This document shows positions 1 to 63,059 of a DNA stretch of 63,059 nucleotides, in pieces. Positions within the stretch are counted from its first letter, which is position 1. Each line of letters begins with the position of its first letter. The position numbers and the translations under genes were made by a program. Source of the stretch: an uncultured Butyrivibrio sp. (GTDB lineage: Bacteria > Bacillota > Clostridia > Lachnospirales > Lachnospiraceae); contig CAMVJI010000004.1 of NCBI GenBank assembly GCA_947167765.1, positions 1-63,059 on the forward strand, in the 5' to 3' direction. The notes below the pieces were generated by a model. That model had not been told where the DNA came from and did not search any database. It saw only the letters and a list, made by a program, of their open reading frames with translations.

Positions 1-164
1 AGATCAGCTGCCAGGTGGTCAGAAAGTTTAAGATAGATCAGTTTGAGGCTGTTGGGTGCCAGCTCATAAATGTTTCAACAGTGCTGCTTGATTACATTCT
101 TGGAGTCAAGAAGCAAAAAGAAATAGAAAAAGCAAACAGAATGTTTACTGAAGATGTAGTATAA
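1..164 (+). CDS. C-terminal fragment of an unknown protein, cut by the window edge
   Basis: An open frame enters at the left edge and stops with TAA at 162-164. The last 53 residues are visible and end in KANRMFTEDVV. They are mixed hydrophobic and charged, with a Lys/Glu-rich final helix (GVKKQKEIEKANRM). No family is recognised. The frame has ordinary codon use and runs straight to the palindrome that starts nine bases after the stop, so it is probably a real gene end. No start or ribosome site lies inside the window. Confidence 0.45.
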   Translation, partial: ISCQVVRKFKIDQFEAVGCQLINVSTVLLDYILGVKKQKEIEKANRMFTEDVV

Positions 165-172
165 AGGATAAC

Positions 173-263
173 ACACGGGGATAAGCCATGGGGACGGTTC
201 TTTTGGCTGGTTTTGAAAAACTAAACCAGCCAAAAGAACCGTCCCCATGGCTTATCCCCGTGT
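173..263. repeat. Perfect palindrome with 41-bp arms
   Basis: The arms at 173-213 and 223-263 are exact reverse complements, separated by a 9-base loop (TGAAAAACT). The arm core contains GGGGACGGTTCTTTTGGC. The palindrome sits between the end of a plus-strand gene and the end of a minus-strand gene, so it could act as a two-way terminator, but neither side carries a convincing T tract. From memory, GGGGACGGTTC-type palindromes recur in Firmicutes near REP-associated tyrosine (Y1) transposases. That assignment is inference, and no such transposase is in this window. Confidence 0.85.
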
Positions 264-271
264 CTTGTCTA

Positions 272-1237
272 TTAATCAAATATATCTACAAGCTCGATCT
301 TGAAGTTAAGTTCTTTTCCAGCCATCTCGTGGTTGCCGTCGAAAGTGATCTTGTCATCCGCAAGCTCTTTTACCACAACTGGGAATGCACGGCCATAGCC
401 GTCCTGTAAAAAGACTCTGTCGCCAACCCCAAGCTTCTCCACCTCTTCAGCAGGGAACTCATCAGCATCTACAACTACAACGTAGTCCTCATTGTACTCG
501 CCGTAGGCCTGGTCTGGAGTAAGATGAACGTCTACGATATCGCCCTTCTCCATGTTTACAACTGCAAGGTCAAAGCCAGGGATCATCATGCCTGTTCCGC
601 AAATGTAGGTGATAGGCTCGCCTCTGTCATATGAAGCATCGAACTGAGTGCCATCGTTGAAAGTTCCTCGATAGTGAACTGAAACCTTCTTGCCGGCGTT
701 CTTGCCTTCCATGATAGGTGCACCGCTATGGCATCCTGAACATCCGCCACATCCACCTTCTGAGTCGCCGCACCCGCCGCAACCTTCAGCGTCATCCTCT
801 GAGCCTCCGTGACATCCACCGCAGCCGCCTTCTGATTCCTCGTGGCCATGATGTCCGCAGTGTCCACCCTCGTGGCCTTCGCCGTGCTCGTGGTCGTGGT
901 CATGGTCGTGGTGATCACAGTTAACGCCTGTGCTCTCAAGCTCGCCCTTAAGGTAAGCTTCAACTGCTGCATCTGTGTCGCCCTTAGCGCCAGCTACAAC
1001 CTCGATGCCATTAGCCTCAAGAGCTGCCATTGCGCCTCCACCGAGACCACCGCAGATCAGTGCATCGATCTCTTTTCCGGAAAGAAGAGTTGCAAGAGCC
1101 TCGTGTCCAGCTCCCTCTGTTCCGATAACCTCTGAGGATACTACCTTGCCATCCTCAACCTCATATACCTTAAACTGCTCGGTGTGTCCAAAGTGCTGGA
1201 ACACCTGTCCATCTTCGTAAGTTACTGCAATTCTCAA
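272..1237 (-). CDS. NifX-like domain fused through a His/Cys-rich linker to an SlyD-like FKBP prolyl isomerase
   Basis: This 321-residue protein has three parts. Residues 1-105 (MRIAVTYEDG..QHFGH) resemble the dinitrogenase iron-molybdenum cofactor-binding family (NifX/NafY/NifB C-terminal). Residues 107-173 are a metal-ligand linker, first His/Asp runs (DHHDHDHDHEH) and then Gly/Cys repeats (GGCGGCHGG, GGCGGCSGCH). Residues 176-321 are an FKBP domain of the SlyD type, with an insert-in-flap segment after YGEYNEDY. SlyD proteins are chaperone-isomerases with metal-binding tails, and NifX-like domains carry metal clusters, so a cytosolic role in metal-protein maturation is plausible inference. 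The start is TTG, set by AGAGGTAA seven bases upstream. It stands alone with no nitrogenase genes nearby. Confidence 0.85.
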   Translation of the reverse strand: MRIAVTYEDGQVFQHFGHTEQFKVYEVEDGKVVSSEVIGTEGAGHEALATLLSGKEIDALICGGLGGGAMAALEANGIEVVAGAKGDTDAAVEAYLKGELESTGVNCDHHDHDHDHEHGEGHEGGHCGHHGHEESEGGCGGCHGGSEDDAEGCGGCGDSEGGCGGCSGCHSGAPIMEGKNAGKKVSVHYRGTFNDGTQFDASYDRGEPITYICGTGMMIPGFDLAVVNMEKGDIVDVHLTPDQAYGEYNEDYVVVVDADEFPAEEVEKLGVGDRVFLQDGYGRAFPVVVKELADDKITFDGNHEMAGKELNFKIELVDIFD

Positions 1238-1348
1238 TGTGTTACCTCTTTCTAAATGTGTATACTACAAGTCAACTCATTGAGTTTAACATATGAAGGC
1301 AGAAAAAGAAACTATGCTGATTGCTTTAAGCAGTTTTCCTAACCAAAA

Positions 1349-1368
1349 GAGCAGCCGGACGGCTGCTC
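1349..1368 (-). terminator. Rho-independent terminator of the coiled-coil gene
   Basis: A perfect 9-bp stem (GAGCAGCCG/CGGCTGCTC) with a 2-base loop is followed on the minus strand by TTTT. It lies about 25 bases past the stop of the gene that ends at 1394. Confidence 0.75.
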
Positions 1369-1393
1369 AAAAATTACGTAAGGTTTGAAATTA

Positions 1394-1966
1394 TCATGCC
1401 TGTTTGCACTCTAGTTTCTGAATCCGTCTTGAATGATCTGCAACAGTGCCATCCAACATATCAACAATTGTTATCTTCTGTTCAAAACGATCAGCATCTT
1501 TTGAATACCTTTCGTATACAGACTTCTGATATGCTGCAATCTCATTAACCTTAGGAATAAGGTTATTTTCAAGTAAATCGACCTTGACTTCTCTCATATC
1601 GCTTTCAACATTACCCATTCTGGTTTTGAGATCGGATACATCTTCCTTAAGAACGGATACATCTTCCTTAAGGCCAGATACATCTTCCTTCAGGCCAGAC
1701 ACATCTTCCTTAAGAACAGATACATCTTCCTTAAGACCAGACACATCTTCCTTAAGACCAGACACATCTTCCTTAAGACCAGACACATCTTCCTTAAGGC
1801 CAGACACATCTTCCTTAAGACCAGACACATCTTCCTTAAGAACAGACACATCTTCCTTAAGACCTGATACATCTTCCTTAAGAACGGATACATCTTCCTT
1901 AAGGCCAGACACACTCTCTTCAACAATACCCCGGATTGCCTGTAAATCTTCCTTTGTCAGTGACAT
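1394..1966 (-). CDS. Coiled-coil protein built from tandem VSGLKED heptads
   Basis: This 190-residue protein starts at an ATG behind AAGGAGGTG. Residues 19-116 are 14 consecutive seven-residue units, mostly VSGLKED or VSVLKED, the last being VSDLKTR. The heptad spacing of V and L predicts a long parallel coiled coil. The C-terminal part (residues 117-190) continues with less regular heptads and ends in a helix rich in charged residues. There is no signal peptide or membrane segment. Function is unknown: it resembles small cytosolic coiled-coil proteins common in Clostridia. It is monocistronic, with its own terminator downstream. The very regular DNA repeat suggests that length varies between strains. 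Confidence 0.8.
   Translation of the reverse strand: MSLTKEDLQAIRGIVEESVSGLKEDVSVLKEDVSGLKEDVSVLKEDVSGLKEDVSGLKEDVSGLKEDVSGLKEDVSGLKEDVSVLKEDVSGLKEDVSGLKEDVSVLKEDVSDLKTRMGNVESDMREVKVDLLENNLIPKVNEIAAYQKSVYERYSKDADRFEQKITIVDMLDGTVADHSRRIQKLECKQA
1619..1912. repeat. 21-bp coding minisatellite, 14 units
   Basis: Fourteen in-frame 21-bp units (plus-strand form built around CATCTTCCTTAAGxCCAGA) encode the heptads of the coiled-coil gene. Units differ mainly at the Gly/Val codon and at silent positions. Slippage would add or remove whole heptads without a frameshift. The array also keeps the opposite strand open, which yields spurious frames. Confidence 0.9.
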
Positions 1967-2194
1967 TTTCTCACCTCCTTTGCCTTATATTTTTCGGTGA
2001 ACATATAAGGTAAAGTCATCTCAAGAAATTTCCAAATGTGATGTAGAAAAATTATAATTCATTCCTAACAAATCATCAAATACAACTTGGGGAATCGATG
2101 GACGAATGTCCGGATACCTATATGGTCATCGATGTGCCAAACACAGTGGTTACTTTAGTCTATTTTCTTAACTGTGTCAAGAGGCAAGCTCGCA

Positions 2195-3337
2195 CTACGG
2201 ATTTACCATGACCTTAATATATTCTTCAGACTTGTTCTTCATAATGAAAAGCCCCTGGTCCATGTCTTCAAGATTGAATCTATGGGTGATGAGAGAAGAA
2301 GGATCCATAGCACAAAGTTCATCATTTGGTTTTATTGCACTCTCGCGCAATTTTTTCCAGCATGTAAGTCTTTCAACCACATAGGTCCAGTCATCGGGAT
2401 AGGAAGAATTCCAGGTTCCTTTGAGGGTCAACTGATTTCGGAGTATCTTCCAGTAAGTTTCCCTGGGAAGGTCCATATCTGCCGCGGGATTGCCCACCAG
2501 CATCACCTTGCCAAGAGGCGCAGCGCACTTAATGGCCTGCTCGTAGCTCTCAGGACGACCAATACATTCAAAGTAGTAGTCCACTCCGCGGCCGCCTGTT
2601 TTTTCTTTTATAAATGTAGCCGGCTCCCCAAATCGCACGTCGCAAAGGTCGCCTTCAACATATCCCATTTCCAGAAGCTTTTTCTTCTGGATGTCCTTGT
2701 TGCCTATGCAAAAGACATTTCGGTAGCCCGCATCTTTTAGGAACATAGCAACAAACAGGCCGATTGTCCCAAGGCCGCAAACTGCGATAGTGGGCTGGCT
2801 GCCAGTTTCGTCATCACCAGCCGCTCCTGCTGACCACTGCTTGGAGCCATCCTGGGCAGTGACTTTACTGATAAGTCCAATCTCCCTGATAGCGTGCACT
2901 GCAACACTCATAGGCTCAAGCATCGCAGCCTCATCGTCTGATATGTCATCAGGCAGCGGTATCAAATTCCAAACCGGAACAGTGACAAACTCTGCAAATC
3001 CGCCATCGCACCTAGATCCCAGATAGTTGTAGTTTTCACACATCTCGTAGTGCCCGGCTTTGCACTGAGGGCACTCCTTACATGGAATCAGCGGGAATAT
3101 CCCCACTCTCCTGCCAACCAGCTCCGGCCTTGACGCGCACTCTTTTACCGCCCCAGTCATCTCATGTCCCGGTACAAGGGGCATGTTGTGAGCTCCGGTC
3201 TTGTAAATCCTTGGGATGTCCGAGCCGCAGATTCCGCAGGCACTGACCTGTATCAGTGCCTCGTTGTCTTTCGGAGTTGGCACTTCGACTTCTGTGTATT
3301 TTATATTTCCGATTCCGTATAGGATTTGAGCTTTCAC
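2195..3337 (-). CDS. Zinc-dependent medium-chain dehydrogenase, polyol-phosphate type
   Basis: The 380-residue protein has the medium-chain dehydrogenase layout: catalytic zinc ligands C34 and H58-E59 (ACGICGSD, PGHE), structural zinc cysteines C86, C89, C92 and C100, and an NAD-binding CGLGTIG motif near residue 190. The segment IYKTGAHxxPLVPGHE resembles galactitol-1-phosphate 5-dehydrogenase (GatD); TarJ ribulose-5-phosphate reductases belong to the same superfamily. About 25 hydrophilic residues (around KQWSAGAAGDDETG) are inserted just before the Rossmann strand. It uses a GTG start with AGGAGG 11 bases upstream. It lies last in an operon with a TarI/IspD-type cytidylyltransferase, so a role in making an alditol phosphate for CDP activation is likely inference. 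Confidence 0.8.
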   Translation of the reverse strand: MKAQILYGIGNIKYTEVEVPTPKDNEALIQVSACGICGSDIPRIYKTGAHNMPLVPGHEMTGAVKECASRPELVGRRVGIFPLIPCKECPQCKAGHYEMCENYNYLGSRCDGGFAEFVTVPVWNLIPLPDDISDDEAAMLEPMSVAVHAIREIGLISKVTAQDGSKQWSAGAAGDDETGSQPTIAVCGLGTIGLFVAMFLKDAGYRNVFCIGNKDIQKKKLLEMGYVEGDLCDVRFGEPATFIKEKTGGRGVDYYFECIGRPESYEQAIKCAAPLGKVMLVGNPAADMDLPRETYWKILRNQLTLKGTWNSSYPDDWTYVVERLTCWKKLRESAIKPNDELCAMDPSSLITHRFNLEDMDQGLFIMKNKSEEYIKVMVNP

Positions 3338-3352
3338 AATCGGTTCAACCTC

Positions 3353-4501
3353 CTATTTCAGCAGCTCCTCAATCCTGTCCTCGTACCTAAAGGCCTCTTC
3401 GATCCTTGCAGTTCCAGCAGCTGCAATTGCCTTGCGAAGATCATCATGCTGCAGGTAGAACTCAGTCTTTGCAACAGCATCTTCCAGTGATGTGTACATA
3501 ACGCACTCCTGGCCGTCCAGGAAATATTCGTAGAGCTCTGACTGGTAGCTGGACAAAAGAAATCCTCCGCAGCCCATGATATCCAGCGCCCTAAGAGGTA
3601 TTCCAGAGCGATTTGCCTTGAGCACGGGACAAAGGTTGATCTTGCTGGCCCTGAACACCTGAGGCATTTCGTCCAGATAGTTTACAGAGCCCATAAACTC
3701 CACTTTGGGCAGGAGTTCTTTTTCCTTATCTGAAAGGTCATAGGTATAGAGCTTGAACTGATGCCTCTGGGACAAGACGCTTAAAAGCGTCATCCTCTCA
3801 AGATGAGTCACATAAGAAGCCACCGCCCAGGCCAGTTCTTTTTTGGTGACCTGAATTGCCTTCTCAGACAGGCTCCTGTAGCGCTTCCTGACGCTGTCCG
3901 TAAATTCCTCAGTTATGGCATCGTCAATGATATATCCGCCATAAAGCTGCGTCTGCACGTTCACAACGCCGTCAATATAGCCCCTCTGGTACTCGTCCAT
4001 GTGGGATGTAAGGCTTGGCAACATGGACTCGTAGAGCCTTCCCACAAAAGAGATCTCGCTCTCATACTTGCAGTAGTCCGTCCGCACGCCATTTAATCTC
4101 TCAACATTTACTGCCAGCGGCAGGTAGTGAACATTGGTAAGCCCCATGGCCTTGTAGGTCTCATAGTCTACCCTTGCAAAAAAGAATATCTCGTTGCATG
4201 AATAGTCCATGCACTCTGTTGTGGGGAGATTAGGCGGACTGTCAAAAAACCATGACACATATCTTAGGTCATGGCTCTTGCAGACCTTGGACACCACCGG
4301 CCAGAAATTGGTGGTGAGCACAAGATCGTAACTTCCCTCTGAGAGGTCTTTTTCCATCCTGGCAGTGAAGGCTTCGTCCTCGTACTTGTCGATGCCCTCT
4401 CTGTAGAGCACGTTGTTGCACTTGTGTCCTGCCTTCTGAAGGTAATAGACCAGGTCGTACTGAATATATGAATTTAGGAAATCGTAAAGAAGGATATTCA
4501 T
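3353..4501 (-). CDS. CgeB-like glycosyltransferase (DUF3880 plus Glyco_trans_1_2)
   Basis: The 382-residue protein has an N-terminal DUF3880-like half (NILLYDFLNSYIQYDL, YDLVLTTNFWPVVSKVC, YVSWFFDSPP) and a C-terminal GT-B half with the nucleotide-binding region IPLRALDIMGCGGFLLSS followed by YFLDGQECVMYTSLEDAV. Two paralogues lie in the window at 42711 and 49636, the latter inside the flagellar operon. It is a cytosolic glycosyltransferase of unknown sugar specificity. The start ATG follows GAGGG, which overlaps the stop of the cytidylyltransferase gene, so the two are translationally coupled. It carries no accessory IYGAG module. Confidence 0.8.
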   Translation of the reverse strand: MNILLYDFLNSYIQYDLVYYLQKAGHKCNNVLYREGIDKYEDEAFTARMEKDLSEGSYDLVLTTNFWPVVSKVCKSHDLRYVSWFFDSPPNLPTTECMDYSCNEIFFFARVDYETYKAMGLTNVHYLPLAVNVERLNGVRTDYCKYESEISFVGRLYESMLPSLTSHMDEYQRGYIDGVVNVQTQLYGGYIIDDAITEEFTDSVRKRYRSLSEKAIQVTKKELAWAVASYVTHLERMTLLSVLSQRHQFKLYTYDLSDKEKELLPKVEFMGSVNYLDEMPQVFRASKINLCPVLKANRSGIPLRALDIMGCGGFLLSSYQSELYEYFLDGQECVMYTSLEDAVAKTEFYLQHDDLRKAIAAAGTARIEEAFRYEDRIEELLK

Positions 4502-4508
4502 GAAATGT

Positions 4509-5204
4509 TCAGCCCTCTAATATTTCTTTTGCCCTCTCCAAATCCTCTTTTGTAGTAACCTTGAAGTTAAGCTGGTTCCCTGGGATCATGGCCACGTCCA
4601 GCCCCGCCATAATTGCAGGCTCTGTAGATCCCTTGATCAAAAGAATCTTATCTGGCAGAAGATCCTCATTGGCCTCAAGGTACTCTCTAAACCTGAAAGC
4701 TTCCGGTGCCTGTCCCGCATATATGCAGTTGCGGTTTAAAAGCTCGTCCACCTTTTTCCCATTCCTGCTAAAATACACAGTATCCTTCATGGGAAGAACT
4801 GGCATTCCGCCATCATGCTCCTTCAGTGCCTTAAGGCAGGCATCGATATCTTCCACAGTAACGAAGGGCCTTGCCGCATCATGGATTATGACTCCATCAA
4901 CGCTCTCAAGTGTATTATCAATATCTTTGAGCGCATTGTAGATAGACATCTGCCTGTTCTCTCCGGGGTCCGAAAAACCGTTAAACTCACTTGCAAGTTC
5001 CGGATCTTCAAACAGCTCACTCTCTATCTTTTCGCGCCACTCCTGCCCTGCAACAATCTGGATTGCATTCACCATCTTGCTCTCTGCAAATGGCTTGAGG
5101 CTGTGCATTATCATCATCTGCCCCGACAGTTCGATAAACTGTTTAGGAATCTCTGATGCAACTCTGCTGCCGGTTCCCCCGGCCAGGATAATTGCGACAT
5201 TCAT
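4509..5204 (-). CDS. IspD/TarI-family cytidylyltransferase
   Basis: The 231-residue protein shows the CTP-binding loop AGGTGSRVASEIPKQF at the N terminus, the HDAARPFV motif in the middle, and NFKVTTKEDLERA at the C terminus. These are the landmarks of IspD and TarI, which join CMP to methylerythritol 4-phosphate or ribitol 5-phosphate. The start chosen is the ATG at 5204, behind GGAGG at 7 bases; an upstream in-frame start would add nine residues but lacks a ribosome site. Its neighbours are a polyol-type dehydrogenase, a LicD protein and a glycosyltransferase, so CDP-alditol formation is preferred over isoprenoid synthesis. HDAARP is also typical of true IspD, so the substrate is not certain. 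Confidence 0.8.
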   Translation of the reverse strand: MNVAIILAGGTGSRVASEIPKQFIELSGQMMIMHSLKPFAESKMVNAIQIVAGQEWREKIESELFEDPELASEFNGFSDPGENRQMSIYNALKDIDNTLESVDGVIIHDAARPFVTVEDIDACLKALKEHDGGMPVLPMKDTVYFSRNGKKVDELLNRNCIYAGQAPEAFRFREYLEANEDLLPDKILLIKGSTEPAIMAGLDVAMIPGNQLNFKVTTKEDLERAKEILEG

Positions 5205-5259
5205 ATATGCGCCTCCACTTATAATAATCAAAGTAATCAGTTTGAACCGATATATCGTG

Positions 5260-7005
5260 TCACCTGATATCGTAATTCTGTATCATCACTGGCATTCCGG
5301 CATCCTTACAGATATCCATCAGAGGACACTTATCCCCGTAGTACGCATCCGCAAGAGATACAGCAAGCTCAAGCTTTTTCCCATCATCACAGATACAGCC
5401 GTCAAGCTGCCGGGCAAAAGAAAGTGCGTCAGCATAAAGGGGCGCAAGCTCGAGGCTACACTTAACTATGAATTCCATAAGTTCCTTTGGTACTTCGAAG
5501 ATCACTAAAACATCCTCTTTGCTCCCTTCAAAAATCTCCAGGGAATTCCTGATCTTTTCGGCGCTCTTTTTGCTGTTGGTCAAAGCTTCAACAGCTGAAA
5601 TCCCATAGATTACTACTTTTTTCGTGGAACCATCGGCTCTTTTTAATTTCTTTTCCCAGTCAGTCGGAATGTCCTCGTGGATCTGCCTGATAATTCCGCG
5701 CCTTACATTTTGAATAATCGCTGAGAGGTCTGATATCATGCCCTCTCCCTGATAGATATGGTAAACAGACTCGCAGTACTTCTCCAGCTCTTTTACAGGG
5801 TCTGTGCCTTCCCCGCAGATGTTGTCGATTGCCTCTCCAAGGCCAACTGCGCCATCCTGGAGGTCTGCAAGGAGGTTTTGTATCTCATCTGCACTTGTAA
5901 GTGTATCCAGAACCTGATGACCCTCTTTAAAAGTCTCAAGTACATCTAGTAGCTCTTTTTTCTGAGGATACTCATGGTAGTTTTCACCAGTATCTCCCTC
6001 TATCAACACCTCTACCTGGGTCCTATAATAGGGGTATTCATGGGTTGATGGAAGGTGCCTTGGCGTCATGTAATTAGGGCCAAAGCGGCTGATCAAAACC
6101 TCATGATACATCTTGGGTGCCGCAATGGTGGTCACCTCAAATGGCATCTCCACAGTCTCTTTTACCCAGGATTTATCTCTGGAAAGATCTTTTTTTGCAT
6201 AGGCCATATGAGGACAATAATCTACTCTGTCAGCATCCCTTGAGTTACAAGAAGATGCTATATATTCAGTTACCAGGCAAAGCTGGTTTCTAAGTTTTTT
6301 GTCTTTATCAATAGAAATCTTGTTTCCATAAAATCTGCTAAGGAAGCCCTCCAGCTCTTTTAACTGTGACAAAAAACTGTTAGTTTTCTCTGTCATAGCA
6401 CCAGATAATGCGCCCTGACAATAGGCTTCGAGTCCGCTCTTTAGCTCTCTATAAGTGATCAGATTTCCGCCGCAAAAAGAATTCTCGATCTCCACGCAGG
6501 TGTAGACCATCTGATAAGCGTAGGAATACAACTGCTGCATGAGCTTTTTCTTTTTCGGATCACGAGGAATGTAATCCATAGGAAAAATGTCGATGTAGCA
6601 GATAAAAGGACAGCCATAATAGTCCCTCATCCTGTCATCATCCCACCTCAAAAGGTCTGTCTTGTGCGTAGCTACTGCATGAAAATTGGTAAAAGATTCT
6701 GTATTATAGACGCTGCGGATTGTAAGGCCTCCACCTATCTCATCCGAATGCTCAAGAAGCTTCATAAAATCTGCTCTTGGCATAGAAATGTCAATATCAT
6801 CATCCCAGGGAATAATGCCGCCATGCCTTACAGCACCAAGAAGCGTTCCAAAATCCGCATAGTAAAGAAGGTCATACTTTCTAAACAGCGCCTGAAGCTC
6901 GTCAAGGATCTTCAAGTGCGCTGCCCATGCTCTTTTCATCATTTCAGAGATCAGGAAATCATTTCTGATCTCGTCTTTAAAGAAATCTGTTGGAAAGACT
7001 AACAT
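5260..7005 (-). CDS. LicD-family phosphotransferase with a shortened GT-B-like tail
   Basis: The 581-residue protein has a LicD domain at residues 1-330, with GTLLGAVRHGGIIPWDDDID near residue 50. LicD enzymes transfer phosphocholine or similar units from CDP carriers. Residues 345-470 are helical and match the N-terminal part of the separate protein at 39938 (CGEGT..LEKYCE). The tail resumes at KKVVIYGIS and ends LADAYYGDKCPLM..GMPVMIQNYD, matching the ends of the proteins at 36066 and 39938. The stretch between, about 190 residues in the homologues, is missing, so this looks like a fusion with an internal deletion. The IWRPHP motif of the split homologue is replaced by IFEVPK. Its ATG directly follows the TAA of the Rpn gene upstream. 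Confidence 0.8.
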   Translation of the reverse strand: MLVFPTDFFKDEIRNDFLISEMMKRAWAAHLKILDELQALFRKYDLLYYADFGTLLGAVRHGGIIPWDDDIDISMPRADFMKLLEHSDEIGGGLTIRSVYNTESFTNFHAVATHKTDLLRWDDDRMRDYYGCPFICYIDIFPMDYIPRDPKKKKLMQQLYSYAYQMVYTCVEIENSFCGGNLITYRELKSGLEAYCQGALSGAMTEKTNSFLSQLKELEGFLSRFYGNKISIDKDKKLRNQLCLVTEYIASSCNSRDADRVDYCPHMAYAKKDLSRDKSWVKETVEMPFEVTTIAAPKMYHEVLISRFGPNYMTPRHLPSTHEYPYYRTQVEVLIEGDTGENYHEYPQKKELLDVLETFKEGHQVLDTLTSADEIQNLLADLQDGAVGLGEAIDNICGEGTDPVKELEKYCESVYHIYQGEGMISDLSAIIQNVRRGIIRQIHEDIPTDWEKKLKRADGSTKKVVIYGISAVEALTNSKKSAEKIRNSLEIFEGSKEDVLVIFEVPKELMEFIVKCSLELAPLYADALSFARQLDGCICDDGKKLELAVSLADAYYGDKCPLMDICKDAGMPVMIQNYDIR

Positions 7006-8028
7006 TTATAACCTGCCAAGATATTCCTCCGCTTTCTCTTCTGTAATCGAAAATCGTTTACATAACCTTTTCTTTATTACATCATCAGATACATTGTCTT
7101 CGCGCTTATCCTCGATAAAAGCCTTTATCCCCTGCTCTAAACCTTGTTCTATTCCTTGCTCAATCCCCTGCTCTATTCCCCGCTCTATGCCTTGCTCAAT
7201 TCCCTGCTCTATTCCCTGCTGAAGTCCACGCTCCAGTACAACCTCGCTCAAATTACACATATCATTTAGCCTCCGTTCAGTATCTCTGTTCATCTCAAGA
7301 CCATACTCTGTTGATAGCCTTTTCTTCTTGACATCGGTAGGTTCACTCCGCAAGAGAGCTTCCAACATTGCTATCAACTGATTCTTAGACTCTGCCAAAT
7401 GTTCATTCCTTCTCAATTTTATTATAACACCTTGAACCTTATCTATGTTTGGGAGATTCATCTGCTTACCAAACAAAACATCCTGCCACAATGAAATCCG
7501 GCTGATAGAATCCTCCTCATCTCCAGCATCCATACAGATCCAAATACTACGAACAGCTTTCAGATTATCATAATCAGATTTACTAAACTCTACTTCCTTC
7601 TGAGATGAAATCATTCTTCCCAGGTAAAAAATAATCCTATTATCCAAATGATACCCCAGTTTAGATGCATTTGTACTCTTCTGAGCTTCTATGTTGATCA
7701 GTATTTTTACAATATCTTCCCCACAATACGCCGAGAATCTTATGTCAAAAAAGACTTTACCCTCTCCCGGTACATTATCTTCCTCAGAGCCCTTCCTGAT
7801 TCTGTCAACATTTGTATATCCTGGTTCCACACGGACCTTGGACACTTCGGGTTCATCGATATTACCGATTATCTCTTGAATATCTAAGTCCTTAAATTCC
7901 TCCAATGTATACTTAAGAATTCTGGCCAGAATCTGCTTGTCTGCCAAGAGTTGCTTAACACTCTCATCATATCTGGCTCTTTCATTCGTAATTTCAATTA
8001 CCTGTGCTAAATTAGTCTCAATCTGCAT
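7006..8028 (-). CDS. Rpn-family PD-(D/E)XK nuclease with GIEQ repeats
   Basis: The 340-residue protein belongs to the Rpn recombination-promoting nuclease family (older name: putative transposase). The nuclease core is visible as FFDIRFSAY followed by VKILINIEAQKS, giving the Asp and Glu-x-Gln of the PD-(D/E)XK fold, then the YHLDNRIIFYLGRM helix. Residues around 270-305 are eight or nine repeats of the four-residue unit GIEQ, a common slippage-prone linker in this family, before a C-terminal helical domain (ITEEKAEEYLGRL). Members bind and cut DNA and promote recA-independent recombination. Its stop abuts the LicD start with no gap. A second member lies at 35158, on the far side of the glycan operon. 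Confidence 0.85.
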   Translation of the reverse strand: MQIETNLAQVIEITNERARYDESVKQLLADKQILARILKYTLEEFKDLDIQEIIGNIDEPEVSKVRVEPGYTNVDRIRKGSEEDNVPGEGKVFFDIRFSAYCGEDIVKILINIEAQKSTNASKLGYHLDNRIIFYLGRMISSQKEVEFSKSDYDNLKAVRSIWICMDAGDEEDSISRISLWQDVLFGKQMNLPNIDKVQGVIIKLRRNEHLAESKNQLIAMLEALLRSEPTDVKKKRLSTEYGLEMNRDTERRLNDMCNLSEVVLERGLQQGIEQGIEQGIERGIEQGIEQGIEQGLEQGIKAFIEDKREDNVSDDVIKKRLCKRFSITEEKAEEYLGRL

Positions 8029-8119
8029 TAGTCATAGTCGCCCCTTCCATTCAACGTCAAGTTATATCCCTTCAAAGCATCATCCAACCTTTTATACACA
8101 TTGGTTATACAATATGTAT

Positions 8120-8148
8120 ATACTATAGGGTTTTATTTTCTCTGTCAA
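8120..8148 (-). promoter_or_regulatory. Candidate vegetative promoter for the Rpn-LicD operon
   Basis: On the minus strand a perfect TTGACA (8143-8148) is followed after 17 bases by TAGTAT (8120-8125), in the divergent spacer between the Rpn gene and the XRE regulator. The long leader of about 90 bases is not explained. Confidence 0.45.
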
Positions 8149-8199
8149 CCTATTATAATCAATATATGACATTCATATCTTCCGGGGGAAATTATAACT

Positions 8200-8562
8200 A
8201 TGAGAAAACCAGTATTGAGTTATCCACGTTTAAAAGAACTTAGAGAACAAAAAGGATGGAGCAAGAATTACGCTGCTGAAGAAATGGGCATAGCACAGAG
8301 TGTATACTTGCGATACGAGAGTGGAGAATCAAAACCATCATACTCTGCAATAAGAAATATGGCTCTTACTCTAGGAACTTCTGTAGAGTACCTAACAAAC
8401 AAAGTTGATGATCCTTCACCACGAGAAGTGGTTATTAACCTAAGAGATTCCAAATTGTCACAAATAATTGAATCATACCCTTCCCTTGATCAGAAGGAAA
8501 AAGAATTGCTTTACAAATACGCTGTTAAGCTGAGCAAATCTAAAGATGAAGGGAATATATAG
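8200..8562 (+). CDS. XRE-family helix-turn-helix regulator
   Basis: The 120-residue protein carries a Cro/cI-type HTH at residues 9-65 (LKELREQKGWSKNYAAEEMG, then YESGESKPSYSAIRNMA and LGTSVEYL). The C-terminal half (SPREVVINLRDSKL..YAVKLSKSK) is helical and probably mediates dimerisation. It is divergent from the Rpn operon, and its stop lies 11 bases from the end of the glycan operon on the other strand. A plus-strand TATAAT at 8154-8159 lies 40 bases upstream of the start without a clear -35. GGGGGA precedes the ATG. Its target is unknown; the bounding operons are candidates by position only. Confidence 0.85.
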   Translation: MRKPVLSYPRLKELREQKGWSKNYAAEEMGIAQSVYLRYESGESKPSYSAIRNMALTLGTSVEYLTNKVDDPSPREVVINLRDSKLSQIIESYPSLDQKEKELLYKYAVKLSKSKDEGNI

Positions 8563-8573
8563 AGCGTATATCT

Positions 8574-9269
8574 CTAGACAGAAGCCCCCTCATTTCCAAC
8601 GTCGCCTTTTAAGACATTTTGTTCAATCTTAAATTCTCTGAGTGCTGCTCCATAAAAGGAATTAAATTGTTCGATTAAATTAGCGATTGGTACTATTCTT
8701 ATTTCTGGCTTCTCGGATTCCTGGGTTTTCCCACAAAACACATAGCTAAGACTTGGGCATTCCATTTGAAACGACATAGATAAATCAAAGAGAAAATGAT
8801 GTTTACTAGCATTATCACAGTCTATAAGCCCCTTAAAAAAATCATGATATGAGTCATAACACCATCTAAAAGGATTATCTTTCTTTTCATACAACTGATT
8901 GTACTTACTTATACCTCCAATCTCGTAGATATTATCATTTGCCATACATGTCAGAATGATAAGCATATCACAAGTAACTCGTAGATCATGAATAACTCTT
9001 CTGCATAATTGATGATACTTAAAAAAACATTTATTAGCATCAACTGGATTTCTCGCACTGCTAGTTGAGTAGTTCATTCTCAATTTCTCATGTAAAGCGT
9101 ATATCTCATCCAAATCCTTATTGATCAATTCCAGACCATATACAATATTAATTAGTTTAGGCACAACATCTGTCTTTCCACAGAAAGAATCTGGCATCCC
9201 AGCAATAAAGCTGATATTGAATAGCCCATTTGTTGCTCCAGTGTTAATATGACCTACATTTTCTTCCAT
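8574..9269 (-). CDS. Unknown protein at the 3' end of the glycan operon
   Basis: The 231-residue protein is not recognised. It reads as a soluble, largely helical protein with several Cys and His residues (CFFKYHQLCRRVIHDLRVTCDML; KHHFLFDLSMSF). The start chosen is the ATG at 9269, behind GGATGG; a GTG at 9284 would add five residues. Either start overlaps the end of the upstream SDR gene, which implies translational coupling and membership of the operon. It has no signal peptide, no clear membrane span and no accessory IYGAG module. The body region near HDLRVTCDMLIILTCMANDN could be a short hydrophobic core helix. Confidence 0.65.
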   Translation of the reverse strand: MEENVGHINTGATNGLFNISFIAGMPDSFCGKTDVVPKLINIVYGLELINKDLDEIYALHEKLRMNYSTSSARNPVDANKCFFKYHQLCRRVIHDLRVTCDMLIILTCMANDNIYEIGGISKYNQLYEKKDNPFRWCYDSYHDFFKGLIDCDNASKHHFLFDLSMSFQMECPSLSYVFCGKTQESEKPEIRIVPIANLIEQFNSFYGAALREFKIEQNVLKGDVGNEGASV

Positions 9270-10276
9270 AAACAATCCATCCACTCAATCATTCGTTTAA
9301 ACATCTCTTCAAGTCCAACAGATGGCTCCCATCCTAATTCATTTATCTTTTGAGTAGATAAATTCATATGAAGAACAGGTGCATACCCAAAGCTCTGCGC
9401 ATTACTTTCCTCATCTATTTCAACATCTATCTTCCCATCTGCACATTTTTCCGCTACCAACTTAGCCATCTCATAAATCGAACAATAGGTTTCTTCATTG
9501 GCAACATTGTACGCCTCACCAGCTTTTCCTCGAAGCATTGCAATAATGATTGCACTAACAGCGTCGTCAATATACAGATAATTTCTCTTTGTCTCGCCTT
9601 TTGTATGTAATACAATGTTGCGTCCTTCAATGGCACATCTTGCAAATTCGGCAAAAACCCTGCCATCATTGTATTCAACTCCAGGTCCAAATGTCTGAGT
9701 AAGTCTTAAAACAATAGCCGGAACTCCATATTGGGAGTAGTAAGAAGCGCAAAGGTTTTCGCACACTCTCTTGCTCTCAGGATAGCTACTTCTTGGAGAC
9801 ATCGTATCCAAATTACTAGCATGAAGTTCATCTATCTTCTCATCTGTAGTAGGCGCGCCATATACTTCCATGGTGGATAGATAAACTATTCTTTCAACAT
9901 TGCAACGCCTTGCCAGCTCTAGAATCCTTTCGGTTCCATGTATTGAAGTCATAGCTACTCCCACAGGGTCCTGAACAAAAGCCTTGCTGGACGTATTAGC
10001 TGCGGCATGGACAATATAGTCAATTTGCCTGTCTGCAATTTCCAAATTGGTTATATCTGAAACTACTATCTCAATGTTCTTGGTATCATCAAAACACTTT
10101 TGAGCCTTTTCCAAATTTCTTACAGCGGCCATTACTTTAGCGCCACATTGTGAAAGTGTAACACAAAGCTTTCTACCTATAAGCCCCGTAGCTCCAGTGA
10201 CAAGAACGGTTTTTCCATTCAGCTTTTCATATAATTCTTCAATATTATTCTCATTCGTACCCATATATCTGTCCAT
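9254..10276 (-). CDS. NAD-dependent epimerase/dehydratase (extended SDR)
   Basis: The 340-residue protein shows an extended-SDR Rossmann fold: TGATGLIGRKL near residue 26 for NAD(P), VHAAANTSS, the active-site serine region LSTMEVYG, and YPESKR holding the catalytic Tyr-x-x-x-Lys. The segment RLTQTFGPGV is typical of nucleotide-sugar epimerases, dehydratases and decarboxylases. It overlaps the end of the TarI-like gene by 26 bases. The ATG at 10276 has AGAGG nine bases upstream; an ATG at 10264 is an alternative. Pairing of a cytidylyltransferase with an SDR recalls Bcs1-type CDP-ribitol enzymes, but this SDR is the extended, sugar-nucleotide kind, so the substrate is open. Confidence 0.8.
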   Translation of the reverse strand: MDRYMGTNENNIEELYEKLNGKTVLVTGATGLIGRKLCVTLSQCGAKVMAAVRNLEKAQKCFDDTKNIEIVVSDITNLEIADRQIDYIVHAAANTSSKAFVQDPVGVAMTSIHGTERILELARRCNVERIVYLSTMEVYGAPTTDEKIDELHASNLDTMSPRSSYPESKRVCENLCASYYSQYGVPAIVLRLTQTFGPGVEYNDGRVFAEFARCAIEGRNIVLHTKGETKRNYLYIDDAVSAIIIAMLRGKAGEAYNVANEETYCSIYEMAKLVAEKCADGKIDVEIDEESNAQSFGYAPVLHMNLSTQKINELGWEPSVGLEEMFKRMIEWMDCLWKKM

Positions 10277-10976
10277 TCTCTCGAGCCTCTAGTAGTGCTC
10301 TCATTGTATAGAAATCATCCGGTGTTGTTATCTTAATGTTCTCATAGGGGCCATCTATCATATGAAGCTCCCTACCAAAATTTTTCATTAAGGTACAGGA
10401 ATCAATTGAGTCTTTTACACCCTTTGATAAAGCTTCCTCATGAACTGCAAGGATATCATCCAACCAAAATGATTGTGGAGCCTTCGCCACCCTGGAATGA
10501 GCTCTTGATGGAACATGCTCAACTCCCATATCTTCATTAACAACTACTATTGTTTCCTTAACAACTCCAGCAGTTATTGCAGAACCATATTCTTTTACAC
10601 ATCTGATATTCTCACTGATAAGTTCTGATGTGATCATGGGCCTTACACCATCATGAATAAGAACAATGGCTTTGTCATTTGCCGCAATCTCTTTTGCTGC
10701 CATAAGGCCATTGTAAATCGAAAGCTGGCCAGTTTCCCCTCCAGGGACTATCTTTCTAACCTTATTTATCCTGAACTTATATAGAAGCTTTTCAAGATGA
10801 GGTATCCACTCTTCAACACAAGCGATCACCACAGCATCTATGTCTGGATTATCTTCGAAGTGTTCCAACGTATGGATAATGATTGGCTTATTGTATAGCT
10901 CCAAAAACTGTTTTGGTCTCTCTTTGCTATGCATTCTGGCACCAACACCACCAGCAAAAATAACTCCTATATTCAT
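10251..10976 (-). CDS. TarI-like CDP-alditol cytidylyltransferase
   Basis: The 241-residue protein has AGGVGARMHSKERPKQFLEL at the N terminus, VLIHDGVRPMI in the middle and YENIKITTPDDFYTM near the end. The HDGVRP form and the ENIKITTPDD ending are closer to TarI/Bcs1 ribitol-5-phosphate cytidylyltransferases than to isoprenoid IspD. The ATG at 10976 is chosen because GGAGGGACT precedes it; a frame-open extension to 11006 lacks a site. It follows two CDP-glycerol-type phosphotransferase genes, which would consume a CDP-alditol. That pathway link is inference from context. Confidence 0.85.
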   Translation of the reverse strand: MNIGVIFAGGVGARMHSKERPKQFLELYNKPIIIHTLEHFEDNPDIDAVVIACVEEWIPHLEKLLYKFRINKVRKIVPGGETGQLSIYNGLMAAKEIAANDKAIVLIHDGVRPMITSELISENIRCVKEYGSAITAGVVKETIVVVNEDMGVEHVPSRAHSRVAKAPQSFWLDDILAVHEEALSKGVKDSIDSCTLMKNFGRELHMIDGPYENIKITTPDDFYTMRALLEARENGQIYGYE

Positions 10977-11002
10977 AGTCCCTCCGATGTCATACTTATT
11001 TA

Positions 11003-12547
11003 TCAACTATTGCCAAGAACAAACCGTTCAACTACTCGTTTTGAATTACACCCATCTCTATACTTCTGCATTTCGTCCATCAGCAAATGTCTTTTGGGTG
11101 CGCTGTTGTCAACATCATTAGATATGTCCTCTATAAACTGACAAAGGTCTTCAAAATTATAGAGCTCTTCTCCCGGAAGATAATCTCGTAATGGCTGAAG
11201 CGCTATTCCTCTGGATCCATCATAAGCTTCAAGATCATTAAGCAAAAATCCCATTGGTCTGTCCAAAGCCAGATAATCAATTGCAACGGAAGAATAGTCA
11301 CTAATAACAGCATCTGCACCTTTAAGCAACTGATTGATATTTAGCATCTTCTTATCTAAATCATCATTCTCGATAAGAATAATATTCTTTGGATTTCCTA
11401 TATTAACTACTTCCCTCTTCTGGAATGGATGGAGCTTTATAACTAATACTTCATCCTTGGCGAAAAGAAGCTCATCCAGCTCTTTCATTTTTTCTATAGT
11501 ATCAACTACTGGTAAGCCTGTAGTCCCTCCCATAGAATACTCATTAAGATTTCCCAGACCGCTTCTGGACTCACGAAAAGTCGGAAGCCAATATATATAC
11601 TTTTTTCCACTGGGTACATCGAAATTCTGGCATAACAAATCTTTATCCGAATTCACAACCCAGTCGGTCTTAGGATTACCTGTCACAACTAACTGCTCAT
11701 CTCTGAGTCCAAACAGATCCGCATGATATCTGGCATATAATTCACCAGAAACTGTCATGTAATCATAACGCCTTTCGCATCGAACGTGATTTACTCTGTT
11801 TTTAAAACCACTTCCATGCCAAAGCTGTACTCTTATCTGGTCAGATCGACAATTGCGGACAAATCCGTAGGCATCTGTGAAAAAAAAGCACTTTGCCAGG
11901 CATAAGTTCTCATAATACTTATCTCTTTGCTCTTCAACATCTGACACCGACCACAAGTATGATATGAATTCTACGTTGGCATATTTCTGATATTCAACAA
12001 ACTTACTTGGATCATATACGAACCATACTAGTTTATGGGATTTATTTAGTCCTACAGATAGCATGTAATCAAAAAGAGCTTTCGCATTATCGCCGAAGTC
12101 CATTCCCTCCACATACTGAGTAACATGAGGGCCACTTCTAAAAACGACAATATTCTTAAGCTCAGTATTTTTGTACTTTTCTCTATAAGAAGCTTCTATC
12201 CTGGCTTCTTTATTCAAAAAATAATAAACGCAGTCTCTATTATTTAACGAAGAAAATGTTTTTAACTCATCAAATAATTCCCTATAAAAATCATCTACAA
12301 TAACTATCGGGTAATCGCTGGTTTCATTATCTATGAGGTATTGTTCTCCACAAACAGAGATTGTCTCATCACCAAGCACTATGTCTTTTTGATCTCTAGC
12401 ATTAGTATTGATAACGCAAAGAATACGTCCATTCATTTTGTAGTCACTGTAAAACTCCTTAAGAATGGACACATCTCTTCCTACGCATATTACTTTCTTG
12501 TCATCATCATGAAGAGATTGGCAATCATCAATGTATGTCAGTTTCAT
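11003..12547 (-). CDS. CDP-glycerol-type glycerophosphotransferase with diverged N-terminal module
   Basis: The 514-residue protein has a Glyphos_transf (TagB/TagF-like) domain from about residue 130: FRSGPHVTQYVEGMDFGD, VQLWHGSGFKNR, VTGNPKTDW, KLHPFQ and ISDYSSVAIDYLALDRP. The histidines in WHG and HPF match the family's catalytic or binding histidines. Such enzymes transfer glycerol- or ribitol-phosphate from CDP carriers onto glycans. Residues 17-115 form a diverged Rossmann-like module (KKVICVGRD..). It is a tandem paralogue of the next gene, with two bases between them. No membrane anchor is seen. Confidence 0.85.
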   Translation of the reverse strand: MKLTYIDDCQSLHDDDKKVICVGRDVSILKEFYSDYKMNGRILCVINTNARDQKDIVLGDETISVCGEQYLIDNETSDYPIVIVDDFYRELFDELKTFSSLNNRDCVYYFLNKEARIEASYREKYKNTELKNIVVFRSGPHVTQYVEGMDFGDNAKALFDYMLSVGLNKSHKLVWFVYDPSKFVEYQKYANVEFISYLWSVSDVEEQRDKYYENLCLAKCFFFTDAYGFVRNCRSDQIRVQLWHGSGFKNRVNHVRCERRYDYMTVSGELYARYHADLFGLRDEQLVVTGNPKTDWVVNSDKDLLCQNFDVPSGKKYIYWLPTFRESRSGLGNLNEYSMGGTTGLPVVDTIEKMKELDELLFAKDEVLVIKLHPFQKREVVNIGNPKNIILIENDDLDKKMLNINQLLKGADAVISDYSSVAIDYLALDRPMGFLLNDLEAYDGSRGIALQPLRDYLPGEELYNFEDLCQFIEDISNDVDNSAPKRHLLMDEMQKYRDGCNSKRVVERFVLGNS

Positions 12548-12549
12548 TT

Positions 12550-14091
12550 TTAATCCTTTGCAATTCCAAGCGCATTAAGTACTCTCAGAGAATTCTTATC
12601 ATCTCTATAGGCATGCATCTTAGCCAGCAGTGCTTTCCTCTTTTCTGCGGCATAATCATCGCCTTCAGCAATAGATCTGATAAATCTCATAAACTCATCA
12701 TAATCATCTATTAACGCTCCTGGCAACCAGTCTCTAATTGGAGAAAATACGAATCCCCTATTTTTTTCGTAGTCATCTGCGTCATCTAATGTAAACGCAA
12801 GCGGTCGGTCTAAAAGTAGATAGTCCACTGCAACAGAAGAATAGTCTGAAATAAGTGCATCAGCATATGCCAGTACTCTGTTTATTGGAACATCCTGGCT
12901 ATTGAGCGTTTCATTCTCTAAGAAAACAATATTCGAGAATTTCTCCTTTGTTACTTTATCCCTGTCCTGAACAGGATGAAGTTTGATCACCATGCAAGTG
13001 TCTACACTCTTAAGATATTCATTGAGCCCATTCATTTGCTCTAAAGTATCTACTACTGGTATACCAGTTTCGTTGTCATAGGCCTTGTCATTAACAATTG
13101 CAATCTTACCAACCGCTGTCCTAAATGTTGGAAGCCAAAAGATATAATGCCCAGCCTTGGGGATATTTAACTTAGAATTCCAATCTTCAATCGGATGATA
13201 AATCCAATCGTCCTTAGGATTACCAGTTACACGAATCTGGTCTTTTCTTACTCCAAGTTCAGAAGAGTGAACTTCCGCATATAACTCACTGGAAACTGTG
13301 TGATACTCACACTTTTCCTCAAATCTGCTCTTTCCAGTCCTTGATTTAAATCCGCTGCCATGCCATAACTGAACCCTTATCTGGTCCTCTCTTGGATATC
13401 TGCAAAATGCGCATGCCTCAGTAAAGAAAATGTATTTTGCACGGCATAACGCGCGATAATATATGTCTCTCTCTTCCTTGTTTTCTGACACAGCCCAATC
13501 AAAAGAGATAAAGTGAACATTTTCATATTTATCTTCGATATGCTTAAACTCAGAAGGATTCTTTACCAACCACACCAACTCATATTTCTTGGTATAACCA
13601 TTTTCAGCCATATATTCAAAAAGAGCCCTGGCATTATCTGCAAAATCCCAGTTCCTAACATAATAAGATGCACCTGGTCCGCTTCTAAACAAAACAAGAT
13701 CAAGTAAAGGACTATCCTTATATATTTCATTGTAGTCCTGATAATATCCAGTATTCTTGTTTACAAAATAGTAAACATCATCGTCAGTCTTCTCCAGAGC
13801 CCCATCTCTTTTCATTGATTCATAGGAATTCTCATAATACCCAGTCGCCAAGATAAAGACTACCTTCTCATTAATATCTGCAATCTTACTGTTGCCGTAA
13901 ACATATAGTTCCTTGCCAAAAACTTCCTTTCGCCCCTGACGTTTAGAGTAATTATCTAGAACAAATTCTGGAAAAGGAAGTGTGGGATACTCGTCGTATA
14001 TTTCCTTCAGATATTCCTCTGAATATCCAGCTATTACAATCTTTTTATTCTCAAGACCCTCTATGTGCTCTTTCCTAAGTCGTACTAGCAT
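12550..14091 (-). CDS. CDP-glycerol-type glycerophosphotransferase, second paralogue
   Basis: The 513-residue protein has the same layout as its neighbour: an N-terminal Rossmann-like module at residues 15-110 (KKIVIAGYSEEYLKEIYDEY), then the Glyphos_transf domain with FRSGPGASYYVRNWDF, VQLWHGSGFKSR, VTGNPKDDW, KLHPVQ and ISDYSSVAVDYLLLDRP. Both copies keep the key histidines, so both are probably active. Two copies suggest either two successive phosphate-linked additions or two acceptors. Regions of difference are mostly in the N-terminal module and the loop after the second histidine motif. Confidence 0.85.
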   Translation of the reverse strand: MLVRLRKEHIEGLENKKIVIAGYSEEYLKEIYDEYPTLPFPEFVLDNYSKRQGRKEVFGKELYVYGNSKIADINEKVVFILATGYYENSYESMKRDGALEKTDDDVYYFVNKNTGYYQDYNEIYKDSPLLDLVLFRSGPGASYYVRNWDFADNARALFEYMAENGYTKKYELVWLVKNPSEFKHIEDKYENVHFISFDWAVSENKEERDIYYRALCRAKYIFFTEACAFCRYPREDQIRVQLWHGSGFKSRTGKSRFEEKCEYHTVSSELYAEVHSSELGVRKDQIRVTGNPKDDWIYHPIEDWNSKLNIPKAGHYIFWLPTFRTAVGKIAIVNDKAYDNETGIPVVDTLEQMNGLNEYLKSVDTCMVIKLHPVQDRDKVTKEKFSNIVFLENETLNSQDVPINRVLAYADALISDYSSVAVDYLLLDRPLAFTLDDADDYEKNRGFVFSPIRDWLPGALIDDYDEFMRFIRSIAEGDDYAAEKRKALLAKMHAYRDDKNSLRVLNALGIAKD

Positions 14092-14103
14092 ATGTGTCCC
14101 CCT

Positions 14104-15012
14104 TTATTTATCATATTTCCTGACAAAGTCTTCTATTGGAAGATACAGATCATCGTATCTCTCGCGAATGACATCATCATCCCAGTTCCACCATTGAATT
14201 CTGTTCAAAGCATCTATCTGCTCTTTTGTATATCTGTATCTAATTATTTTTGCTGGAACTCCAGCCACAATGGCATAGTCTGGAACATCCTTTGTGATAA
14301 TGGCGCCTGCCGCTGCAACAACTCCATTGCCAATATTGGAGTAATTGGTTATGATAACGTTTCTTCCAAGCCATACATCATTTCCTATCGTTATTCTTTT
14401 TCTGGATTCTGCATTAGGATGTGGCTGAACGCCTTCAAAATACCATCGTTTATCTCTATACTGTTCATAATCAGTCGTGTACTCATCCCATACCTGTCCA
14501 GCAAACATCATGGGATGAATGCTGATGTATTGCATCGGATGATTTGGAACCACGTCCACACCCTCGGCGAAGCAGCAGAAATTTCCAATCTTTTTTATCA
14601 GATAATGATTATGCGCTATTGGCCCATAAGAATACTTTCCAACCTCGGTAAAAACTCGTTCATAGTACCTATCAATATTACATAAGTCAATTATTGCTTC
14701 TTCTTTGAAATATTCCAAACATAGATTTCTTAGTTCCTTGTATATTTTAGGATTTATACATGACAAAACTACCACATATTCCTGATCCGATAGTCCCTCC
14801 AAAAATGACAACGGATGGATGCTGTCAATTGCTTTACATAATTGATTATCAAGAACATACGCCGGAGTAATATTCATTTCTTCAATCAGAACGTTTTCCA
14901 CTATGCGGCCAGCATGTCCATAGGGAAAAACCACCAACTTTCTATTCTTGCCTTGCTTTTCAGTCTTTATCGCTTCCTCTAATACCTTTTTGATATCTGC
15001 TCTGTTCATCAT
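14104..15012 (-). CDS. PglD-like two-part acetyltransferase with CatB-type left-handed beta-helix
   Basis: The 302-residue protein has an N-terminal Rossmann-like module at residues 23-115 (RKLVVFPYGHAGRIVENVL..) and a C-terminal hexapeptide-repeat acyltransferase with FAEGVDVVPNHPMQYIS, IGNDVWLGRNVII and AGVPAKIIRYRY. This order is that of PglD-type sugar N-acetyltransferases, whose N-terminal domain binds the nucleotide-sugar; the helix is closest to CatB/LbH O- or N-acetyltransferases. It would use acetyl-CoA in the cytosol, possibly on the amino sugar made by the DegT aminotransferase of the same operon. That substrate is inference. Confidence 0.8.
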   Translation of the reverse strand: MMNRADIKKVLEEAIKTEKQGKNRKLVVFPYGHAGRIVENVLIEEMNITPAYVLDNQLCKAIDSIHPLSFLEGLSDQEYVVVLSCINPKIYKELRNLCLEYFKEEAIIDLCNIDRYYERVFTEVGKYSYGPIAHNHYLIKKIGNFCCFAEGVDVVPNHPMQYISIHPMMFAGQVWDEYTTDYEQYRDKRWYFEGVQPHPNAESRKRITIGNDVWLGRNVIITNYSNIGNGVVAAAGAIITKDVPDYAIVAGVPAKIIRYRYTKEQIDALNRIQWWNWDDDVIRERYDDLYLPIEDFVRKYDK

Positions 15013-15029
15013 CTTTACCCTAAACTAGG

Positions 15030-16178
15030 TTACCAAATGCCTTTATACTCATATTTATCTGCCAACAACTCAATGATAGCCTTTGTCTTATTTGGCCCCA
15101 TTACAATTAAAAATCTGCTCCCTAATGGCACTTCGCCTAAAGTATATAATGGGTATCCCCAACTATTACATTTTTCCCTGCTTCGGTCGCCAGATATAAC
15201 AAACCCTTTTAAATTTTGCATAAACTCCTTGTAATAGCAGAACACTCTTCCAGCCTCTTTGCCCGCTCCATAAATATAAAAAGGCCTTTTAGAACTAAAA
15301 TACTCTATTAAATCTTCTTCCGTTAGCTTTGTACTTGGGATAAACTTGCACTCAGCGATTCTTCTCTCAACCACTTCTCTTTCCACTGGTTCTTCTGGGA
15401 AGCTTTTTCCAAACTCGGATTCATAATATTCCCTAATTAATTGTATCGGATACTTATAGTGTTCCTTAACGTAGTTATAGACAATTGGAAGTTGGATATT
15501 ATTATATCTATCTCTCAATGATCTCTTTTTAAAGATTGGAAGCCCATACTTTATTATGCCCACGTCACCATTATAAAAAATGTCATAAGTATCGCCCTTG
15601 CAATACGCATCAAATGTAAATCCACCATGTTTAAGGTATGAAAATAACCCTCTTTCAAATCCAGCGCAAACCTCATCATACCCAGCTTCTTGTAAGTAGC
15701 TATTTTCTACAAAGAACGAATACAGATTTCTATCTTTCCCTCGAATAACATTTTTTTCAAACACCAAAAAGTATGACTCGATATATTTATAAAACTCTCT
15801 ATTCACATAATGAATTCCCCAAAAATCCACATTCCTTCGGTGAAAATCATCAAACAGCTCCTTCATTGAAACAAACGGACCAAAAAAGCTGTCATTACAA
15901 AATATTACCTCCTCAAACTGTGAAAAAGTGTCTTTGTCAAAATAATGCAATAAAAAATCTGCATAAGCTCCTCCGTCATATCCTCTATTATCTCTAATAT
16001 ACAGCTCTTTATTTGTATACTTCTTAAGAGTCCTTTCTCCTTCTTCGGTGACAAAGCCATTTATAATAAAATAAATATCTACTCCAACAGAGATTAATTC
16101 CCTGCAAAGATGCTCGACATAACCATGAATTCTGCCCTCGATATCATATATCACAAAAAGACAAATCTTCTTACTCAT
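15030..16178 (-). CDS. RgpF-like rhamnan synthesis protein with C-terminal IYGAG module
   Basis: The 382-residue protein opens like the rhamnan synthesis protein F family (ICLFVIYDIEGRIHGYVEHL; IRDNRGYDGGAYADFL; EVIFCNDSFFGPF), cytosolic glycosyltransferases that extend rhamnose-rich wall polysaccharides. Residues 298-382 are a separate Rossmann-like module starting RPFYIYGAGKEAGRVF. Its ATG overlaps the stop of the GT4 gene upstream by four bases (ATGA), showing operon membership. The donor may not be rhamnose; no dTDP-rhamnose genes are in the window. Confidence 0.8.
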   Translation of the reverse strand: MSKKICLFVIYDIEGRIHGYVEHLCRELISVGVDIYFIINGFVTEEGERTLKKYTNKELYIRDNRGYDGGAYADFLLHYFDKDTFSQFEEVIFCNDSFFGPFVSMKELFDDFHRRNVDFWGIHYVNREFYKYIESYFLVFEKNVIRGKDRNLYSFFVENSYLQEAGYDEVCAGFERGLFSYLKHGGFTFDAYCKGDTYDIFYNGDVGIIKYGLPIFKKRSLRDRYNNIQLPIVYNYVKEHYKYPIQLIREYYESEFGKSFPEEPVEREVVERRIAECKFIPSTKLTEEDLIEYFSSKRPFYIYGAGKEAGRVFCYYKEFMQNLKGFVISGDRSREKCNSWGYPLYTLGEVPLGSRFLIVMGPNKTKAIIELLADKYEYKGIW

Positions 16179-17548
16179 AGTTTTTCTACCCTAGCTTCAA
16201 AGGCCTCCATTGAAAAAAACTTTTCATATGTATTTCTAGCACTATCCCTCATTTGGTCGAAGTCTTCCTCATTTGAAACAACCGTTTCAATACATCTTGC
16301 CAAATCCTTTGAATCACCTAATTTAAAGCTCATTCCATCTTTTCCTGGAACCATAAAATCAGATACACCTATCCCATCTGGATAAATGCATATTTTTCTG
16401 TTCATCATTCCTTCAATGATAGAAATACAAAGAGTCTCTGATCTGGATGAACAAATTATCGCATCGAATTGTGGATAAATGTCTTCTATTTCTTTATGTG
16501 TCATACTTCCCAGATATTTCACTGTTGGAAGTTTGCTAATACGCTCCATTTGAGCATTGGTAAAGCTATTATTTGGTGCTCTTCCAATAATCCAGAACTC
16601 GCATTTTGACAAACAATCATCAGTTAGTTGTTCAATCGCATCCAGCAAGATATCGCAACCTTTGATCTTATGAAATCCTCCAACAAAGGCAAAAATGAAT
16701 TTATCATTTTTTACCATTGTTGTTGAAGATGCAAAATCAGGAATTCCTAACGTTAGCAAATCGCATTTCTTATCTGGGTAATAAATCTTAAAATTGTCCC
16801 TTGCCAAATTACTAACCGCAAAGGCTTGGATATTTTCCATTTTTTCCCAAGGAATAAACCCATACTTTTTTTCAAATTCTTTATATATTGACTCACTTTC
16901 ATGTAGCCACCAAATAGTCTTCTTAGATAAACTACACTTTAGTGTATAAAACATAGCTTGATAGGTGTTTATAATAATATGACCAAATTCAACAAACCAT
17001 TCGTACCCGGAAAACTTATGGGTTTCAATAATGGGATCTATTACTAGTTCAATCCCCAATTCTAATACATATTTCGTGATATCCTCACTAGCTCGAGGTG
17101 TTATTATCCTTGTCCTATATCCTTGTTTTTGGTATGCGGATAAAGCATATATCCCTGCTAGCGTTCCCCCATCAAAGTTCATTCTCGTAGTAATCATTAG
17201 TACAGCATCATTACATTCTTTTTTCTCTTCAGGAAGAAAAACCTGTTGCCGTTCACCTGAATACACAATCATCAATTCATCTAGGCTGTAAATTTTACAT
17301 TCATCGACTTTCATGCCTATCAATTCGAGTCTGATTTCATTTACAAAGGTACTGGTTATCACGATATAGTCATAATCAACATCGCGTATCTGTTTTGGCT
17401 GATAAACAGAAAGACCAAAAGCCTCACCACTTAACTGTCCTGCCTTGTTATCCACTGCAAATAGAATATCTAAATCTTGTAAAGCATACAGTTTCTCAAT
17501 ATTCTTTTGTAAATAGCTACCCACTCCAAATAGAATCGCTTTAGCCAT
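16175..17548 (-). CDS. GT4-type glycosyltransferase with N-terminal Rossmann-like module
   Basis: The 457-residue protein begins with a Rossmann-like module at residues 1-95 (KAILFGVGSYLQKNIEKL..). From residue about 115 it is a GT-B glycosyltransferase of the GT4 kind: ITTRMNFDGGTLAGIY near the acceptor loop, FVGGFHKIKGCDILL at the start of the donor half, and the E-x7-E motif in SRSETLCISIIEGMM. It should be a retaining, metal-independent enzyme in the cytosol. Its start overlaps the WbsX gene by eight bases. Confidence 0.8.
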   Translation of the reverse strand: MAKAILFGVGSYLQKNIEKLYALQDLDILFAVDNKAGQLSGEAFGLSVYQPKQIRDVDYDYIVITSTFVNEIRLELIGMKVDECKIYSLDELMIVYSGERQQVFLPEEKKECNDAVLMITTRMNFDGGTLAGIYALSAYQKQGYRTRIITPRASEDITKYVLELGIELVIDPIIETHKFSGYEWFVEFGHIIINTYQAMFYTLKCSLSKKTIWWLHESESIYKEFEKKYGFIPWEKMENIQAFAVSNLARDNFKIYYPDKKCDLLTLGIPDFASSTTMVKNDKFIFAFVGGFHKIKGCDILLDAIEQLTDDCLSKCEFWIIGRAPNNSFTNAQMERISKLPTVKYLGSMTHKEIEDIYPQFDAIICSSRSETLCISIIEGMMNRKICIYPDGIGVSDFMVPGKDGMSFKLGDSKDLARCIETVVSNEEDFDQMRDSARNTYEKFFSMEAFEARVEKL

Positions 17549-19082
17549 TGGTGATCTCCGAAAGGACTTCTGATATGGATACTATATTCCCGATTCTTCC
17601 TAGTTTTTCGAGATTATACTTTATCTCTCCAAAAGAAAATGGTGCAGTAACAATGATAGTCTCGGTTTTGGGAATTACTGAATAGTCAGAATAGACTGTA
17701 ATATCATCCAATATTGGATACTTATTCTTGACTGTCACATTCTTTTCAACCACGTATTCAATTCGAACATTAGCTGATTTCAAACAACGTACTAAATGTC
17801 TTCCTAGTACTCCAAAACCGTAAACAGCAACAACATCACCATATTTATCAGCAATATTCTTGCCTACGTTAACCCCTTCTTCAGACAAATTTAACCATCT
17901 ATCCAAGACTCGTAAATTCGCTTCTGTTCGCTTGTTGAGAATTGAAAGATTAGTATATTTTCCCCCCAGCACTTGCAAGGTCTTATCAAATTGACACTCT
18001 TCGCTTTCAAATTGATCCTTAGCATTCTTTATTGCTTGTAAATACTGATACTTATCGATTTCATCAGGTTCAAGGTACATTCCCTCTCCCCACTCATTCC
18101 AAGCATTAATAAATGTAAAGTTCGCTCCATGCCTGCTGTTTTTTTTAAGTAATTCATATATGTTTCTTTCGTATCGATCTGGAGAAACCCGCGTTATTAC
18201 AGTGCCTTTTCCTCCTCTTCTTGGTGTGTCATCATATCCAGAAAAACCCATAAAATATGGAATAGTATTATATTCTTGCGGTTCTTCAAGCAAACTGTCC
18301 CAAGCATTTTGTCCTTCTACAACGTTTATTCCATTTATTTTATCTTTCTTTATCCTTGCCAATGCTCTTCTAGGGTATCGGTAAATTTGCCCATCTAGCA
18401 CATTGGTCATTTCCTGCCTACATCCTCCTCCAAGAATGAACATTCCTTTAAATCCCGCTTCATATGCAAGTCTGTTCCAACAATCGATCATTTTTCTCAG
18501 GCAACTAATATCTTCTACATTATGAATCACAAATAGAGGTTTTCCATCAACTTTGATATATCGTTCATCCCTAAAAAAAGGCTGTAAGTATTTAAAATGA
18601 TCTTTCCATTCTTTTTCTGATCCGTATTCCTGCTCCAACAGTATTCCATTACTGTTCACTAATTCTCCACTACTGGTTTGTTCATACTTATCTGCCCAAT
18701 GATTACTTGTTCTAATCCCCGACCAAGTCCTAGCCCAAGTCTCATTGGCCCAAGAAAAGCAAAATGGCATATCTACATCTTTCCACTCAAGTAACAATTC
18801 AGCAGGCTTTTCTAAAATTTGTCTGCCATCCTTGAACCAATAATGATAGATACACATACCGTCAATGCCATATTCATGCATGAGTTTGGATTGCCATATC
18901 ATCGAATCCTTGTCTGTCAAGTCATAATAATTTGCATTTAACGGAAGTCTCGGCTGATCATGGCCATCAAACAACGATTCTGCATTCTTAACCGCAACCC
19001 AATCTGTATATCCTTCACCCCACCACTCATCATTTTCTTTTACTCTATGATATTGAGGAAGGTACATCGCAATAATCTTCAT
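17541..19082 (-). CDS. WbsX/GH99-like protein with C-terminal Rossmann-like module
   Basis: The protein has 513 residues from the ATG at 19082, preceded by GGTGGG; an ATG at 19097 has AAGG touching it and is less likely. Residues 1-340 match the WbsX family, with a GH99-like fold: MKIIAMYLPQYH, WGEGYTDW, CIYHYWF, FCFSWANETWARTW and FTFINAWNEWGEGM. WbsX proteins occur in O-antigen and surface glycan clusters and are not proven hydrolases. Residues 417-513 are a separate module beginning VVAVYGFGVLGRHLVRCLKS. With no signal peptide it probably acts in the cytosol on glycan intermediates. Confidence 0.85.
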   Translation of the reverse strand: MKIIAMYLPQYHRVKENDEWWGEGYTDWVAVKNAESLFDGHDQPRLPLNANYYDLTDKDSMIWQSKLMHEYGIDGMCIYHYWFKDGRQILEKPAELLLEWKDVDMPFCFSWANETWARTWSGIRTSNHWADKYEQTSSGELVNSNGILLEQEYGSEKEWKDHFKYLQPFFRDERYIKVDGKPLFVIHNVEDISCLRKMIDCWNRLAYEAGFKGMFILGGGCRQEMTNVLDGQIYRYPRRALARIKKDKINGINVVEGQNAWDSLLEEPQEYNTIPYFMGFSGYDDTPRRGGKGTVITRVSPDRYERNIYELLKKNSRHGANFTFINAWNEWGEGMYLEPDEIDKYQYLQAIKNAKDQFESEECQFDKTLQVLGGKYTNLSILNKRTEANLRVLDRWLNLSEEGVNVGKNIADKYGDVVAVYGFGVLGRHLVRCLKSANVRIEYVVEKNVTVKNKYPILDDITVYSDYSVIPKTETIIVTAPFSFGEIKYNLEKLGRIGNIVSISEVLSEITNG

Positions 19083-19108
19083 AATTCTACCCACCATCCT
19101 TCTATGCT

Positions 19109-20674
19109 TTATGATTCAACTACTTTATGAAGCAATTCAGATAGTCCCACAACATTTATTTCTTTTTCAGCAAAACTCTCATCTATAATCTGCTTCTCAT
19201 ATTTGGATGGGGTTACAATGAGTAAATCCGCCTCACAAGCGCCTTCCCATTCGTCAAACATCCTTATTGAGCCCCAAAACGCTTCTTGAGCATTTTTGTC
19301 AATCATTCCAACAATTCTTATAGCACTAGCACTAATTTCCTCCAAAACTCTCTTTCCGAATTTTCCCACGCCATAAATGCATACAGTATTAACACCATTT
19401 TTTAACAAATAGTCAGATATTGATCTACCAGAAATCTTAACCATACACCATAAAGCTTCAACAGTTCTTGCAGGACTAACATTAGCAGCAGCTATTTCTT
19501 TACATTTTCTAGAAATGTCTTTATAAATCAAACTTTCCTTTCCTAATTTTATATGTTCAACATCTTCATAGATTTTTAGTATACTATGCACATATTTATT
19601 TAGATCAAATCTATCTCTTACATATTCTTGGCATTGACGAATGACACAAAAGTACTCAGTATCAGTCATATTTATAGCTTTTATAATAGCCTTTGCAAGT
19701 TCCTGATAATTCCCAGGAGAATACAAAAAACCTCTTGTTTGATCATTCCCTATTATTTCTGCTGTACCACCTGTATTAGTCCCAATTGGCACAAGACCTG
19801 CAGCCATAGCTTCAATTGTAACTCTTCCTAAAGCTTCCATCCTTGACGTGGTTAATGCGAATGTACATTCATCTCGCAATCCACGTAAATCATCACAAAA
19901 CGGTAGTATTTTAATTTTTTGCTGCAACTCATTATTCGTTATGAAATTGTTCAAATCATCAATTGTCTTAGTATCTCCGTCTCCTACAATTACCAGACTT
20001 GCACTTATCTCATTATTTACGATTGCCATCGCCTTGACAGCATCCCATTGTCCCTTTCCATCCGATATTCTCCCTGCTAATATAAATCTATTATTTCGAT
20101 TATTTGATTTAGAATAATAGTTTTCAAGATTTATTCCATCAGATAAGCAAGTTGACTCTACCCCGTACTTATTGTAAAAGGACTTTTTAACACTTTCAGA
20201 TATCGTAATGAGTCTAGATGCGGACTTGAATAGTTTTTCTTTTATTTCTAAATTTAGATATGAAGCAGAAAAATCCTCCTCCATAAACTCTCTTACATGC
20301 CAAATATGAGGTTTACGACTTATCATTGCAGCCAGGGCTCCAACATCGCAAACACTCGAATTTGTATGTACTATGTCAATGTTCTCTTCTTTTATAATAT
20401 CTGCAATCTTAAAGGACTCCCATACATTATTAACAACCTGCATTTCTTCATCGTCATTTGTAATCTTACTCTTATTTTTTAGCTTAGATACGTACGGAAC
20501 AATATAATACCTTATACCATTTTGGATAAGCTCATCTTCCAATTTCCCTTTTTTGGGAATTACAACTATTGGAACAACATACTCCTTTATTGCAATAACC
20601 ATATCCAACAGTGATCTATCAGCACCATTTCCGGATGAATCATGAGCCACATACATTACTCTTAATTGTTCCAT
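19109..20674 (-). CDS. GT4-type glycosyltransferase with C-terminal IYGVG module
   Basis: The 521-residue protein has an N-terminal GT-B half (MYVAHDSSGNGADRSLLDM, typical of GT4 acceptor loops; IVHTNSSVCDVGALAA) and a donor half with LAGRISDGKGQWDAVKAM and SRMEALGRVTIEAMAAGLVP containing E-x7-E. Residues 429-521 are the Rossmann-like module NTVCIYGVGKFGKRVLEEIS. Between them, residues 375-428 are helical and act as a linker. It lies in the AT-richest part of the operon. Confidence 0.85.
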   Translation of the reverse strand: MEQLRVMYVAHDSSGNGADRSLLDMVIAIKEYVVPIVVIPKKGKLEDELIQNGIRYYIVPYVSKLKNKSKITNDDEEMQVVNNVWESFKIADIIKEENIDIVHTNSSVCDVGALAAMISRKPHIWHVREFMEEDFSASYLNLEIKEKLFKSASRLITISESVKKSFYNKYGVESTCLSDGINLENYYSKSNNRNNRFILAGRISDGKGQWDAVKAMAIVNNEISASLVIVGDGDTKTIDDLNNFITNNELQQKIKILPFCDDLRGLRDECTFALTTSRMEALGRVTIEAMAAGLVPIGTNTGGTAEIIGNDQTRGFLYSPGNYQELAKAIIKAINMTDTEYFCVIRQCQEYVRDRFDLNKYVHSILKIYEDVEHIKLGKESLIYKDISRKCKEIAAANVSPARTVEALWCMVKISGRSISDYLLKNGVNTVCIYGVGKFGKRVLEEISASAIRIVGMIDKNAQEAFWGSIRMFDEWEGACEADLLIVTPSKYEKQIIDESFAEKEINVVGLSELLHKVVES

Positions 20675-20696
20675 TCACAAAACCTTTCAGTCAATG

Positions 20697-22115
20697 TCAC
20701 AGTAGCCATTCTATGCTGCCATAACATGAGAAAACATCGTTTTTGATACTATCATAAAAATCTATAACATCTATTTTTATTCCTAATTCAAGTATTGCTT
20801 TTCGCATTTCATCTCTATATTTCATGCTAGAAATAAACACTTTGCCTCCGATCTCTTCAAATTCATCTAAAGAAATTACCGGCAACTCAAGAAATGCTTC
20901 CCGATCCTTTTTTGTTTGAATAAAACCTTTAATTACTAAATTATGCTCATTGACCTTCTCAAATATTCTCAACACTCCTTCAGAATGCTTTCCAATACCA
21001 TAAAAATAAATTTCATCACTATTTAACATTTTAAATTCATTTTTATAGAACTCTCTAACTTTCACTAAATACCCCTTGAGAAAAGTACGTATTTCATTCA
21101 ATTCAAATAGCTCGCTCTTTTTTATTCTATCGAGCAAGGCAAAATCACTTGAAAAGTATCCATTAGTAAAATAATTATCTGTATACAAATCATCAAAAAG
21201 CAAAAGTAATTCGGATAAGAACTGCTTAATCCAAGTATTCATTTTTTCAATGGCATCTTCGGTAACTACTGCTCTTTTAGCTTCACAAAGAGCATGAATC
21301 GCCATATCTTTTAAATATCTAGGAAGTCCTCTAGCTGAATTATCATATTGGTACTTACGGTCTCGCAAATACTCAATAATCGCAATTTGCTCAGAGCAAA
21401 AATCAATAATGTTCTTGTCTGTTAGCTTATTGGTCATGATACTATTATTCCTGTATCGTCTATTGTAAAAGGCCTCAGGAAAGTATTTAACCTTTTCTGC
21501 CTCACAAATAAACATTATCGAAAAACGATGATCTTCATGTAACACCCCTTCATGAAAACGTATCTTTTTTCTATCTATTAGCGAATACTTATAAAGAGTA
21601 AAGCATACCGAAGCATCCCACCCCCCAGGATATGCATCATAAAAAAAGGCTTCTCCAGACATTGACTTGGTAGTCAATTCTGGGAATCTCATATAATCAG
21701 CTATAACGTTATCGTTAGAATTCACATATTCGGAATCCATAAAACTATTACCATTGTAATATATTCCATCTAATTCCTCATTGCTCAATTCCTTCTGTAA
21801 TTTTTCCACGGTATCTAATGCCAAATAATCATCAGAATCCAAAAACAAAAAATAGTCACACGGCTTCATGTTGTCTAATGCCTTGTTTCTAGCAGCACCT
21901 AAACCTTTATTGTGTTGCTCTAAATATGTGATATTTTTATACTCCCTAGCGAAATTACGGCATATACCAGCACTTTGATCAGTGGATCCATCATTAACTA
22001 AAATAATTTCATAGAATTGTTTAGTTTGATTTGCGACACTTTCCAAACAATCTTTAACCCACTTTTCAACATTATAAACAGGTATAATTGCTGATATTTT
22101 TGTAAAAATTCCCAT
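20697..22115 (-). CDS. GT2 glycosyltransferase with C-terminal FYGIG module
   Basis: The 472-residue protein begins with a GT-A family 2 domain: SAIIPVYNVEKWVKDCLESV, ILVNDGSTD, and the metal-binding LFLDSDDY near residue 95. A helical region at about 230-360 follows, then the module DEIYFYGIGKHSEGVLRIF at residues 367-472. GT2 enzymes are inverting and metal dependent. There is no membrane segment, so it probably acts on the cytosolic face on a lipid- or protein-linked acceptor. Confidence 0.85.
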   Translation of the reverse strand: MGIFTKISAIIPVYNVEKWVKDCLESVANQTKQFYEIILVNDGSTDQSAGICRNFAREYKNITYLEQHNKGLGAARNKALDNMKPCDYFLFLDSDDYLALDTVEKLQKELSNEELDGIYYNGNSFMDSEYVNSNDNVIADYMRFPELTTKSMSGEAFFYDAYPGGWDASVCFTLYKYSLIDRKKIRFHEGVLHEDHRFSIMFICEAEKVKYFPEAFYNRRYRNNSIMTNKLTDKNIIDFCSEQIAIIEYLRDRKYQYDNSARGLPRYLKDMAIHALCEAKRAVVTEDAIEKMNTWIKQFLSELLLLFDDLYTDNYFTNGYFSSDFALLDRIKKSELFELNEIRTFLKGYLVKVREFYKNEFKMLNSDEIYFYGIGKHSEGVLRIFEKVNEHNLVIKGFIQTKKDREAFLELPVISLDEFEEIGGKVFISSMKYRDEMRKAILELGIKIDVIDFYDSIKNDVFSCYGSIEWLL

Positions 22116-22135
22116 ACTAATATATCCACCATAAA

Positions 22136-23470
22136 TTAAACAAAGCGTACATCAACGATTCTATGCTTTCTGATTGTCTTGCGTGCTAACTCTTCACGCG
22201 CATCTTTTGATTTATCCTTATTCATTATTGCTATAAGGATTACATCACACTCTATTTCATCCACGCTAGCTACATCCGTAATCGAAACATCCAATTGTTC
22301 GTTATATCTCAAATATTTATCAACCCATCCAACAATTTGCACTTTTTTTGAATTACTCAACTGCCTGTATGCGTCAGTCCCCACATCGCCCGCACCATAT
22401 ATTACTACTCGGCTACCGGGTTCGAATATCTGCTCGTCAATATACCAGTGTTTCCGCCTATCATAACTAGTTTTGTTTCTTAATTTGAATAATAAATAAT
22501 CCTCAATATCTCCATTAAATATTACATCTAATAGCTTCGCATTGTTTTTAGAAAGATTTACAGGATTATTGAAGTCATAATTAAACTCAGTGCTGTATAA
22601 ACTGTTTTTCACATTATCAAAAAACACTCTTAATGACCTTTTATCTTTGACAACAAAGCTCATATTAAACAACAGCTGCTCATAATAGAACTCTAAAAAT
22701 CCTACTGTACCATTAAGCTTTATGCCTCGTTCCTTCATTTGTGCAATCAATGCCTCTAAGTAATTCTTAACAATATTAGGATGTTTTTCTCGTAAATTAT
22801 TTCCGGTTGTAGATGCAGAATTATTACACCTATACCTTAATAATCTATCTGAAATGCAGTATATTTTATGTGCTAATAACAGCGACATATAGACAAAAAA
22901 AATATCATTTGCATATGGTGTGGAATCAAATTGAAGATTATTATCAATCAAGAATGATTTGCGAAACAGTTTATTGTATGGTGCCGGATTAGTTATCCAG
23001 AATATTTTGTCACAAATGCTTTCACTAGAAAAACATTGATTCATCGGAGCGTTTTGTTTGTTTATTCCACATGAACTATTCGTTACTATCCCTGTAGCAT
23101 CATCAAATTCAGAGAAATCAAATATAACTACATCAGCACAATTGGCACACGCTGCCTCTACACTTTTTGTTAGCATATCGGGTTCGAAACGATCATCTGA
23201 ATCTAAAAAAATAATGAAATCGCCTTTAGCCTGTTTCAAGCCGTTATTCCGAGCAACTCCAGCTCCTTGATTATCCTGATGTAGTATCTTGATCCTATGA
23301 TCTTTTGAAGAATATCTTTTCAATAATGAAGCAGATAAATCTGATGATCCATCATCAACACATATTACTTCAAAGTCCTGAAAGCTCTGATTTAAAATAT
23401 CTTGAATAGCGCTCTCAATATATTTTTCCGCATTATAAATTGGAATAATAATCGAAACAGTAGTTTTCAT
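22136..23470 (-). CDS. GT2 glycosyltransferase with C-terminal IYGAG module
   Basis: The protein has 444 residues from the ATG at 23470, just after the stop of the upstream gene at 23475; a longer frame to 23545 overlaps that gene and lacks a site. The GT2 domain shows VSIIIPIYNAEKYIESAI, ICVDDGSSD and FLDSDDR. Residues 353-444 form the module SRVVIYGAGDVGTDAYRQLS. It is similar in layout to the next gene but clearly different in sequence, so they are not a recent duplication. Confidence 0.85.
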   Translation of the reverse strand: MKTTVSIIIPIYNAEKYIESAIQDILNQSFQDFEVICVDDGSSDLSASLLKRYSSKDHRIKILHQDNQGAGVARNNGLKQAKGDFIIFLDSDDRFEPDMLTKSVEAACANCADVVIFDFSEFDDATGIVTNSSCGINKQNAPMNQCFSSESICDKIFWITNPAPYNKLFRKSFLIDNNLQFDSTPYANDIFFVYMSLLLAHKIYCISDRLLRYRCNNSASTTGNNLREKHPNIVKNYLEALIAQMKERGIKLNGTVGFLEFYYEQLLFNMSFVVKDKRSLRVFFDNVKNSLYSTEFNYDFNNPVNLSKNNAKLLDVIFNGDIEDYLLFKLRNKTSYDRRKHWYIDEQIFEPGSRVVIYGAGDVGTDAYRQLSNSKKVQIVGWVDKYLRYNEQLDVSITDVASVDEIECDVILIAIMNKDKSKDAREELARKTIRKHRIVDVRFV

Positions 23471-23474
23471 ATCA

Positions 23475-24701
23475 TCAAATTCCATCCTGGAGTATTTTTT
23501 CAAAAAAGCGTTGATATTCCTCTTTTCTATTATATCTGTAAGCATCGTTCATAGGGGGGGTACTAAGCATTTCCATATATTGATCCGGATTATTGTCTAA
23601 TTCAATGACTCTATCTACAACTTCCTCAAAATTATGATAATCATGGCAATTAATAAAGCTTCTTGAATCGACATATTTATCAATATCAGGATTTCCCCAA
23701 TATATAGGAATTGATCCACTTCTAAATGTTTCAAATAGTTTCTCGGTAGAATACCCCGACGCAGATGAATTTTCAAAAGCTATCGTGAATTTATAGTTGC
23801 GGACAAACTCCCGCCTTCCAGCCACCCAATTCCCGATTCTTGGAACTATGGCTTCCTTCATATTGTTGAGCACTAACCCTGGACAATCTACTTTTTTATA
23901 TTCAGATAGTAGATTACAAAAATGCTTCCTTAATAAAGCTCCATCTCCTCTATTTGAATTTGAATAAATGAAATTACAAAATTTTCTTTCAGCTTCTTTT
24001 GTACTCAAAAACTCTTTTCTATCATTTATAGTTTTATCTGTTGGAAAAAAAATCGAATAATATAAATTGTTTTTTGTTGGTAATTCACGAGAAATAATAG
24101 AATAATTCACTATAGTATAATCTGGAACATAGCTCTCACCTGGCCAAAAAGCAACTTTAATTGAATTCTTCTTGCATTCAGGATAAAGTCCTGTTCTTCC
24201 ACACTCAAACCCATAGAACTCAACTTCTGGGTTTTCTGATATAACCAGATCATAGTCTTCCAACATCGCTACCAAATGCCTAATTGAAGACTCATCAAAA
24301 GAATGTAGTTTTATTCCCAATGCTGATTTTGGGTTATCATATTTATGCTTACGCACATAAGCGATGTAATCTTGGTACAATTCATCTGCGTTATATTTTC
24401 TCCAAATTATTTTTTTGGCATCCACATCGCTTTTACCAACCAGCATGTCTATAACTTTTTTTGCCACTGATTCATCATCAATGGCCACTAATACAAAATC
24501 GGCCAATCCATAGTTGGCTTGATCGGGGGATATTATGTGGCATCCAAACGCTTCTCTTACATCTCTATCAACCCATTGCACTACTTTGCAATATCCTGTA
24601 TCATGAGCGCCTGTATAGTATTCTTTTCCTATTTTGCCCGCACCATAAATGATAACCTTTGCCCCTTTCGGGATATATCGCATTGGAAACATCCGTTTCA
24701 A
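23475..24701 (-). CDS. GT10 (alpha-1,3/4-fucosyltransferase-like) with N-terminal IYGAG module
   Basis: The 408-residue protein has a Rossmann-like module at residues 13-105 (GAKVIIYGAGKIGKEYY). The C-terminal part carries the GT10 donor-site signature FTIAFENSSASGYSTEKLFE, followed by FRSGSIPIYWGNPDIDKYV. GT10 enzymes transfer fucose from GDP-fucose or related sugars, such as in bacterial Lewis antigens. No GDP-fucose genes are in the window, so the donor may be made elsewhere or differ. It is a rare family for Clostridia, which supports acquisition with the operon. Confidence 0.85.
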   Translation of the reverse strand: MKRMFPMRYIPKGAKVIIYGAGKIGKEYYTGAHDTGYCKVVQWVDRDVREAFGCHIISPDQANYGLADFVLVAIDDESVAKKVIDMLVGKSDVDAKKIIWRKYNADELYQDYIAYVRKHKYDNPKSALGIKLHSFDESSIRHLVAMLEDYDLVISENPEVEFYGFECGRTGLYPECKKNSIKVAFWPGESYVPDYTIVNYSIISRELPTKNNLYYSIFFPTDKTINDRKEFLSTKEAERKFCNFIYSNSNRGDGALLRKHFCNLLSEYKKVDCPGLVLNNMKEAIVPRIGNWVAGRREFVRNYKFTIAFENSSASGYSTEKLFETFRSGSIPIYWGNPDIDKYVDSRSFINCHDYHNFEEVVDRVIELDNNPDQYMEMLSTPPMNDAYRYNRKEEYQRFFEKILQDGI

Positions 24702-24744
24702 CTCCTATCATAAAACGACTCTGGATTATAAATCACTAGACTAT

Positions 24745-25803
24745 CTATTTCTTTCTAAACCAAAACAATCCCACACCAAAACGCATGTCCCAATTATCAT
24801 ATCTATGGATATCCACGTTTAAATCAAAGCAAATATCCTTTCCTTTCCTTTCAACTCCAGAAAACTCAACTAAATTACACTGACTAAACTTATCAATAAT
24901 TGTTTGAGGATAAAACACCCTGTGGGCATTAAACTCTACTCGTTGCTCTCCTACAGGAACGGAAATAAAAATATTACCTCCAGATTTCATTTTCCTTTGT
25001 AGTCTGTTTATAAACACTTCCCAAGCATCTGGTCTTATAGGATCCCCATATCGTCCTAGTCCAAAATGTTCGATGCTACATATGGCTGAAAAAGAATCAA
25101 TTGAATTATCATCTACATTTTCTAGTTCAGTAGCATCATCCTGAATAAAATGCATTCCTTCCACAAGTGTATCCAATGGTCTGACATCAATAACATTAAC
25201 TTCTATATCCGCTGCCAAAAGGGTTGAAACAAAACCATTAATCCTACTTCCAACATCCCAGTGACTTTTTACCTTGCTGGCAATTATTCTTTTGGCCGCC
25301 CATAAATCCTGCCAAAAGTAAAAGTCAACATCTCCTGCACTTGCATACTTTTCTCGAACAATTGGATACAGATTTCTTTCATGTATATCGAAAGAACTGT
25401 CCTTATTCTCTTTGCTGTACTTTGCGATGTCTTCATTTAATAATTTCGCATCTACCATCCCATATTCATTGTAGTAACGATACAACGTTTTCTCAGATAG
25501 AATTGAGTTAATTCTCTCGTCATCATTAAATATGCGAAATCGTCTTCCTGGTTTTAAAAAAACCACTTTTTCATAGTCTATGCCCTTATCTTCAATAATA
25601 CGAAAAGCCTCGTCTGTTGCCATGAACGCACATATGATAAAGTCATAATCATCTGGAATAGTGTCAAAAGAAAAAACTCTATAACCTCTATATTCACTAA
25701 TGGTTGGGGTTGTTTCTAAATATCCAACTATATCAGCTGTAATTCCTTCACTAAATATTCTTCGTTCATAGCTCCCTGTTCCCCAAATAATTACCTTACT
25801 CAA
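24745..25803 (-). CDS. DUF268-like methyltransferase with N-terminal Rossmann-like module
   Basis: The 352-residue protein starts at TTG, behind GGAGG at six bases. Residues 1-95 are a module opening SKVIIWGTGSYERRIF. The rest matches DUF268-type SAM methyltransferases: WDVGSRINGFVSTLLA as the SAM-binding loop, VIDVRPLDT, FIQDDATELENVDDNSIDS, CSIEHFGLGRYGDP and VPVGEQRVEFNAHRVF. Such genes are found in surface glycan clusters. Sugar O- or N-methylation is the likely role, by inference. Confidence 0.8.
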   Translation of the reverse strand: MSKVIIWGTGSYERRIFSEGITADIVGYLETTPTISEYRGYRVFSFDTIPDDYDFIICAFMATDEAFRIIEDKGIDYEKVVFLKPGRRFRIFNDDERINSILSEKTLYRYYNEYGMVDAKLLNEDIAKYSKENKDSSFDIHERNLYPIVREKYASAGDVDFYFWQDLWAAKRIIASKVKSHWDVGSRINGFVSTLLAADIEVNVIDVRPLDTLVEGMHFIQDDATELENVDDNSIDSFSAICSIEHFGLGRYGDPIRPDAWEVFINRLQRKMKSGGNIFISVPVGEQRVEFNAHRVFYPQTIIDKFSQCNLVEFSGVERKGKDICFDLNVDIHRYDNWDMRFGVGLFWFRKK

Positions 25804-25830
25804 TTCGGTCCTCCTATTGGCAATCCAATT

Positions 25831-27093
25831 TTATTGTTCTCCAGCCGCTATTACCCTCCAAATATCTGTAACATCACACCTGTCACAATTAACATCACTC
25901 AATTTCAAAAAGAATTCTTTCAAATCGCGTTTTAAACATTGATTGCCTTCTACTGTAACATAGCTCTCTTCATCTTCAACTATCCCCAAATCATACATGC
26001 TCGCTGCTCGAGCACAGGAAAATACTTTTCCCTCTAGTACAGTTTTACAATAATAACTTGATGGACATCTGTTATAAATATCTAATAATTGTTCTAGGCT
26101 CCTACCTCTAGAATTAATATCTCCAGAATCAATCCAGCTTAGTTCTGATATTTCCTCAAACCGCACTCCATTTAAAAACAATGTTTCTTCCAACTCATCG
26201 ATTCTTGACGAAACTTCATATCTACTTATCCTCACAGTAACTTTTGGGTTCTTAAGAACATCCAACACCTCATTTTTAGGGATTACTGTGCCATTAGTTG
26301 TAATTTCTATACCCCAAATATTATCAATATCTACCACATAATTGATTACATCCTTTAAATATGGGTAAACAAATGGTTCACCACCGATCAGTTCAATGGT
26401 GATTATTTTGTCAGCCGCTTCTGACAAAGCTCGAATATCCCGAAGAACAACATCTAGTTCAACATGCTTAGGATGATCATATCTATTCATCAAATTATTA
26501 CAATGACGACACTTTAAAGAACACATTCTTGTCAATTCAAAAACCATACGCGGAACAACAAGTTTGTTCTCGTCTAAAACTTCGCTTAAACTATTACTAA
26601 CTATTCTGGAACCAAATTCACTTTCTGGATCAATGCCTCGGCGTGTCAAATACTGTTTAACACAATGCTCCACTGGTTTTAATAATCTATTTTCGTAACA
26701 ACTACCTTTTTTGGCAGTTCGCCTATCACCAATCCATATTATCTTCTCTCGTGGAACACCTATACTGATGAGAAAAGCATGTATTTCCTTAGCTTTTCCC
26801 ATTTCAGAAACGGCGATTACAACGAAATCAAAGCTAATTTGTGTTATCTGTACTGGATCACATACATCAATCCCCCATGTATTCCACTGTTGATAGCACC
26901 GATCTACCCAGGCAATGACATGGCAATATTTACTATCTTCTATTTGCTTGTGATAGGCTTGACCAACATCCCCAGCCCCATACAACACTATTTGTGAGCC
27001 GTATCCAACTTGAGAAAATGGGAATACCCAGTCCTTTTCAAGCTTATATTTTCCTTCGTAATTCTCAAAATTATTTCTGTACATAGCCACCAC
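25831..27093 (-). CDS. Radical SAM/SPASM protein with N-terminal YGAG module
   Basis: The 420-residue protein has a module at about residues 33-130 (SQIVLYGAGDVGQAYHKQIE), then a radical SAM domain with CSLKCRHC as the CxxxCxxC cluster ligand and LIGGEPFVYP. A C-terminal SPASM-like region has further cysteines (CPSSYYCKTV, VFSCARAASM, CDRCD) for auxiliary iron-sulfur clusters. Family members modify peptides, cofactors or sugars. In a glycan operon, radical epimerisation or C-C chemistry on a sugar or peptide is possible but unproven. The start is GTG at 27093 or, equally possible, ATG at 27084. A sigma-28-like box lies about 80 bases upstream. Confidence 0.85.
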   Translation of the reverse strand: MVAMYRNNFENYEGKYKLEKDWVFPFSQVGYGSQIVLYGAGDVGQAYHKQIEDSKYCHVIAWVDRCYQQWNTWGIDVCDPVQITQISFDFVVIAVSEMGKAKEIHAFLISIGVPREKIIWIGDRRTAKKGSCYENRLLKPVEHCVKQYLTRRGIDPESEFGSRIVSNSLSEVLDENKLVVPRMVFELTRMCSLKCRHCNNLMNRYDHPKHVELDVVLRDIRALSEAADKIITIELIGGEPFVYPYLKDVINYVVDIDNIWGIEITTNGTVIPKNEVLDVLKNPKVTVRISRYEVSSRIDELEETLFLNGVRFEEISELSWIDSGDINSRGRSLEQLLDIYNRCPSSYYCKTVLEGKVFSCARAASMYDLGIVEDEESYVTVEGNQCLKRDLKEFFLKLSDVNCDRCDVTDIWRVIAAGEQ

Positions 27094-27174
27094 ATGTCAA
27101 ACACTTTATTTTACAATATCTTCAGCAATTATTAAGAGACTTAACTATTGATTTGCTTACCCAAAATCAGTTTT

Positions 27175-27201
27175 ATATCGGTATCAACCCATATTTCTTA
27201 C
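27175..27201 (-). promoter_or_regulatory. Sigma-28-like promoter inside the glycan operon
   Basis: The 218-base gap upstream of the radical SAM gene is the longest gap within the operon. Read on the minus strand it has GTAA (27198-27201), exactly 15 bases, and ACCGATAT (27175-27182). The same ACCGATAT with N15 spacing occurs upstream of flaG, and TTAA-N15-NYCGATAW recurs at the other flagellar promoters here. The -35 box has one more mismatch than the flagellar ones. The link to the motility regulon is inference. Nothing else was recognised in the gap. Confidence 0.45.
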
Positions 27202-27311
27202 TTAACCCCTTCGTCATGAAGAATCCCTTTAACCATCTACAATCAGGTCAAATAGAAATATAAAATCACACTTGTGTTTTTCATTATTATCTACACAAAC
27301 ATAATTCAGAT

Positions 27312-28397
27312 TTACAGATTTCTGTGATACATTCTTAAAAACAGCTCTTCCAATTCATATTGTCCTTCAAACATCACTTCTGATTTCTCTTCAAAACTTA
27401 CTGATTCTTTTCCATGATCGACAATTTCACTAATGCGCAACTTAATATCATTATTCTTATATTGCCAGTGAATCAATTTGATTGCATGAGCATCATATTC
27501 ACTAATTTCTAACATGATTGGATTTCTATCTGATACAGCATAATATGTGTTTTTATATCGTATAATATTCTGAAATCCCAAATCCGAGGAGACATTACCA
27601 TTCTCTGCTTTCAAATCAATTTGTGTAATGAAATTTGATGATAAACTAATTACATAAGCAATATGTCCATATACTGGTAATAATAACAACTCATCTTTTA
27701 TCAACAGGCTTGCCACACAACATACATTCTCAGCTCTTTTTCCAAAGTTCATCATCTCGTACTGGTTTAATTTGCTATCGTATATGACAAGTCCATCTTC
27801 TAATGAAAAAGGCACGAATGCTTTCTTATCTCCCCACGTAGCATGAATTGAATATTTCTCAACATTAAACGGCATCTCATGTGAGTTAATCCTACCCAAT
27901 TTTAAGTCAATTCCATACAAGACATTCTCTTTGCCAGGCAAACATAGTATTTCATCATTAACAGTCGCAAATCTTCTATGCTTATAATCAATTAAGCTTT
28001 CTTTCCCATCCAGCTGATATCTTGTAACGCTTCTACCTTCTAAATCAAGTATAAAAATAGAAGTCCCTTCAATCGGCAACAAGTATACAGCGTTTCCAAC
28101 TCTAACAGTCTCAGTTTTTGTCAGGCCAATAGGCTTCTCAATATAACTCATGTCATTAGTATCGACATCATATATTGCTATGTTAGAAGCCTCCCATGGA
28201 ATAAAAAATATACTTCGCTCATACACATATGCTTTATAGTACAAAGTAGCTATTTTGTATTCATGAAAAAAATACTTTTTAAAGTGTATTTCACATGTTG
28301 CGAAATCATACACATATAACGCATTATCGTATTGACAAGCAAAATACATTTTATCATCAACTATCTCTGCTGCCATTCCATAAACTGTTTTTTCCAT
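27312..28397 (-). CDS. Putative beta-propeller protein of the glycan operon
   Basis: The protein has 361 residues from the ATG at 28397, which has GAGGCGGGG upstream; a TTG at 28412 is less likely. It consists of repeated short beta blades with the pattern hydrophobic-strand, Tyr-Asp turn (ALYVYDFATCEIHF; NIAIYDVDTNDMSYI; SIFILDLEGRSVTRY; LVIYDSKLNQYEMM), suggesting about seven blades of a WD/Kelch-like propeller. No catalytic motif, signal peptide or accessory module is visible. A scaffold or glycan-sensing role is speculative. Confidence 0.6.
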   Translation of the reverse strand: MEKTVYGMAAEIVDDKMYFACQYDNALYVYDFATCEIHFKKYFFHEYKIATLYYKAYVYERSIFFIPWEASNIAIYDVDTNDMSYIEKPIGLTKTETVRVGNAVYLLPIEGTSIFILDLEGRSVTRYQLDGKESLIDYKHRRFATVNDEILCLPGKENVLYGIDLKLGRINSHEMPFNVEKYSIHATWGDKKAFVPFSLEDGLVIYDSKLNQYEMMNFGKRAENVCCVASLLIKDELLLLPVYGHIAYVISLSSNFITQIDLKAENGNVSSDLGFQNIIRYKNTYYAVSDRNPIMLEISEYDAHAIKLIHWQYKNNDIKLRISEIVDHGKESVSFEEKSEVMFEGQYELEELFLRMYHRNL

Positions 28398-28408
28398 GTT
28401 TCCCCGCC

Positions 28409-29965
28409 TCAATCACATATTAGTAGCGCTCTATCATATTTCATTAAATCCCCAAAAAGAATAATTGCATTGCCATCCACGCAATCTAATTCCATCAATT
28501 GTTGTTTCATCTCATAACTATATTTTGTACTAGAGATAATTATTGTATAGTTAGTAATCGTACATAAATAGTCAACGGAAAATATGTCTACTCCACGTAA
28601 TTCCGTATACCAACGAGTCTCATCATTATCAATGTACGCATCAACCGATACATTTATACTATGTAAAAAGTCAAGACACTTATCTCCATCTTTTCCCGCC
28701 CCAAATATGATTGTTTTATTTAACTTCTTCCACAATGCAATTTTTTTTCGAATAACATCGACTTCTTCACTAAAATCTGGTAAAGCTAGCTGCTTTTTTA
28801 CTATGATACCTGTTTCTTTTTCCACATCATAGTATTCTTTTTCCGATGATGATGTATTGAACTTCTCTATCATAGCGCTAATTCTCTCATCCGAATTAGG
28901 AGTTCCAATTAACGCAATTCTGCTATTCAAAAAACTCTTTGTTATTAGAACATCGTCGATTAAATCCTCAATTTTATACTGCAAATTATCAGCTCTATGA
29001 TATAACAATTCATCTGATCCACACGTATATCCTAGCACCCCATTAGCCATGCAGTTTTCTGCATCAATTACGATAACAGGAACTTTTTCTCGACTAGAAT
29101 AATTAGCAGCACCTGAACCAGCAAGTACAACATCTACTTTATCAAACAAGATTTTTGGTATTGGTACCATATCCCCCAGCAGAAGAACTTTTACATTTGG
29201 CAATACCATCAACTTTTCCGAAATAGCTTTTATCCGAACTTCTGCATCACCCACCATAATAAATTGTATAGACTTATCAGTATGTCTTAATGCAAACTCT
29301 CTTACCGCTCTAATTACAGCGGGAACATATTTTTTGTGAGCTCTCCCAATATAGGCAATATTGAATTCTGATTTATATATTCTATCCACAACTGAATTAC
29401 TAACTTCTTGAATAGGATTCCCTTCAGTCGCATAAATCTTATAATCTAACGCATTATCTACATGTAAATACCCCTCAAATAATCTATTGATATCTAAACT
29501 AAATAACTCTCCTCTATAGTACTTAAATTTAAAAAAGTCTATATACTCTTCATAGCATAATCCATGTCCTCTAAAAACTTCAGATACATCAAAACATATC
29601 ATTCTACCATTCATTTTCTTAGCAAAATACTCTGCCCAGACAGACATATTGTTATTGTATGATCCTATCAATATTTCCTCATAGTCATCAGGCTTAATTC
29701 CTATATTATCCAATACATGATTGTAAATCACTTCTAATTGCTCTGTGACCAATTCAGCAGGCTTATAGTTTAAGAAAAGCAAATTGCCTCCGTCCAAAAA
29801 TGGATTTAAACTATCAATCATACACTTACCCAGCGCACGGCCATGATGAATAACTCTTACATCCCAGTTTTCTCTATTATCAAAATACCTTACTATTTCA
29901 CTAGTAAACAATTGATTACCACCTATAGGATGGATATCAGTTGTGAATATCATGTATAAATTCAT
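28409..29965 (-). CDS. GT-B glycosyltransferase with C-terminal FGAG module
   Basis: The protein has 518 residues from the ATG at 29965; a longer frame to 30010 adds a Lys-rich leader without a better site. It opens like GT4 enzymes (MIFTTDIHPIGGNQLFTSEI), has FNIAYIGRAHKKYVPAVIRA at the start of the donor half, and DVVLAGSGAANYSSREKVPV in place of the usual E-x7-E helix, so the retaining motif is altered. Residues 417-518 are the module KTIIFGAGKDGDKCLDFLHS. Its stop overlaps the TTG extension of the propeller gene. Activity is likely but the family assignment is loose. Confidence 0.7.
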   Translation of the reverse strand: MNLYMIFTTDIHPIGGNQLFTSEIVRYFDNRENWDVRVIHHGRALGKCMIDSLNPFLDGGNLLFLNYKPAELVTEQLEVIYNHVLDNIGIKPDDYEEILIGSYNNNMSVWAEYFAKKMNGRMICFDVSEVFRGHGLCYEEYIDFFKFKYYRGELFSLDINRLFEGYLHVDNALDYKIYATEGNPIQEVSNSVVDRIYKSEFNIAYIGRAHKKYVPAVIRAVREFALRHTDKSIQFIMVGDAEVRIKAISEKLMVLPNVKVLLLGDMVPIPKILFDKVDVVLAGSGAANYSSREKVPVIVIDAENCMANGVLGYTCGSDELLYHRADNLQYKIEDLIDDVLITKSFLNSRIALIGTPNSDERISAMIEKFNTSSSEKEYYDVEKETGIIVKKQLALPDFSEEVDVIRKKIALWKKLNKTIIFGAGKDGDKCLDFLHSINVSVDAYIDNDETRWYTELRGVDIFSVDYLCTITNYTIIISSTKYSYEMKQQLMELDCVDGNAIILFGDLMKYDRALLICD

Positions 29966-30039
29966 GTTTTCTTTACCTTCACATTTATTTCCTTCTTTAT
30001 TTAGCGCCACGATTATCTACACATCAAACGCATATCTGT

Positions 30040-30225
30040 TCATAATAAATGAACAAATACGACAACCTCAAATCGAACAGAACCCTCCTGACTTATAAAT
30101 CCTTTTAATGCATCCTCAATATATAGGCATTGCTTAAATGTGGCTCGCCAAATAGATACGTCTATTGGTTCTTTATCGTTTAACGTATTAATTTCATCTA
30201 CAATGATGCTTTTAACCATATACAT
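30040..30225 (-). CDS. Small 61-residue protein of unknown function
   Basis: The frame fills an otherwise unexplained 312-base gap, 52 bases after the cyclodeaminase-like gene and 74 bases before the glycosyltransferase start. GGTGG lies nine bases before the ATG. The peptide begins MYMVKSIIVDEINTLNDKEP, has a central SIWRATFKQCLYIEDALKGF and ends in a hydrophobic FEVVVFVHLL. No family is recognised. It could be a small partner protein, the remnant of a larger gene, or a peptide substrate of the radical SAM enzyme in the same operon. None of these can be decided here. Confidence 0.4.
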   Translation of the reverse strand: MYMVKSIIVDEINTLNDKEPIDVSIWRATFKQCLYIEDALKGFISQEGSVRFEVVVFVHLL

Positions 30226-30277
30226 TTTGTCGAACCACCAAAAGTACTAATTCTTCAAATACATAGAATCAATCCAG

Positions 30278-31285
30278 TTAAAAAACGAACGGCATCCCCA
30301 ATCCATTTTCTTTACATTTTTCATAAACATAATTAGCAATTGCGACATCTATATTGGCAAGTCCAACAGAGCAAAAATATATAAACTCATTTCGATCCTC
30401 TCGACTTTTTTTTCTTCCAACTATTAAGTCTTCAAGATTTGCGTAAATATTTGAATCGTCTATTAGCCCTTCTAAATACATCCTACTAAGTGTCTGGCTT
30501 CTCTTCTTTACACTATTCCAATCATCACAAACTATTTTAGACGCCATTTGCGCAACCGCATATTCATCTTCCCACCCAGCAACATGTATATATAACACCC
30601 CGCCATCTTTGTTAATCCATCTAGACTTTAAAATATCTGATTGACCACTAGTCGCTGTAATTATAATGTCTGCACCACAAACAGCAGTTTCATAGTCACT
30701 TCCGCAAGGCACAAAGTTGATATCTGGATGTAACGCTTTCTCTTCTTCTATAAAGCTGGCTACCGTCTTAGTTGAACGCGATGAAACATAACACGTTTTT
30801 ATATTCGGACGTACCAATTTTAATAAATCAAGATGTCTTCTGGCTTCTTGTCCTGCGCCTATAAAACCTACAATCTCGGAATCTTCCCTCGACAGGAACT
30901 TCGCAGCTAATGCCCCAACAGCCGCCGTCCTGATTGAAGTCAAATAGCCTGCATCCATTATTGATAAGGTATGTCCATATTTCAGCTCAGAAATGATGAT
31001 AGTTCCTGTTACATTTTTATATCCAAATCTTGGATTATCTGGAAACACAGACACCCACTTAACTCCACATAGTTCACTGGATTTTAACACTGCCGGCATA
31101 CAATTGATCCTGCTTTGAGTTTTCTCATCAAATATCATAGATACTTTTGGGGACAGAGTTTCTTGTCCATCAGCCTTCAGGCAAAAGAATTTTTCTACCA
31201 CCCTTAAGGCATCTTGGTATCCATCATTAAAAATTTGTTTTTGATCTTCGCACGAAATTAGCAATGTTTCTTGAGGGTTCGGCAT
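30278..31285 (-). CDS. Ornithine cyclodeaminase/mu-crystallin family protein, SbnB-like
   Basis: The 335-residue protein shows the family layout: an N-terminal substrate half (PKVSMIFDEK, GVKWVSVFPDN), the LSIMDAGYLTSIRTAAVGAL segment, then the NAD fold GFIGAGQEARRHLDLL. Relatives include ornithine cyclodeaminase, ketimine reductases and SbnB, which makes 2,3-diaminopropionate. It has AGGAGA before the ATG. Next to ATP-grasp and aminotransferase genes, it may supply an unusual amino acid that is ligated to a sugar amine. That role is inference. Confidence 0.8.
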   Translation of the reverse strand: MPNPQETLLISCEDQKQIFNDGYQDALRVVEKFFCLKADGQETLSPKVSMIFDEKTQSRINCMPAVLKSSELCGVKWVSVFPDNPRFGYKNVTGTIIISELKYGHTLSIMDAGYLTSIRTAAVGALAAKFLSREDSEIVGFIGAGQEARRHLDLLKLVRPNIKTCYVSSRSTKTVASFIEEEKALHPDINFVPCGSDYETAVCGADIIITATSGQSDILKSRWINKDGGVLYIHVAGWEDEYAVAQMASKIVCDDWNSVKKRSQTLSRMYLEGLIDDSNIYANLEDLIVGRKKSREDRNEFIYFCSVGLANIDVAIANYVYEKCKENGLGMPFVF

Positions 31286-31324
31286 TTATGTCTCCTATAC
31301 GATCAGCTTTCTGTAATTAGTCGA

Positions 31325-32356
31325 TCAAACAGCAAAAAGAAAAAATCTTGATGGCATACAGTCAACAAATCTCATATATAACTTGTAGTCTTGTCGAATT
31401 TCTTTAAGTAGCAACGGAATAGTAAACAATTCTTCTTTAGCACTTCCTAAGAAAATAACCATTTTAGGTTTGCATGATGAAATAATATCTTGAGCTCCCA
31501 AAAGAATTTCCCGCTGAGCTACAGATACTCCTAAATTTATTAGCGATATCTCTTTTGATCCGATTATATTATCTAGCTTATCTACTTCGATTTTGGTTTG
31601 CCCTTCATCACTTAATCTAGAAATCTTGTCATCCGAATCAAAGCTTAAATAATCATGCTTATTCCAGCACCCAACGTTATATAGCTCCGCATCAATTTGC
31701 CACTTATCCAAGTTCTGTTTAAGTTTCAGGAAATTATCACTATCTGGTTCTATCGCTACAATCCGTTTATATTTACCTTCGCAAGCATTAGCAAAGTCTT
31801 TAACACTTTTTCCTTGAAAAGCTCCAACTTCCAAGAAAGCCTCCTTATCTCCCAACTGAATAACATCATTAGCAAAATACTCTCTCTTAGAATCAAACAC
31901 ATCTCTCACATAAGAAACTGATTCAAGAGAAACTGCACTAATGAAAGCCCTAAACATGTGAACAGACAATTCGTCCTCCAAAAGCCTTTCTGCCTCACAT
32001 AACACTTCGGAATTGGCTTCAACCCACTCTTTTCCGAAATGCGCATGATGATCAAAAGGTAATGCTAATTCTATGACTTTATCAAAATCCCCCTGTTCAA
32101 CCAATTCATTATATTTTGCATATCCACCAGCGTACCCTATAATCAGTAATTTCTTTTTGTGGCCACTTTCAATTATTTGCTTCATTGTATAGACAGATTG
32201 TTCACTATCACTCAATATGTCGTCCACAATAAAACCATCTACAGTAATATCTTGCGACAAAAGCTTCCTGTAAAGGTATTGTCCTAAATTCCCAGCTCCG
32301 TATATATATTTTCTCCCTTTATAATTTTTAATTACCAATAATAACTCATTATCCAT
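31325..32356 (-). CDS. FkbM-type methyltransferase fold with N-terminal IYGAG module and altered motif
   Basis: The 343-residue protein has a module at residues 15-105 (RKYIYGAGNLGQYLYRKLL) and an FkbM-like half (DKEAFLEVGAFQGKSVKDFA for SAM; RIVAIEPDSDNFLKLKQNL; VDKLDNII). The usual FkbM segment of the type IKMDIEGAE is replaced by SLINLGVSVAQREILLGAQD, so the acidic residues normally found there are missing. It may be inactive as a methyltransferase or act on a different substrate. AGAGGA lies nine bases before the start. Confidence 0.75.
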   Translation of the reverse strand: MDNELLLVIKNYKGRKYIYGAGNLGQYLYRKLLSQDITVDGFIVDDILSDSEQSVYTMKQIIESGHKKKLLIIGYAGGYAKYNELVEQGDFDKVIELALPFDHHAHFGKEWVEANSEVLCEAERLLEDELSVHMFRAFISAVSLESVSYVRDVFDSKREYFANDVIQLGDKEAFLEVGAFQGKSVKDFANACEGKYKRIVAIEPDSDNFLKLKQNLDKWQIDAELYNVGCWNKHDYLSFDSDDKISRLSDEGQTKIEVDKLDNIIGSKEISLINLGVSVAQREILLGAQDIISSCKPKMVIFLGSAKEELFTIPLLLKEIRQDYKLYMRFVDCMPSRFFLFAV

Positions 32357-32401
32357 TCACTTCATGTCCTCTTGGATTTTTAAAATATAAACATTTTCAA
32401 G

Positions 32402-33625
32402 TCAACTGCCATAAGGAAGCATCATATCATTGCCATTAGAATCAACCACATGTAACAATGACATAATCTTTTTTCCCCTATCACGAACTTGCGCCTCATC
32501 ATCACCAATAATATCAATTTCAGCCAATCTTCTATCAATACTATTGGAATCAGAGACAATATCTCCCTCATACTTCCTACATATAACTGAAATTACGCCA
32601 TCTAATTCCTTTATCTTTTTTATTCCATCTATCTTTGCAATCTTACCAGGCTTTAAAACCGGAAAAAGAATAATAGATTTCTTTCCATTAAGTTGGGTCA
32701 TACTCTCGTCAATATCAATATCTGCCATCTTGCCTGAAAATGCATATTCAATTAGGGATTCAAGAAGATTTAATCTGAATTCGCTGTAGATTATCCTTTC
32801 ATAATCTACTCCCGGAAATCTCAATCCCTGATCAAAAATCCGAAACTTCCCATTGTCCCAAAAGCCTTGCATCATCACAGGACCATTCTTTATGCCTAGC
32901 TTTTTTAGCATTATCTTTATATCTTTATTTATTAAGGATTTAAATGCTTCATCATAACATGAAGGCGAAACAGCATATGTTATTACATTCTCTAAACTGT
33001 CTTTTCCCCTGTAACTATCTGTAGTTCTGATAAGAAAACTTTCTCCATTTTTCAAAAAATATGTTGCTTGAATCTCTGGAAAACGCTCATAATATCTTTC
33101 TATTATGTATTTACCCGTCCGTGATTCTAGTTCAGCAGTCAAAATACCTTTTTTTAGTTCAAGCTCATTTTGAGCCTTTATTTGCCCTCTTGACCCTCGA
33201 CTATCAACTGGCTTTATAAAAACAGGATATTCTATATCATCTCTACTTGTCATGTATTCTTCAGTAACTGCTAAGCCATTTTTTATGCACTCTTTCTTGA
33301 ACAGACTTTTATTGGAAAATAACTCTATCTGTTCGTTATTCCATAGACATGGCAACCCCAAATCACTACATATCTTTCCGTATGGTCTCTGACACGGGTC
33401 AAGATGAGTACTTATTACCCCTTTCACATTCTGCTTATTACAGAATTCGTCAATGGTCTTGACGTCATTAATATCTATTTGATAGTATTCATCTGCCAAT
33501 TGCTTCGCAGGAGATTTCTCAACTGGTAAATAATCCACAACCACTGTAGAATAGCCCATGTTCTTTGCCGTCTCTACCAGTTTGCAATGCACCGCCGCTC
33601 CACCAAGTACTAATAACTTTTCCAT
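32402..33625 (-). CDS. ATP-grasp ligase
   Basis: The 407-residue protein has the pre-ATP-grasp fold (LLVLGGAAVHCKLVETAKNM, then VISTHLDPCQRPYGKI), the ATP-binding lysine strand YPVFIKPVDSRGSRGQIKA, YIIERYYERFPEIQATYF, and a metal-site region FRIFDQGLRFPGVDYERI. ATP-grasp enzymes form amide bonds through acyl phosphates. Set between an aminotransferase and an amino-acid enzyme, it may join an amino acid to an amino sugar. The C-terminal 100 residues (LFPVLKPGKIAKIDGIKKI) are the family's usual trailing beta domain. Confidence 0.8.
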   Translation of the reverse strand: MEKLLVLGGAAVHCKLVETAKNMGYSTVVVDYLPVEKSPAKQLADEYYQIDINDVKTIDEFCNKQNVKGVISTHLDPCQRPYGKICSDLGLPCLWNNEQIELFSNKSLFKKECIKNGLAVTEEYMTSRDDIEYPVFIKPVDSRGSRGQIKAQNELELKKGILTAELESRTGKYIIERYYERFPEIQATYFLKNGESFLIRTTDSYRGKDSLENVITYAVSPSCYDEAFKSLINKDIKIMLKKLGIKNGPVMMQGFWDNGKFRIFDQGLRFPGVDYERIIYSEFRLNLLESLIEYAFSGKMADIDIDESMTQLNGKKSIILFPVLKPGKIAKIDGIKKIKELDGVISVICRKYEGDIVSDSNSIDRRLAEIDIIGDDEAQVRDRGKKIMSLLHVVDSNGNDMMLPYGS

Positions 33626-33649
33626 GCTATGTTTAACAACTCTCCTCCG

Positions 33650-34768
33650 CTAGCCTATTGCTTTTGTTAGTATATCTGACATTTTGTCTATATCAGATAA
33701 TTCTAGTGTGTCATAAATAGGCAAAAGAAGTATCTGTTTCGCTAACTTCCTTGCTACATCAAGGTCATTCTTTATATATTTATTTTTAAAGCATGCCTGA
33801 TCAGATGTTAACGGGTAGAAATATTTTCTAGCGTGATACCCTTCATCTCTCAAACGATCATATATTTCATCTCTACTAACTTTGGAATGTTTATTGATCA
33901 AAATTGGGAAATATGCATAGTTCCTCTGGGACACTTTACTAAAGTCAAAGAAAGAAATAGCTTTCTGTCCCGCAAGCCCAGCCATGTACTCCTCAAATTT
34001 TTCTTTTCTTGTTGCGATAACATCATCTACATATTTAAGGTTAAGAAGTCCCATGATTGCACAAAACTCATTCATCTTGGCGTTGGCACCTACTGAGGCT
34101 ACTAATTCTTCACCTCTAATCCCGAAGTTCTTGAGATCCTTTAATCTCTCATATTTCTCATGATTCTTGCAGACTACTGCTCCGCCCTCTATAGTGTTAT
34201 ACACTTTAGTTGCATGGAAGCTGAATATTGACGCGTCGCCATAATTGCCAATGCCCTTTCCATTGTACGTTTCTCCGAAGGCATGGGCCGCATCGTAGAT
34301 TACTTTGAGATTATATTTATCAGCAATTCTCTGGATTTCTTCCACATTGCAGAAGTTTCCATAAACATGGACAGGTAAGATGGCTACTGTCTTCTCAGTT
34401 ATCAATTCTTCTATCTTTGTTTCATCAATTGTTCCATCTGACTTTTTCACATCGCAAAATACAGGATTAAGTTTGTTACGAACTATCGCATGAGTTGTAG
34501 AAATAAAAGTAAATGGAGTCGTGATTATTTCACTGCCTTCAGGGAAATCAAACGACTGAATTGCCAGTTCTAGAGCCATGTGGCCATTAACTGTAAGAGA
34601 GATTTCTGGTACATCAAGGAAAGCAGCCAATTCTTTTTCAAGCTGCCTATGATAGGTGCCCATATTTGTTAGCATATGGGTATCCCAAAGAGGTTTTATT
34701 GCTTCAATAAACTCCTCATATGGAGGCATTGAAGACCTCGTAACAAAGATTTCTTTTTTATCTGTCAT
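33650..34768 (-). CDS. DegT/DnrJ/EryC1-family sugar aminotransferase
   Basis: The 372-residue protein is a PLP-dependent sugar aminotransferase: TPFTFISTTHAIVRNKLNPV, IYDAAHAFGETYNGKGIG, and FSFHATKVYNTIEGG with the Schiff-base lysine. The pattern is closest in memory to VioA-type enzymes, which make dTDP-4-amino-4,6-dideoxyglucose, but PglE-like activity is equally possible. It is the first gene of the operon and less AT-rich than its downstream neighbours. AAAGGA lies 11-12 bases before the ATG. Its product would be the amine acceptor for the acetyltransferase or the ATP-grasp ligase (inference). Confidence 0.85.
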   Translation of the reverse strand: MTDKKEIFVTRSSMPPYEEFIEAIKPLWDTHMLTNMGTYHRQLEKELAAFLDVPEISLTVNGHMALELAIQSFDFPEGSEIITTPFTFISTTHAIVRNKLNPVFCDVKKSDGTIDETKIEELITEKTVAILPVHVYGNFCNVEEIQRIADKYNLKVIYDAAHAFGETYNGKGIGNYGDASIFSFHATKVYNTIEGGAVVCKNHEKYERLKDLKNFGIRGEELVASVGANAKMNEFCAIMGLLNLKYVDDVIATRKEKFEEYMAGLAGQKAISFFDFSKVSQRNYAYFPILINKHSKVSRDEIYDRLRDEGYHARKYFYPLTSDQACFKNKYIKNDLDVARKLAKQILLLPIYDTLELSDIDKMSDILTKAIG

Positions 34769-35157
34769 GTTGTTACTATTTCCTTTGCATCTGCAATTAG
34801 ATTTTTTAAATCAGAAAGCAAGAAATGCTCAAATAGTATATCGACATATTCTTATATAATAATTAGCCGCATCATAGCTAAATTGTAAACTATATATTGT
34901 ATATTATACCATAGTTATCAGAATATTTAGCTTTTTTGGTGCTAAAAAGCTATAATGCAACATCGATATTTCGTCAACTCCTTAAGATTTGTTGTAGAAA
35001 TCTTAAGATTCTCTTAATGTCCTTGTATTGAGAACTTGATTATGTTACATTCTTCCATGTGCCAATTCTTGGCAACATCTGCTACATATCTGCTAGTAGA
35101 TTATTTCCTTGTACTTAGCTAAGTAGTAACTCAATATTCATAGAAAGGATGCTTTTA
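34769..35157. other. Divergent control region between glycan operon and second Rpn gene
   Basis: About 390 bases without a gene. They hold: a minus-strand extended -10 (TGGTATAAT, core 34903-34908) for the glycan operon; a minus-strand GTCGATAT at 34838-34845 that resembles a sigma-28 -10, but with a poor -35 (AATT at 34861-34864); an inverted repeat at 34928-34952 (TAGCTTTTT..AAAAAGCTA); and a perfect 10-bp inverted repeat CTTAAGATTT/AAATCTTAAG at 34981-35007. The repeats could be operators or leader hairpins. Confidence 0.55.
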
Positions 35158-36009
35158 ATGGGATCAAAAGACAAAACCGAGAAGTCACTTGAAGATTTAA
35201 ATGACGTTTTCGCCGACATAGTTAATGTGTTACTTTTCGATGGTGAAGAAATCCTTACCCCCGGAAGCCTATCTGAAGCTAGTCCATATAGTAACTACAC
35301 AGAAAATGGTAAAATACGAGACCAAGAACGTGACATTTATAAGTATTGGAACAACAGCCAAATAAGACTATCTGCAATTGGGTTTGAAAATGAAACGTTT
35401 GAAGAACCCGATATGCCCCTACGAGTCATTAATTATGATGCCGCTGGCTATAGAGCGCAGCTCTCTCCCACCAATAAAAAAGATCGTTATCCTGTAGTAA
35501 CTCTTGTGTTATACTATGGCTACAAGAACAGGTGGCAAAAGGCAAGAACACTATACGAACGTTTATCCATACCAGATAAGCTCAAGAAATACGTTTTCGA
35601 CTATGGAATAAACCTATTTGAAATTGCTTACCTTGACGATGAGCAAATCACTAAATTCAAGAGCGATTTTAAATTTGTTGTTGATTATTTTGTTCAGATG
35701 AGAAAGACCGGAAAATATATTCCACCATCAGATAGGATTATTCATGTCCAGGAAACTCTTTCACTTATGAGCGCATTAACTAATGACAACAGATTTTCTG
35801 ATATCTATGACGAAGTAAAAGGAAAGGAGCAAATAAGTATGTGTACAGTCCTTGATGAAGCAGAAGTTAAAGGTGGGATAAAAGCCACTGTTATAGAGGC
35901 ACAGTATTATCACGCTTCTTATATCGATACAATAAAACGTGTTGCCGAAAAATACAATCTTTCTGAAAAAGACGCAGAGGAAAGAGTTAAACTATATTGG
36001 GCACAGTAA
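35158..36009 (+). CDS. Rpn-family (YhgA-like) nuclease-type protein
   Basis: The protein has 283 residues from the ATG at 35158, chosen because AAGGA is eight bases upstream; the ATG at 35149 touches it. The YPVVTLVLYYGYKNRWQ strand and the C-terminal helix RVAEKYNLSEKDAEERVKLY resemble Rpn/YhgA-like proteins. The N-terminal half begins DLNDVFADIVNVLLF, typical of the family (KxxDxLFKDllnvlff type). It lacks the GIEQ repeats of the copy at 7006. It faces away from the glycan operon, so Rpn genes lie on both sides of it. Nuclease activity is uncertain, since the acidic triad is not clear by eye. Confidence 0.75.
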   Translation: MGSKDKTEKSLEDLNDVFADIVNVLLFDGEEILTPGSLSEASPYSNYTENGKIRDQERDIYKYWNNSQIRLSAIGFENETFEEPDMPLRVINYDAAGYRAQLSPTNKKDRYPVVTLVLYYGYKNRWQKARTLYERLSIPDKLKKYVFDYGINLFEIAYLDDEQITKFKSDFKFVVDYFVQMRKTGKYIPPSDRIIHVQETLSLMSALTNDNRFSDIYDEVKGKEQISMCTVLDEAEVKGGIKATVIEAQYYHASYIDTIKRVAEKYNLSEKDAEERVKLYWAQ

Positions 36010-36028
36010 TCGTGTTTAAATTACCAGT

Positions 36029-36063
36029 TAAGCCGTGATTCTAACTCATAGAATCACGGCTTA
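36029..36063. terminator. Bidirectional terminator between convergent genes
   Basis: A perfect 14-bp stem (TAAGCCGTGATTCT and its complement, arms 36029-36042 and 36050-36063) with a 7-base loop lies between the stops of the plus-strand Rpn gene and the minus-strand LicD fusion. T tracts are short on both sides. Confidence 0.7.
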
Positions 36064-36065
36064 TT

Positions 36066-38075
36066 TCATACATCCACATTCTGGATCATCACTGGAATAC
36101 CTAATTCTGAACATTTCTTTTGCAAAGCGCCTCGATCACCGTAAAATGCTGAACATTGGTTCAGATGAGATATGGCAATGCAATTCCTATCTACCACCAT
36201 ATTTGAAGCACCTGCTGCCTCGTCAAGAAGTTCTGAGAGCCTACTAGCAAGAGCCTCATCAATGTCTTTTAGTTGTGTGAGCACCGCTTCCTGAGGTTCA
36301 ATGATTGCCAGAATATCATCCCCAGCTTCAGAAAAGGTATCTAATGCTCGTGATATCTTATTCAGAGCTCGCTCTTTGTATTGCAACAGGAAGTTCATAG
36401 AAACATAGTATAGGATGACTTTTTTGTTTCTTGTATCTCCAACTAGAGACTTCCATTCCTCATCAATACGCTCAAAAGCAACTGCTTCCCTATCAATAAT
36501 CGCATCATAATTTGGCAAAGTTGCATCCTTTTGGCCATCCACGCCACCACCAATATATTCATCCATGGTCACTATCTTTTGATGCCAGTACATTTCAGTT
36601 TCGTTACCGCACAGCTCTATTACTCTTGTATAGTACACATCCCTTACCTTTTCACCGCTTACAATAACCCTGTCAGCATTTATAACTGCCGGTTGCTCCA
36701 CCAGCATCCTGATTGCAGTTATAGCCTTGTCGTTTTCATCTATTGGATCCTCTGGATCAAAACACGGCACGTAAATAAGCTCATCCGTAAACTGATTAAG
36801 GTTTGATGAGTAGAAAAACTCATGAACTGTCATTGCAGTATTATATCCATCAAAAGGAACCTGCGTAACTATAATATCAGGATAAATTCCCCCAAAGTCA
36901 AAGCCCTCACATGCTTCTACACCAACCTCAGCTGGAAATAGCTCTCTCTCATCATGCTTTTCACCAATGCTACCTGCATGATCACAATCAAAATAAAAGA
37001 TCGGAAGTACATGTACTTCATATTCCTTGTCATGGGCTTTGTAGAAACGCCATAAAGGTTCCATGCTATACCACCACTTAGCTCTGCAGGGAAGCATGGC
37101 AACTATCTTCTTCCCAGCTTTTGGTTCTGTAGGTGCAGCTAGTTTCATAACGTATCTCTGCACTGAGGCTAGAAGCTCGTTGTAATTCATATTATACCCA
37201 AAGGGATTACGTCCAAGTGTACTTACAAGTGTCCTCTCCTGATCTGCATAGACAGGATACTCATGCATCCCGCCGCCTTTTCGGATACGCATAAAATTTC
37301 CGTATTCAATTTTTAGTACTTCTTCAAATCTTCCTGGCACATAAACATAGGTATTCTCAAATGGAACCAGAATTGGATCATCAAAGAGTTCCCTAGGGTA
37401 CTTATGATTTTCCTTCGGCACATAAAATGGCATAAGAGCCACAAACTCCGCATCATCGCTGGAGCACTCGCTATAGAGCGCTTCTATCTGTTTAAGAAGC
37501 TGTCTTTCTTTATCTTTGGAACAGCTCTTTCGTCCATTCTGTATAGCATCAAGGTCTTCGAGAAGTTTCCGGGCCTTTCCAAGCCTGTACTGCTCCTTAC
37601 CGTTATCACTATACACTCCATCAAGGGGATAAACGTCTATTCCAATGGTATATGGACACCCATAGTACTCCTCAAGATGTTCCTGACTATAATCAATAGA
37701 ATTGCCATTCACAACTCTTCCAATGATCTGATCGTACTCATCATTGCTTTGAATAGTCAGTACCTGAAAGCCCTCTGGGAGCTCTTTTGCCGCAACCTCA
37801 AAGAACCGCAACCAGTCGACTCGGAGCATACATATATCAAGATCATCATCCCAGGGAATATAGCCCTCGTGGCGGATTGCCCCGAGGAGAGTGCCACAGT
37901 CGGCATACCACTTGATGCCATGGTTCTCGCAAACCTTGGCAATAGAAGAAAGCACCTTGAGCTGTGAGGCCCAATAGCGCTTCATCATAGTTGAAATATA
38001 AAAGCCTTCCCTCACCTCGTCCTGAAAGAACTCAGGAGAAAAGCTAAGATTGTCCAATTTGCAACGTTCTCTCAT
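36066..38075 (-). CDS. LicD phosphotransferase fused to a GT-B-like domain
   Basis: The 669-residue protein has a LicD domain at residues 1-300 (GTLLGAIRHEGYIPWDDDLD near residue 63) followed by a domain of about 360 residues that aligns throughout with the separate protein at 39938: KKIVAMLPCRAKWWYSMEPL against VVLLPCSPNLWSGFDYL; FDFGGIYPDIIVTQVPFDGY against YDFAGIHPDVIYIQNVFDSS; KVILYYVSMNFLL against KVILYCNSIPTML; and CSAFYGDRGALQKKCSELGI at the end. The homologue's IWRPHP is IIEPQE here, so the second domain may have lost activity. It starts six bases after the epimerase gene, in one operon with it. Confidence 0.85.
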   Translation of the reverse strand: MRERCKLDNLSFSPEFFQDEVREGFYISTMMKRYWASQLKVLSSIAKVCENHGIKWYADCGTLLGAIRHEGYIPWDDDLDICMLRVDWLRFFEVAAKELPEGFQVLTIQSNDEYDQIIGRVVNGNSIDYSQEHLEEYYGCPYTIGIDVYPLDGVYSDNGKEQYRLGKARKLLEDLDAIQNGRKSCSKDKERQLLKQIEALYSECSSDDAEFVALMPFYVPKENHKYPRELFDDPILVPFENTYVYVPGRFEEVLKIEYGNFMRIRKGGGMHEYPVYADQERTLVSTLGRNPFGYNMNYNELLASVQRYVMKLAAPTEPKAGKKIVAMLPCRAKWWYSMEPLWRFYKAHDKEYEVHVLPIFYFDCDHAGSIGEKHDERELFPAEVGVEACEGFDFGGIYPDIIVTQVPFDGYNTAMTVHEFFYSSNLNQFTDELIYVPCFDPEDPIDENDKAITAIRMLVEQPAVINADRVIVSGEKVRDVYYTRVIELCGNETEMYWHQKIVTMDEYIGGGVDGQKDATLPNYDAIIDREAVAFERIDEEWKSLVGDTRNKKVILYYVSMNFLLQYKERALNKISRALDTFSEAGDDILAIIEPQEAVLTQLKDIDEALASRLSELLDEAAGASNMVVDRNCIAISHLNQCSAFYGDRGALQKKCSELGIPVMIQNVDV

Positions 38076-38081
38076 AGGGTG

Positions 38082-38795
38082 TCAGCTCATGTAAGGTTCA
38101 GCTTTAATCTTTTTCTCATTCTTAAGATATTCAAAATCGAGCCTTCTTACAGATTCAAGTATTGTTTCATAATTGGTTTTTTTGCCAAACAAAAGAGTCG
38201 TACCAAGAACAAATCCGTCCACTCCCTGAGGAGCATACTCAAGCATTCTCTCAGCCCCACATGCACCGTCCCAAACAAGTTGAAAATCCATCTGATCACG
38301 AAGTTTAATAAGTGCCTCGATCTTCTCTCCAACGTATGGCAGGAACATCTGACTGGCATTACCCGGATTAACTGCCATAACAAGCACGTGGTCAACTATC
38401 CTCAGCATCTCTTTTACCGTTTCAACGCTGGTGCCGGGGTTAATTGCTATTCCAGGGTGCATACCTGCGTCTATGATCTTCTGAAGTGTAGTTGATGGAT
38501 GATACTCTGCCTCAGGGTGGATATACACTGTATCCCCAGGGCGAAGCCTTTTAAGAAACAGATCTATATTATTTCTAGGGTGTTCAATCATGAGGTGTAC
38601 ATCTAGCGGAAGCTTTGTAACCTTAGCTATAGCTGCCATATCATACAGGGACATAGCGAAGTTATTAACATAACGTCCGTCCATTATGTCTATGTGAAAA
38701 GAGTCTATTCCAGCCTTTTCAAGATTTCTGACCTCCTGACGAAGATGTCCAAAATCTGCACACATCATGGATGCTGTCAAAAAAAAGTTTTTCAT
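38082..38795 (-). CDS. Ribulose-phosphate 3-epimerase family protein
   Basis: The protein has 237 residues from the ATG at 38795, with AGGGGA seven bases upstream. It is a TIM barrel of the Rpe family: LTASMMCADFGHL, FHIDIMDGRYVNNFAMS (catalytic Asp and metal ligands), LDVHLMIEHP, IAINPGTSVETVKEML, VLVMAVNPG and VDGFVLGTTLLF. The usual VDGGI near the C terminus reads WDGACGAERM. It would interconvert ribulose 5-phosphate and xylulose 5-phosphate, or act on a related sugar. Being placed with LicD genes, it probably serves a dedicated precursor path and not the housekeeping pentose cycle. Confidence 0.8.
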   Translation of the reverse strand: MKNFFLTASMMCADFGHLRQEVRNLEKAGIDSFHIDIMDGRYVNNFAMSLYDMAAIAKVTKLPLDVHLMIEHPRNNIDLFLKRLRPGDTVYIHPEAEYHPSTTLQKIIDAGMHPGIAINPGTSVETVKEMLRIVDHVLVMAVNPGNASQMFLPYVGEKIEALIKLRDQMDFQLVWDGACGAERMLEYAPQGVDGFVLGTTLLFGKKTNYETILESVRRLDFEYLKNEKKIKAEPYMS

Positions 38796-38858
38796 AATTG
38801 TCCCCTGTTTACACAAAGAGTCTACGTATTTAAGTATATTTTATCACAAAAGCTTACA

Positions 38859-38933
38859 CTTCCACACTGAAACACCGCAATTATTCTTCCACAATCTTCC
38901 ACAACTTTGAATTTCCCCAGTAACTTCCCACAT
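38859..38933. repeat. Cluster of CTTCCACA motifs in a divergent promoter region
   Basis: Within 75 bases the motif CTTCCACA occurs at 38859, 38886 and 38896, the last two as a tandem 10-bp repeat TCTTCCACAA (38885-38904), with a near copy CTTCCCACA at 38924. The region separates the minus-strand epimerase-LicD operon from the plus-strand LicD pair. It may be a regulator binding array. A plus-strand TATAAT follows at 38950-38955. Confidence 0.6.
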
Positions 38934-38990
38934 CTAAGCGTTAATGTAATATAATAAATAAAGAAACGCATATTTGACGGAGACCAGCGC

Positions 38991-39935
38991 ATGTTATCTA
39001 TCCCTGAAGAATTCTACAAAGCAGAAGTCCGAAACGACTTTTACATACCTGAACCCATGAAGAAAGCCTGGGCGATACAGATGACTATGCTGGATCTCAC
39101 TCTCGGAATAGCGAAAAAACATGGTATCCAATTATGGATGGACTATGGATCACTTCTTGGAACCGTGAGGCATAGGGGCTACATCCCATGGGATGACGAT
39201 ATCGACATCTGCGTCATGCGTGAAGATTACATGAAGCTCATCGAAATCCTAAAGGACGAGCTTCCTGACTACTGTAATGTTTATAGCTTTTATACAGATG
39301 AAAAATGTCTGCAACCCAAGGGCTTTGTATCAAACAGACACGTTATTGATATTGGCATTTCAGAGGATGAGGCCAAGCTTACGGCCATGTACCATAACTG
39401 CCCTTATGTAACGGGGTTGGATCTGTACCCTCTTGACTACGTCCCGCAGGATTCCCAGCAGTGGGACTATGTCAGAAACTTGTACAGCGCCGCTTATTCT
39501 CTGGCAATGAATCCTGATCAGTACATCGCTTCAGGCGAATTTGAAGATTACCTGACTCAGATAGAAGGCATCACTGGCAAAAAAATAAAGCGAGACGAAC
39601 ACCTACAAAACTCCCTGTGGAAACTGGCTGACAGCATCGCCATGATGACAAAAAGGAGCGAGAGCCGTCATATTCTCTGGTATCCAGACTCAGCCATGAG
39701 AAAAAATGACATGAGGCGTAAGCTGTCCTGGTATAGCAACACCCTCACAATGCCTTTTGAAATGATGGAAGTTCCTGTTCCAGAGGGCTACGACGGAGTT
39801 CTTTCTACCTGCTACTCAGCAAACTACATGACTCCAAGACGGGCTAAGGCCGCTCACGGATATCCTTTCTATGCTGAACAGGACAGGAAAATACTTCTCC
39901 ACAACTACCTCGGAAAGATGAAGGATGTTTTCTGA
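38991..39935 (+). CDS. Stand-alone LicD-family phosphotransferase
   Basis: The 314-residue protein is a LicD domain alone, with GSLLGTVRHRGYIPWDDDID near residue 58 and LYPLDYVPQD. It shows the same N-terminal pattern (EFYKAEVRNDFYIPEPMKKAW) as the two fusion proteins at 5260 and 36066, so the three are paralogues. CGGAGA lies eight bases before the ATG. Two bases separate its stop from the following GT-B gene, the partner that is fused in the paralogues. It is expected to transfer a phospho-alditol or phosphocholine-like unit from a CDP carrier. Confidence 0.85.
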   Translation: MLSIPEEFYKAEVRNDFYIPEPMKKAWAIQMTMLDLTLGIAKKHGIQLWMDYGSLLGTVRHRGYIPWDDDIDICVMREDYMKLIEILKDELPDYCNVYSFYTDEKCLQPKGFVSNRHVIDIGISEDEAKLTAMYHNCPYVTGLDLYPLDYVPQDSQQWDYVRNLYSAAYSLAMNPDQYIASGEFEDYLTQIEGITGKKIKRDEHLQNSLWKLADSIAMMTKRSESRHILWYPDSAMRKNDMRRKLSWYSNTLTMPFEMMEVPVPEGYDGVLSTCYSANYMTPRRAKAAHGYPFYAEQDRKILLHNYLGKMKDVF

Positions 39936-39937
39936 TA

Positions 39938-41236
39938 ATGATCATAGACAGAGAAAAGCGCAAGAACTTAATAGAAATGTTTGACATACTGTCAGAGGCT
40001 CTCTCCCACATTGAAGGCCTGATTGATGGCGGTAATACTGAGGCCGCTATAGAGCTGTTATCCCAGTGTCAGGAAAGCACCGTGGTGATAGGTACTTCAA
40101 TCGAGGAATCCTGTGGCGAAGGCACCAAAACTGTTGCCCTGCTAGAAAAACTCTGCGAGGATATTTTTACCATTTCTCAACAGATTGATAGCGGCGTGGG
40201 CTCAGCAGTCAGCCGTCTTCAAGAAGCCGTAGAAGTCTTTAACGAAGAACTTCCTTCTGTAAAAGAGGTTGTCCTCCTTCCGTGTTCTCCAAACTTGTGG
40301 AGCGGATTTGACTACTTGTATCGTCAGCTTGCATCCGATGAAACCTGCCACGTGGCAGTCATTCCAATTCCCTGGTACGACAAGGCCCCAGATGGCTCCA
40401 TTGGGGGAGATGCTGTACATTATGAGACAGATGGTTACCCTGAATATGTTAAGCTCACTCACTTTAACAGCTATGATTTTGCTGGTATCCATCCAGATGT
40501 AATCTACATCCAGAATGTTTTCGACAGCAGCAATCTTGGGTCAAGTCTTCACCCTGCATTCTACACTGCTAAGCTTAGCGAGCTATGTGACGAGCTGGTC
40601 TATATTCCTCCATACGTTTATACAGAGCCAAATATAAAGAGTAAGGAGCAGGTGGAAAAACTCAGAGAATACCTTTCTCTCCCCGGGATCGATAACGTAG
40701 ATAAGATCATCCTCCAGTCAGATAACCTGAAGGAAACCATGATAAAACTCCTGGCAGGAGATGAGGAATCAGAGTATAGAACTCAGCTTGAGAATAAAAT
40801 CACTTCAGTTGATCATCCCAGAATATCTTCCATCAAGGAATTGATAAATAACGCACAGGATAGTAATCCAGACAAAAAGGTGATCCTGTACTGCAACTCT
40901 ATTCCAACAATGCTGGATAATAGTTCAAAACTGATCACCAAGATAAAAAGCTCCTTTGAGATTTTTAAGCAGAGCGCCGATGACATTGCCCTGATCTGGC
41001 GCCCGCATCCTATGATGCTGGAAGTTGCAGATCAGCTTCGCCCCGAGATTTCAGAATCCTTCCGTGAACTGATATACTACTTCAACCGCGAAGGCTTTGG
41101 CACCATGGATACTGATCCAGATCCATCCTCCTCCATTGCCCTGGCAGACGCCTACTACGGTGATCCAGGAAGTGTGATGGAGCTCTTCAAACTTACAAAC
41201 AAACCCATAATGATAGAAAATCCGGATGTTCTTTAA
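39938..41236 (+). CDS. GT-B-like transferase, partner of LicD
   Basis: The 432-residue protein has a helical N terminus (about residues 1-100, SIEESCGEGTKTVALLEKLCE), a first Rossmann half beginning VVLLPCSPNLWSGFDYLY, and a second half with KVILYCNSIPTML, ALIWRPHPMM and LADAYYGDPGSVM. The RPHP and YYGDPGSV elements resemble the donor site of CDP-glycerol-type and related GT-B transferases. Function is not established. Homology along its length to the tails of the proteins at 5260 and 36066 implies that the LicD and GT-B domains act on the same product. Confidence 0.75.
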   Translation: MIIDREKRKNLIEMFDILSEALSHIEGLIDGGNTEAAIELLSQCQESTVVIGTSIEESCGEGTKTVALLEKLCEDIFTISQQIDSGVGSAVSRLQEAVEVFNEELPSVKEVVLLPCSPNLWSGFDYLYRQLASDETCHVAVIPIPWYDKAPDGSIGGDAVHYETDGYPEYVKLTHFNSYDFAGIHPDVIYIQNVFDSSNLGSSLHPAFYTAKLSELCDELVYIPPYVYTEPNIKSKEQVEKLREYLSLPGIDNVDKIILQSDNLKETMIKLLAGDEESEYRTQLENKITSVDHPRISSIKELINNAQDSNPDKKVILYCNSIPTMLDNSSKLITKIKSSFEIFKQSADDIALIWRPHPMMLEVADQLRPEISESFRELIYYFNREGFGTMDTDPDPSSSIALADAYYGDPGSVMELFKLTNKPIMIENPDVL

Positions 41237-41250
41237 CACATCCGGATTTT
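41217..41250. terminator. Bidirectional terminator
   Basis: A 13-bp stem AAAATCCGGATGT/ACATCCGGATTTT (arms 41217-41229 and 41238-41250) spans the stop of the plus-strand GT-B gene and is followed by T on the plus strand. On the minus strand it follows the gene ending at 41254 and also ends in T residues. Confidence 0.85.
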
Positions 41251-41253
41251 TTA

Positions 41254-42696
41254 CTAAGTTGTTACCGTATTTCTTCCAAGGTCAAACACAAAAAAGTGCT
41301 GGTACTTGCCTTCATTCATCCGCTTTGCTTCTGATACACCTGTACAGTCTCCAGAGGCCATGAAAGAATTGCATTTAGATAATAGGTATATGGCCAGGAT
41401 ATAGTCCACTCCCAACTGAAATCCATTTTCTTTATCCTCGCTTCGACGGTGCATCTGCGCAAGCATCTCTCCTGGCCTTGTGCTATATCTTTTCTGGTCT
41501 GTAAAGAACGCCTTCTCTCCAAATCTATCTTTGTAATACTCGCAGTAAGCAGCATCCTCTGTGGCGATGAAAACGTACTCAAGCCCCCACTCCTTAAGGA
41601 ACTGATCTATCTTATCCCCAACCATTCCCATAGATGCGTGTATAGGGTGGTTGGCAAGATGAGTCCCCACGTAGTCCGTACCCCTTGCCAGTACTCCCAG
41701 GGTCTTATCAGGATATGGCAAAAAGGCTTTCTCCTTCTCTTCAAGATACTGCTGTACCCTGTTGTTATATAATCCCTTGGGCCAGGTAAGTGTATTGCCC
41801 TTGCTATACTCATCCATTATGGTCTGCAGGATCCTGGCGTTATAAGTAAAGGGCGGAAAAAATACATTCCTGCTTTTTAGCACCTCAGAAAGCTCATACT
41901 TTTCAGGCTGATTATAAAACTTCCCCCACAGGTCATCTCCCTGAAAATCCTGATAAAGGCTCTGCTCTCCATACTCATTCTTGATGCACATTACAGGAAT
42001 GAATCCCTTTTTCTTGGCATATCTAGCGAGTGAAATCGCCTTATGATAAATCCCGAAAAGTCCCAGATTCCCATAGCTGGCATCAACCACAAAAAAGTCC
42101 TTGTCCGGATTCATAGAGCCGAGATTTCTTTTATCTGAAAAAAGAAATGTGAAAGTCATGACTTCGTCATAAGTCATGCGGTTTTCATAGTACCTGTCCA
42201 TCTTCTCTTCATAAGGAAGATCCGAGGTGACATCAATATACTTAAGGTCTCCTGCGATCTCTTTTGCTCCGTCAGTATCCAACGTATCCTCCCAGAGGCA
42301 CTCCTTGCCATCAATCTCAGGCAGTAGTTCAATCAGATACCTCCACTCATTTCCGACAAATACTATCTTCTTACCCTCCCATAGTTTCAGAGCTCCAAGG
42401 CATAGCTCCACAGAATACTCGTTGCATCCCCGAAGAAAAATGCACTGGTACTGGTTCAAAAACCACATGTCCACGCCGCCAGAATAAACATACCCATGAA
42501 GGTAAGTCGTATCCTTCCAGACAAACACTATCTCATCTTCTCCGGCCTCATTAACCGCAATGGCATAGCCATGCTCCACGATTATATTTCTGGCCTCCAT
42601 AAACATGTCAGGAGATATCCTGATCCGGCCATTGCCTTCCACATTTTCTAGGCAAGCAAATGCTTCTTCGTATTTGCTGTTATCTATAACTACCAT
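41254..42696 (-). CDS. Putative glycosyltransferase with O-fucosyltransferase-like C-terminal half
   Basis: The family of this 480-residue protein is not certain. The C-terminal half has LGVLARGTDYVGTHLANHPI, then GLEYVFIATEDAAYCEYYKD and FFTDQKRYS, then CNSFMASGDCTGVSEAKRM. This order (Arg-containing acceptor/donor loop, ATED strand, Ser-Gly-Asp loop) resembles GT23/GT65/GT68-type fucosyltransferases. The N-terminal 200 residues are unknown. It is cytosolic, with no module of the IYGAG type. It lies directly downstream of the CgeB-like gene and close to the flagellins, so it is a candidate flagellin glycosyltransferase (inference). Confidence 0.6.
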   Translation of the reverse strand: MVVIDNSKYEEAFACLENVEGNGRIRISPDMFMEARNIIVEHGYAIAVNEAGEDEIVFVWKDTTYLHGYVYSGGVDMWFLNQYQCIFLRGCNEYSVELCLGALKLWEGKKIVFVGNEWRYLIELLPEIDGKECLWEDTLDTDGAKEIAGDLKYIDVTSDLPYEEKMDRYYENRMTYDEVMTFTFLFSDKRNLGSMNPDKDFFVVDASYGNLGLFGIYHKAISLARYAKKKGFIPVMCIKNEYGEQSLYQDFQGDDLWGKFYNQPEKYELSEVLKSRNVFFPPFTYNARILQTIMDEYSKGNTLTWPKGLYNNRVQQYLEEKEKAFLPYPDKTLGVLARGTDYVGTHLANHPIHASMGMVGDKIDQFLKEWGLEYVFIATEDAAYCEYYKDRFGEKAFFTDQKRYSTRPGEMLAQMHRRSEDKENGFQLGVDYILAIYLLSKCNSFMASGDCTGVSEAKRMNEGKYQHFFVFDLGRNTVTT

Positions 42697-42710
42697 TTGC
42701 CTTCCTTTCG

Positions 42711-43877
42711 CTACTTCTCACCGCTTAGCAGCTTGTAAAGATGATCATATCTTAAGTCCCATCTATCATTATTCTTGGCAGTAGCATAACCTCTACGGGC
42801 AATAGACTCCATCTCATCTGGATTCGCCAATAGCCCCTTTACCCGTTCTGCCATCTGGTCAGGGTCATTCAAATCAAAAAAGATAATGCTCTCGCCGTCT
42901 TTATAATTCTCATTAAGATACTCCGACCTGTCCGTTACGCACAATGCGCCATTTAGCATCGAGTCAAAATTCTTTTCACTACATCCCCGTTTAAACCACG
43001 GAATAAAGCAAAGAGAAATCTTCGCTTGTCCAGATATCTTTAGCAGTTCTCTTATCGGTATCCTGTCATGAATCTTTATATTGTCAGAAAAGGGATTATC
43101 CTTGTCTATCCAACTATCACCGCCATATATCTCCACTTTAATACCTGCGTCATCCAGAGCATGCATGCACAGAAGCTTAAACTCTCTTCTGACGTAGGCA
43201 GCAACAGATCCTGCGTAATCCAGATACAATCGCAATACATTTTCGTCCGAAAGCGTACCGCTTCTTGTTTCAAGCCACTTATCTATAGCGCTCTCGACTG
43301 TATCCTCAGGTTTTTCAAATAGGTGCTTCACACAATAGGAGTAAAAATCTTTACCTGAATCATCCATAAAGTCTATAAGAGGAAATCCAGAAAAAGCCTG
43401 GTTACTTCCCATATACAGGACGTCTATTGGTCTTTCTTTTATAGGAATACTACTATCTACTTCTGTTCCACCCTGGGGCACAAAGAAAGCCTTTTTCACT
43501 TTCGGATAGAACTTTTCAATAAATTCCACATGATCTTTATCACAGCAAATAACATTCAAGTCACACTTTGGTTCAAGAAGCTCATCGTAATAATTTCTTG
43601 GGTGGTCAACAATAAATGTAAACACAGGGATCCCAAGCTTTTTCCAAAGGTTTTCATTCTCGCCTACAGACAAATTTATCCCTATGTCGTTAAAGGTAAA
43701 CATCACGCAGCCAGGCTGCAGGATAAACTTATCAAACGCCTCGCAGCAATATGTGGATGCATCGTTGGTATTAACAATATAGTGATCAATACCATTTTTC
43801 TCAAGATATCCTACAAATCTATCTATTTTATAATCCAGCGTCTGAATACGCCCCTTAAAAAGTACAATTTGTTTCAT
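42711..43877 (-). CDS. CgeB-like glycosyltransferase
   Basis: The protein has 388 residues from the ATG at 43877 behind GAGGAAG; a frame to 43895 lacks a site. It shows IVLFKGRIQTLDYKIDRFVG at the N terminus, VFTFIVDHPRNYYDELLEPK in the DUF3880-like half, VLYMGSNQAFSGFP, and the donor region RGCSEKNFDSMLNGALCVTD then YKDGESIIFFDLNDPDQMAE. It is a paralogue, more distant, of the genes at 3353 and 49636. A minus-strand TATAAT at 43922-43927 may give it a vegetative promoter separate from the flagellin genes. Confidence 0.75.
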   Translation of the reverse strand: MKQIVLFKGRIQTLDYKIDRFVGYLEKNGIDHYIVNTNDASTYCCEAFDKFILQPGCVMFTFNDIGINLSVGENENLWKKLGIPVFTFIVDHPRNYYDELLEPKCDLNVICCDKDHVEFIEKFYPKVKKAFFVPQGGTEVDSSIPIKERPIDVLYMGSNQAFSGFPLIDFMDDSGKDFYSYCVKHLFEKPEDTVESAIDKWLETRSGTLSDENVLRLYLDYAGSVAAYVRREFKLLCMHALDDAGIKVEIYGGDSWIDKDNPFSDNIKIHDRIPIRELLKISGQAKISLCFIPWFKRGCSEKNFDSMLNGALCVTDRSEYLNENYKDGESIIFFDLNDPDQMAERVKGLLANPDEMESIARRGYATAKNNDRWDLRYDHLYKLLSGEK

Positions 43878-43993
43878 AACTTCCTCATAAATCACGATAT
43901 TCCAATTAATTATGCTATCATATTATAACGTATCATTCTACAAGAGGAATCATCATGGTAATAACGGATATCAAAAAGAAAGTATAAGAAAAA

Positions 43994-44015
43994 GGGCTCC
44001 GGTAAACCGGAGCCC
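43994..44015 (-). terminator. Terminator of the first flagellin gene
   Basis: A 10-bp stem GGGCTCCGGT/ACCGGAGCCC with a 2-base loop lies about 60 bases past the flagellin stop and is followed on the minus strand by TTTTTC. The second flagellin gene has a terminator with the same GGGCTCCGG half-stem. Confidence 0.85.
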
Positions 44016-44072
44016 CTTTTGGTAGCTGCAATGTTTTTTCAAACGACTGCTTGTTCTAACGAACGATTATGA

Positions 44073-44993
44073 TTAGCCGAGAAGTGAAAGAACACCCTGA
44101 TTTGACTGATTAGCCTGTGCCAGCATTGACTGTCCAGCCTGTGCAAGGATGTTGTTATTTGAATACTTAACCATCTCGGTTGCCATATCTGTATCACGGA
44201 TCTGTGATTCAGCACTCTGAGTATTCTCAACAACGTTATCAAGGTTCTTGATTGTGTGCTCAAGTCTGTTCTGGATAGCACCGAGGTCAGATCTCTGCTG
44301 AGATACGCTGTTAAGAGCGTTCTTAATAGCAGAAATAGCATTCTTAGCAAGTGAGTGTGTCATAACACTGATCTGATCTGCAGCCTTCTTTGCTATATTG
44401 CCCTTATCAAGCTCAGCATTATCATTCTTGTTTGCAGGAGCTGCCATTCCTGCTTTTGTAGCTGCCTTAGCAGATGCTGCTACACCAAGCATAGATGCAC
44501 TCATCTTGTTGATAGAGATCTTGATCTGGTTCTGGCCATCAGTCTCTGAACCTACCTGAAGGTTCTTGTCCTTGAATGTACCATCAAGAAGCTGCTGGTT
44601 GTTGAACTCAGTTGCTGTAGCTGTACGTGTGATCTCTGTTGCAAGTGCTGCAACCTCAGACTGGATGTAAGAACGGTCTGTTGACTGTAATGTGTCATTA
44701 GCAGCCTTTGTTGCCAGCTCGTTCATTCTCTGAAGCATGTCATGAACTTCGTTCAAAGCACCTTCAGCAGTCTGTACTACAGAGATACCGTCCTGAGCGT
44801 TAGAAGAAGCCTGTGTAAGACCTCTAACCTGTCTTCTCATCTTTTCGGAAATTGCAAGACCTGCTGCATCATCTGCTGCTCTGTTGATCTTGTAACCAGA
44901 TGAGAGTTTCTCACTTGACTTTGCCTGGATACCAGTTGTGATGCCAAGCTGTCTGTTTGAGTTCATTGCTGTAATGTTGTGTTGTACTACCAT
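44073..44993 (-). CDS. fliC: Flagellin
   Basis: The 306-residue protein is a short flagellin. The conserved N-terminal D0/D1 helices open MVVQHNITAMNSNRQLGIT, with LSSGYKINRAADDAAGLAIS; the C-terminal helices contain LGAIQNRLEHTIKNL and end NNILAQAGQSMLAQANQ. The middle (about residues 165-215) is short, variable and Ala/Lys-rich, and is the most likely surface-exposed and glycosylated part. AAGGAGG precedes the ATG. It has its own sigma-28 promoter, a CsrA-type leader hairpin and a terminator. It is nearly identical to the second flagellin at both ends. Confidence 0.95.
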   Translation of the reverse strand: MVVQHNITAMNSNRQLGITTGIQAKSSEKLSSGYKINRAADDAAGLAISEKMRRQVRGLTQASSNAQDGISVVQTAEGALNEVHDMLQRMNELATKAANDTLQSTDRSYIQSEVAALATEITRTATATEFNNQQLLDGTFKDKNLQVGSETDGQNQIKISINKMSASMLGVAASAKAATKAGMAAPANKNDNAELDKGNIAKKAADQISVMTHSLAKNAISAIKNALNSVSQQRSDLGAIQNRLEHTIKNLDNVVENTQSAESQIRDTDMATEMVKYSNNNILAQAGQSMLAQANQSNQGVLSLLG

Positions 44994-45000
44994 ATTTATT

Positions 45001-45034
45001 CCTCCTTGAATTTGTACGGCAGCTTCCTTGCTGC
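45001..45034 (-). promoter_or_regulatory. CsrA-type binding hairpin in the flagellin leader
   Basis: In the minus-strand leader, GCAGC-AAGGAA-GCTGC (45019-45034) forms a 5-bp stem with a GGA loop, the known shape of a CsrA site. A second GGA lies in the Shine-Dalgarno AAGGAGG just downstream (45001-45007). This is the two-site layout of the Bacillus hag leader, where CsrA blocks translation and FliW relieves it. csrA and fliW lie about 6 kb away in the same locus. Confidence 0.65.
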
Positions 45035-45104
45035 TCGTTTGCTTGTTGTGAAATGATCTGCAGTGCTGGCCTACAAATCATCCCTGTTTTATTTTACACT
45101 TTAA

Positions 45105-45131
45105 TTATCGACGATAATTCTAAAAACTTAA
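45105..45131 (-). promoter_or_regulatory. Sigma-28 promoter of the first flagellin
   Basis: On the minus strand TTAA (45128-45131), 15 bases, then GTCGATAA (45105-45112). The consensus is TAAA-N15-GCCGATAA. It gives a leader of about 105 bases containing the CsrA-type hairpin. Confidence 0.8.
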
Positions 45132-45166
45132 CCCCTAAAATTATTAACAAATTATAAATTTTTTTA

Positions 45167-45198
45167 AAAGGGCTCCGGATCTTGATCCGAAGCCCTTT
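45167..45198 (-). terminator. Terminator of the second flagellin gene
   Basis: A 15-bp stem with one G-T mismatch (AAAGGGCTCCGGATC and GATCCGAAGCCCTTT) follows the stop at 45236 on the minus strand, with a short run TTTT immediately after. Confidence 0.8.
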
Positions 45199-45235
45199 AA
45201 CTTTACAAAATATTCTCTTTTTACCAAATTCCGGA

Positions 45236-46159
45236 TTACTGAAGAAGTGAGAGAACGCCCTGATTTGTCTGGTTTGCCTGAGCCAGCATTGACTGACCTG
45301 CCTGTGCGAGGATGTTGTTGTTAGAATATCTAACCATTTCCTCTGCCATATCTGTATCACGGATCTGTGACTCAGCTGCCTGTGTATTCTCTACTACGTT
45401 ATCCAGGTTCTTGATGGTGTGCTCAAGTCTGTTCTGAACAGCACCGAGATTTGATCTCTGCTCTGATACTTTCTGAAGTGCTGCTTTAACAGCCATGATC
45501 GCATTCTTCGCAAGAGAGTGAGTCATTACACTTATCTGATCAGGACCTACTTTCATATTTTCATCATTGTTGATAGGTGATGCATCAGTATTCTTATTTG
45601 CAGGATCATCAAGCCATGTCTTAGGGTCGGTCTTAGGAAGTGCTGCAACACCAAGAAGAGATGCACTTAATCTATCAATATTGATAGGAATCTGAGCCAT
45701 TGAATCAGTCTCAGATCCAACCTGAAGTTTCTTGTCCTTGAATGTACCATCAAGGAGCATCTGATTATTGAACTCTGTAGATTCTGCTGTTCTTGTGATC
45801 TCAGCTGATAGCTGATAGATCTCTGACTGGATGTAAGAACGGTCTGTTGACTGAAGAGTATCATTGGCAGCCTTAACAGCAAGTTCGTTCATACGCTGAA
45901 GCATATCATGAACTTCAACCATCGCACCTTCTGCTGTCTGTACTGCAGAAATACCGTCCTGAGCGTTTGCAGAAGCCTGTGTAAGACCTCTTACCTGTCT
46001 TCTCATTTTTTCGGAAATTGCCAGACCAGCTGCATCATCAGCTGCACGATTGATCTTGTAACCAGAAGAAAGTTTCTCACTAGATTTAGCCTGGATATTA
46101 GTTGTAATACCAAGCTGTCTGTTAGAATTCATTGCGGTGATATTGTGTTGTACTACCAT
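45236..46159 (-). CDS. fliC: Flagellin, second copy
   Basis: The protein has 307 residues from the ATG at 46159, with GGAGG eight bases upstream. Its ends match the first copy almost exactly (MVVQHNITAMNSNRQLGIT; NNILAQAGQSMLAQANQ). The middle (about 165-215; AALPKTDPKTWLDDPANKN) differs and holds Trp and Pro not found in copy one. Two flagellins in tandem, with separate promoters and terminators, allow different expression or mixed filaments. Confidence 0.95.
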   Translation of the reverse strand: MVVQHNITAMNSNRQLGITTNIQAKSSEKLSSGYKINRAADDAAGLAISEKMRRQVRGLTQASANAQDGISAVQTAEGAMVEVHDMLQRMNELAVKAANDTLQSTDRSYIQSEIYQLSAEITRTAESTEFNNQMLLDGTFKDKKLQVGSETDSMAQIPINIDRLSASLLGVAALPKTDPKTWLDDPANKNTDASPINNDENMKVGPDQISVMTHSLAKNAIMAVKAALQKVSEQRSNLGAVQNRLEHTIKNLDNVVENTQAAESQIRDTDMAEEMVRYSNNNILAQAGQSMLAQANQTNQGVLSLLQ

Positions 46160-46273
46160 ATTATAATCCTCCATGAACGGGGCCCGCTTCCCTGCTGCCT
46201 TTCCATCTCTTAATATTTTGCAGCTTGCGCGGAGTCCCTTCCATGGCTGCTTTTGTTTTGTTTTACACTACTA

Positions 46274-46300
46274 ATATCGGCACCACATCTGCATTCTTAA
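46274..46300 (-). promoter_or_regulatory. Sigma-28 promoter of the second flagellin
   Basis: On the minus strand TTAA (46297-46300), 15 bases, GCCGATAT (46274-46281). The leader of about 110 bases contains several GGA motifs, including one inside a GCAGC/GCTGC stem (46220-46250) and one in the Shine-Dalgarno, so it too may be under CsrA control. Confidence 0.8.
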
Positions 46301-46380
46301 CCCCTATCAGAAAAAAATTTCAATTTTTTTACACAATTTGAAATTTTTTTCACTTTTTTTAAGTTTACTATAAAGTAAAA

Positions 46381-46412
46381 GGGACTTCCCGCCGATATAT
46401 GGCGGAAGTCCC
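46381..46412 (-). terminator. Terminator after the fliS-fliT-like genes
   Basis: A stem of 12 bp with one bulge (GGGACTTCC-CGCC / GGCGGAAGTCCC) lies 18 bases past the stop at 46430 and is followed on the minus strand by TTTTAC. Confidence 0.8.
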
Positions 46413-46429
46413 TATAGCCCTGAATTGTA

Positions 46430-46909
46430 TCAATTTTGTTTATCAAGAAACTGTGGCGGAATGTCCTTGAAATTATTCATGGTCTTGTAGTAATTAAATG
46501 CAGCTGCAGATGTCTGTCTGCTGTAGTTCATCTTTTGCCTTGCTGCACTAAAATATCCTTCTGCCAGTTTCTTGTTTCTGTGCTCTGCTGCCTCTATGGA
46601 AGCAGAAAGTCCTGTGATCTCCTGGATCAGGTTCTGCATTCTCTTTATCTGATCCTTATAAGAATCTTTATTATCTCCAATCTCTTTTTTCATCTTGTCG
46701 AACAGAGACTGAAAGCCTTCATCTAAAAGAAGGAGCTGGTCGATAAGCTCACCCTTTCTGTCCAGAGTCTCATCGAAAGCCTTATCATCTACTTCATCAT
46801 AATTCTTGAGGATTTCTTTTTGCTTTTCATTTTCTTCCTCAATCTTTTTCATGACCTCGATCTTTTTTACCAGGCTCTCTTCCAGCATATCAAGACTTGA
46901 TGAAATCAT
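46430..46909 (-). CDS. FliT-like flagellar chaperone or FlgN-fold protein
   Basis: The protein has 159 residues from the ATG at 46909, set by GGAGG five bases upstream; the upstream TTG overlaps that site. It is all-helical and Glu/Lys-rich (KKIEVMKKIEEENEKQKEIL; DRKGELIDQLLLLDEGFQ), like FlgN/FliT export chaperones. Its place after fliS and before flagellin suggests the FliT slot, with FliD as client. A separate flgN lies at 57619. Sequence is too divergent to assign by eye. Confidence 0.65.
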   Translation of the reverse strand: MISSSLDMLEESLVKKIEVMKKIEEENEKQKEILKNYDEVDDKAFDETLDRKGELIDQLLLLDEGFQSLFDKMKKEIGDNKDSYKDQIKRMQNLIQEITGLSASIEAAEHRNKKLAEGYFSAARQKMNYSRQTSAAAFNYYKTMNNFKDIPPQFLDKQN

Positions 46910-46921
46910 GTATTCCTCCAA

Positions 46922-47323
46922 TTATGCTTCCTTGACGTAAATATGATTGGCCTTCATTACCTCAATCCAGTTGTCTCTGATAGCATGCATGTGCTGCAAT
47001 ATCTCAGCAACAATCTCTTTGTCCTTGGAAAGGTTGGCCTCGATAAGTCTTCTATAAATATAAGAATACATGTTTTCAAAGTCCTGCGCAACGGAATACT
47101 TCATATCCAGAGTGTTCCTCAAATAGTCTATTATCTTTTCTGTCTTTATCAAATTGTCATGAGCCTTCTGCACATCCTTTTTCTCAATTGCATAATCTGC
47201 AACGTTAAGAAACTTTATAGCACCGTCATAGAGCATAAGTGTCAGCTCTGGACCTGAAGCTGTCATAACCTTGTTGTTCTGGTACTGTGCATAAGCTTTC
47301 TGTTGTGGTGTCATTACTGGCAT
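46922..47323 (-). CDS. fliS: Flagellin export chaperone FliS
   Basis: The 133-residue protein has QKAYAQYQNNKVMTASGPEL, LMLYDGAIKFLNVADYAI and YSYIYRRLIEANLSKD, all FliS landmarks. It binds the C-terminal helix of flagellin in the cytosol before export and, in Bacillus, promotes FliW-mediated regulation. GAGGGA lies before the ATG. It is followed directly by the FliT-like gene. Confidence 0.95.
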   Translation of the reverse strand: MPVMTPQQKAYAQYQNNKVMTASGPELTLMLYDGAIKFLNVADYAIEKKDVQKAHDNLIKTEKIIDYLRNTLDMKYSVAQDFENMYSYIYRRLIEANLSKDKEIVAEILQHMHAIRDNWIEVMKANHIYVKEA

Positions 47324-47369
47324 AAGCTATCCCTCGCAATATATATTATCAAATCCGTGATCTGTTAAA

Positions 47370-48878
47370 TTATTGGTTGCTGCCTGTTCCAAAGAAGTTA
47401 GCAAGCGAACCACTTGTGGAATTCACCTTGCTAAGCGCTGTCTCCATTACTGAGAACTTCTTGTACAGTTTGTCCTGTGCAGCTTCAAGCGCTTTCTGGG
47501 CATCGCTGATCTTGGTTGTATATGAACTGTACTGTGATGCCATGAGCTTGTCTTCGTAGATGGTAAAAGAGCTACTGTAGGATGTGCCCTTCATCAGGTC
47601 AGAGAGCTTACTGTACATTGATCTTGACAGCTCTGTAAAGAAACTCTGAACCGCATCAGGGTCAGAAGAAATCATAGCGCTTAAAAGATCTGTATTTCCA
47701 CTTGTGGAAGTATCATCCTTATCTCCATCAATGTGAAGAAGATCTCTTTCGTTTTCTTCTGTTCCAAAATAGCTGCCAGTTGTGATACCAAAGCTTGCAA
47801 GTGAGAGGTTCTTTGTTACGCCATCCTTCATCTTGATATCAAAGCTTGAGTTCATCACATTTCTAAGAGATGTTCTGATGTTTCCAATGGTTTCATCTCC
47901 ACTAAACAGAGAATCCTTGATCTTGTTATCCCATTCCTCTGCTTCTTTCTCAGACAGAGACTCTCTCTGCTCATCAGTGAGCATCTTATATTTCTTAGCT
48001 TTATCTGCGTTGTAAAGAGTAGCAAATTCCTTCATCAGGTCGTTGTACTCTTTTACCAGATTCTTGATGTTGTCATAGATACCGCTTGTATCCTGCTTGG
48101 TTGAAAGCTGAACACCTGTAGCAATCTCATTGGCTGTGATCGTAAGGCCGTTGATCTCGAAGGTGTTGGTATCAGAAGTGTACTCAACGCCATTAAGTTT
48201 GATCTTCGCACTGGTTCCCTCTATATAATTGGTACCATTAAGACCAAGCTTAGCTGCTGCATCGCCGCCAAAAGAGAAGTTTCCGCTTGCGCCTGTTTCC
48301 TTAGCCGCAACATAGAATCTTCCGTTTGCTGCGTCGTAGCTAAACTCATGTGTTGAGCCTGCCTCCTTTTTCAGTTTGTTTATAACATCAGAAATCTTGT
48401 CATTTTCTGATATCTCGATGGACTTGGTCTTATCGCCAACTGTAATTTCCAGATTAGAAGTTCCAGAGATACCAAGCTGACTCATCTTGGTGTCATTAGT
48501 TGCATTGACCTTCTGTCCTTTATCGTTGGTATATTCAACCTTGTCACCGGTCAGGTAAGCAGCCTTTGAAAGCGAAGTAATATCAAGGCTCTGGGTTGTG
48601 TTCATGGCACTGTTACCAGTTACAACCGTAGCAGCTGATGGATCAGAAACTGTGGTAACCTTCTTGGTATATGCAGTTGAAAATCTCATGCTGCCAAGAG
48701 CACCGTTGTAGAAGGAAACAACCTTCTTATTGAGTTCTTTCCATTTATCCTGCTTCCAGGTAAGCTTTTTCTGATCACCGGTAAAGGTGTCTACTTTATC
48801 TTTTTTGGTCTGTGTAAGAGCGGTGATGATACTCTCAGTATCAAGGCCTGAATTCATTCCCGTAATTCTTATAGGCAT
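47370..48878 (-). CDS. fliD: Flagellar filament cap protein FliD
   Basis: The 502-residue protein starts MPIRITGMNSGLDTESIITA, has the heptad-rich N-terminal D0 helix (KLTWKQDKWKELNKKVVSFY), a flagellin-hook IN-like beta core, and a C-terminal coiled coil that ends SKVNSTSGSLANFFGTGSNQ. It caps the growing filament. AAGGAGA precedes the start. Length is normal for Clostridia. Confidence 0.95.
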   Translation of the reverse strand: MPIRITGMNSGLDTESIITALTQTKKDKVDTFTGDQKKLTWKQDKWKELNKKVVSFYNGALGSMRFSTAYTKKVTTVSDPSAATVVTGNSAMNTTQSLDITSLSKAAYLTGDKVEYTNDKGQKVNATNDTKMSQLGISGTSNLEITVGDKTKSIEISENDKISDVINKLKKEAGSTHEFSYDAANGRFYVAAKETGASGNFSFGGDAAAKLGLNGTNYIEGTSAKIKLNGVEYTSDTNTFEINGLTITANEIATGVQLSTKQDTSGIYDNIKNLVKEYNDLMKEFATLYNADKAKKYKMLTDEQRESLSEKEAEEWDNKIKDSLFSGDETIGNIRTSLRNVMNSSFDIKMKDGVTKNLSLASFGITTGSYFGTEENERDLLHIDGDKDDTSTSGNTDLLSAMISSDPDAVQSFFTELSRSMYSKLSDLMKGTSYSSSFTIYEDKLMASQYSSYTTKISDAQKALEAAQDKLYKKFSVMETALSKVNSTSGSLANFFGTGSNQ

Positions 48879-48979
48879 ACGCGTTCTCCTTTCTCAATCC
48901 ATGAGTAAATGCATTGACGTCCCTGTCGCACCGCGTCCCTGGGTGCACAACTATCTCCTGCCTGCGGTGATCATGTAGT

Positions 48980-49459
48980 TTATCTCTTTTCATCCACCAT
49001 GATGCCGGCAATTTCCCATACCTTGGCGATCATATCCAGAGTCTCATCCGGTGGGAATTCCTTGATGACTTCCTTAGTCTCTTTATCAACCATCTTGATG
49101 GTAACTCTGTTTGTCTTGTCATGGATGCCAAAAACAGCTTCAGCATTGGACTTAACCTTCTTGCTCATTTCGGAGATGGCCTTACGAACCTTCTCGTTGT
49201 CCTCCTGAATCTGCTCTTCTGTAGCTTCAAGCCTGTCCTGCGCCTTGGAGAAATTCTGGGCGCTGCTCTGAGAATCCGCACCACTACCAGCGGAATTATC
49301 AGCTGCTTCTACTCTCAGATCAATTGTCTGTGTTGCACCACTGGCTTCGCTATTTACAATCTCAGAATGAGACTGGCTCTGGTCCTTGACCTGTGTTTTT
49401 ACCTGTGGCTGTGACTGCTGAATCAGCGTACTGTAGCCGTTAATAGCTTCTATTCCCAT
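48980..49459 (-). CDS. flaG: FlaG-family protein
   Basis: The 159-residue protein has an Gln/Ser-rich N-terminal half and a FlaG C-terminal domain: EAVFGIHDKTNRVTIKMVDK, ETKEVIKEFPPDETLDMIAK, VWEIAGIMVDEK. FlaG affects filament length in several species. GGAGG precedes the ATG. A sigma-28 promoter lies about 110 bases upstream, and flaG, fliD, fliS and the fliT-like gene follow in one transcription unit. Confidence 0.9.
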   Translation of the reverse strand: MGIEAINGYSTLIQQSQPQVKTQVKDQSQSHSEIVNSEASGATQTIDLRVEAADNSAGSGADSQSSAQNFSKAQDRLEATEEQIQEDNEKVRKAISEMSKKVKSNAEAVFGIHDKTNRVTIKMVDKETKEVIKEFPPDETLDMIAKVWEIAGIMVDEKR

Positions 49460-49570
49460 AATCTTTTACCTCCATGTCAGATCAGGGCTTGATCTGCAGA
49501 TAAACTACAATTGTTCTCCTTTTGATTACTAAACCGGCGCAAAAAGCGCCTTCATGATTTCTTACCCTCT

Positions 49571-49597
49571 ATATCGGTAAAAGTAGCATTTTCTTAA
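49571..49597 (-). promoter_or_regulatory. Sigma-28 promoter of the flaG-fliD-fliS unit
   Basis: On the minus strand TTAA (49594-49597), 15 bases, ACCGATAT (49571-49578). A second -10-like box, ACCGATAA at 49602-49609, lies just upstream without a good -35. Confidence 0.75.
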
Positions 49598-49635
49598 CTG
49601 GTTATCGGTAAAAAATTAAAAAATTTATAAAAATT

Positions 49636-50823
49636 TTAGAATTTCAGGATATCCGGCAGCAATTTAGTATAAGCAAAGTTTTCAAAAACCTTCTTCTGCC
49701 CATTTATCGCAATCTGTTTTCGCTCGTCTTCATGTTCAAGGTAGTAAGCAGTCTTGGATAGCATATCCTCCGGACTGTAGGCTATTGCCAGGTCCTCTCC
49801 GTCAACGAAATACTCAGCGATCTCCGGAGTATACGTGGTCAAAAGAAATCCACCTGCAGCAAGTACATCCATGACTCTCAAAGACACTCCAGATGTAATG
49901 CAGCGCAAGGTGATATTCAGATTAATCTTGCTGCGATGGAATACCTGCGGCATCTTTTCTGTATATGAAGCAATCCCCAGGTTGTTGACTCCTTCAATAG
50001 GTTTCGCATCAGGATTGGTATACATGACGGTGTCAAAGCGCTTCCCCATCTCCACAAGGATATCGTGACGCTCATTCACCGTAACCTTTTTACGCAAAAT
50101 ATTCCTGATAACTTCATCATAATCTATCTCATATTTTCCAGTATCCTCAAACTTAATGTACTGCCTTAGCTCCTGGATCTTACTATTTGGATAGATGGCT
50201 TCTTCTGTAAAGAAGTCCACTCCAAAAACACTTTGCTGTGACCTTATGACAGCGTCTGTGTAGCCCTTAAGAGCAGGTGGAAGATAACCAACCTGGTCAT
50301 AGAAGTTATACTCATTGTCATACAAACTGCCCAGGAAGCATACGTCGTGAAGATAAACGATATTGCCCCCTGTCTCTAAGTCCATCTGCTGACAGTATTC
50401 AGAAAGCCGCTTTGCATTTACCCCAAGAGGCGAATAGCTTACTGTCTTGGCGCCCTTGCTATTCATCCTGTCGCAGAGTATCCTGTCAAAAACATAGATA
50501 TGATTGACCGGATTTACATTGGTATGGGAATCAAGTGTCAAATGCGGACAGTCAAACACCCACGACACATATGGCATATCATATTTCTGACAAACTTCAG
50601 ATATATTAGGAAAGAAATCGAAACTGTAAACCAAGTCGAAATATCTTTTTCCAGTCTCATCCGTCCTATCAAACCTGGTCTTAAACTCCTGCTCGATCTC
50701 AGGCGTTAGGTCAAAGTCAGACAGATCAAGCTTTAAGGTCTCCACCTCATGCCCAAGCCTTCTCATGGCATCTCTGCAGTCTTCCCCATTAAATTCATCC
50801 CAGTCGTAATATAGAATCCGCAT
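49636..50823 (-). CDS. CgeB-like glycosyltransferase inside the flagellar operon
   Basis: The 395-residue protein is a close relative of the one at 3353: RILYYDWDEFNGEDCRDAMR, FDLVYSFDFFPNISEVCQ, YVSWVFDCPHL, then SGVSLRVMDVLAAGGFLLTT and YFVDGEDLAIAYSPEDM. Set between csrA and flaG, it is the strongest candidate in the window for a flagellin glycosyltransferase. The only good Shine-Dalgarno (GGAGG) is about 18 bases before the ATG, so translation may be weak or start elsewhere. It ends before the flaG promoter. Confidence 0.8.
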   Translation of the reverse strand: MRILYYDWDEFNGEDCRDAMRRLGHEVETLKLDLSDFDLTPEIEQEFKTRFDRTDETGKRYFDLVYSFDFFPNISEVCQKYDMPYVSWVFDCPHLTLDSHTNVNPVNHIYVFDRILCDRMNSKGAKTVSYSPLGVNAKRLSEYCQQMDLETGGNIVYLHDVCFLGSLYDNEYNFYDQVGYLPPALKGYTDAVIRSQQSVFGVDFFTEEAIYPNSKIQELRQYIKFEDTGKYEIDYDEVIRNILRKKVTVNERHDILVEMGKRFDTVMYTNPDAKPIEGVNNLGIASYTEKMPQVFHRSKINLNITLRCITSGVSLRVMDVLAAGGFLLTTYTPEIAEYFVDGEDLAIAYSPEDMLSKTAYYLEHEDERKQIAINGQKKVFENFAYTKLLPDILKF

Positions 50824-50856
50824 CGCTTAGTTTAAGATAGCCTCCAGTTAAAAATA

Positions 50857-50881
50857 GCCGACGCACTATTCGCGCGCCGGC
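50857..50881 (-). terminator. Terminator after csrA
   Basis: On the minus strand GCCGGCGCGC pairs with GTGCGTCGGC (two G-T pairs) across a 5-base loop and is followed by TATTTTTAA. It may reduce read-through from csrA into the glycosyltransferase gene. Confidence 0.7.
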
Positions 50882-50895
50882 CTACATTTCCAAAA

Positions 50896-51111
50896 TCAAA
50901 GCAGCTTCTTCAGTGCATCGATTCCTGCAACGTCTGTTGCCTGTTTGTTCTCGTTCTGGATCTGGATATAAACTTCTTTTCTGTAAATCGGAACTTCCTT
51001 TGGAGCAGAAATACCGAGCTTGATCTGATCACCTCTGATATCCAGTACAGTGATCTCTATGTTGTTGTTAATTATGATTGCCTCATTCTTTTTTCTTGAT
51101 AATGCTAACAT
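50896..51111 (-). CDS. csrA: Carbon storage regulator CsrA
   Basis: The 71-residue protein begins MLALSRKKNEAIIINNNIEI and contains GDQIKLGISAPKEVPIYRKE, covering the RNA-binding strands with Arg/Lys. It binds GGA sites in mRNA leaders, here probably the flagellin leaders. AAGGAGG lies inside the end of fliW, with two bases between the genes, so the pair is coupled. Confidence 0.95.
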   Translation of the reverse strand: MLALSRKKNEAIIINNNIEITVLDIRGDQIKLGISAPKEVPIYRKEVYIQIQNENKQATDVAGIDALKKLL

Positions 51112-51113
51112 GC

Positions 51114-51575
51114 TCAGCCCTCCTTAGATTCCTTATTCTTCTGAAGTATGTCATAGATAGGGAACTTAACAGGGTAGTCGCTGTTCTCTACGATTGCCTG
51201 AACGCCTTTTCTCTCTTCTGCGTTGATGATAAATGGTCCCATCAGGTTAACTGTCATCTTGGTAAGATCGTGAGGAACAGTCACTGTTACAAGAACAAGA
51301 ATATCTTCGTCCTTGAGATCGCCGATATCCTGGATGATGTTCTTGTCTACCTCAGGATTGTAATCAGGGCAAACTACAAGTGGATCTATAACTGGCATTG
51401 CAAATCCAGGTTCCTCAATGGACTGAAGCCATTTGATAGTACCTGAGCCCTGCTCCTCATCATGCATAAGAGTAAACCTTGTAAGATCAGGGAACCCAAT
51501 GATACCATTTGGGAAATTGATGATCTTGCTATCTTCAATCTCTACTTCTCCGAAAATCCTAGTTGTTAATTTCAT
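51114..51575 (-). CDS. fliW: Flagellar assembly factor FliW
   Basis: The 153-residue protein shows MKLTTRIFGEVEIEDSKIIN, FPNGIIGFPDLTRFTLM and the LNLMGPFIIN-like segment VNLMGPFIINAEER. FliW binds CsrA and flagellin, so that CsrA is freed when flagellin accumulates. CGGAGG precedes the ATG. It is followed by csrA. An ACCGATTA box at 51656-51663 upstream lacks a -35. Confidence 0.95.
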   Translation of the reverse strand: MKLTTRIFGEVEIEDSKIINFPNGIIGFPDLTRFTLMHDEEQGSGTIKWLQSIEEPGFAMPVIDPLVVCPDYNPEVDKNIIQDIGDLKDEDILVLVTVTVPHDLTKMTVNLMGPFIINAEERKGVQAIVENSDYPVKFPIYDILQKNKESKEG

Positions 51576-51685
51576 GCTGTACCTCCGTGAATTTTAAAAT
51601 CACTGTTTTTATGCGGTTATACCCGCTTATTCCCAACAATTTCTACATAATTAATTATAATCGGTATGTCGCACAATTGCCACAA

Positions 51686-53782
51686 TTAAATGTAATTCAT
51701 CAGACTTGTCTGACTAATCTTACCAGTTGCCATAAGGCTTGCCTCATAAGTAACCTGGGCAGTAGTGAGCTGTGTTGCAGCCTCTGCAAGATCGATATCC
51801 TCGTTCTCAGACTGAAGTGTCTTAAAGGTTGTAGTCTGGCTCATAAGTCTTGTGCTGATAAGGTCAAGTCTCTTTGACCTTGTACCGTTGTCTGTAACTG
51901 CCACATTTGCTGTATCCAGGGACTTCTGCATGGATGTGATCTTGTGCTCAAATTCCTTCTGGATGTCTTCCCTCAAGAAGTCGTAAGCCTTCTTCGCTGA
52001 GCTTATCTGGTTATTTATCTTGGCCTTGGTCTCTTCGTCCTGAGCGCTTTCAAGTCTCTCGTTGAGAGTCTTTAAGGTTGTGCTCATGGTCTTTAGCTGT
52101 GAGAGTTTATCCTTAAGGTCGCCTACATCTCTTTTCACATTGGTGGTAAATACTGCGTCAGCTGTGGTGTTCACAACTACTGACTGGGCAAAGCCAACGT
52201 CATAGGCGATGCCATGTCCCGCTGTTCCCTTGTTGTAAAGGATCTGCTTCTGGTTTTCGTCTGTGTACTCGCAGGCGAAAAGATTCTCCGGCCTTATGTC
52301 ACCCTTTGCCCACTCCTTCTTGTCGTAAACCATGTCGATGGACTTGGCGTTGATGATATCAGGAAGGGTTGAGAGCTTCTCTTTTAAATAATCATTAAGA
52401 AGAACTTCGCCTGTGGATGCATTAAGGTAAGCAAGCGCTCCATCTGGGTTGCGGCCAAGATCGTTGTAGGCCTCATCAAGGTCCTCTTCTGTGCTGGTCT
52501 TGTAGATCATGTGGTCACTGTCGATGGTGATGCTGGTCTCAACATAGGAGCAGTACACGCTTCCGTTTCCAGTAACCTGTATGATCTCGTTGCTAAAAGA
52601 GCCGTCGCCATTCTCAATCTTGCTGTTATTAGTAACTGTGTAGGTTCCATCACTGTTAACAGTTGCTGTATATCCGTCATCGGTAAGCCCTATGGTGTAG
52701 CTCTGATCGATGGCAGGAAGGAGGGGAACCTTAACAACCTTGGGAGTTGTTCCCTCAGGATTAGTGTATGTGATGGTGGACACCTGTGTGGACTCCAGTG
52801 AAGTGATGGCTGAATCTACATTTGCAGATTTAGTCAAAAGAGTTCCATCCGCCGCCATTGTGATCTTGTAAGATGAATTAGTCTCTGTATTCTGTCCAGT
52901 GATCGTGTAAGTTCCATCGCTGTTTCTGCTGGAAGAATAGATCATGTTGTCGAGGCTGCTTGTTATTGTGTAGTCGTCCTTGGCTGACTCATTCAAAGGA
53001 ATAGCTGCGTAGTGTGTAACTCCAAGCTCGTCCTTGAATGTGAGGCTTGCTGAGTTCATTGAAGTTGTAACTGAACTTGTAGCAGGCTGCCCAAGGCCCT
53101 CGCGGTACTTAAGGACTGCTGACTTGCCATCGCCCTCAGAATAATCAAGGTTGTCATAGGAAAGCCTAAGTCTTCCAACAGTTTTTTCTACTATCTCGCT
53201 CTCAAGAGTTGCTGAAACACTGCTGTCTAATATCTGAGCATTCTCAAGTTTATACTTGCCAACAACTCTGCTTGACTCTGCGATATTGCCAGCGCCGAAC
53301 TCGTCGTTGATATCTGTATAAGATGCTGTTGTGGTCTTGTCGTAAGTAAGAGCTGTATCTGTCCTATAGCCAGTAAAAACGTATCTTCCAGCGTAGTCAA
53401 CGTTACCTGTTGAATAATACTCCTGTGCAAGAGCATCCATCTGAGTGATGATGGTATCAAGATCGTCCAGTGTCAGATCCTTGTTGGCGCCCTTTGTAGC
53501 CTGCTTTACGCAGTCTGTAAGAACGTCAGTGATTGTTGAAAGAGCATCAGCAGTAACCTGAAGCCAGCTCTCAGCATCCTTGGCATTCTTCTCGTAGTAC
53601 TGCGAAAGCTGAGTTACATTGCTGCGAAGGCGAAGTGCCCTTATGGCGATAACAGGATCATCTGAAGGCCTGGTTATCTTTTTTCCTGTGCTCATCATGG
53701 TGTTGAGCTGATCCTCTGTGACCTTGTTATTATTAATGTTATAGAGTGAATTGTTCTGCATGATCTTGTTAGTAATGCGCAT
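51686..53782 (-). CDS. flgL: Hook-filament junction protein FlgL, enlarged
   Basis: The 698-residue protein opens MRITNKIMQNNSLYNINNNK and STGKKITRPSDDPVIAIRAL, and ends DLAEAATQLTTAQVTYEASL, the FlgL terminal helices. Typical FlgL proteins have 300-500 residues; here about 400 residues of beta-rich sequence (roughly 150-560), with repeated DGTYTIT/DGTYTVT motifs, are inserted. It is exported by the flagellar apparatus and joins FlgK to the filament. GAGGGATAA precedes the ATG. A sigma-28 promoter lies about 75 bases upstream. Confidence 0.9.
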   Translation of the reverse strand: MRITNKIMQNNSLYNINNNKVTEDQLNTMMSTGKKITRPSDDPVIAIRALRLRSNVTQLSQYYEKNAKDAESWLQVTADALSTITDVLTDCVKQATKGANKDLTLDDLDTIITQMDALAQEYYSTGNVDYAGRYVFTGYRTDTALTYDKTTTASYTDINDEFGAGNIAESSRVVGKYKLENAQILDSSVSATLESEIVEKTVGRLRLSYDNLDYSEGDGKSAVLKYREGLGQPATSSVTTSMNSASLTFKDELGVTHYAAIPLNESAKDDYTITSSLDNMIYSSSRNSDGTYTITGQNTETNSSYKITMAADGTLLTKSANVDSAITSLESTQVSTITYTNPEGTTPKVVKVPLLPAIDQSYTIGLTDDGYTATVNSDGTYTVTNNSKIENGDGSFSNEIIQVTGNGSVYCSYVETSITIDSDHMIYKTSTEEDLDEAYNDLGRNPDGALAYLNASTGEVLLNDYLKEKLSTLPDIINAKSIDMVYDKKEWAKGDIRPENLFACEYTDENQKQILYNKGTAGHGIAYDVGFAQSVVVNTTADAVFTTNVKRDVGDLKDKLSQLKTMSTTLKTLNERLESAQDEETKAKINNQISSAKKAYDFLREDIQKEFEHKITSMQKSLDTANVAVTDNGTRSKRLDLISTRLMSQTTTFKTLQSENEDIDLAEAATQLTTAQVTYEASLMATGKISQTSLMNYI

Positions 53783-53857
53783 AGTTATCCCTCACTAAAA
53801 AGACATTCCTTTGTCTAAACATACGCATCCTTGCAGAATATAAGATTTTCAATAACT

Positions 53858-53884
53858 ATATCGGCAGTTTTCCCGTAAACTTAA
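53858..53884 (-). promoter_or_regulatory. Sigma-28 promoter of flgL-fliW-csrA
   Basis: On the minus strand TTAA (53881-53884), 15 bases, GCCGATAT (53858-53865), just downstream of the flgK gene. Confidence 0.8.
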
Positions 53885-53886
53885 GA

Positions 53887-53914
53887 CAGCACCTGCAAAT
53901 TCTTGCAGATGCTG
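53887..53914. terminator. Hairpin between flgK and flgL
   Basis: A 12-bp stem with one G-T pair (CAGCACCTGCAA and TTGCAGATGCTG) sits directly upstream of the flgL -35. On the minus strand it is followed by TCTTAAG, without a T tract, so it may only attenuate read-through. Confidence 0.5.
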
Positions 53915-53939
53915 CCATCATTTTTTCTATCTCAGTTTT

Positions 53940-55817
53940 TTATACTCCAGTCTGAAGAATCAGTCTGTCGTAGATCTCCGTAAGAGTCTGTATCATCTTG
54001 GATGAAAGAGTGTAAGCATTCTGGAATTTTACCAGGTTTGAAGCTTCCTCGTCCTCGTCAACGCCTGAGTCAGACAGTCTCTGATTGCCGATGGTGTTTT
54101 CAAGAGATGTGTAGGTCTCCTCCAAAGTGTTGGAGTTACTCTTGTTAAGTGCCACGTCTCCGAGAACCTTTGTAAGGAACTCTCCTGATGTTGCTCCTCT
54201 GAATACTCTCTTGGTATCCAGCATCTCTTTTAACTTGGTGAGATTACCAAACTCTGACTCACCCTCAGTAATATCTGCCTTGGTGGCAAGTCTGTCTGAG
54301 TTGTCCAAAAGAACTGAACTTACCGTGAAGTTACCGGCTCTTACCTTGTAATAACCTTTGTTTGCAGAAAGAGTTGTGAGCTCCTCGTAGCTGTATTCTG
54401 CAGCTGAGTTGTTGTCCATCACTGCGGAAAAGACATTTACGCCTTCCAGCGAATCTGATGTATATCCGGAAACCATTATCTGGTTGAAGGCATCTGAGAA
54501 TTGGCGGATCCACTCGTTCATCTGAGCCATGTAATAAGGAATTCCCTGATAGCTATTGGAGTATCCGATGCTTACGTTCTTGCCCTCATCAGGAAGGCTT
54601 GAAAGTGTTGAAGGATCCAGGGTAAAGGTGTACACATCATTACCATCGTACTCCCAGCTGTCGTACTTGTAAGTCTTGGCGCCGACCTTGATTGTGCCAT
54701 CCTCAGGGATTGTAGCCTTGGTCATGCTCTTTAAGTAATCAGCTTCAACCTTGACGCTCATTGTTACTGTTCCGTCAGGGTGCTGAACAACGCCGTTTAC
54801 GCCTGTTGTGCCATCTGTAACCTGGCTCTTGCCATGGAAGTACTGGTAGTTGTTACCATCTCTCATGGCCAGAAGTCCCTGAAGCTCGCCGCCAATAAGC
54901 TTTGAATCAAGGGCGAAATCTGAAAGCTCGTTTACATTGTCGCCGTCCTTATAATTTGCGCCGCCCCACTTGATGTCAAAAAGTCCCTTAACATCATTCT
55001 GGTTAACTGCGCCGTCATCATCTCTCGATACGCAGATCATCTGCTTGTACTCGTAGGTATCAACCAATTCATATGCTGAGCCAACCCAGATCTGGAATCT
55101 TGTAGCTCCAGTCTCTCTGTCTGGCTGTGACTCGTCAACGATAGGAGTTTCCTTGGTCTCAACTGAGATTATCTTGGAAAGCTCATCCACGAGAACATCT
55201 CTTTTGTCCCTGAGCTCATTGGCCCTTGCGCCAGTCATCTCAATGACGTTGATCTGCTTGTTTATGGAAGCAACTTCCTGAGCAATGGCACTTACTCTGT
55301 CGGCCGCCAGCTTGATCTCTGCGTTGACATCTGCCTGCTCGTTCTGAAGTGAGTTGTATACGTTGTTGAAATACTCTGTGATACTCTTAAGGCTTGATAC
55401 GAAAGTTGCCTTGGTTTCTGTGGTTCCAGCTGCTGTCATTACTGACTGCATTGCAGTTTCCATCTTGTTGAAAAGAGATGAGAATCCGCTGGTTCCGTTG
55501 TCGTCCAGGTATTCTTCAATAAGACCGTTGTAATAGTTCTTTTGCTTAACTTCACCAAGAAGAGTCTCGTTGTTCCTGTACTTGACGTCATAGAACTCGT
55601 CCCTGACTCTCTCGATGGCGATCGTGTCAACACCTGCACCTGCGCAGCCGTATTTAGCAAAAACCCTTAAGGCGTCGCTGGCTTCCTGCTTGACAGTCTG
55701 CCTTGAGTAGCCGTCAGTGTTGGCGTTTGATATGTTGTTGGCTGTGGTGTTCAGGGCTGCATTTGCTGCTCTAAGTCCTGAGCCTGCGATGTTAAGTCCA
55801 AAGAATTGAGAAGTCAT
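53940..55817 (-). CDS. flgK: Hook-associated protein FlgK, second copy
   Basis: The protein has 625 residues from the ATG at 55817, set by GAAGGAGA seven bases upstream. The N terminus SQFFGLNIAGSGLRAANAAL and TTANNISNANTDGYSRQTVK are FlgK hallmarks, and it ends with VKFQNAYTLSSKMIQTLTEI. Residues 260-480 form a long beta-rich middle. It differs clearly from the upstream copy, so this is an old duplication or a specialised paralogue. Confidence 0.9.
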   Translation of the reverse strand: MTSQFFGLNIAGSGLRAANAALNTTANNISNANTDGYSRQTVKQEASDALRVFAKYGCAGAGVDTIAIERVRDEFYDVKYRNNETLLGEVKQKNYYNGLIEEYLDDNGTSGFSSLFNKMETAMQSVMTAAGTTETKATFVSSLKSITEYFNNVYNSLQNEQADVNAEIKLAADRVSAIAQEVASINKQINVIEMTGARANELRDKRDVLVDELSKIISVETKETPIVDESQPDRETGATRFQIWVGSAYELVDTYEYKQMICVSRDDDGAVNQNDVKGLFDIKWGGANYKDGDNVNELSDFALDSKLIGGELQGLLAMRDGNNYQYFHGKSQVTDGTTGVNGVVQHPDGTVTMSVKVEADYLKSMTKATIPEDGTIKVGAKTYKYDSWEYDGNDVYTFTLDPSTLSSLPDEGKNVSIGYSNSYQGIPYYMAQMNEWIRQFSDAFNQIMVSGYTSDSLEGVNVFSAVMDNNSAAEYSYEELTTLSANKGYYKVRAGNFTVSSVLLDNSDRLATKADITEGESEFGNLTKLKEMLDTKRVFRGATSGEFLTKVLGDVALNKSNSNTLEETYTSLENTIGNQRLSDSGVDEDEEASNLVKFQNAYTLSSKMIQTLTEIYDRLILQTGV

Positions 55818-55845
55818 GCGGTTCTCCTTCAAAATAATCTACGGG

Positions 55846-57504
55846 TTACGCTCCCAGTGTTGAAACTAAGTGCTCAAGCATTTCGCTTACTACATTTATA
55901 TATCGGCTGGATGCGTTGTATGCATTCTGGAACATGATCATAAATTCAAGTTCCTCGTCGCTGGATACTCCAACGATCTGCTCTCTTGCTGACTGTACTG
56001 AGGAAACTGTCTGTTCCTGAGCTTCCTTGATGTTGTCGTAAACATCACCTGAGTTGGCAACCTGTGAAACCAGGCTGTTGTAGTAGGTGACGAAGCTGTT
56101 TCTTGTTGAAACGTTAGGATTTAGGACGTAATTTTCTTTTGTGAAAGCCTCTTTTATCTTGGTAACTGTGTCGTTGTCCTCATTTCCATCTACGGTTCTG
56201 TAGGTGAAAAGAGTGGGCTCCTGTATGAGCTTTGGATTTATCTGAGTGTTCTTTATTGTAAAGCCTGTAAGCACTGTGCCTGCTGGCTTTTCTTTACTGA
56301 TGTCGTAGGTGAGCTTATCCTCTTCGTTGGCACAGGAGAAAAGAGTGAAGTCCTTGGCTTCTCCAACACTTCCATCAAGGAATGCCGGATTACTTTCAGC
56401 GTTTTCCATGATGTCGTTGATGGTTGTCATTACTGTGTGTACCATCTGGTCGAACTCAGCCTGAACGTTCATGATAACGGACTGGGCGATGTTGGTATTG
56501 TAGAACTCCTGGTCCTCTGTGATATCGTGGTAAGTTGCGTTGTGGTCGCCCCTTGCAAGAAGCACTGAGCGGAGCTTTCCGATATCGGTATTTGTAACTG
56601 TTGAGATATTCTGTGTCAGGTCGTAAACATGAGCTCCTTCTATAGAAACTACTGTCTTGGATCCGTCGCTATTGTCCACTGTCTTTGCTGCGTACTCCCA
56701 ATATGGAGTTGCATATCCCACTGAGCTTTCAAGAGTTGTATCAACGCCCAGGTGATTTACGTGGTCGGTTGTTACAAATGAAGATCCTTCGAAAAGAACT
56801 GCCACATTGCCAAAGATATCTTCCTGGTACTCGATCTTGCCGTACTCCCCAAGTCTGTCAAGAAGTAGGTTTCTCTCATCTCTAAGATCGTTTGCTTTTT
56901 CTTCCCTGCCTGACTCGATGTTTACGATATCTTCATTTAAAGCTCTGATGCGGTCGCCGATCTTGTTGATGTCATCGCACATGGTCTTTACTGTGGAATC
57001 CATGTTTTCCTGATATGAAACCAGACCATCATATACGCTCTTGGCTCTTGTCAAAAACTCATTTGCCCTTGTGACAAAAGAGCTCTGTGTAACTGCTGAG
57101 CATGGATCCTTAGCCAGCTCCTGTACTGAAACCCAAAGGTTATTGAGGGAATCAGCGAACTCTGATCCGTTCATTTCCTGGAGCTGATCTTCTATTTCTT
57201 CAAGAGCTTTTACTGAAACGTCATAAAAAGCGAGCCTGCCATTCTCCGTCCTATAGGAGATATCCAGGAATTCGCTTCTGACCTGCTTACAATTATTATA
57301 ATTAACTCCGGTTCCGATCTGTTTCCAGGCGATCGCTTCATTCTTTTTCTCTAAAGTCTGATACGCTCTGGTTCCCTGTGAAACCTGCTGCCTTGTGTAG
57401 CCCTCGGTGTCCAGGTTCGCCATGTTATGTGCTGTGGTGTTCAGCGCATTCTGGGAAGTTGAAAGGCCCGATGTTCCTACATATAAGTTAGCCATTAAAG
57501 ACAT
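55846..57504 (-). CDS. flgK: Hook-associated protein FlgK, first copy
   Basis: The protein has 552 residues from the ATG at 57504, with GAGGTAA eight bases upstream; a frame to 57549 lacks a site. It opens with ANLYVGTSGLSTSQNALNTT and NMANLDTEGYTRQQVSQ, and ends FQNAYNASSRYINVVSEMLE. It is the canonical-length FlgK. Two FlgK proteins in one locus may serve two hook-filament junction layers or two filament types. Confidence 0.9.
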   Translation of the reverse strand: MSLMANLYVGTSGLSTSQNALNTTAHNMANLDTEGYTRQQVSQGTRAYQTLEKKNEAIAWKQIGTGVNYNNCKQVRSEFLDISYRTENGRLAFYDVSVKALEEIEDQLQEMNGSEFADSLNNLWVSVQELAKDPCSAVTQSSFVTRANEFLTRAKSVYDGLVSYQENMDSTVKTMCDDINKIGDRIRALNEDIVNIESGREEKANDLRDERNLLLDRLGEYGKIEYQEDIFGNVAVLFEGSSFVTTDHVNHLGVDTTLESSVGYATPYWEYAAKTVDNSDGSKTVVSIEGAHVYDLTQNISTVTNTDIGKLRSVLLARGDHNATYHDITEDQEFYNTNIAQSVIMNVQAEFDQMVHTVMTTINDIMENAESNPAFLDGSVGEAKDFTLFSCANEEDKLTYDISKEKPAGTVLTGFTIKNTQINPKLIQEPTLFTYRTVDGNEDNDTVTKIKEAFTKENYVLNPNVSTRNSFVTYYNSLVSQVANSGDVYDNIKEAQEQTVSSVQSAREQIVGVSSDEELEFMIMFQNAYNASSRYINVVSEMLEHLVSTLGA

Positions 57505-57549
57505 GTTTGTTACCTCGCTGTCCCTTGTTTTAGGGTACAAAAAAGACAC

Positions 57550-57617
57550 TACCGCGATTTACGGTATTCACCCGGGTGGATTATCTACATGCTCCCGTAC
57601 CACTTTTTTAGTGGTAC
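57550..57617. other. Two hairpins between flgN and flgK
   Basis: A perfect 8-bp stem GTACCACT/AGTGGTAC (57597-57617) lies directly after flgN. A smaller stem TACCG/CGGTA (57550-57566) is followed on the minus strand by GTGTCTTTTTTG. They may be processing sites or a partial terminator. Confidence 0.5.
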
Positions 57618-57618
57618 G

Positions 57619-58137
57619 TTACTGCTTTGCATCAAACCCGCCCGATGTGTAACCTAAACATTCGCCTGTAGTGTCTGCAGCTCTTGAGTAATTCGCCGTC
57701 TGGGGAGCTCTCTTAGACGCTTGGATGATGTTCATCTCGAATTGAACCATCTCTATGGAACTCTTTAATAGTTCCTGGTTCTGTCCATTTACACGCCTGA
57801 CATTGTCTGCAACGGCAACAAGCCTATCCCGCTGCACTGCCAGGTTTCTCTGATCCGCTGGTCTCTTCTCAAGTACCTGGATCAGATCGGTCAGTTTTAA
57901 TGAATTAACATCCATGTTAAGTACATTTGCAATATCCGTCATTGCTGTCACTCTTTGTTTTTCTGCCGCTTGGATATCGCCTATTATGCACTGCTCCTCA
58001 TCCGTGATTTCTGCAAGTGCCTTAAGATCACCTTTGATAATGATAGTGGTCTTCCGGCTAGATAATCCCAGTAATTTTTCATAAAGTGAACCTTCTCTGT
58101 CGAGAACATCCACCAGTGTTTCTACAAGACTTGCCAC
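57619..58137 (-). CDS. flgN: FlgN-like flagellar chaperone
   Basis: The helical protein has 172 residues from a GTG at 58137; the ATG at 58146 gives 175 but touches the AGGAGG, while the GTG lies at the normal nine bases. It has leucine/charged heptads (LVDVLDREGSLYEKLLGLSS; LVAVADNVRRVNGQNQELL) and lies between flgM and flgK, the usual position of flgN, the export chaperone for FlgK and FlgL. The Ser/Thr/Gly-rich C terminus is probably disordered. Confidence 0.85.
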   Translation of the reverse strand: MASLVETLVDVLDREGSLYEKLLGLSSRKTTIIIKGDLKALAEITDEEQCIIGDIQAAEKQRVTAMTDIANVLNMDVNSLKLTDLIQVLEKRPADQRNLAVQRDRLVAVADNVRRVNGQNQELLKSSIEMVQFEMNIIQASKRAPQTANYSRAADTTGECLGYTSGGFDAKQ

Positions 58138-58181
58138 TGGAATCATCCTCCTATGTTATTTAATTGATGTGGCCTGACTAG

Positions 58182-58460
58182 TTAAGCCAGCTCTTCGTAC
58201 TTTGCCAGCAACTTATCAGCAAAAGCCTCTCCACTCACATCATAAGTACCGTTTTTAATAGCAGCTTTTAACTTTGCAACGACATCTTCCCTGACATCCG
58301 GAGCATTGTTTACAGCCTGTTTAGCAACCTGGATATCTTTTCCAATAGAAGAAAATGATACAGTATCTCTGATATCATTGGTCTTCTTAGCTGCCTGCGG
58401 CTTACCTACTTTGCTGTTAGAGTAAATCTGCTGAACCTGACTGTATGCTTCTATTCGCAT
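58182..58460 (-). CDS. flgM: Anti-sigma-28 factor FlgM
   Basis: The 92-residue protein has a disordered N-terminal half and the sigma-binding C-terminal region VREDVVAKLKAAIKNGTYDV then FADKLLAKYEEL. It holds sigma-28 until it is exported through the finished hook. AGGAGG precedes the ATG. A near-perfect sigma-28 promoter lies 45 bases upstream, so it is under control of its own target. It heads the flagellar unit. Confidence 0.95.
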   Translation of the reverse strand: MRIEAYSQVQQIYSNSKVGKPQAAKKTNDIRDTVSFSSIGKDIQVAKQAVNNAPDVREDVVAKLKAAIKNGTYDVSGEAFADKLLAKYEELA

Positions 58461-58504
58461 ATCTTTTCCTCCTTCCTTGGAGTATTTTTGAACTTCTATA
58501 CCAT

Positions 58505-58531
58505 TTATCGGCAGAAGTCACCATTACTTTA
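58505..58531 (-). promoter_or_regulatory. Sigma-28 promoter of flgM
   Basis: On the minus strand TAAA (58528-58531), 15 bases, GCCGATAA (58505-58512): an exact match to the consensus. Confidence 0.9.
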
Positions 58532-58863
58532 GCTTTTTTCTAAAAAATTTCCCCAAACCTTTTAGAGTCTGTAATGGTAAAAATACAACCAAGGGCCGTT
58601 ATGTAATAAGTTGATAGAATCCCTTGTTTCCGTACAATTCCCGGGTTTTTTATTCAAAACCCACTCGTTCCGTCGTAAGATATATCGGAATTTGAAGAGC
58701 AAACTTTAGAGTTATTTTAGAAATTAAATTGTAAACTTTTTGTGAACAAATTCTTTTTTATGATATTGGAAATTGTGATCTGATGCAAGTCACAATTATT
58801 AAGCTTTAGTAAAAGATAATTTGTATCAGAGCTGCTCCACGCTCATGTGAGCGTTGCTGGATA
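58532..58863. other. Gene-free spacer with an 18-bp duplication at its end
   Basis: About 330 bases upstream of flgM have no gene. The block CTCATGTGAGCGTTGCTG occurs at 58842-58859, past the stop of the CYTH gene, and again at 58880-58897, inside the last codons of that gene. Nothing else was recognised; no clear terminator for the CYTH gene is seen apart from the short CTCATGTGAG stem. Confidence 0.6.
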
Positions 58864-59397
58864 TCATACTTTCTCGGTACTCATGTGAGCGTTGCTGTAC
58901 TGAGGGTCCCCTGTTACATCCTGTGAAAACCACTCTGCTGGGTGATATACCAGCGCTGCTTCCTCTGATGGGAACTCTACTTCTGCAAGTATTCTTCCTG
59001 TAAACACGCCCTCGAATACGTCCAGCTCGATCTTGATGCTGCGATTTTGTACTGCAGCCTTAAGATCTGGATTTGCCTCAAGGATATCCTCGTCAAATGC
59101 ATCGTCGTTTAATGGGATGAGATATCTCTTTTTTGTAATGATGTTGCCATCAGCCTTGGAAGATAGGTGCTCGTAAGCCTCCTTGGTAAGTGGCATATTG
59201 TACTCTGTCTGTCCAATGCGTGCCTGAGCGCTTCCCTTAAGTCCCTTATATGTCATGTAGTATGTATCATCTTCCCTGCGCACGCGAACTGCAGGACTTA
59301 CATTGAGATACGCCTGCTCGATCTGGTGAAAGGGATATTTGTTTAAGTCGTCCGGAAATTCTTTTACCAGGAATTTCCTTTCTATCTCTACGCCCAT
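58864..59397 (-). CDS. CYTH domain protein (triphosphatase fold)
   Basis: The 177-residue protein has the CYTH tunnel motifs in order: EIERKFLV at the N terminus, VRVRRED, YYMTYKG, TKKRYLI, IKIELDVFEG and AEVEFPSEE. CYTH proteins hydrolyse inorganic triphosphate or related phosphates with a divalent metal in the cytosol. GGAGA lies 12 bases before the ATG. The C terminus carries extra residues SNAHMSTEKV encoded by the duplicated 18-bp block. Confidence 0.9.
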   Translation of the reverse strand: MGVEIERKFLVKEFPDDLNKYPFHQIEQAYLNVSPAVRVRREDDTYYMTYKGLKGSAQARIGQTEYNMPLTKEAYEHLSSKADGNIITKKRYLIPLNDDAFDEDILEANPDLKAAVQNRSIKIELDVFEGVFTGRILAEVEFPSEEAALVYHPAEWFSQDVTGDPQYSNAHMSTEKV

Positions 59398-59436
59398 GGA
59401 TACTGTTGTCTCCTTAATTGTAGTTGCGGCTGCGGT

Positions 59437-59988
59437 TCACGCCTTGTAGACAATCCGCTCTGCCATGTCCTTGGCTGCGTTGATGCCCTGGAAGTGCTCG
59501 ATTATTGCAAGCCCAAAGTCAATTGCTGTACCCATTCCGCGGCTGGTAATGAAATTGCCATCCTTTACAACCGCATCTGTCTGGAAGTCAGCTCCTGTAA
59601 GGTCCACTTCGCATCCCGGATAGCAGGTAGCTTTTTTGCCCTGAAGGAGCCCCATCTTGCCGTAAACTGTGGGAGCTGCGCAGATAGCTGCCAGCATCTT
59701 GCCCTCGGCATTAAACTCTTTTATCTTGTCCTTAAGAGGCTCGCAGGCATACAGATTCTTGGTTCCAGGCTGTCCACCAGGAAGGATCAGCATATCCACG
59801 CCGCTAAAGTTAAAATCATCAAAGATAGTGTCCGCCTCCACAGCGATTTCGTGGGATCCGTAGACACTCTTGCTCTCCATGATGGAAACCATTGTTATAT
59901 CGATCTTGGCCCTGCGGAGCAGATCAACAACTGTCAGCGCCTCAATCTCTTCAAATCCGTCTGCCAGGAAAATTGCAGTTTTTTGCAT
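59437..59988 (-). CDS. DJ-1/PfpI family protein
   Basis: The 183-residue protein belongs to the DJ-1 subgroup: KTAIFLADGFEEIEALTVVD with the conserved Glu, LILPGGQPGTKNL, and the nucleophile elbow AAICAAPTVYG with Cys near residue 103. It is probably a stress-response chaperone or deglycase-like enzyme of the cytosol. TAAGGAGG precedes the ATG. It may be co-transcribed with the CYTH gene 39 bases downstream. Confidence 0.9.
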   Translation of the reverse strand: MQKTAIFLADGFEEIEALTVVDLLRRAKIDITMVSIMESKSVYGSHEIAVEADTIFDDFNFSGVDMLILPGGQPGTKNLYACEPLKDKIKEFNAEGKMLAAICAAPTVYGKMGLLQGKKATCYPGCEVDLTGADFQTDAVVKDGNFITSRGMGTAIDFGLAIIEHFQGINAAKDMAERIVYKA

Positions 59989-60142
59989 CTTTTGCCTCCT
60001 TATTGCTTGATAGCTTAGTTATAAAGTAGATCTTGCTTGTGCAAGCTTTTTTCACTACAAACTATGTCATCTATTATAAAGCATGTTATCTACTTTAATC
60101 CATCTTTCGCGATCCTTTAATTGGAAAAAATAATATATGTAA

Positions 60143-60204
60143 GTCAGCGGTATTAAATTATCGTATTGCAACAACTGCCATTACGATAAAATAATACCGC
60201 TGAC
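60143..60204. repeat. Long imperfect hairpin in the intergenic region
   Basis: Arms 60143-60165 (GTCAGCGGTATTA..) and 60182-60204 (..TAATACCGCTGAC) pair over 23 bases with two mismatches across a 16-base loop. The outer part contains GGTATTA motifs of the array listed separately. No gene lies here. Confidence 0.8.
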
Positions 60205-60460
60205 CACCTTATCTTCTTCAGGTATTATGGTTTTGTAGAAATACCATCTGTTATTTTAATATATATAATACCATCGACGCTTACATCCCTGACAGGTATG
60301 AGTTTCATGTTGTGCTTTAGTTTATACTCGAAAGGTAAACACAAGAAATCTAATACCTACACCCTCAAACTCTTCTGATGGTATTAAAAGTGCCCTAATT
60401 CTTATTCTCAAGTCCAGAAAAAGCTAGGACCAGTAATAAGAAAATCAATAGGAGGTATTA
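60149..60460. repeat. Array of GGTATTA / TAATACC motifs
   Basis: Between the DJ-1 gene and the lipoprotein gene (a 533-base gap without an evident gene) the 7-mer GGTATTA occurs on one strand or the other at 60149, 60192, 60221, 60266, 60351, 60380 and 60454, with near matches at 60239 and 60295. TAATACCATC (60266-60275) and GATGGTATTA (60377-60386) are exact inverses. It may be an operator array, a set of hairpins, or the remains of a mobile repeat. Confidence 0.75.
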
Positions 60461-60521
60461 GATTGACCAAAAGCCACTTGTGAATCAGTCTTCTCATGCA
60501 AGGTAGCTTCCATTTCCTGGA

Positions 60522-62996
60522 TCAACCTTGGCCTGGAGCCTGCTGACCACCAGGACCTCCCTGCATTCCCTGACCAGGAGCCTGCTGACCGCCAGGCCCG
60601 CCCTGCATTCCATGACCGCCAAATCCACCTTGGCCACCAGGACCAGCTGGCATTGTTCCTGATGTTCCATCTGTACTGCCATTCTGGTCACTGCCAGAAT
60701 TTGTACTGCCACTCTGGTCAGTTCCAGCCTCGGTACTGCCCTGGCTATTGCCACCATTCATGCCGCCGCGACCGCCAAAGCCACTCTGACCATTCTGGCC
60801 GCCAAATCCGCCTTGGCCACCCATGCCGCCAAATCCACCACGGCCGCCCATTCCGGAAGCGGCGCCGTTAGTTGCGTTGATGTCATCTGCTGAAAGCTCA
60901 CCAGTAAGGTCACCAGCGGTAAAGGTATAAGTCTCACCAGTCTCAAGATCTCCAGATGAATATGTAATAGCGTTGGCGCTCTTAATTGTTGTGACAGTTG
61001 CAACCACACTTCCGTCTGAGTCTGTGATCTTGATCTCTGTGCCTTCCTCAAGATTTTCATCAAATACATATGTAAGAACCTGCTGGGTTGAAGAAGAGTC
61101 AGCGTTTTCCATCATTCCAGACATTCCAATTGCAGTGACGGTTCCGCCGTTAACAACGAAAGTTCCCTGGTTCTCAGTTCCTATATCAATTGCCGCGTTA
61201 CCTGAATTTGCAGGACCGTCAACATAGACTGTTCCGCCATTTATGACGATGTCCTTATTTGAGTCAATACCGTCGCCTGAAGAATTCACATATACATCGC
61301 CGCCGTTAATAGTTATGAGAGGATCAACCTCAGATGATGAAGCATTAAATCCGTCGTCGGATGAAGTCACATTGATCTCGCCGTCGTTGACAGTAATTGT
61401 TGCGCCTTCAATTCCTTCGTAGCACTCGTCGATCGTGATGCTGCCGCCATCGATCACAAGGTCCGTTTCTGTATGGATAGCGTCATCTCCCGCTTTTATG
61501 GCAAAAGAGCCACCGCTCACCGTAAGTGCACCATCTGCATGAACTGCGTCGTCCACTGTATCCATTTCAAAAGAGCCGCCACTGATGGTCATATCTCCTG
61601 CTGCCTTGAAGCCCTTCTGGCTAACAGCATTTGAATCTGAATCGAGGCTGTTCTCAAAGCCCATGGCCATGCCCATTCTGCCCTGGAACTGAGTTGTGGT
61701 AGCAGTGTCACTGGATGCACTTGCATCACCTGATGACGCCTGGCTATCTGAAGTTGTCTGACCATTCGCTGGTGCCTGTGGCATCTGACCATCTGAAGGC
61801 ATTTCCGGCATCTGTCCATCCGCTGGCATTTCTGGCATTTCGCCATCTGCAGGCATCTGTGGCATCTGGCCACTTGCTGATGCTGTCTGGCTGCTTGTCT
61901 GTGTAGTTGTGCTACTATCTGTTCCGCTTTCTGTTGTACTATTCTGGCGGTTCATCTTGCCACCAAAGCCGCCATTTCCGCCGCCAAAGCCCATCTCAGA
62001 CTTCTTCTCAGCAGAAGCAGCTCCGTCGCCTGTAACAACTGTGAATGTTCCATCTTCTATATTAAGAGTTCCATCTGACTGAACAGCATCGCCAACGGAC
62101 TTAAGGTCAAATACGCCTGAAGTGATAGTAACATCTGTCCCACCCTTGATACCGTCGTTTGCAGCAACCATTACAAGGTTCACGCACTCAACTGTAAGAT
62201 TAGTCTTGGACTGAATGCCGTTATTGATGTAACCATATACATTAAGTGTTCCAGCGCCAGAGATCATCAGGTCACACTTGGCCATGATAGTAGCCTTCTG
62301 GCTGTTACTAAAACCATCATCTGTTGTTTCGCTGTCTGAAGAAGCCTCATCTGAGCTCTCACTATTCGCATCACTACTTGTCTCTGTGCTCTGACTCTCT
62401 GAAGCCCCAGACTCAGTTGTCTCGCCACTGCTCTCAGCATCATCACTTGAATTAGCTTCCTCAACTGCAGCCTTGGCTGTCTCGTAAGTCTCCTCAGTTC
62501 CGCTTGTGAGGTTGTTTACTGTACCCTCCATAACGTAGACTACTGCGCTATTGGCCTCTTCTATATAAATGGCGTCCTTGTCGCTGTTTGTGATGGTCAC
62601 GCCATTAAGTACGATAGTTACGTCCTTGCCCTCGGCCTCAACCTTGATCCTGCCTTCTGTAAGGCTTCCTGAAAAAGAGTATGTACCACCATCTTCAATT
62701 ATCACGTCAGTTCCATCAACCTTAACTCCAGAGCCACTTACAGTAGATCCATCATCTGAAAGAGTAACTGTCGCTGTCACCTCTCCGATCTCTACGCTGC
62801 TCTCAGCAGAACTTGCTATAGCGCTTGAATCATTTCCTTCAACTGTAACGCCGGAATTTGAAGATCCAGAAGCGCTATTCTTAAGATTTTCAGCTATGCT
62901 TCCTAAATCTGATGAACATCCGGATAATACCAGAGCTGTCGCCATCGCCATCGCACACACAACATTTAATTTTGATCTCATCATTTTATTTATCAT
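60522..62996 (-). CDS. Large carbohydrate-binding lipoprotein, Cthe_2159-like
   Basis: The 824-residue protein begins with a lipoprotein signal peptide (LVLSGCSSD lipobox at about residues 22-29). Blocks of beta-helix repeats match the Cthe_2159 carbohydrate-binding domain: DVIIEDGGTYSFSGSLTEG, KDVTIVLNGVTITNSDKDAI, GTLNVYGYINNGIQSKTNL, and later DAVHADGALTVSGGSFAIKA, GDGIDSNKDIVINGGTVYVD. Low-complexity parts interrupt it: Ser/Thr/Glu-rich at about 175-235, Met-Pro-Ala-Asp-Gly repeats near 385-425, and Gly/Gln-rich at 690-824. It is probably anchored in the membrane and displayed outside, binding polysaccharide such as plant polymers. A weak -35/-10 pair lies upstream. Confidence 0.85.
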   Translation of the reverse strand: MINKMMRSKLNVVCAMAMATALVLSGCSSDLGSIAENLKNSASGSSNSGVTVEGNDSSAIASSAESSVEIGEVTATVTLSDDGSTVSGSGVKVDGTDVIIEDGGTYSFSGSLTEGRIKVEAEGKDVTIVLNGVTITNSDKDAIYIEEANSAVVYVMEGTVNNLTSGTEETYETAKAAVEEANSSDDAESSGETTESGASESQSTETSSDANSESSDEASSDSETTDDGFSNSQKATIMAKCDLMISGAGTLNVYGYINNGIQSKTNLTVECVNLVMVAANDGIKGGTDVTITSGVFDLKSVGDAVQSDGTLNIEDGTFTVVTGDGAASAEKKSEMGFGGGNGGFGGKMNRQNSTTESGTDSSTTTQTSSQTASASGQMPQMPADGEMPEMPADGQMPEMPSDGQMPQAPANGQTTSDSQASSGDASASSDTATTTQFQGRMGMAMGFENSLDSDSNAVSQKGFKAAGDMTISGGSFEMDTVDDAVHADGALTVSGGSFAIKAGDDAIHTETDLVIDGGSITIDECYEGIEGATITVNDGEINVTSSDDGFNASSSEVDPLITINGGDVYVNSSGDGIDSNKDIVINGGTVYVDGPANSGNAAIDIGTENQGTFVVNGGTVTAIGMSGMMENADSSSTQQVLTYVFDENLEEGTEIKITDSDGSVVATVTTIKSANAITYSSGDLETGETYTFTAGDLTGELSADDINATNGAASGMGGRGGFGGMGGQGGFGGQNGQSGFGGRGGMNGGNSQGSTEAGTDQSGSTNSGSDQNGSTDGTSGTMPAGPGGQGGFGGHGMQGGPGGQQAPGQGMQGGPGGQQAPGQG

Positions 62997-63007
62997 TATT
63001 CTGTCTC

Positions 63008-63035
63008 TCTATACTTTCTTATATATTTTGCACAA
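63008..63035 (-). promoter_or_regulatory. Weak vegetative promoter of the lipoprotein gene
   Basis: On the minus strand TTGTGC (63030-63035), 16 bases, TATAGA (63008-63013), 12 bases before the start. The short distance makes it doubtful. Confidence 0.3.
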
Positions 63036-63059
63036 AAGAACCAGTATTTAAGCCTTATG

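Follow-up and report, generated by a model that had tools for sequence, protein, structure and literature searches.

Introduction

The docking domains of polyketide and peptide synthases are small, appended and separable. Among Rossmann domains, C2185-like_N (PF22674; structure 2g6t, presumably CAC2185) is a one-domain family for which we know of no use as a pathway-wide add-on, and structure 3nkl we take to belong to the WbaP/PglF family (PF13727, CoA_binding_3). According to the available excerpts of one report, the N-terminal domain of Pcryo_0637, a domain of this Rossmann kind, serves as a UDP platform, and in a related acetyltransferase the residue after the acid reads uracil (PMC8040287). 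Excerpts of another describe a WbaP domain that is stabilised by UMP, UDP and UTP, with the full-length protein being inhibited by UMP at an apparent IC50 of 4.1 uM (PMC10942596). Flagellin glycosylation islands, in turn, lie beside flagellin genes in C. difficile type B, where CDR20291_0245-0247 encode ATP-grasp, ornithine cyclodeaminase-like and aminotransferase proteins (PMC5207246, in part), and in Butyrivibrio proteoclasticus (EPSL3/EPSL4), for which an island-like arrangement was noted (PMC2914790, in part); the available portions of these two accounts mention no shared accessory module.

The window analyzed here, a stretch of 63,059 nucleotides from an uncultured Butyrivibrio sp., likewise has glycan genes adjoining flagellin and FliD genes, and by Pfam family its operon has ATP-grasp, ornithine cyclodeaminase-like and aminotransferase genes, possible counterparts of those of C. 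difficile, where the aminotransferase is FdtB-like. It differs from these islands, as described, in a recurrent module, whose copies are listed here together with neighboring genes (all features are on the minus strand):

9254..11006, minus: precursor genes without module, SDR epimerase/dehydratase-like (9254) and IspD-family cytidylyltransferase (10251)
12275..12463, minus: possible diverged N-terminal module, glycerophosphotransferase 11003-12547
13813..14016, minus: possible diverged N-terminal module, glycerophosphotransferase 12550-14091
14719..14940, minus: diverged N-terminal module, hexapeptide acyltransferase-like protein 14104-15012
15033..15296, minus: C-terminal module, RgpF-like protein 15030-16178
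17282..17548, minus: N-terminal module, GT4 protein 16175-17548
17571..17846, minus: C-terminal module, WbsX protein 17541-19097
19139..19399, minus: C-terminal module, GT4 protein 19109-20674 (modelled segment including preceding helices, 19112-19525)
20754..21023, minus: C-terminal module, GT2 protein 20697-22115
22148..22423, minus: C-terminal module, GT2 protein 22136-23545
24396..24671, minus: N-terminal module, GT10 protein 23475-24701
25552..25803, minus: N-terminal module, DUF268/methyltransferase-like protein 24745-25803
26728..27006, minus: N-terminal module, radical SAM protein 25831-27093
27312..28412, minus: beta-propeller protein of the preliminary description, within the operon, no Pfam match
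28451..28732, minus: C-terminal module, GT-B-like protein 28409-30010
30278..34768, minus: precursor genes without module, ornithine cyclodeaminase-like, ATP-grasp and DegT aminotransferase
32063..32326, minus: N-terminal module, FkbM-like protein 31325-32356
44073..46174, minus: two flagellin genes, about 12 kb from the closest module
47370..57549, minus: FliD, a large flagellin-like protein and two FlgK-domain proteins

A glycosyltransferase-like gene at 49636 lies among the FliD/FlgK-region genes, and the module-bearing gene 31325-32356 sits between the module-less precursor genes of 30278..34768.

Detection of the module in the window

The preliminary description had proposed eleven clear modules and three diverged N-terminal forms. 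Profile searches of the window ORFs recovered all eleven, at the genes and ends that it had named. A profile of 485 modules from outside the window, from loci originally located by a window-built profile or via its finds, gave twelve matches, the eleven with E values of 7e-21 to 1.6e-7 and 14104 with 3e-5; 42711 (E 0.011) and the SDR protein 9254 (E 0.013) ranked next, and the twelve modules scored at least 13.9 bits, compared with 7.3 bits for the best of 1,460 shuffled ORFs. In leave-one-out profiles, with ten of the eleven held-out modules read (20697 excluded) and ORFs of at least 100 aa competing, every held-out module ranked just below the ten training ones and above all other ORFs, the lowest-scoring being 15030 (E 0.0034) and 17541 (E 0.0005). 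Across the whole assembly (79% complete), all 11 profile matches at E ≤ 0.01 fall within this operon. Identity of the other modules to that of 25831 is only 13-32%. The precursor enzymes 33650, 32402, 30278, 10251 and 9254 lack the module, as had been claimed.

Among the three diverged forms, 14104 held up, but 11003 (E 0.021) and 12550 (E 1.2) did not with the 485-module profile; the module is confirmed in 12 of the 14 proposed hosts and these two are possible only. A profile including the 12 window modules brought 11003 to E 1.8e-4 and 12550 to 0.005, with SDR 9254 at 0.011. With hhalign, the N-termini of 11003 and 12550 plus three close homologues scored 93% (generic SDR Rossmann control, 89.5%), and a set of six sequences, two with detectable modules, scored 97%. 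Seven more distant homologues have detectable N-terminal modules; by profile, none was detected in the closest ones (L105 10328, L149 13790 and L150 13927). The window contains no free-standing copy.

Fold and relation to known families

An AlphaFold2 model of one module (the 19109 segment; pLDDT 90.3, pTM 0.82) is Rossmann by fold comparison, and the module has the beta-alpha-beta unit, the glycine-rich loop and the acid after strand 2 of the Rossmann superfamily. It spans about 80 residues, with a Trp-containing helix added in many C-terminal and free-standing copies; the Trp-containing segment preceding the module of WbsX 17541 is the same one as in free-standing modules. With profile matches to 3nkl, Rex, VioB and WbaP, the module is predicted to be a Rossmann domain of the PglD-N/WbaP-DUF/Rex/C2185-like kind. 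What had been described as one homologous Rossmann-like add-on on unrelated enzymes, at either end, stands as such, although the fold is of an already known, nucleotide-binding kind.

The N-domain of NeuD, PglB and VioB (PglD_N, PF17836) likewise combines a Rossmann fold, a glycine loop and a D following strand 2, and VioB was aligned. PglD_N was matched by 35 of 110 modules at E ≤ 0.01; its cut-off of 23.4 bits was reached by no window module (best, 15.6) nor anywhere in the same genome. Module hosts are mostly not hexapeptide acyltransferases, with 14104 alone of the 12 confirmed hosts giving a hexapeptide match (E 0.0076, under that family's own cut-off). The module might be imagined as an arm that grips the nucleotide of an NDP-sugar while the neighboring domain acts on the sugar, as in PglD-type acetyltransferases, with Pcryo_0637 as the precedent (PMC8040287, in part): at E ≤ 0.01, the NeuD/PglB/VioB model is matched by 76 of the 110 modules and the C-methyltransferase C-terminal domain by 16, and the architecture of 14104 is similar. 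However, many hosts are glycosyltransferases with their own donor sites, methyltransferases or radical SAM enzymes; modules that attach to either end or occur as separate proteins ill suit one fixed geometry; and WbsX dispenses with the module in 20 of 29 cases, all of which makes such an arm improbable.

Against the 27-bit cut-off of C2185-like_N, window proteins reach 13.9 bits at most; this family had no match at E ≤ 0.01 in the same genome, in a search that matched no control genome either. PF13727 gave no Pfam match in window proteins or among the 25 families listed for 110 modules, but the A3 profile does match WbaP and 3nkl chains. The WbaP/PglF domain resides within membrane-anchored enzymes, whereas most of the proteins carrying the module have no hydrophobic segment, and their clusters lack lipid-linked export genes. 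Rex carries its NADH-binding domain behind an N-terminal winged helix, whereas the Pfam domains found for the window hosts are those of enzymes, with no DNA-binding domain among them.

Distribution and hosts

Rather than being confined to one operon, the module is found in other genomes of the phylum as well, with matches in 25 of 61 genomes at genus/order level and in 32 of 398 at phylum level. The 107 representative module proteins have matches at E ≤ 1e-5 to 62 Pfam families, including several that overlap and share a fold. Nor do the sequences fit the idea of one operon tag whose copies are interchangeable: two modules from the same operon but on different host classes are scarcely more alike than modules from different operons (mean similarity 0.086 vs 0.081), and each host family has its own end and lineage. 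Among the 195 of 497 modules assigned to a host class, the GT2-like hosts carry it C-terminally (97/100) and the radical SAM proteins N-terminally (14/14). In 182 of 421 cases a module and its nearest relative have homologous hosts, compared with 6.7% of random pairs, and the nearest module belongs to the same operon in 17 of 497 cases against 7.1 expected, a weak excess. These comparisons of similarity and nearest neighbors revealed no operon-specific or partner-specific pairing code.

That modules follow host families would suit the view that each enzyme family simply comes with the module as a standard accessory domain. In WbsX, the one family surveyed in full, the module is fused in 7 of 29 cases, encoded by a separate neighbor in 2 and absent from 20 (two of these, L131 and L138, being ended by a contig edge), and among module-less genes not adjoining a free-standing module 46 of 348 have fused homologues; we regard this view as scarcely credible.

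Association with flagellar loci

The WbsX loci divide sharply. A protein with at least six hydrophobic segments is encoded in none of the 7 loci with modules and in 12 of the 13 without (p 1e-4), and a flagellin gene occurs no more than 50 kb from WbsX in 6 of 7 and 0 of 13, respectively. Among other module loci, 1 of 76 has such a multi-span protein. In a simple hydropathy scan of a greedy gene set, no window gene of at least 100 aa has two or more hydrophobic segments, leaving no candidate for a flippase or polymerase of lipid-linked export. Of 34 genomes, at least 22 have flagellin no more than 50 kb away from the module cluster; in 12 of the 34, some on short contigs, none so close was among the matches listed. 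Flagellin is present in 31 of 32 module-bearing genomes and 242 of 366 others of the phylum (Fisher 9e-5); at genus level it does not discriminate, being present in 39 of 42 genomes, and 36 of these 42 had no module match.

Among the clusters compared, the module goes with flagellar-locus sugar clusters and not with ordinary polysaccharide clusters, with exceptions. The matched WbsX comparison, in which it is restricted to clusters at flagellar loci, supports a pathway-wide role better than the evidence of the preliminary description did. Locus L156 combines modules with three multi-span proteins.

A solubility or folding helper, or neutral fusion through gene shuffling in fast-evolving islands, would leave the module without a specific function. 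Shuffling does occur (17 of 1,179 module pairs at least 45% identical are on non-homologous hosts) and the modules are very divergent in sequence, but the conservation of their motif across this divergence, the end fixed per host family and the all-or-none split of the WbsX loci are all unexpected for neutral cargo, so that absence of a specific function seems highly improbable.

Free-standing copies

Of the 241 modules counted across the window plus the first 40 loci, 20 are free-standing, as are 61 of 275 from a set of 39 named loci picked by a free-standing query; since such copies exist, the module is separable. They are often membrane-anchored: a hydrophobic segment is present in 43 of 76 free-standing and 44 of 416 fused module proteins, leaving 33 of the 76 free-standing copies without one. 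Where a module-less enzyme is encoded immediately upstream of a free-standing module, it has homologues fused to the module in 18 of 41 cases (C-terminal in 15), compared with 46 of 348 for genes elsewhere (Fisher 9e-6); immediately downstream, the count is 10 of 27. The gap to the upstream gene is at most 10 bases for 30 of 58 free-standing copies and for 193 of 495 same-strand neighbors overall, which is only mildly unusual. As free-standing modules adjoining WbsX are no closer to WbsX-fused modules than other free-standing ones (6 vs 70, p 0.70), these split pairs are similar arrangements rather than proven fissions.

Proposed function

The descriptive part of this picture, namely homology, Rossmann fold, many hosts, free-standing copies and flagellar-locus occurrence among the loci compared, carries high confidence. 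The most likely task of the flagellar-locus clusters is a cytosolic decoration of flagellin that uses no lipid-linked intermediate; their module-bearing enzymes are the late, glycan-building ones, and the module is mobile. Its occurrence in flagellar clusters and the anchored copies suggest a part in bringing together or controlling the enzymes that decorate the flagellum.

As a mechanism we tentatively favor a pathway-specific assembly subunit that may gather these enzymes. Each module would pair with its own enzyme, and module-module or module-partner contacts would draw the enzymes to a common site. This could be flagellin itself, its chaperone or its export gate, or else the membrane, via anchored copies. 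A nucleotide bound in the module cleft would probably gate or stabilize the contact, as proposed by analogy because the distant WbaP domain forms a dimer contact and responds to uridine nucleotides. The module resembles assembly-line docking domains in being small, appended and separable, but the partner-specific pairing code of the latter was not seen; a private docking code would predict operon-specific similarity, and the near lack of it counts against an assembly subunit. The free-standing copies without a hydrophobic segment, the lack of any such copy in the window, the genomes with no flagellin listed nearby and locus L156 weigh against it as well. More speculatively, the module could possibly be a pathway-identity domain, dedicated to recruitment and acquired by late cytosolic flagellin-glycosylation enzymes of any fold, with anchored copies as tethers; a dozen or more soluble enzymes would then make up one switchable assembly site at the flagellar export gate.

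It is also conceivable, if somewhat unlikely, that the module is an allosteric sensor: with a nucleotide (UMP, CMP, UDP or an NDP-sugar) bound in the glycine-rich cleft, it would adjust the activity of its own enzyme, letting the pathway respond to the supply of precursors or the accumulation of by-products. The pathway restriction would then reflect a supply problem common to flagellin decoration. The nearest solved relatives are of nucleotide-binding kinds, WbaP is stabilized by nucleotides and inhibited by UMP (PMC10942596, in part), modules remain with their host family, and in 241 modules the motif is kept at the aromatic (98%), the two glycines (96% and 88%) and the D/E after strand 2 (82%). 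The five positions are, however, jointly intact in only 53% of these modules and 38% of the N-terminal ones; the residue after the acid, equated by eye with the uracil-reading one, varies (N 34%, S 22%, K 14%, R 10%); V replaces D in 7 of 8 RgpF-attached modules; the second Gly is retained in only 23 of 54 non-redundant free-standing copies; and anchored free-standing copies are harder to reconcile with intramolecular sensing.

A module on dozens of enzyme families that separates flagellar from lipid-linked clusters in a matched comparison offers a handle on how soluble enzymes that build complex glycans directly on protein stay together, ordered and apart from other polysaccharide pathways. 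The beta-propeller protein at 27312 has a sole, weak relative among the loci searched (L075 91-1203), with 4 bp separating it from a downstream free-standing module whose N-terminus is hydrophobic. The module is also a candidate marker, at sequence level, of flagellin glycosylation islands in gut Lachnospiraceae and elsewhere in the phylum, may be a transplantable part for glycoengineering, and widens the WbaP-based proposal of a single kind of nucleotide-binding domain as regulator of several glycoconjugate enzymes.

Detection of the module in the window

All genes from 34768 down to 8574 lie on the minus strand, and the Pfam families recognized on the module-bearing proteins and their neighbors comprise glycerophosphotransferases, RgpF, GT4, WbsX, GT2, GT10, DUF268, radical SAM, OCD, FkbM, ATP-grasp, DegT, and IspD. 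The extra 80 to 100 residues of the hosts matched no Pfam family at or above its cut-off; sub-cut-off matches to PglD_N were seen in 19109 (GT4), 22136 (GT2), 23475 (GT10), and 25831 (radical SAM), window open reading frames (ORFs) being named by their start coordinates. Leave-one-out profiles recovered all 10 of the held-out modules listed, out of 11 modules.

For a stricter test, a profile of 485 modules from elsewhere, built without any window sequence, was run against 73 window ORFs. The top twelve ORFs (E = 7e-21 to 3e-5) were the eleven named as clear carriers in the preliminary description plus the hexapeptide acyltransferase-like protein 14104. Thus, all eleven were recovered, and among the three copies described as diverged, 14104 was confirmed, whereas the glycerophosphotransferases 11003 (E = 0.021) and 12550 (E = 1.2) were not. 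Directly after the top twelve came 42711 and the SDR protein 9254, both at E of about 0.01; the best score among 1,460 shuffled ORFs was 7.3 bits. In the genome from which the window derives (79% complete), all 11 module matches sit in the window operon. The ORFs 22136-23545 and 23475-24701, as listed, share 71 bases, and the GT2 gene 22136-23545 probably begins at an internal ATG instead.

For 11003 and 12550, the N-termini gave 93% against the module profile and 89.5% with a generic Rossmann control, and hence do not stand convincingly above the control. Although their nearest homologs have no detectable N-terminal module, more distant ones do (locus and ORF start: L084, 6472; L105, 2649 and 6552; L098, 1773 and 5573; L086, 2680; L092, 126), and therefore it is plausible, judging from sequence, that the two N-termini are decayed module copies.

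Fold and relatives of the module

A profile built from 110 of the 158 eligible modules matched the solved structures 3nkl (1.9e-12; UDP-D-quinovosamine 4-dehydrogenase in its record), Rex (2.2e-10), 2g6t (5.7e-9), VioB (4e-6), and WbaP (2e-5). Searched singly at E ≤ 0.01, these 110 modules matched PglD_N (35 modules), C2185-like_N (25), the C-methyltransferase C-domain (16), and CoA_binding (14), and 76 matched the NeuD/PglB/VioB model. The AlphaFold2 model of the 19109 C-terminus consists of helices followed by a Rossmann domain (mean pLDDT 90.3), and a fold search with it returned many tied Rossmann domains, including Rex, 2g6t, 3nkl, MurD, succinyl-CoA synthetase, KefC, and WbaP. Across 241 modules, an aromatic residue precedes the glycine loop in 98%, the two glycines are present in 96% and 88%, and an acidic residue follows strand 2 in 82%, with all five scored motif positions jointly intact in 53%. 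The module forms a new branch within an established Rossmann group; what appears to be new is the pathway-wide use of the domain. Searches confined to open-access literature turned up no account of an accessory module used across a pathway in this way, which is weak evidence of novelty.

Distribution and hosts in other genomes

The window-built profile found matches in 25 of 61 genomes at E ≤ 1e-4 (the window's own, 36 of the same genus, and 24 of the same order) and in 32 of 398 genomes of the phylum, its own included, at E ≤ 1e-5, with at most twelve candidates scored per genome; matching genomes often have several modules within one locus. Iterated over the window and 40 loci, the profile converged at 241 modules, of which 112 are N-terminal, 103 C-terminal, 20 free-standing (separate proteins), and 6 internal. 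A scan of named genomes with a free-standing module as the query gave 39 loci from Butyrivibrio, Pseudobutyrivibrio, Enterocloster, Blautia, Agathobacter, Eubacterium, [Clostridium] aerotolerans, Lachnospiraceae, Clostridiaceae, and unclassified isolates. The loci contain 275 modules, including 61 free-standing ones, a form favored by a query of this type; the count includes L139, L144, and L166, three loci that repeat L077, L087, and L086 and were excluded from pooled totals. The hosts are diverse: 107 representatives, taken from 121 selected module proteins, matched 62 Pfam families at E ≤ 1e-5, and the 25 families listed include methyltransferases, FkbM, radical SAM, RgpF, GT2, GT11, GT-D, WbsX, LicD, pyruvyl transferase, and FrhB-type proteins.

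Association with flagellar loci

Beyond the module operon, the window encodes flagellar proteins:

44073 and 45236, flagellins
47370, FliD
53940 and 55846, FlgK-domain proteins

Close to the two ordinary flagellins lies a flagellin-like protein of 698 residues (51686-53782), whose middle part is long.

Flagellin is present in all 34 genomes with module clusters that we chose (the window's own, 32 whose loci were compared, and G034, with G209 left out), but another sample of 42 genomes, 36 of these 42 having no module match, includes 39 with flagellin. Among the phylum genomes sampled, flagellin occurs in 31 of the 32 with modules vs. 242 of the other 366 (Fisher 9e-5). Among the matches listed, at least 22 of the 34 genomes have flagellin no more than 50 kb from the module cluster, and the remaining 12 have it on another contig or farther away; all distances to flagellin, including those for WbsX below, and the presence of the 32 module-bearing genomes in the flagellin list were read by eye from tables.

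That the module might be a standard part of its own enzyme family was checked for WbsX (29 ORFs, from 25 of 150 genomes of the family) and did not hold: seven are fused to a module (one being the window's), 20 have none (including two cut by a contig end), and two (L112 and L116) are overlapped by a separate module gene. Twenty loci of 11.5 to 19.5 kb, holding 21 of the 29 ORFs, were then compared; the ORFs outside them are the window's own and seven module-less ones (in G473, G538, G547, and G507, and three in G506). None of the seven loci with modules (3 to 12 each) encodes a protein with at least six hydrophobic segments, as called, like all such segments here, by our own simple hydropathy scan, vs. 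12 of the 13 loci without modules (p = 1e-4). Of 76 further module loci, L156 alone has multi-span proteins, encoding three of them and just two modules. A flagellin gene sits no more than 50 kb from WbsX, on its contig, at six of the seven module loci and none of the 13 module-less ones; several contigs are short, and of the 13 genomes 4 lack a flagellin match. One genome, G534, has WbsX loci of both kinds. Therefore, among the loci compared, the module tracks flagellar-locus clusters without lipid-linked export rather than the enzyme family.

Judged by protein family, the precursor genes are similar to those of the type B flagellin locus of C. difficile, described with ATP-grasp, ornithine cyclodeaminase-like, and FdtB-like aminotransferase genes (PMC5207246; overview in PMC10889297). 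Glycosylated flagella have been reported for Pseudobutyrivibrio ruminis OR77 (PMC2914790). We infer that the window flagellins are glycosylated as well.

Evolution of the module

Across host classes, module similarity is nearly the same within an operon (0.086) and between operons (0.081). In 182 of 421 cases, the nearest module is on a homologous host (6.7% at random). Of 497 nearest modules, 344 share the end of attachment (178 expected) and 17 the operon (7.1 expected). For the 195 of 497 modules assignable to a window host class, the end of attachment is largely fixed by host family: C-terminal in GT2-like proteins (97/100) and RgpF (9/9), and N-terminal in radical SAM proteins (14/14) and GT4 of the 16175 kind (12/12). 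Among 1,179 pairs with at least 45% identity, 17 have hosts that are not homologous, and some of these pairs are attached at opposite ends. We read this host tracking, together with the fixed ends and rare cross-host pairs, as suggesting old acquisition by each host family with occasional shuffling.

Free-standing copies

In many free-standing proteins, 130 to 180 residues long, the module comes after a hydrophobic stretch and a Trp-containing segment; the Trp-containing segment also precedes the modules of 19109 and 17541 (WbsX). One further set of segments (A6) comprised 86 of 107 listed ones and 2 from the window. Hydrophobic segments were found in 43 of 76 free-standing vs. 44 of 416 fused proteins; the chance rates of 0.13 and 0.2 in the analysis that gave these counts are our estimates. 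The gap to the upstream gene is at most 10 bases for 30 of 58 free-standing copies and for 193 of 495 same-strand neighbors overall. Among module-less enzymes immediately upstream of a free-standing copy, 18 of 41 have module-fused homologs, 15 of these C-terminal, compared with 10 of 27 immediately downstream and 46 of 348 elsewhere (upstream vs. elsewhere, Fisher 9e-6). Examples of such split pairs are a WbsX (L070, 6761-7846, with its module at 6346-6756) and a GT4 resembling 19109 (L170, 6798-7964, with its module at 7971-8453). Free-standing copies beside WbsX are no nearer to WbsX-fused modules than other free-standing copies are (p = 0.70), which counts against a simple fission story. 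Within the loci compared, window protein 27312 has a single, weak relative, encoded in L075 91-1717, a stretch that also holds, 4 bp downstream of the relative, a free-standing module whose N-terminus is strongly hydrophobic.

Possible roles of the module

The preliminary description proposed an operon-wide docking, shuttling, or sensing tag, and two readings fit best. The module may serve recruitment through a fold of the nucleotide-binding type, probably gated by a ligand, a reading that we hold tentatively, at somewhat below even chances; restriction to the pathway, anchored free-standing copies, and attachment at either end would all fit it. Nucleotide sensing by the module, the other reading, seems somewhat less likely; it would fit the fold relatives, which are of nucleotide-binding kinds, and the conserved motif. 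The related domain of WbaP both makes the dimer contact and responds to uridine nucleotides (PMC10942596), and two adjacent Asp residues of Pcryo_0637 lie at the ribose and uracil of the bound UDP-sugar (PMC8040287). A single universal ligand, however, is opposed by the modules themselves: the usual D after strand 2 is replaced by V in seven of eight non-redundant RgpF-attached modules, the second glycine is lost in most free-standing modules (retained in 23 of 54), and the base-contact residues vary.

Other genes in the window

Three LicD-family genes surround the module operon (5260-7005, 36066-38075, and 38991-39935), none among the matches of the 485-module profile. Two IspD-family cytidylyltransferases are encoded, one within the operon (10251-11006) and one beyond it (4509-5231). 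The product of 7006-8028 combines a weak match to the PD-(D/E)XK nuclease family with a C-terminal run of EQGI-type repeats, and that of 272-1237 has a Nitro_FeMo-Co (dinitrogenase cofactor-like) domain fused with an FKBP-type isomerase domain, a pairing that looks unusual.
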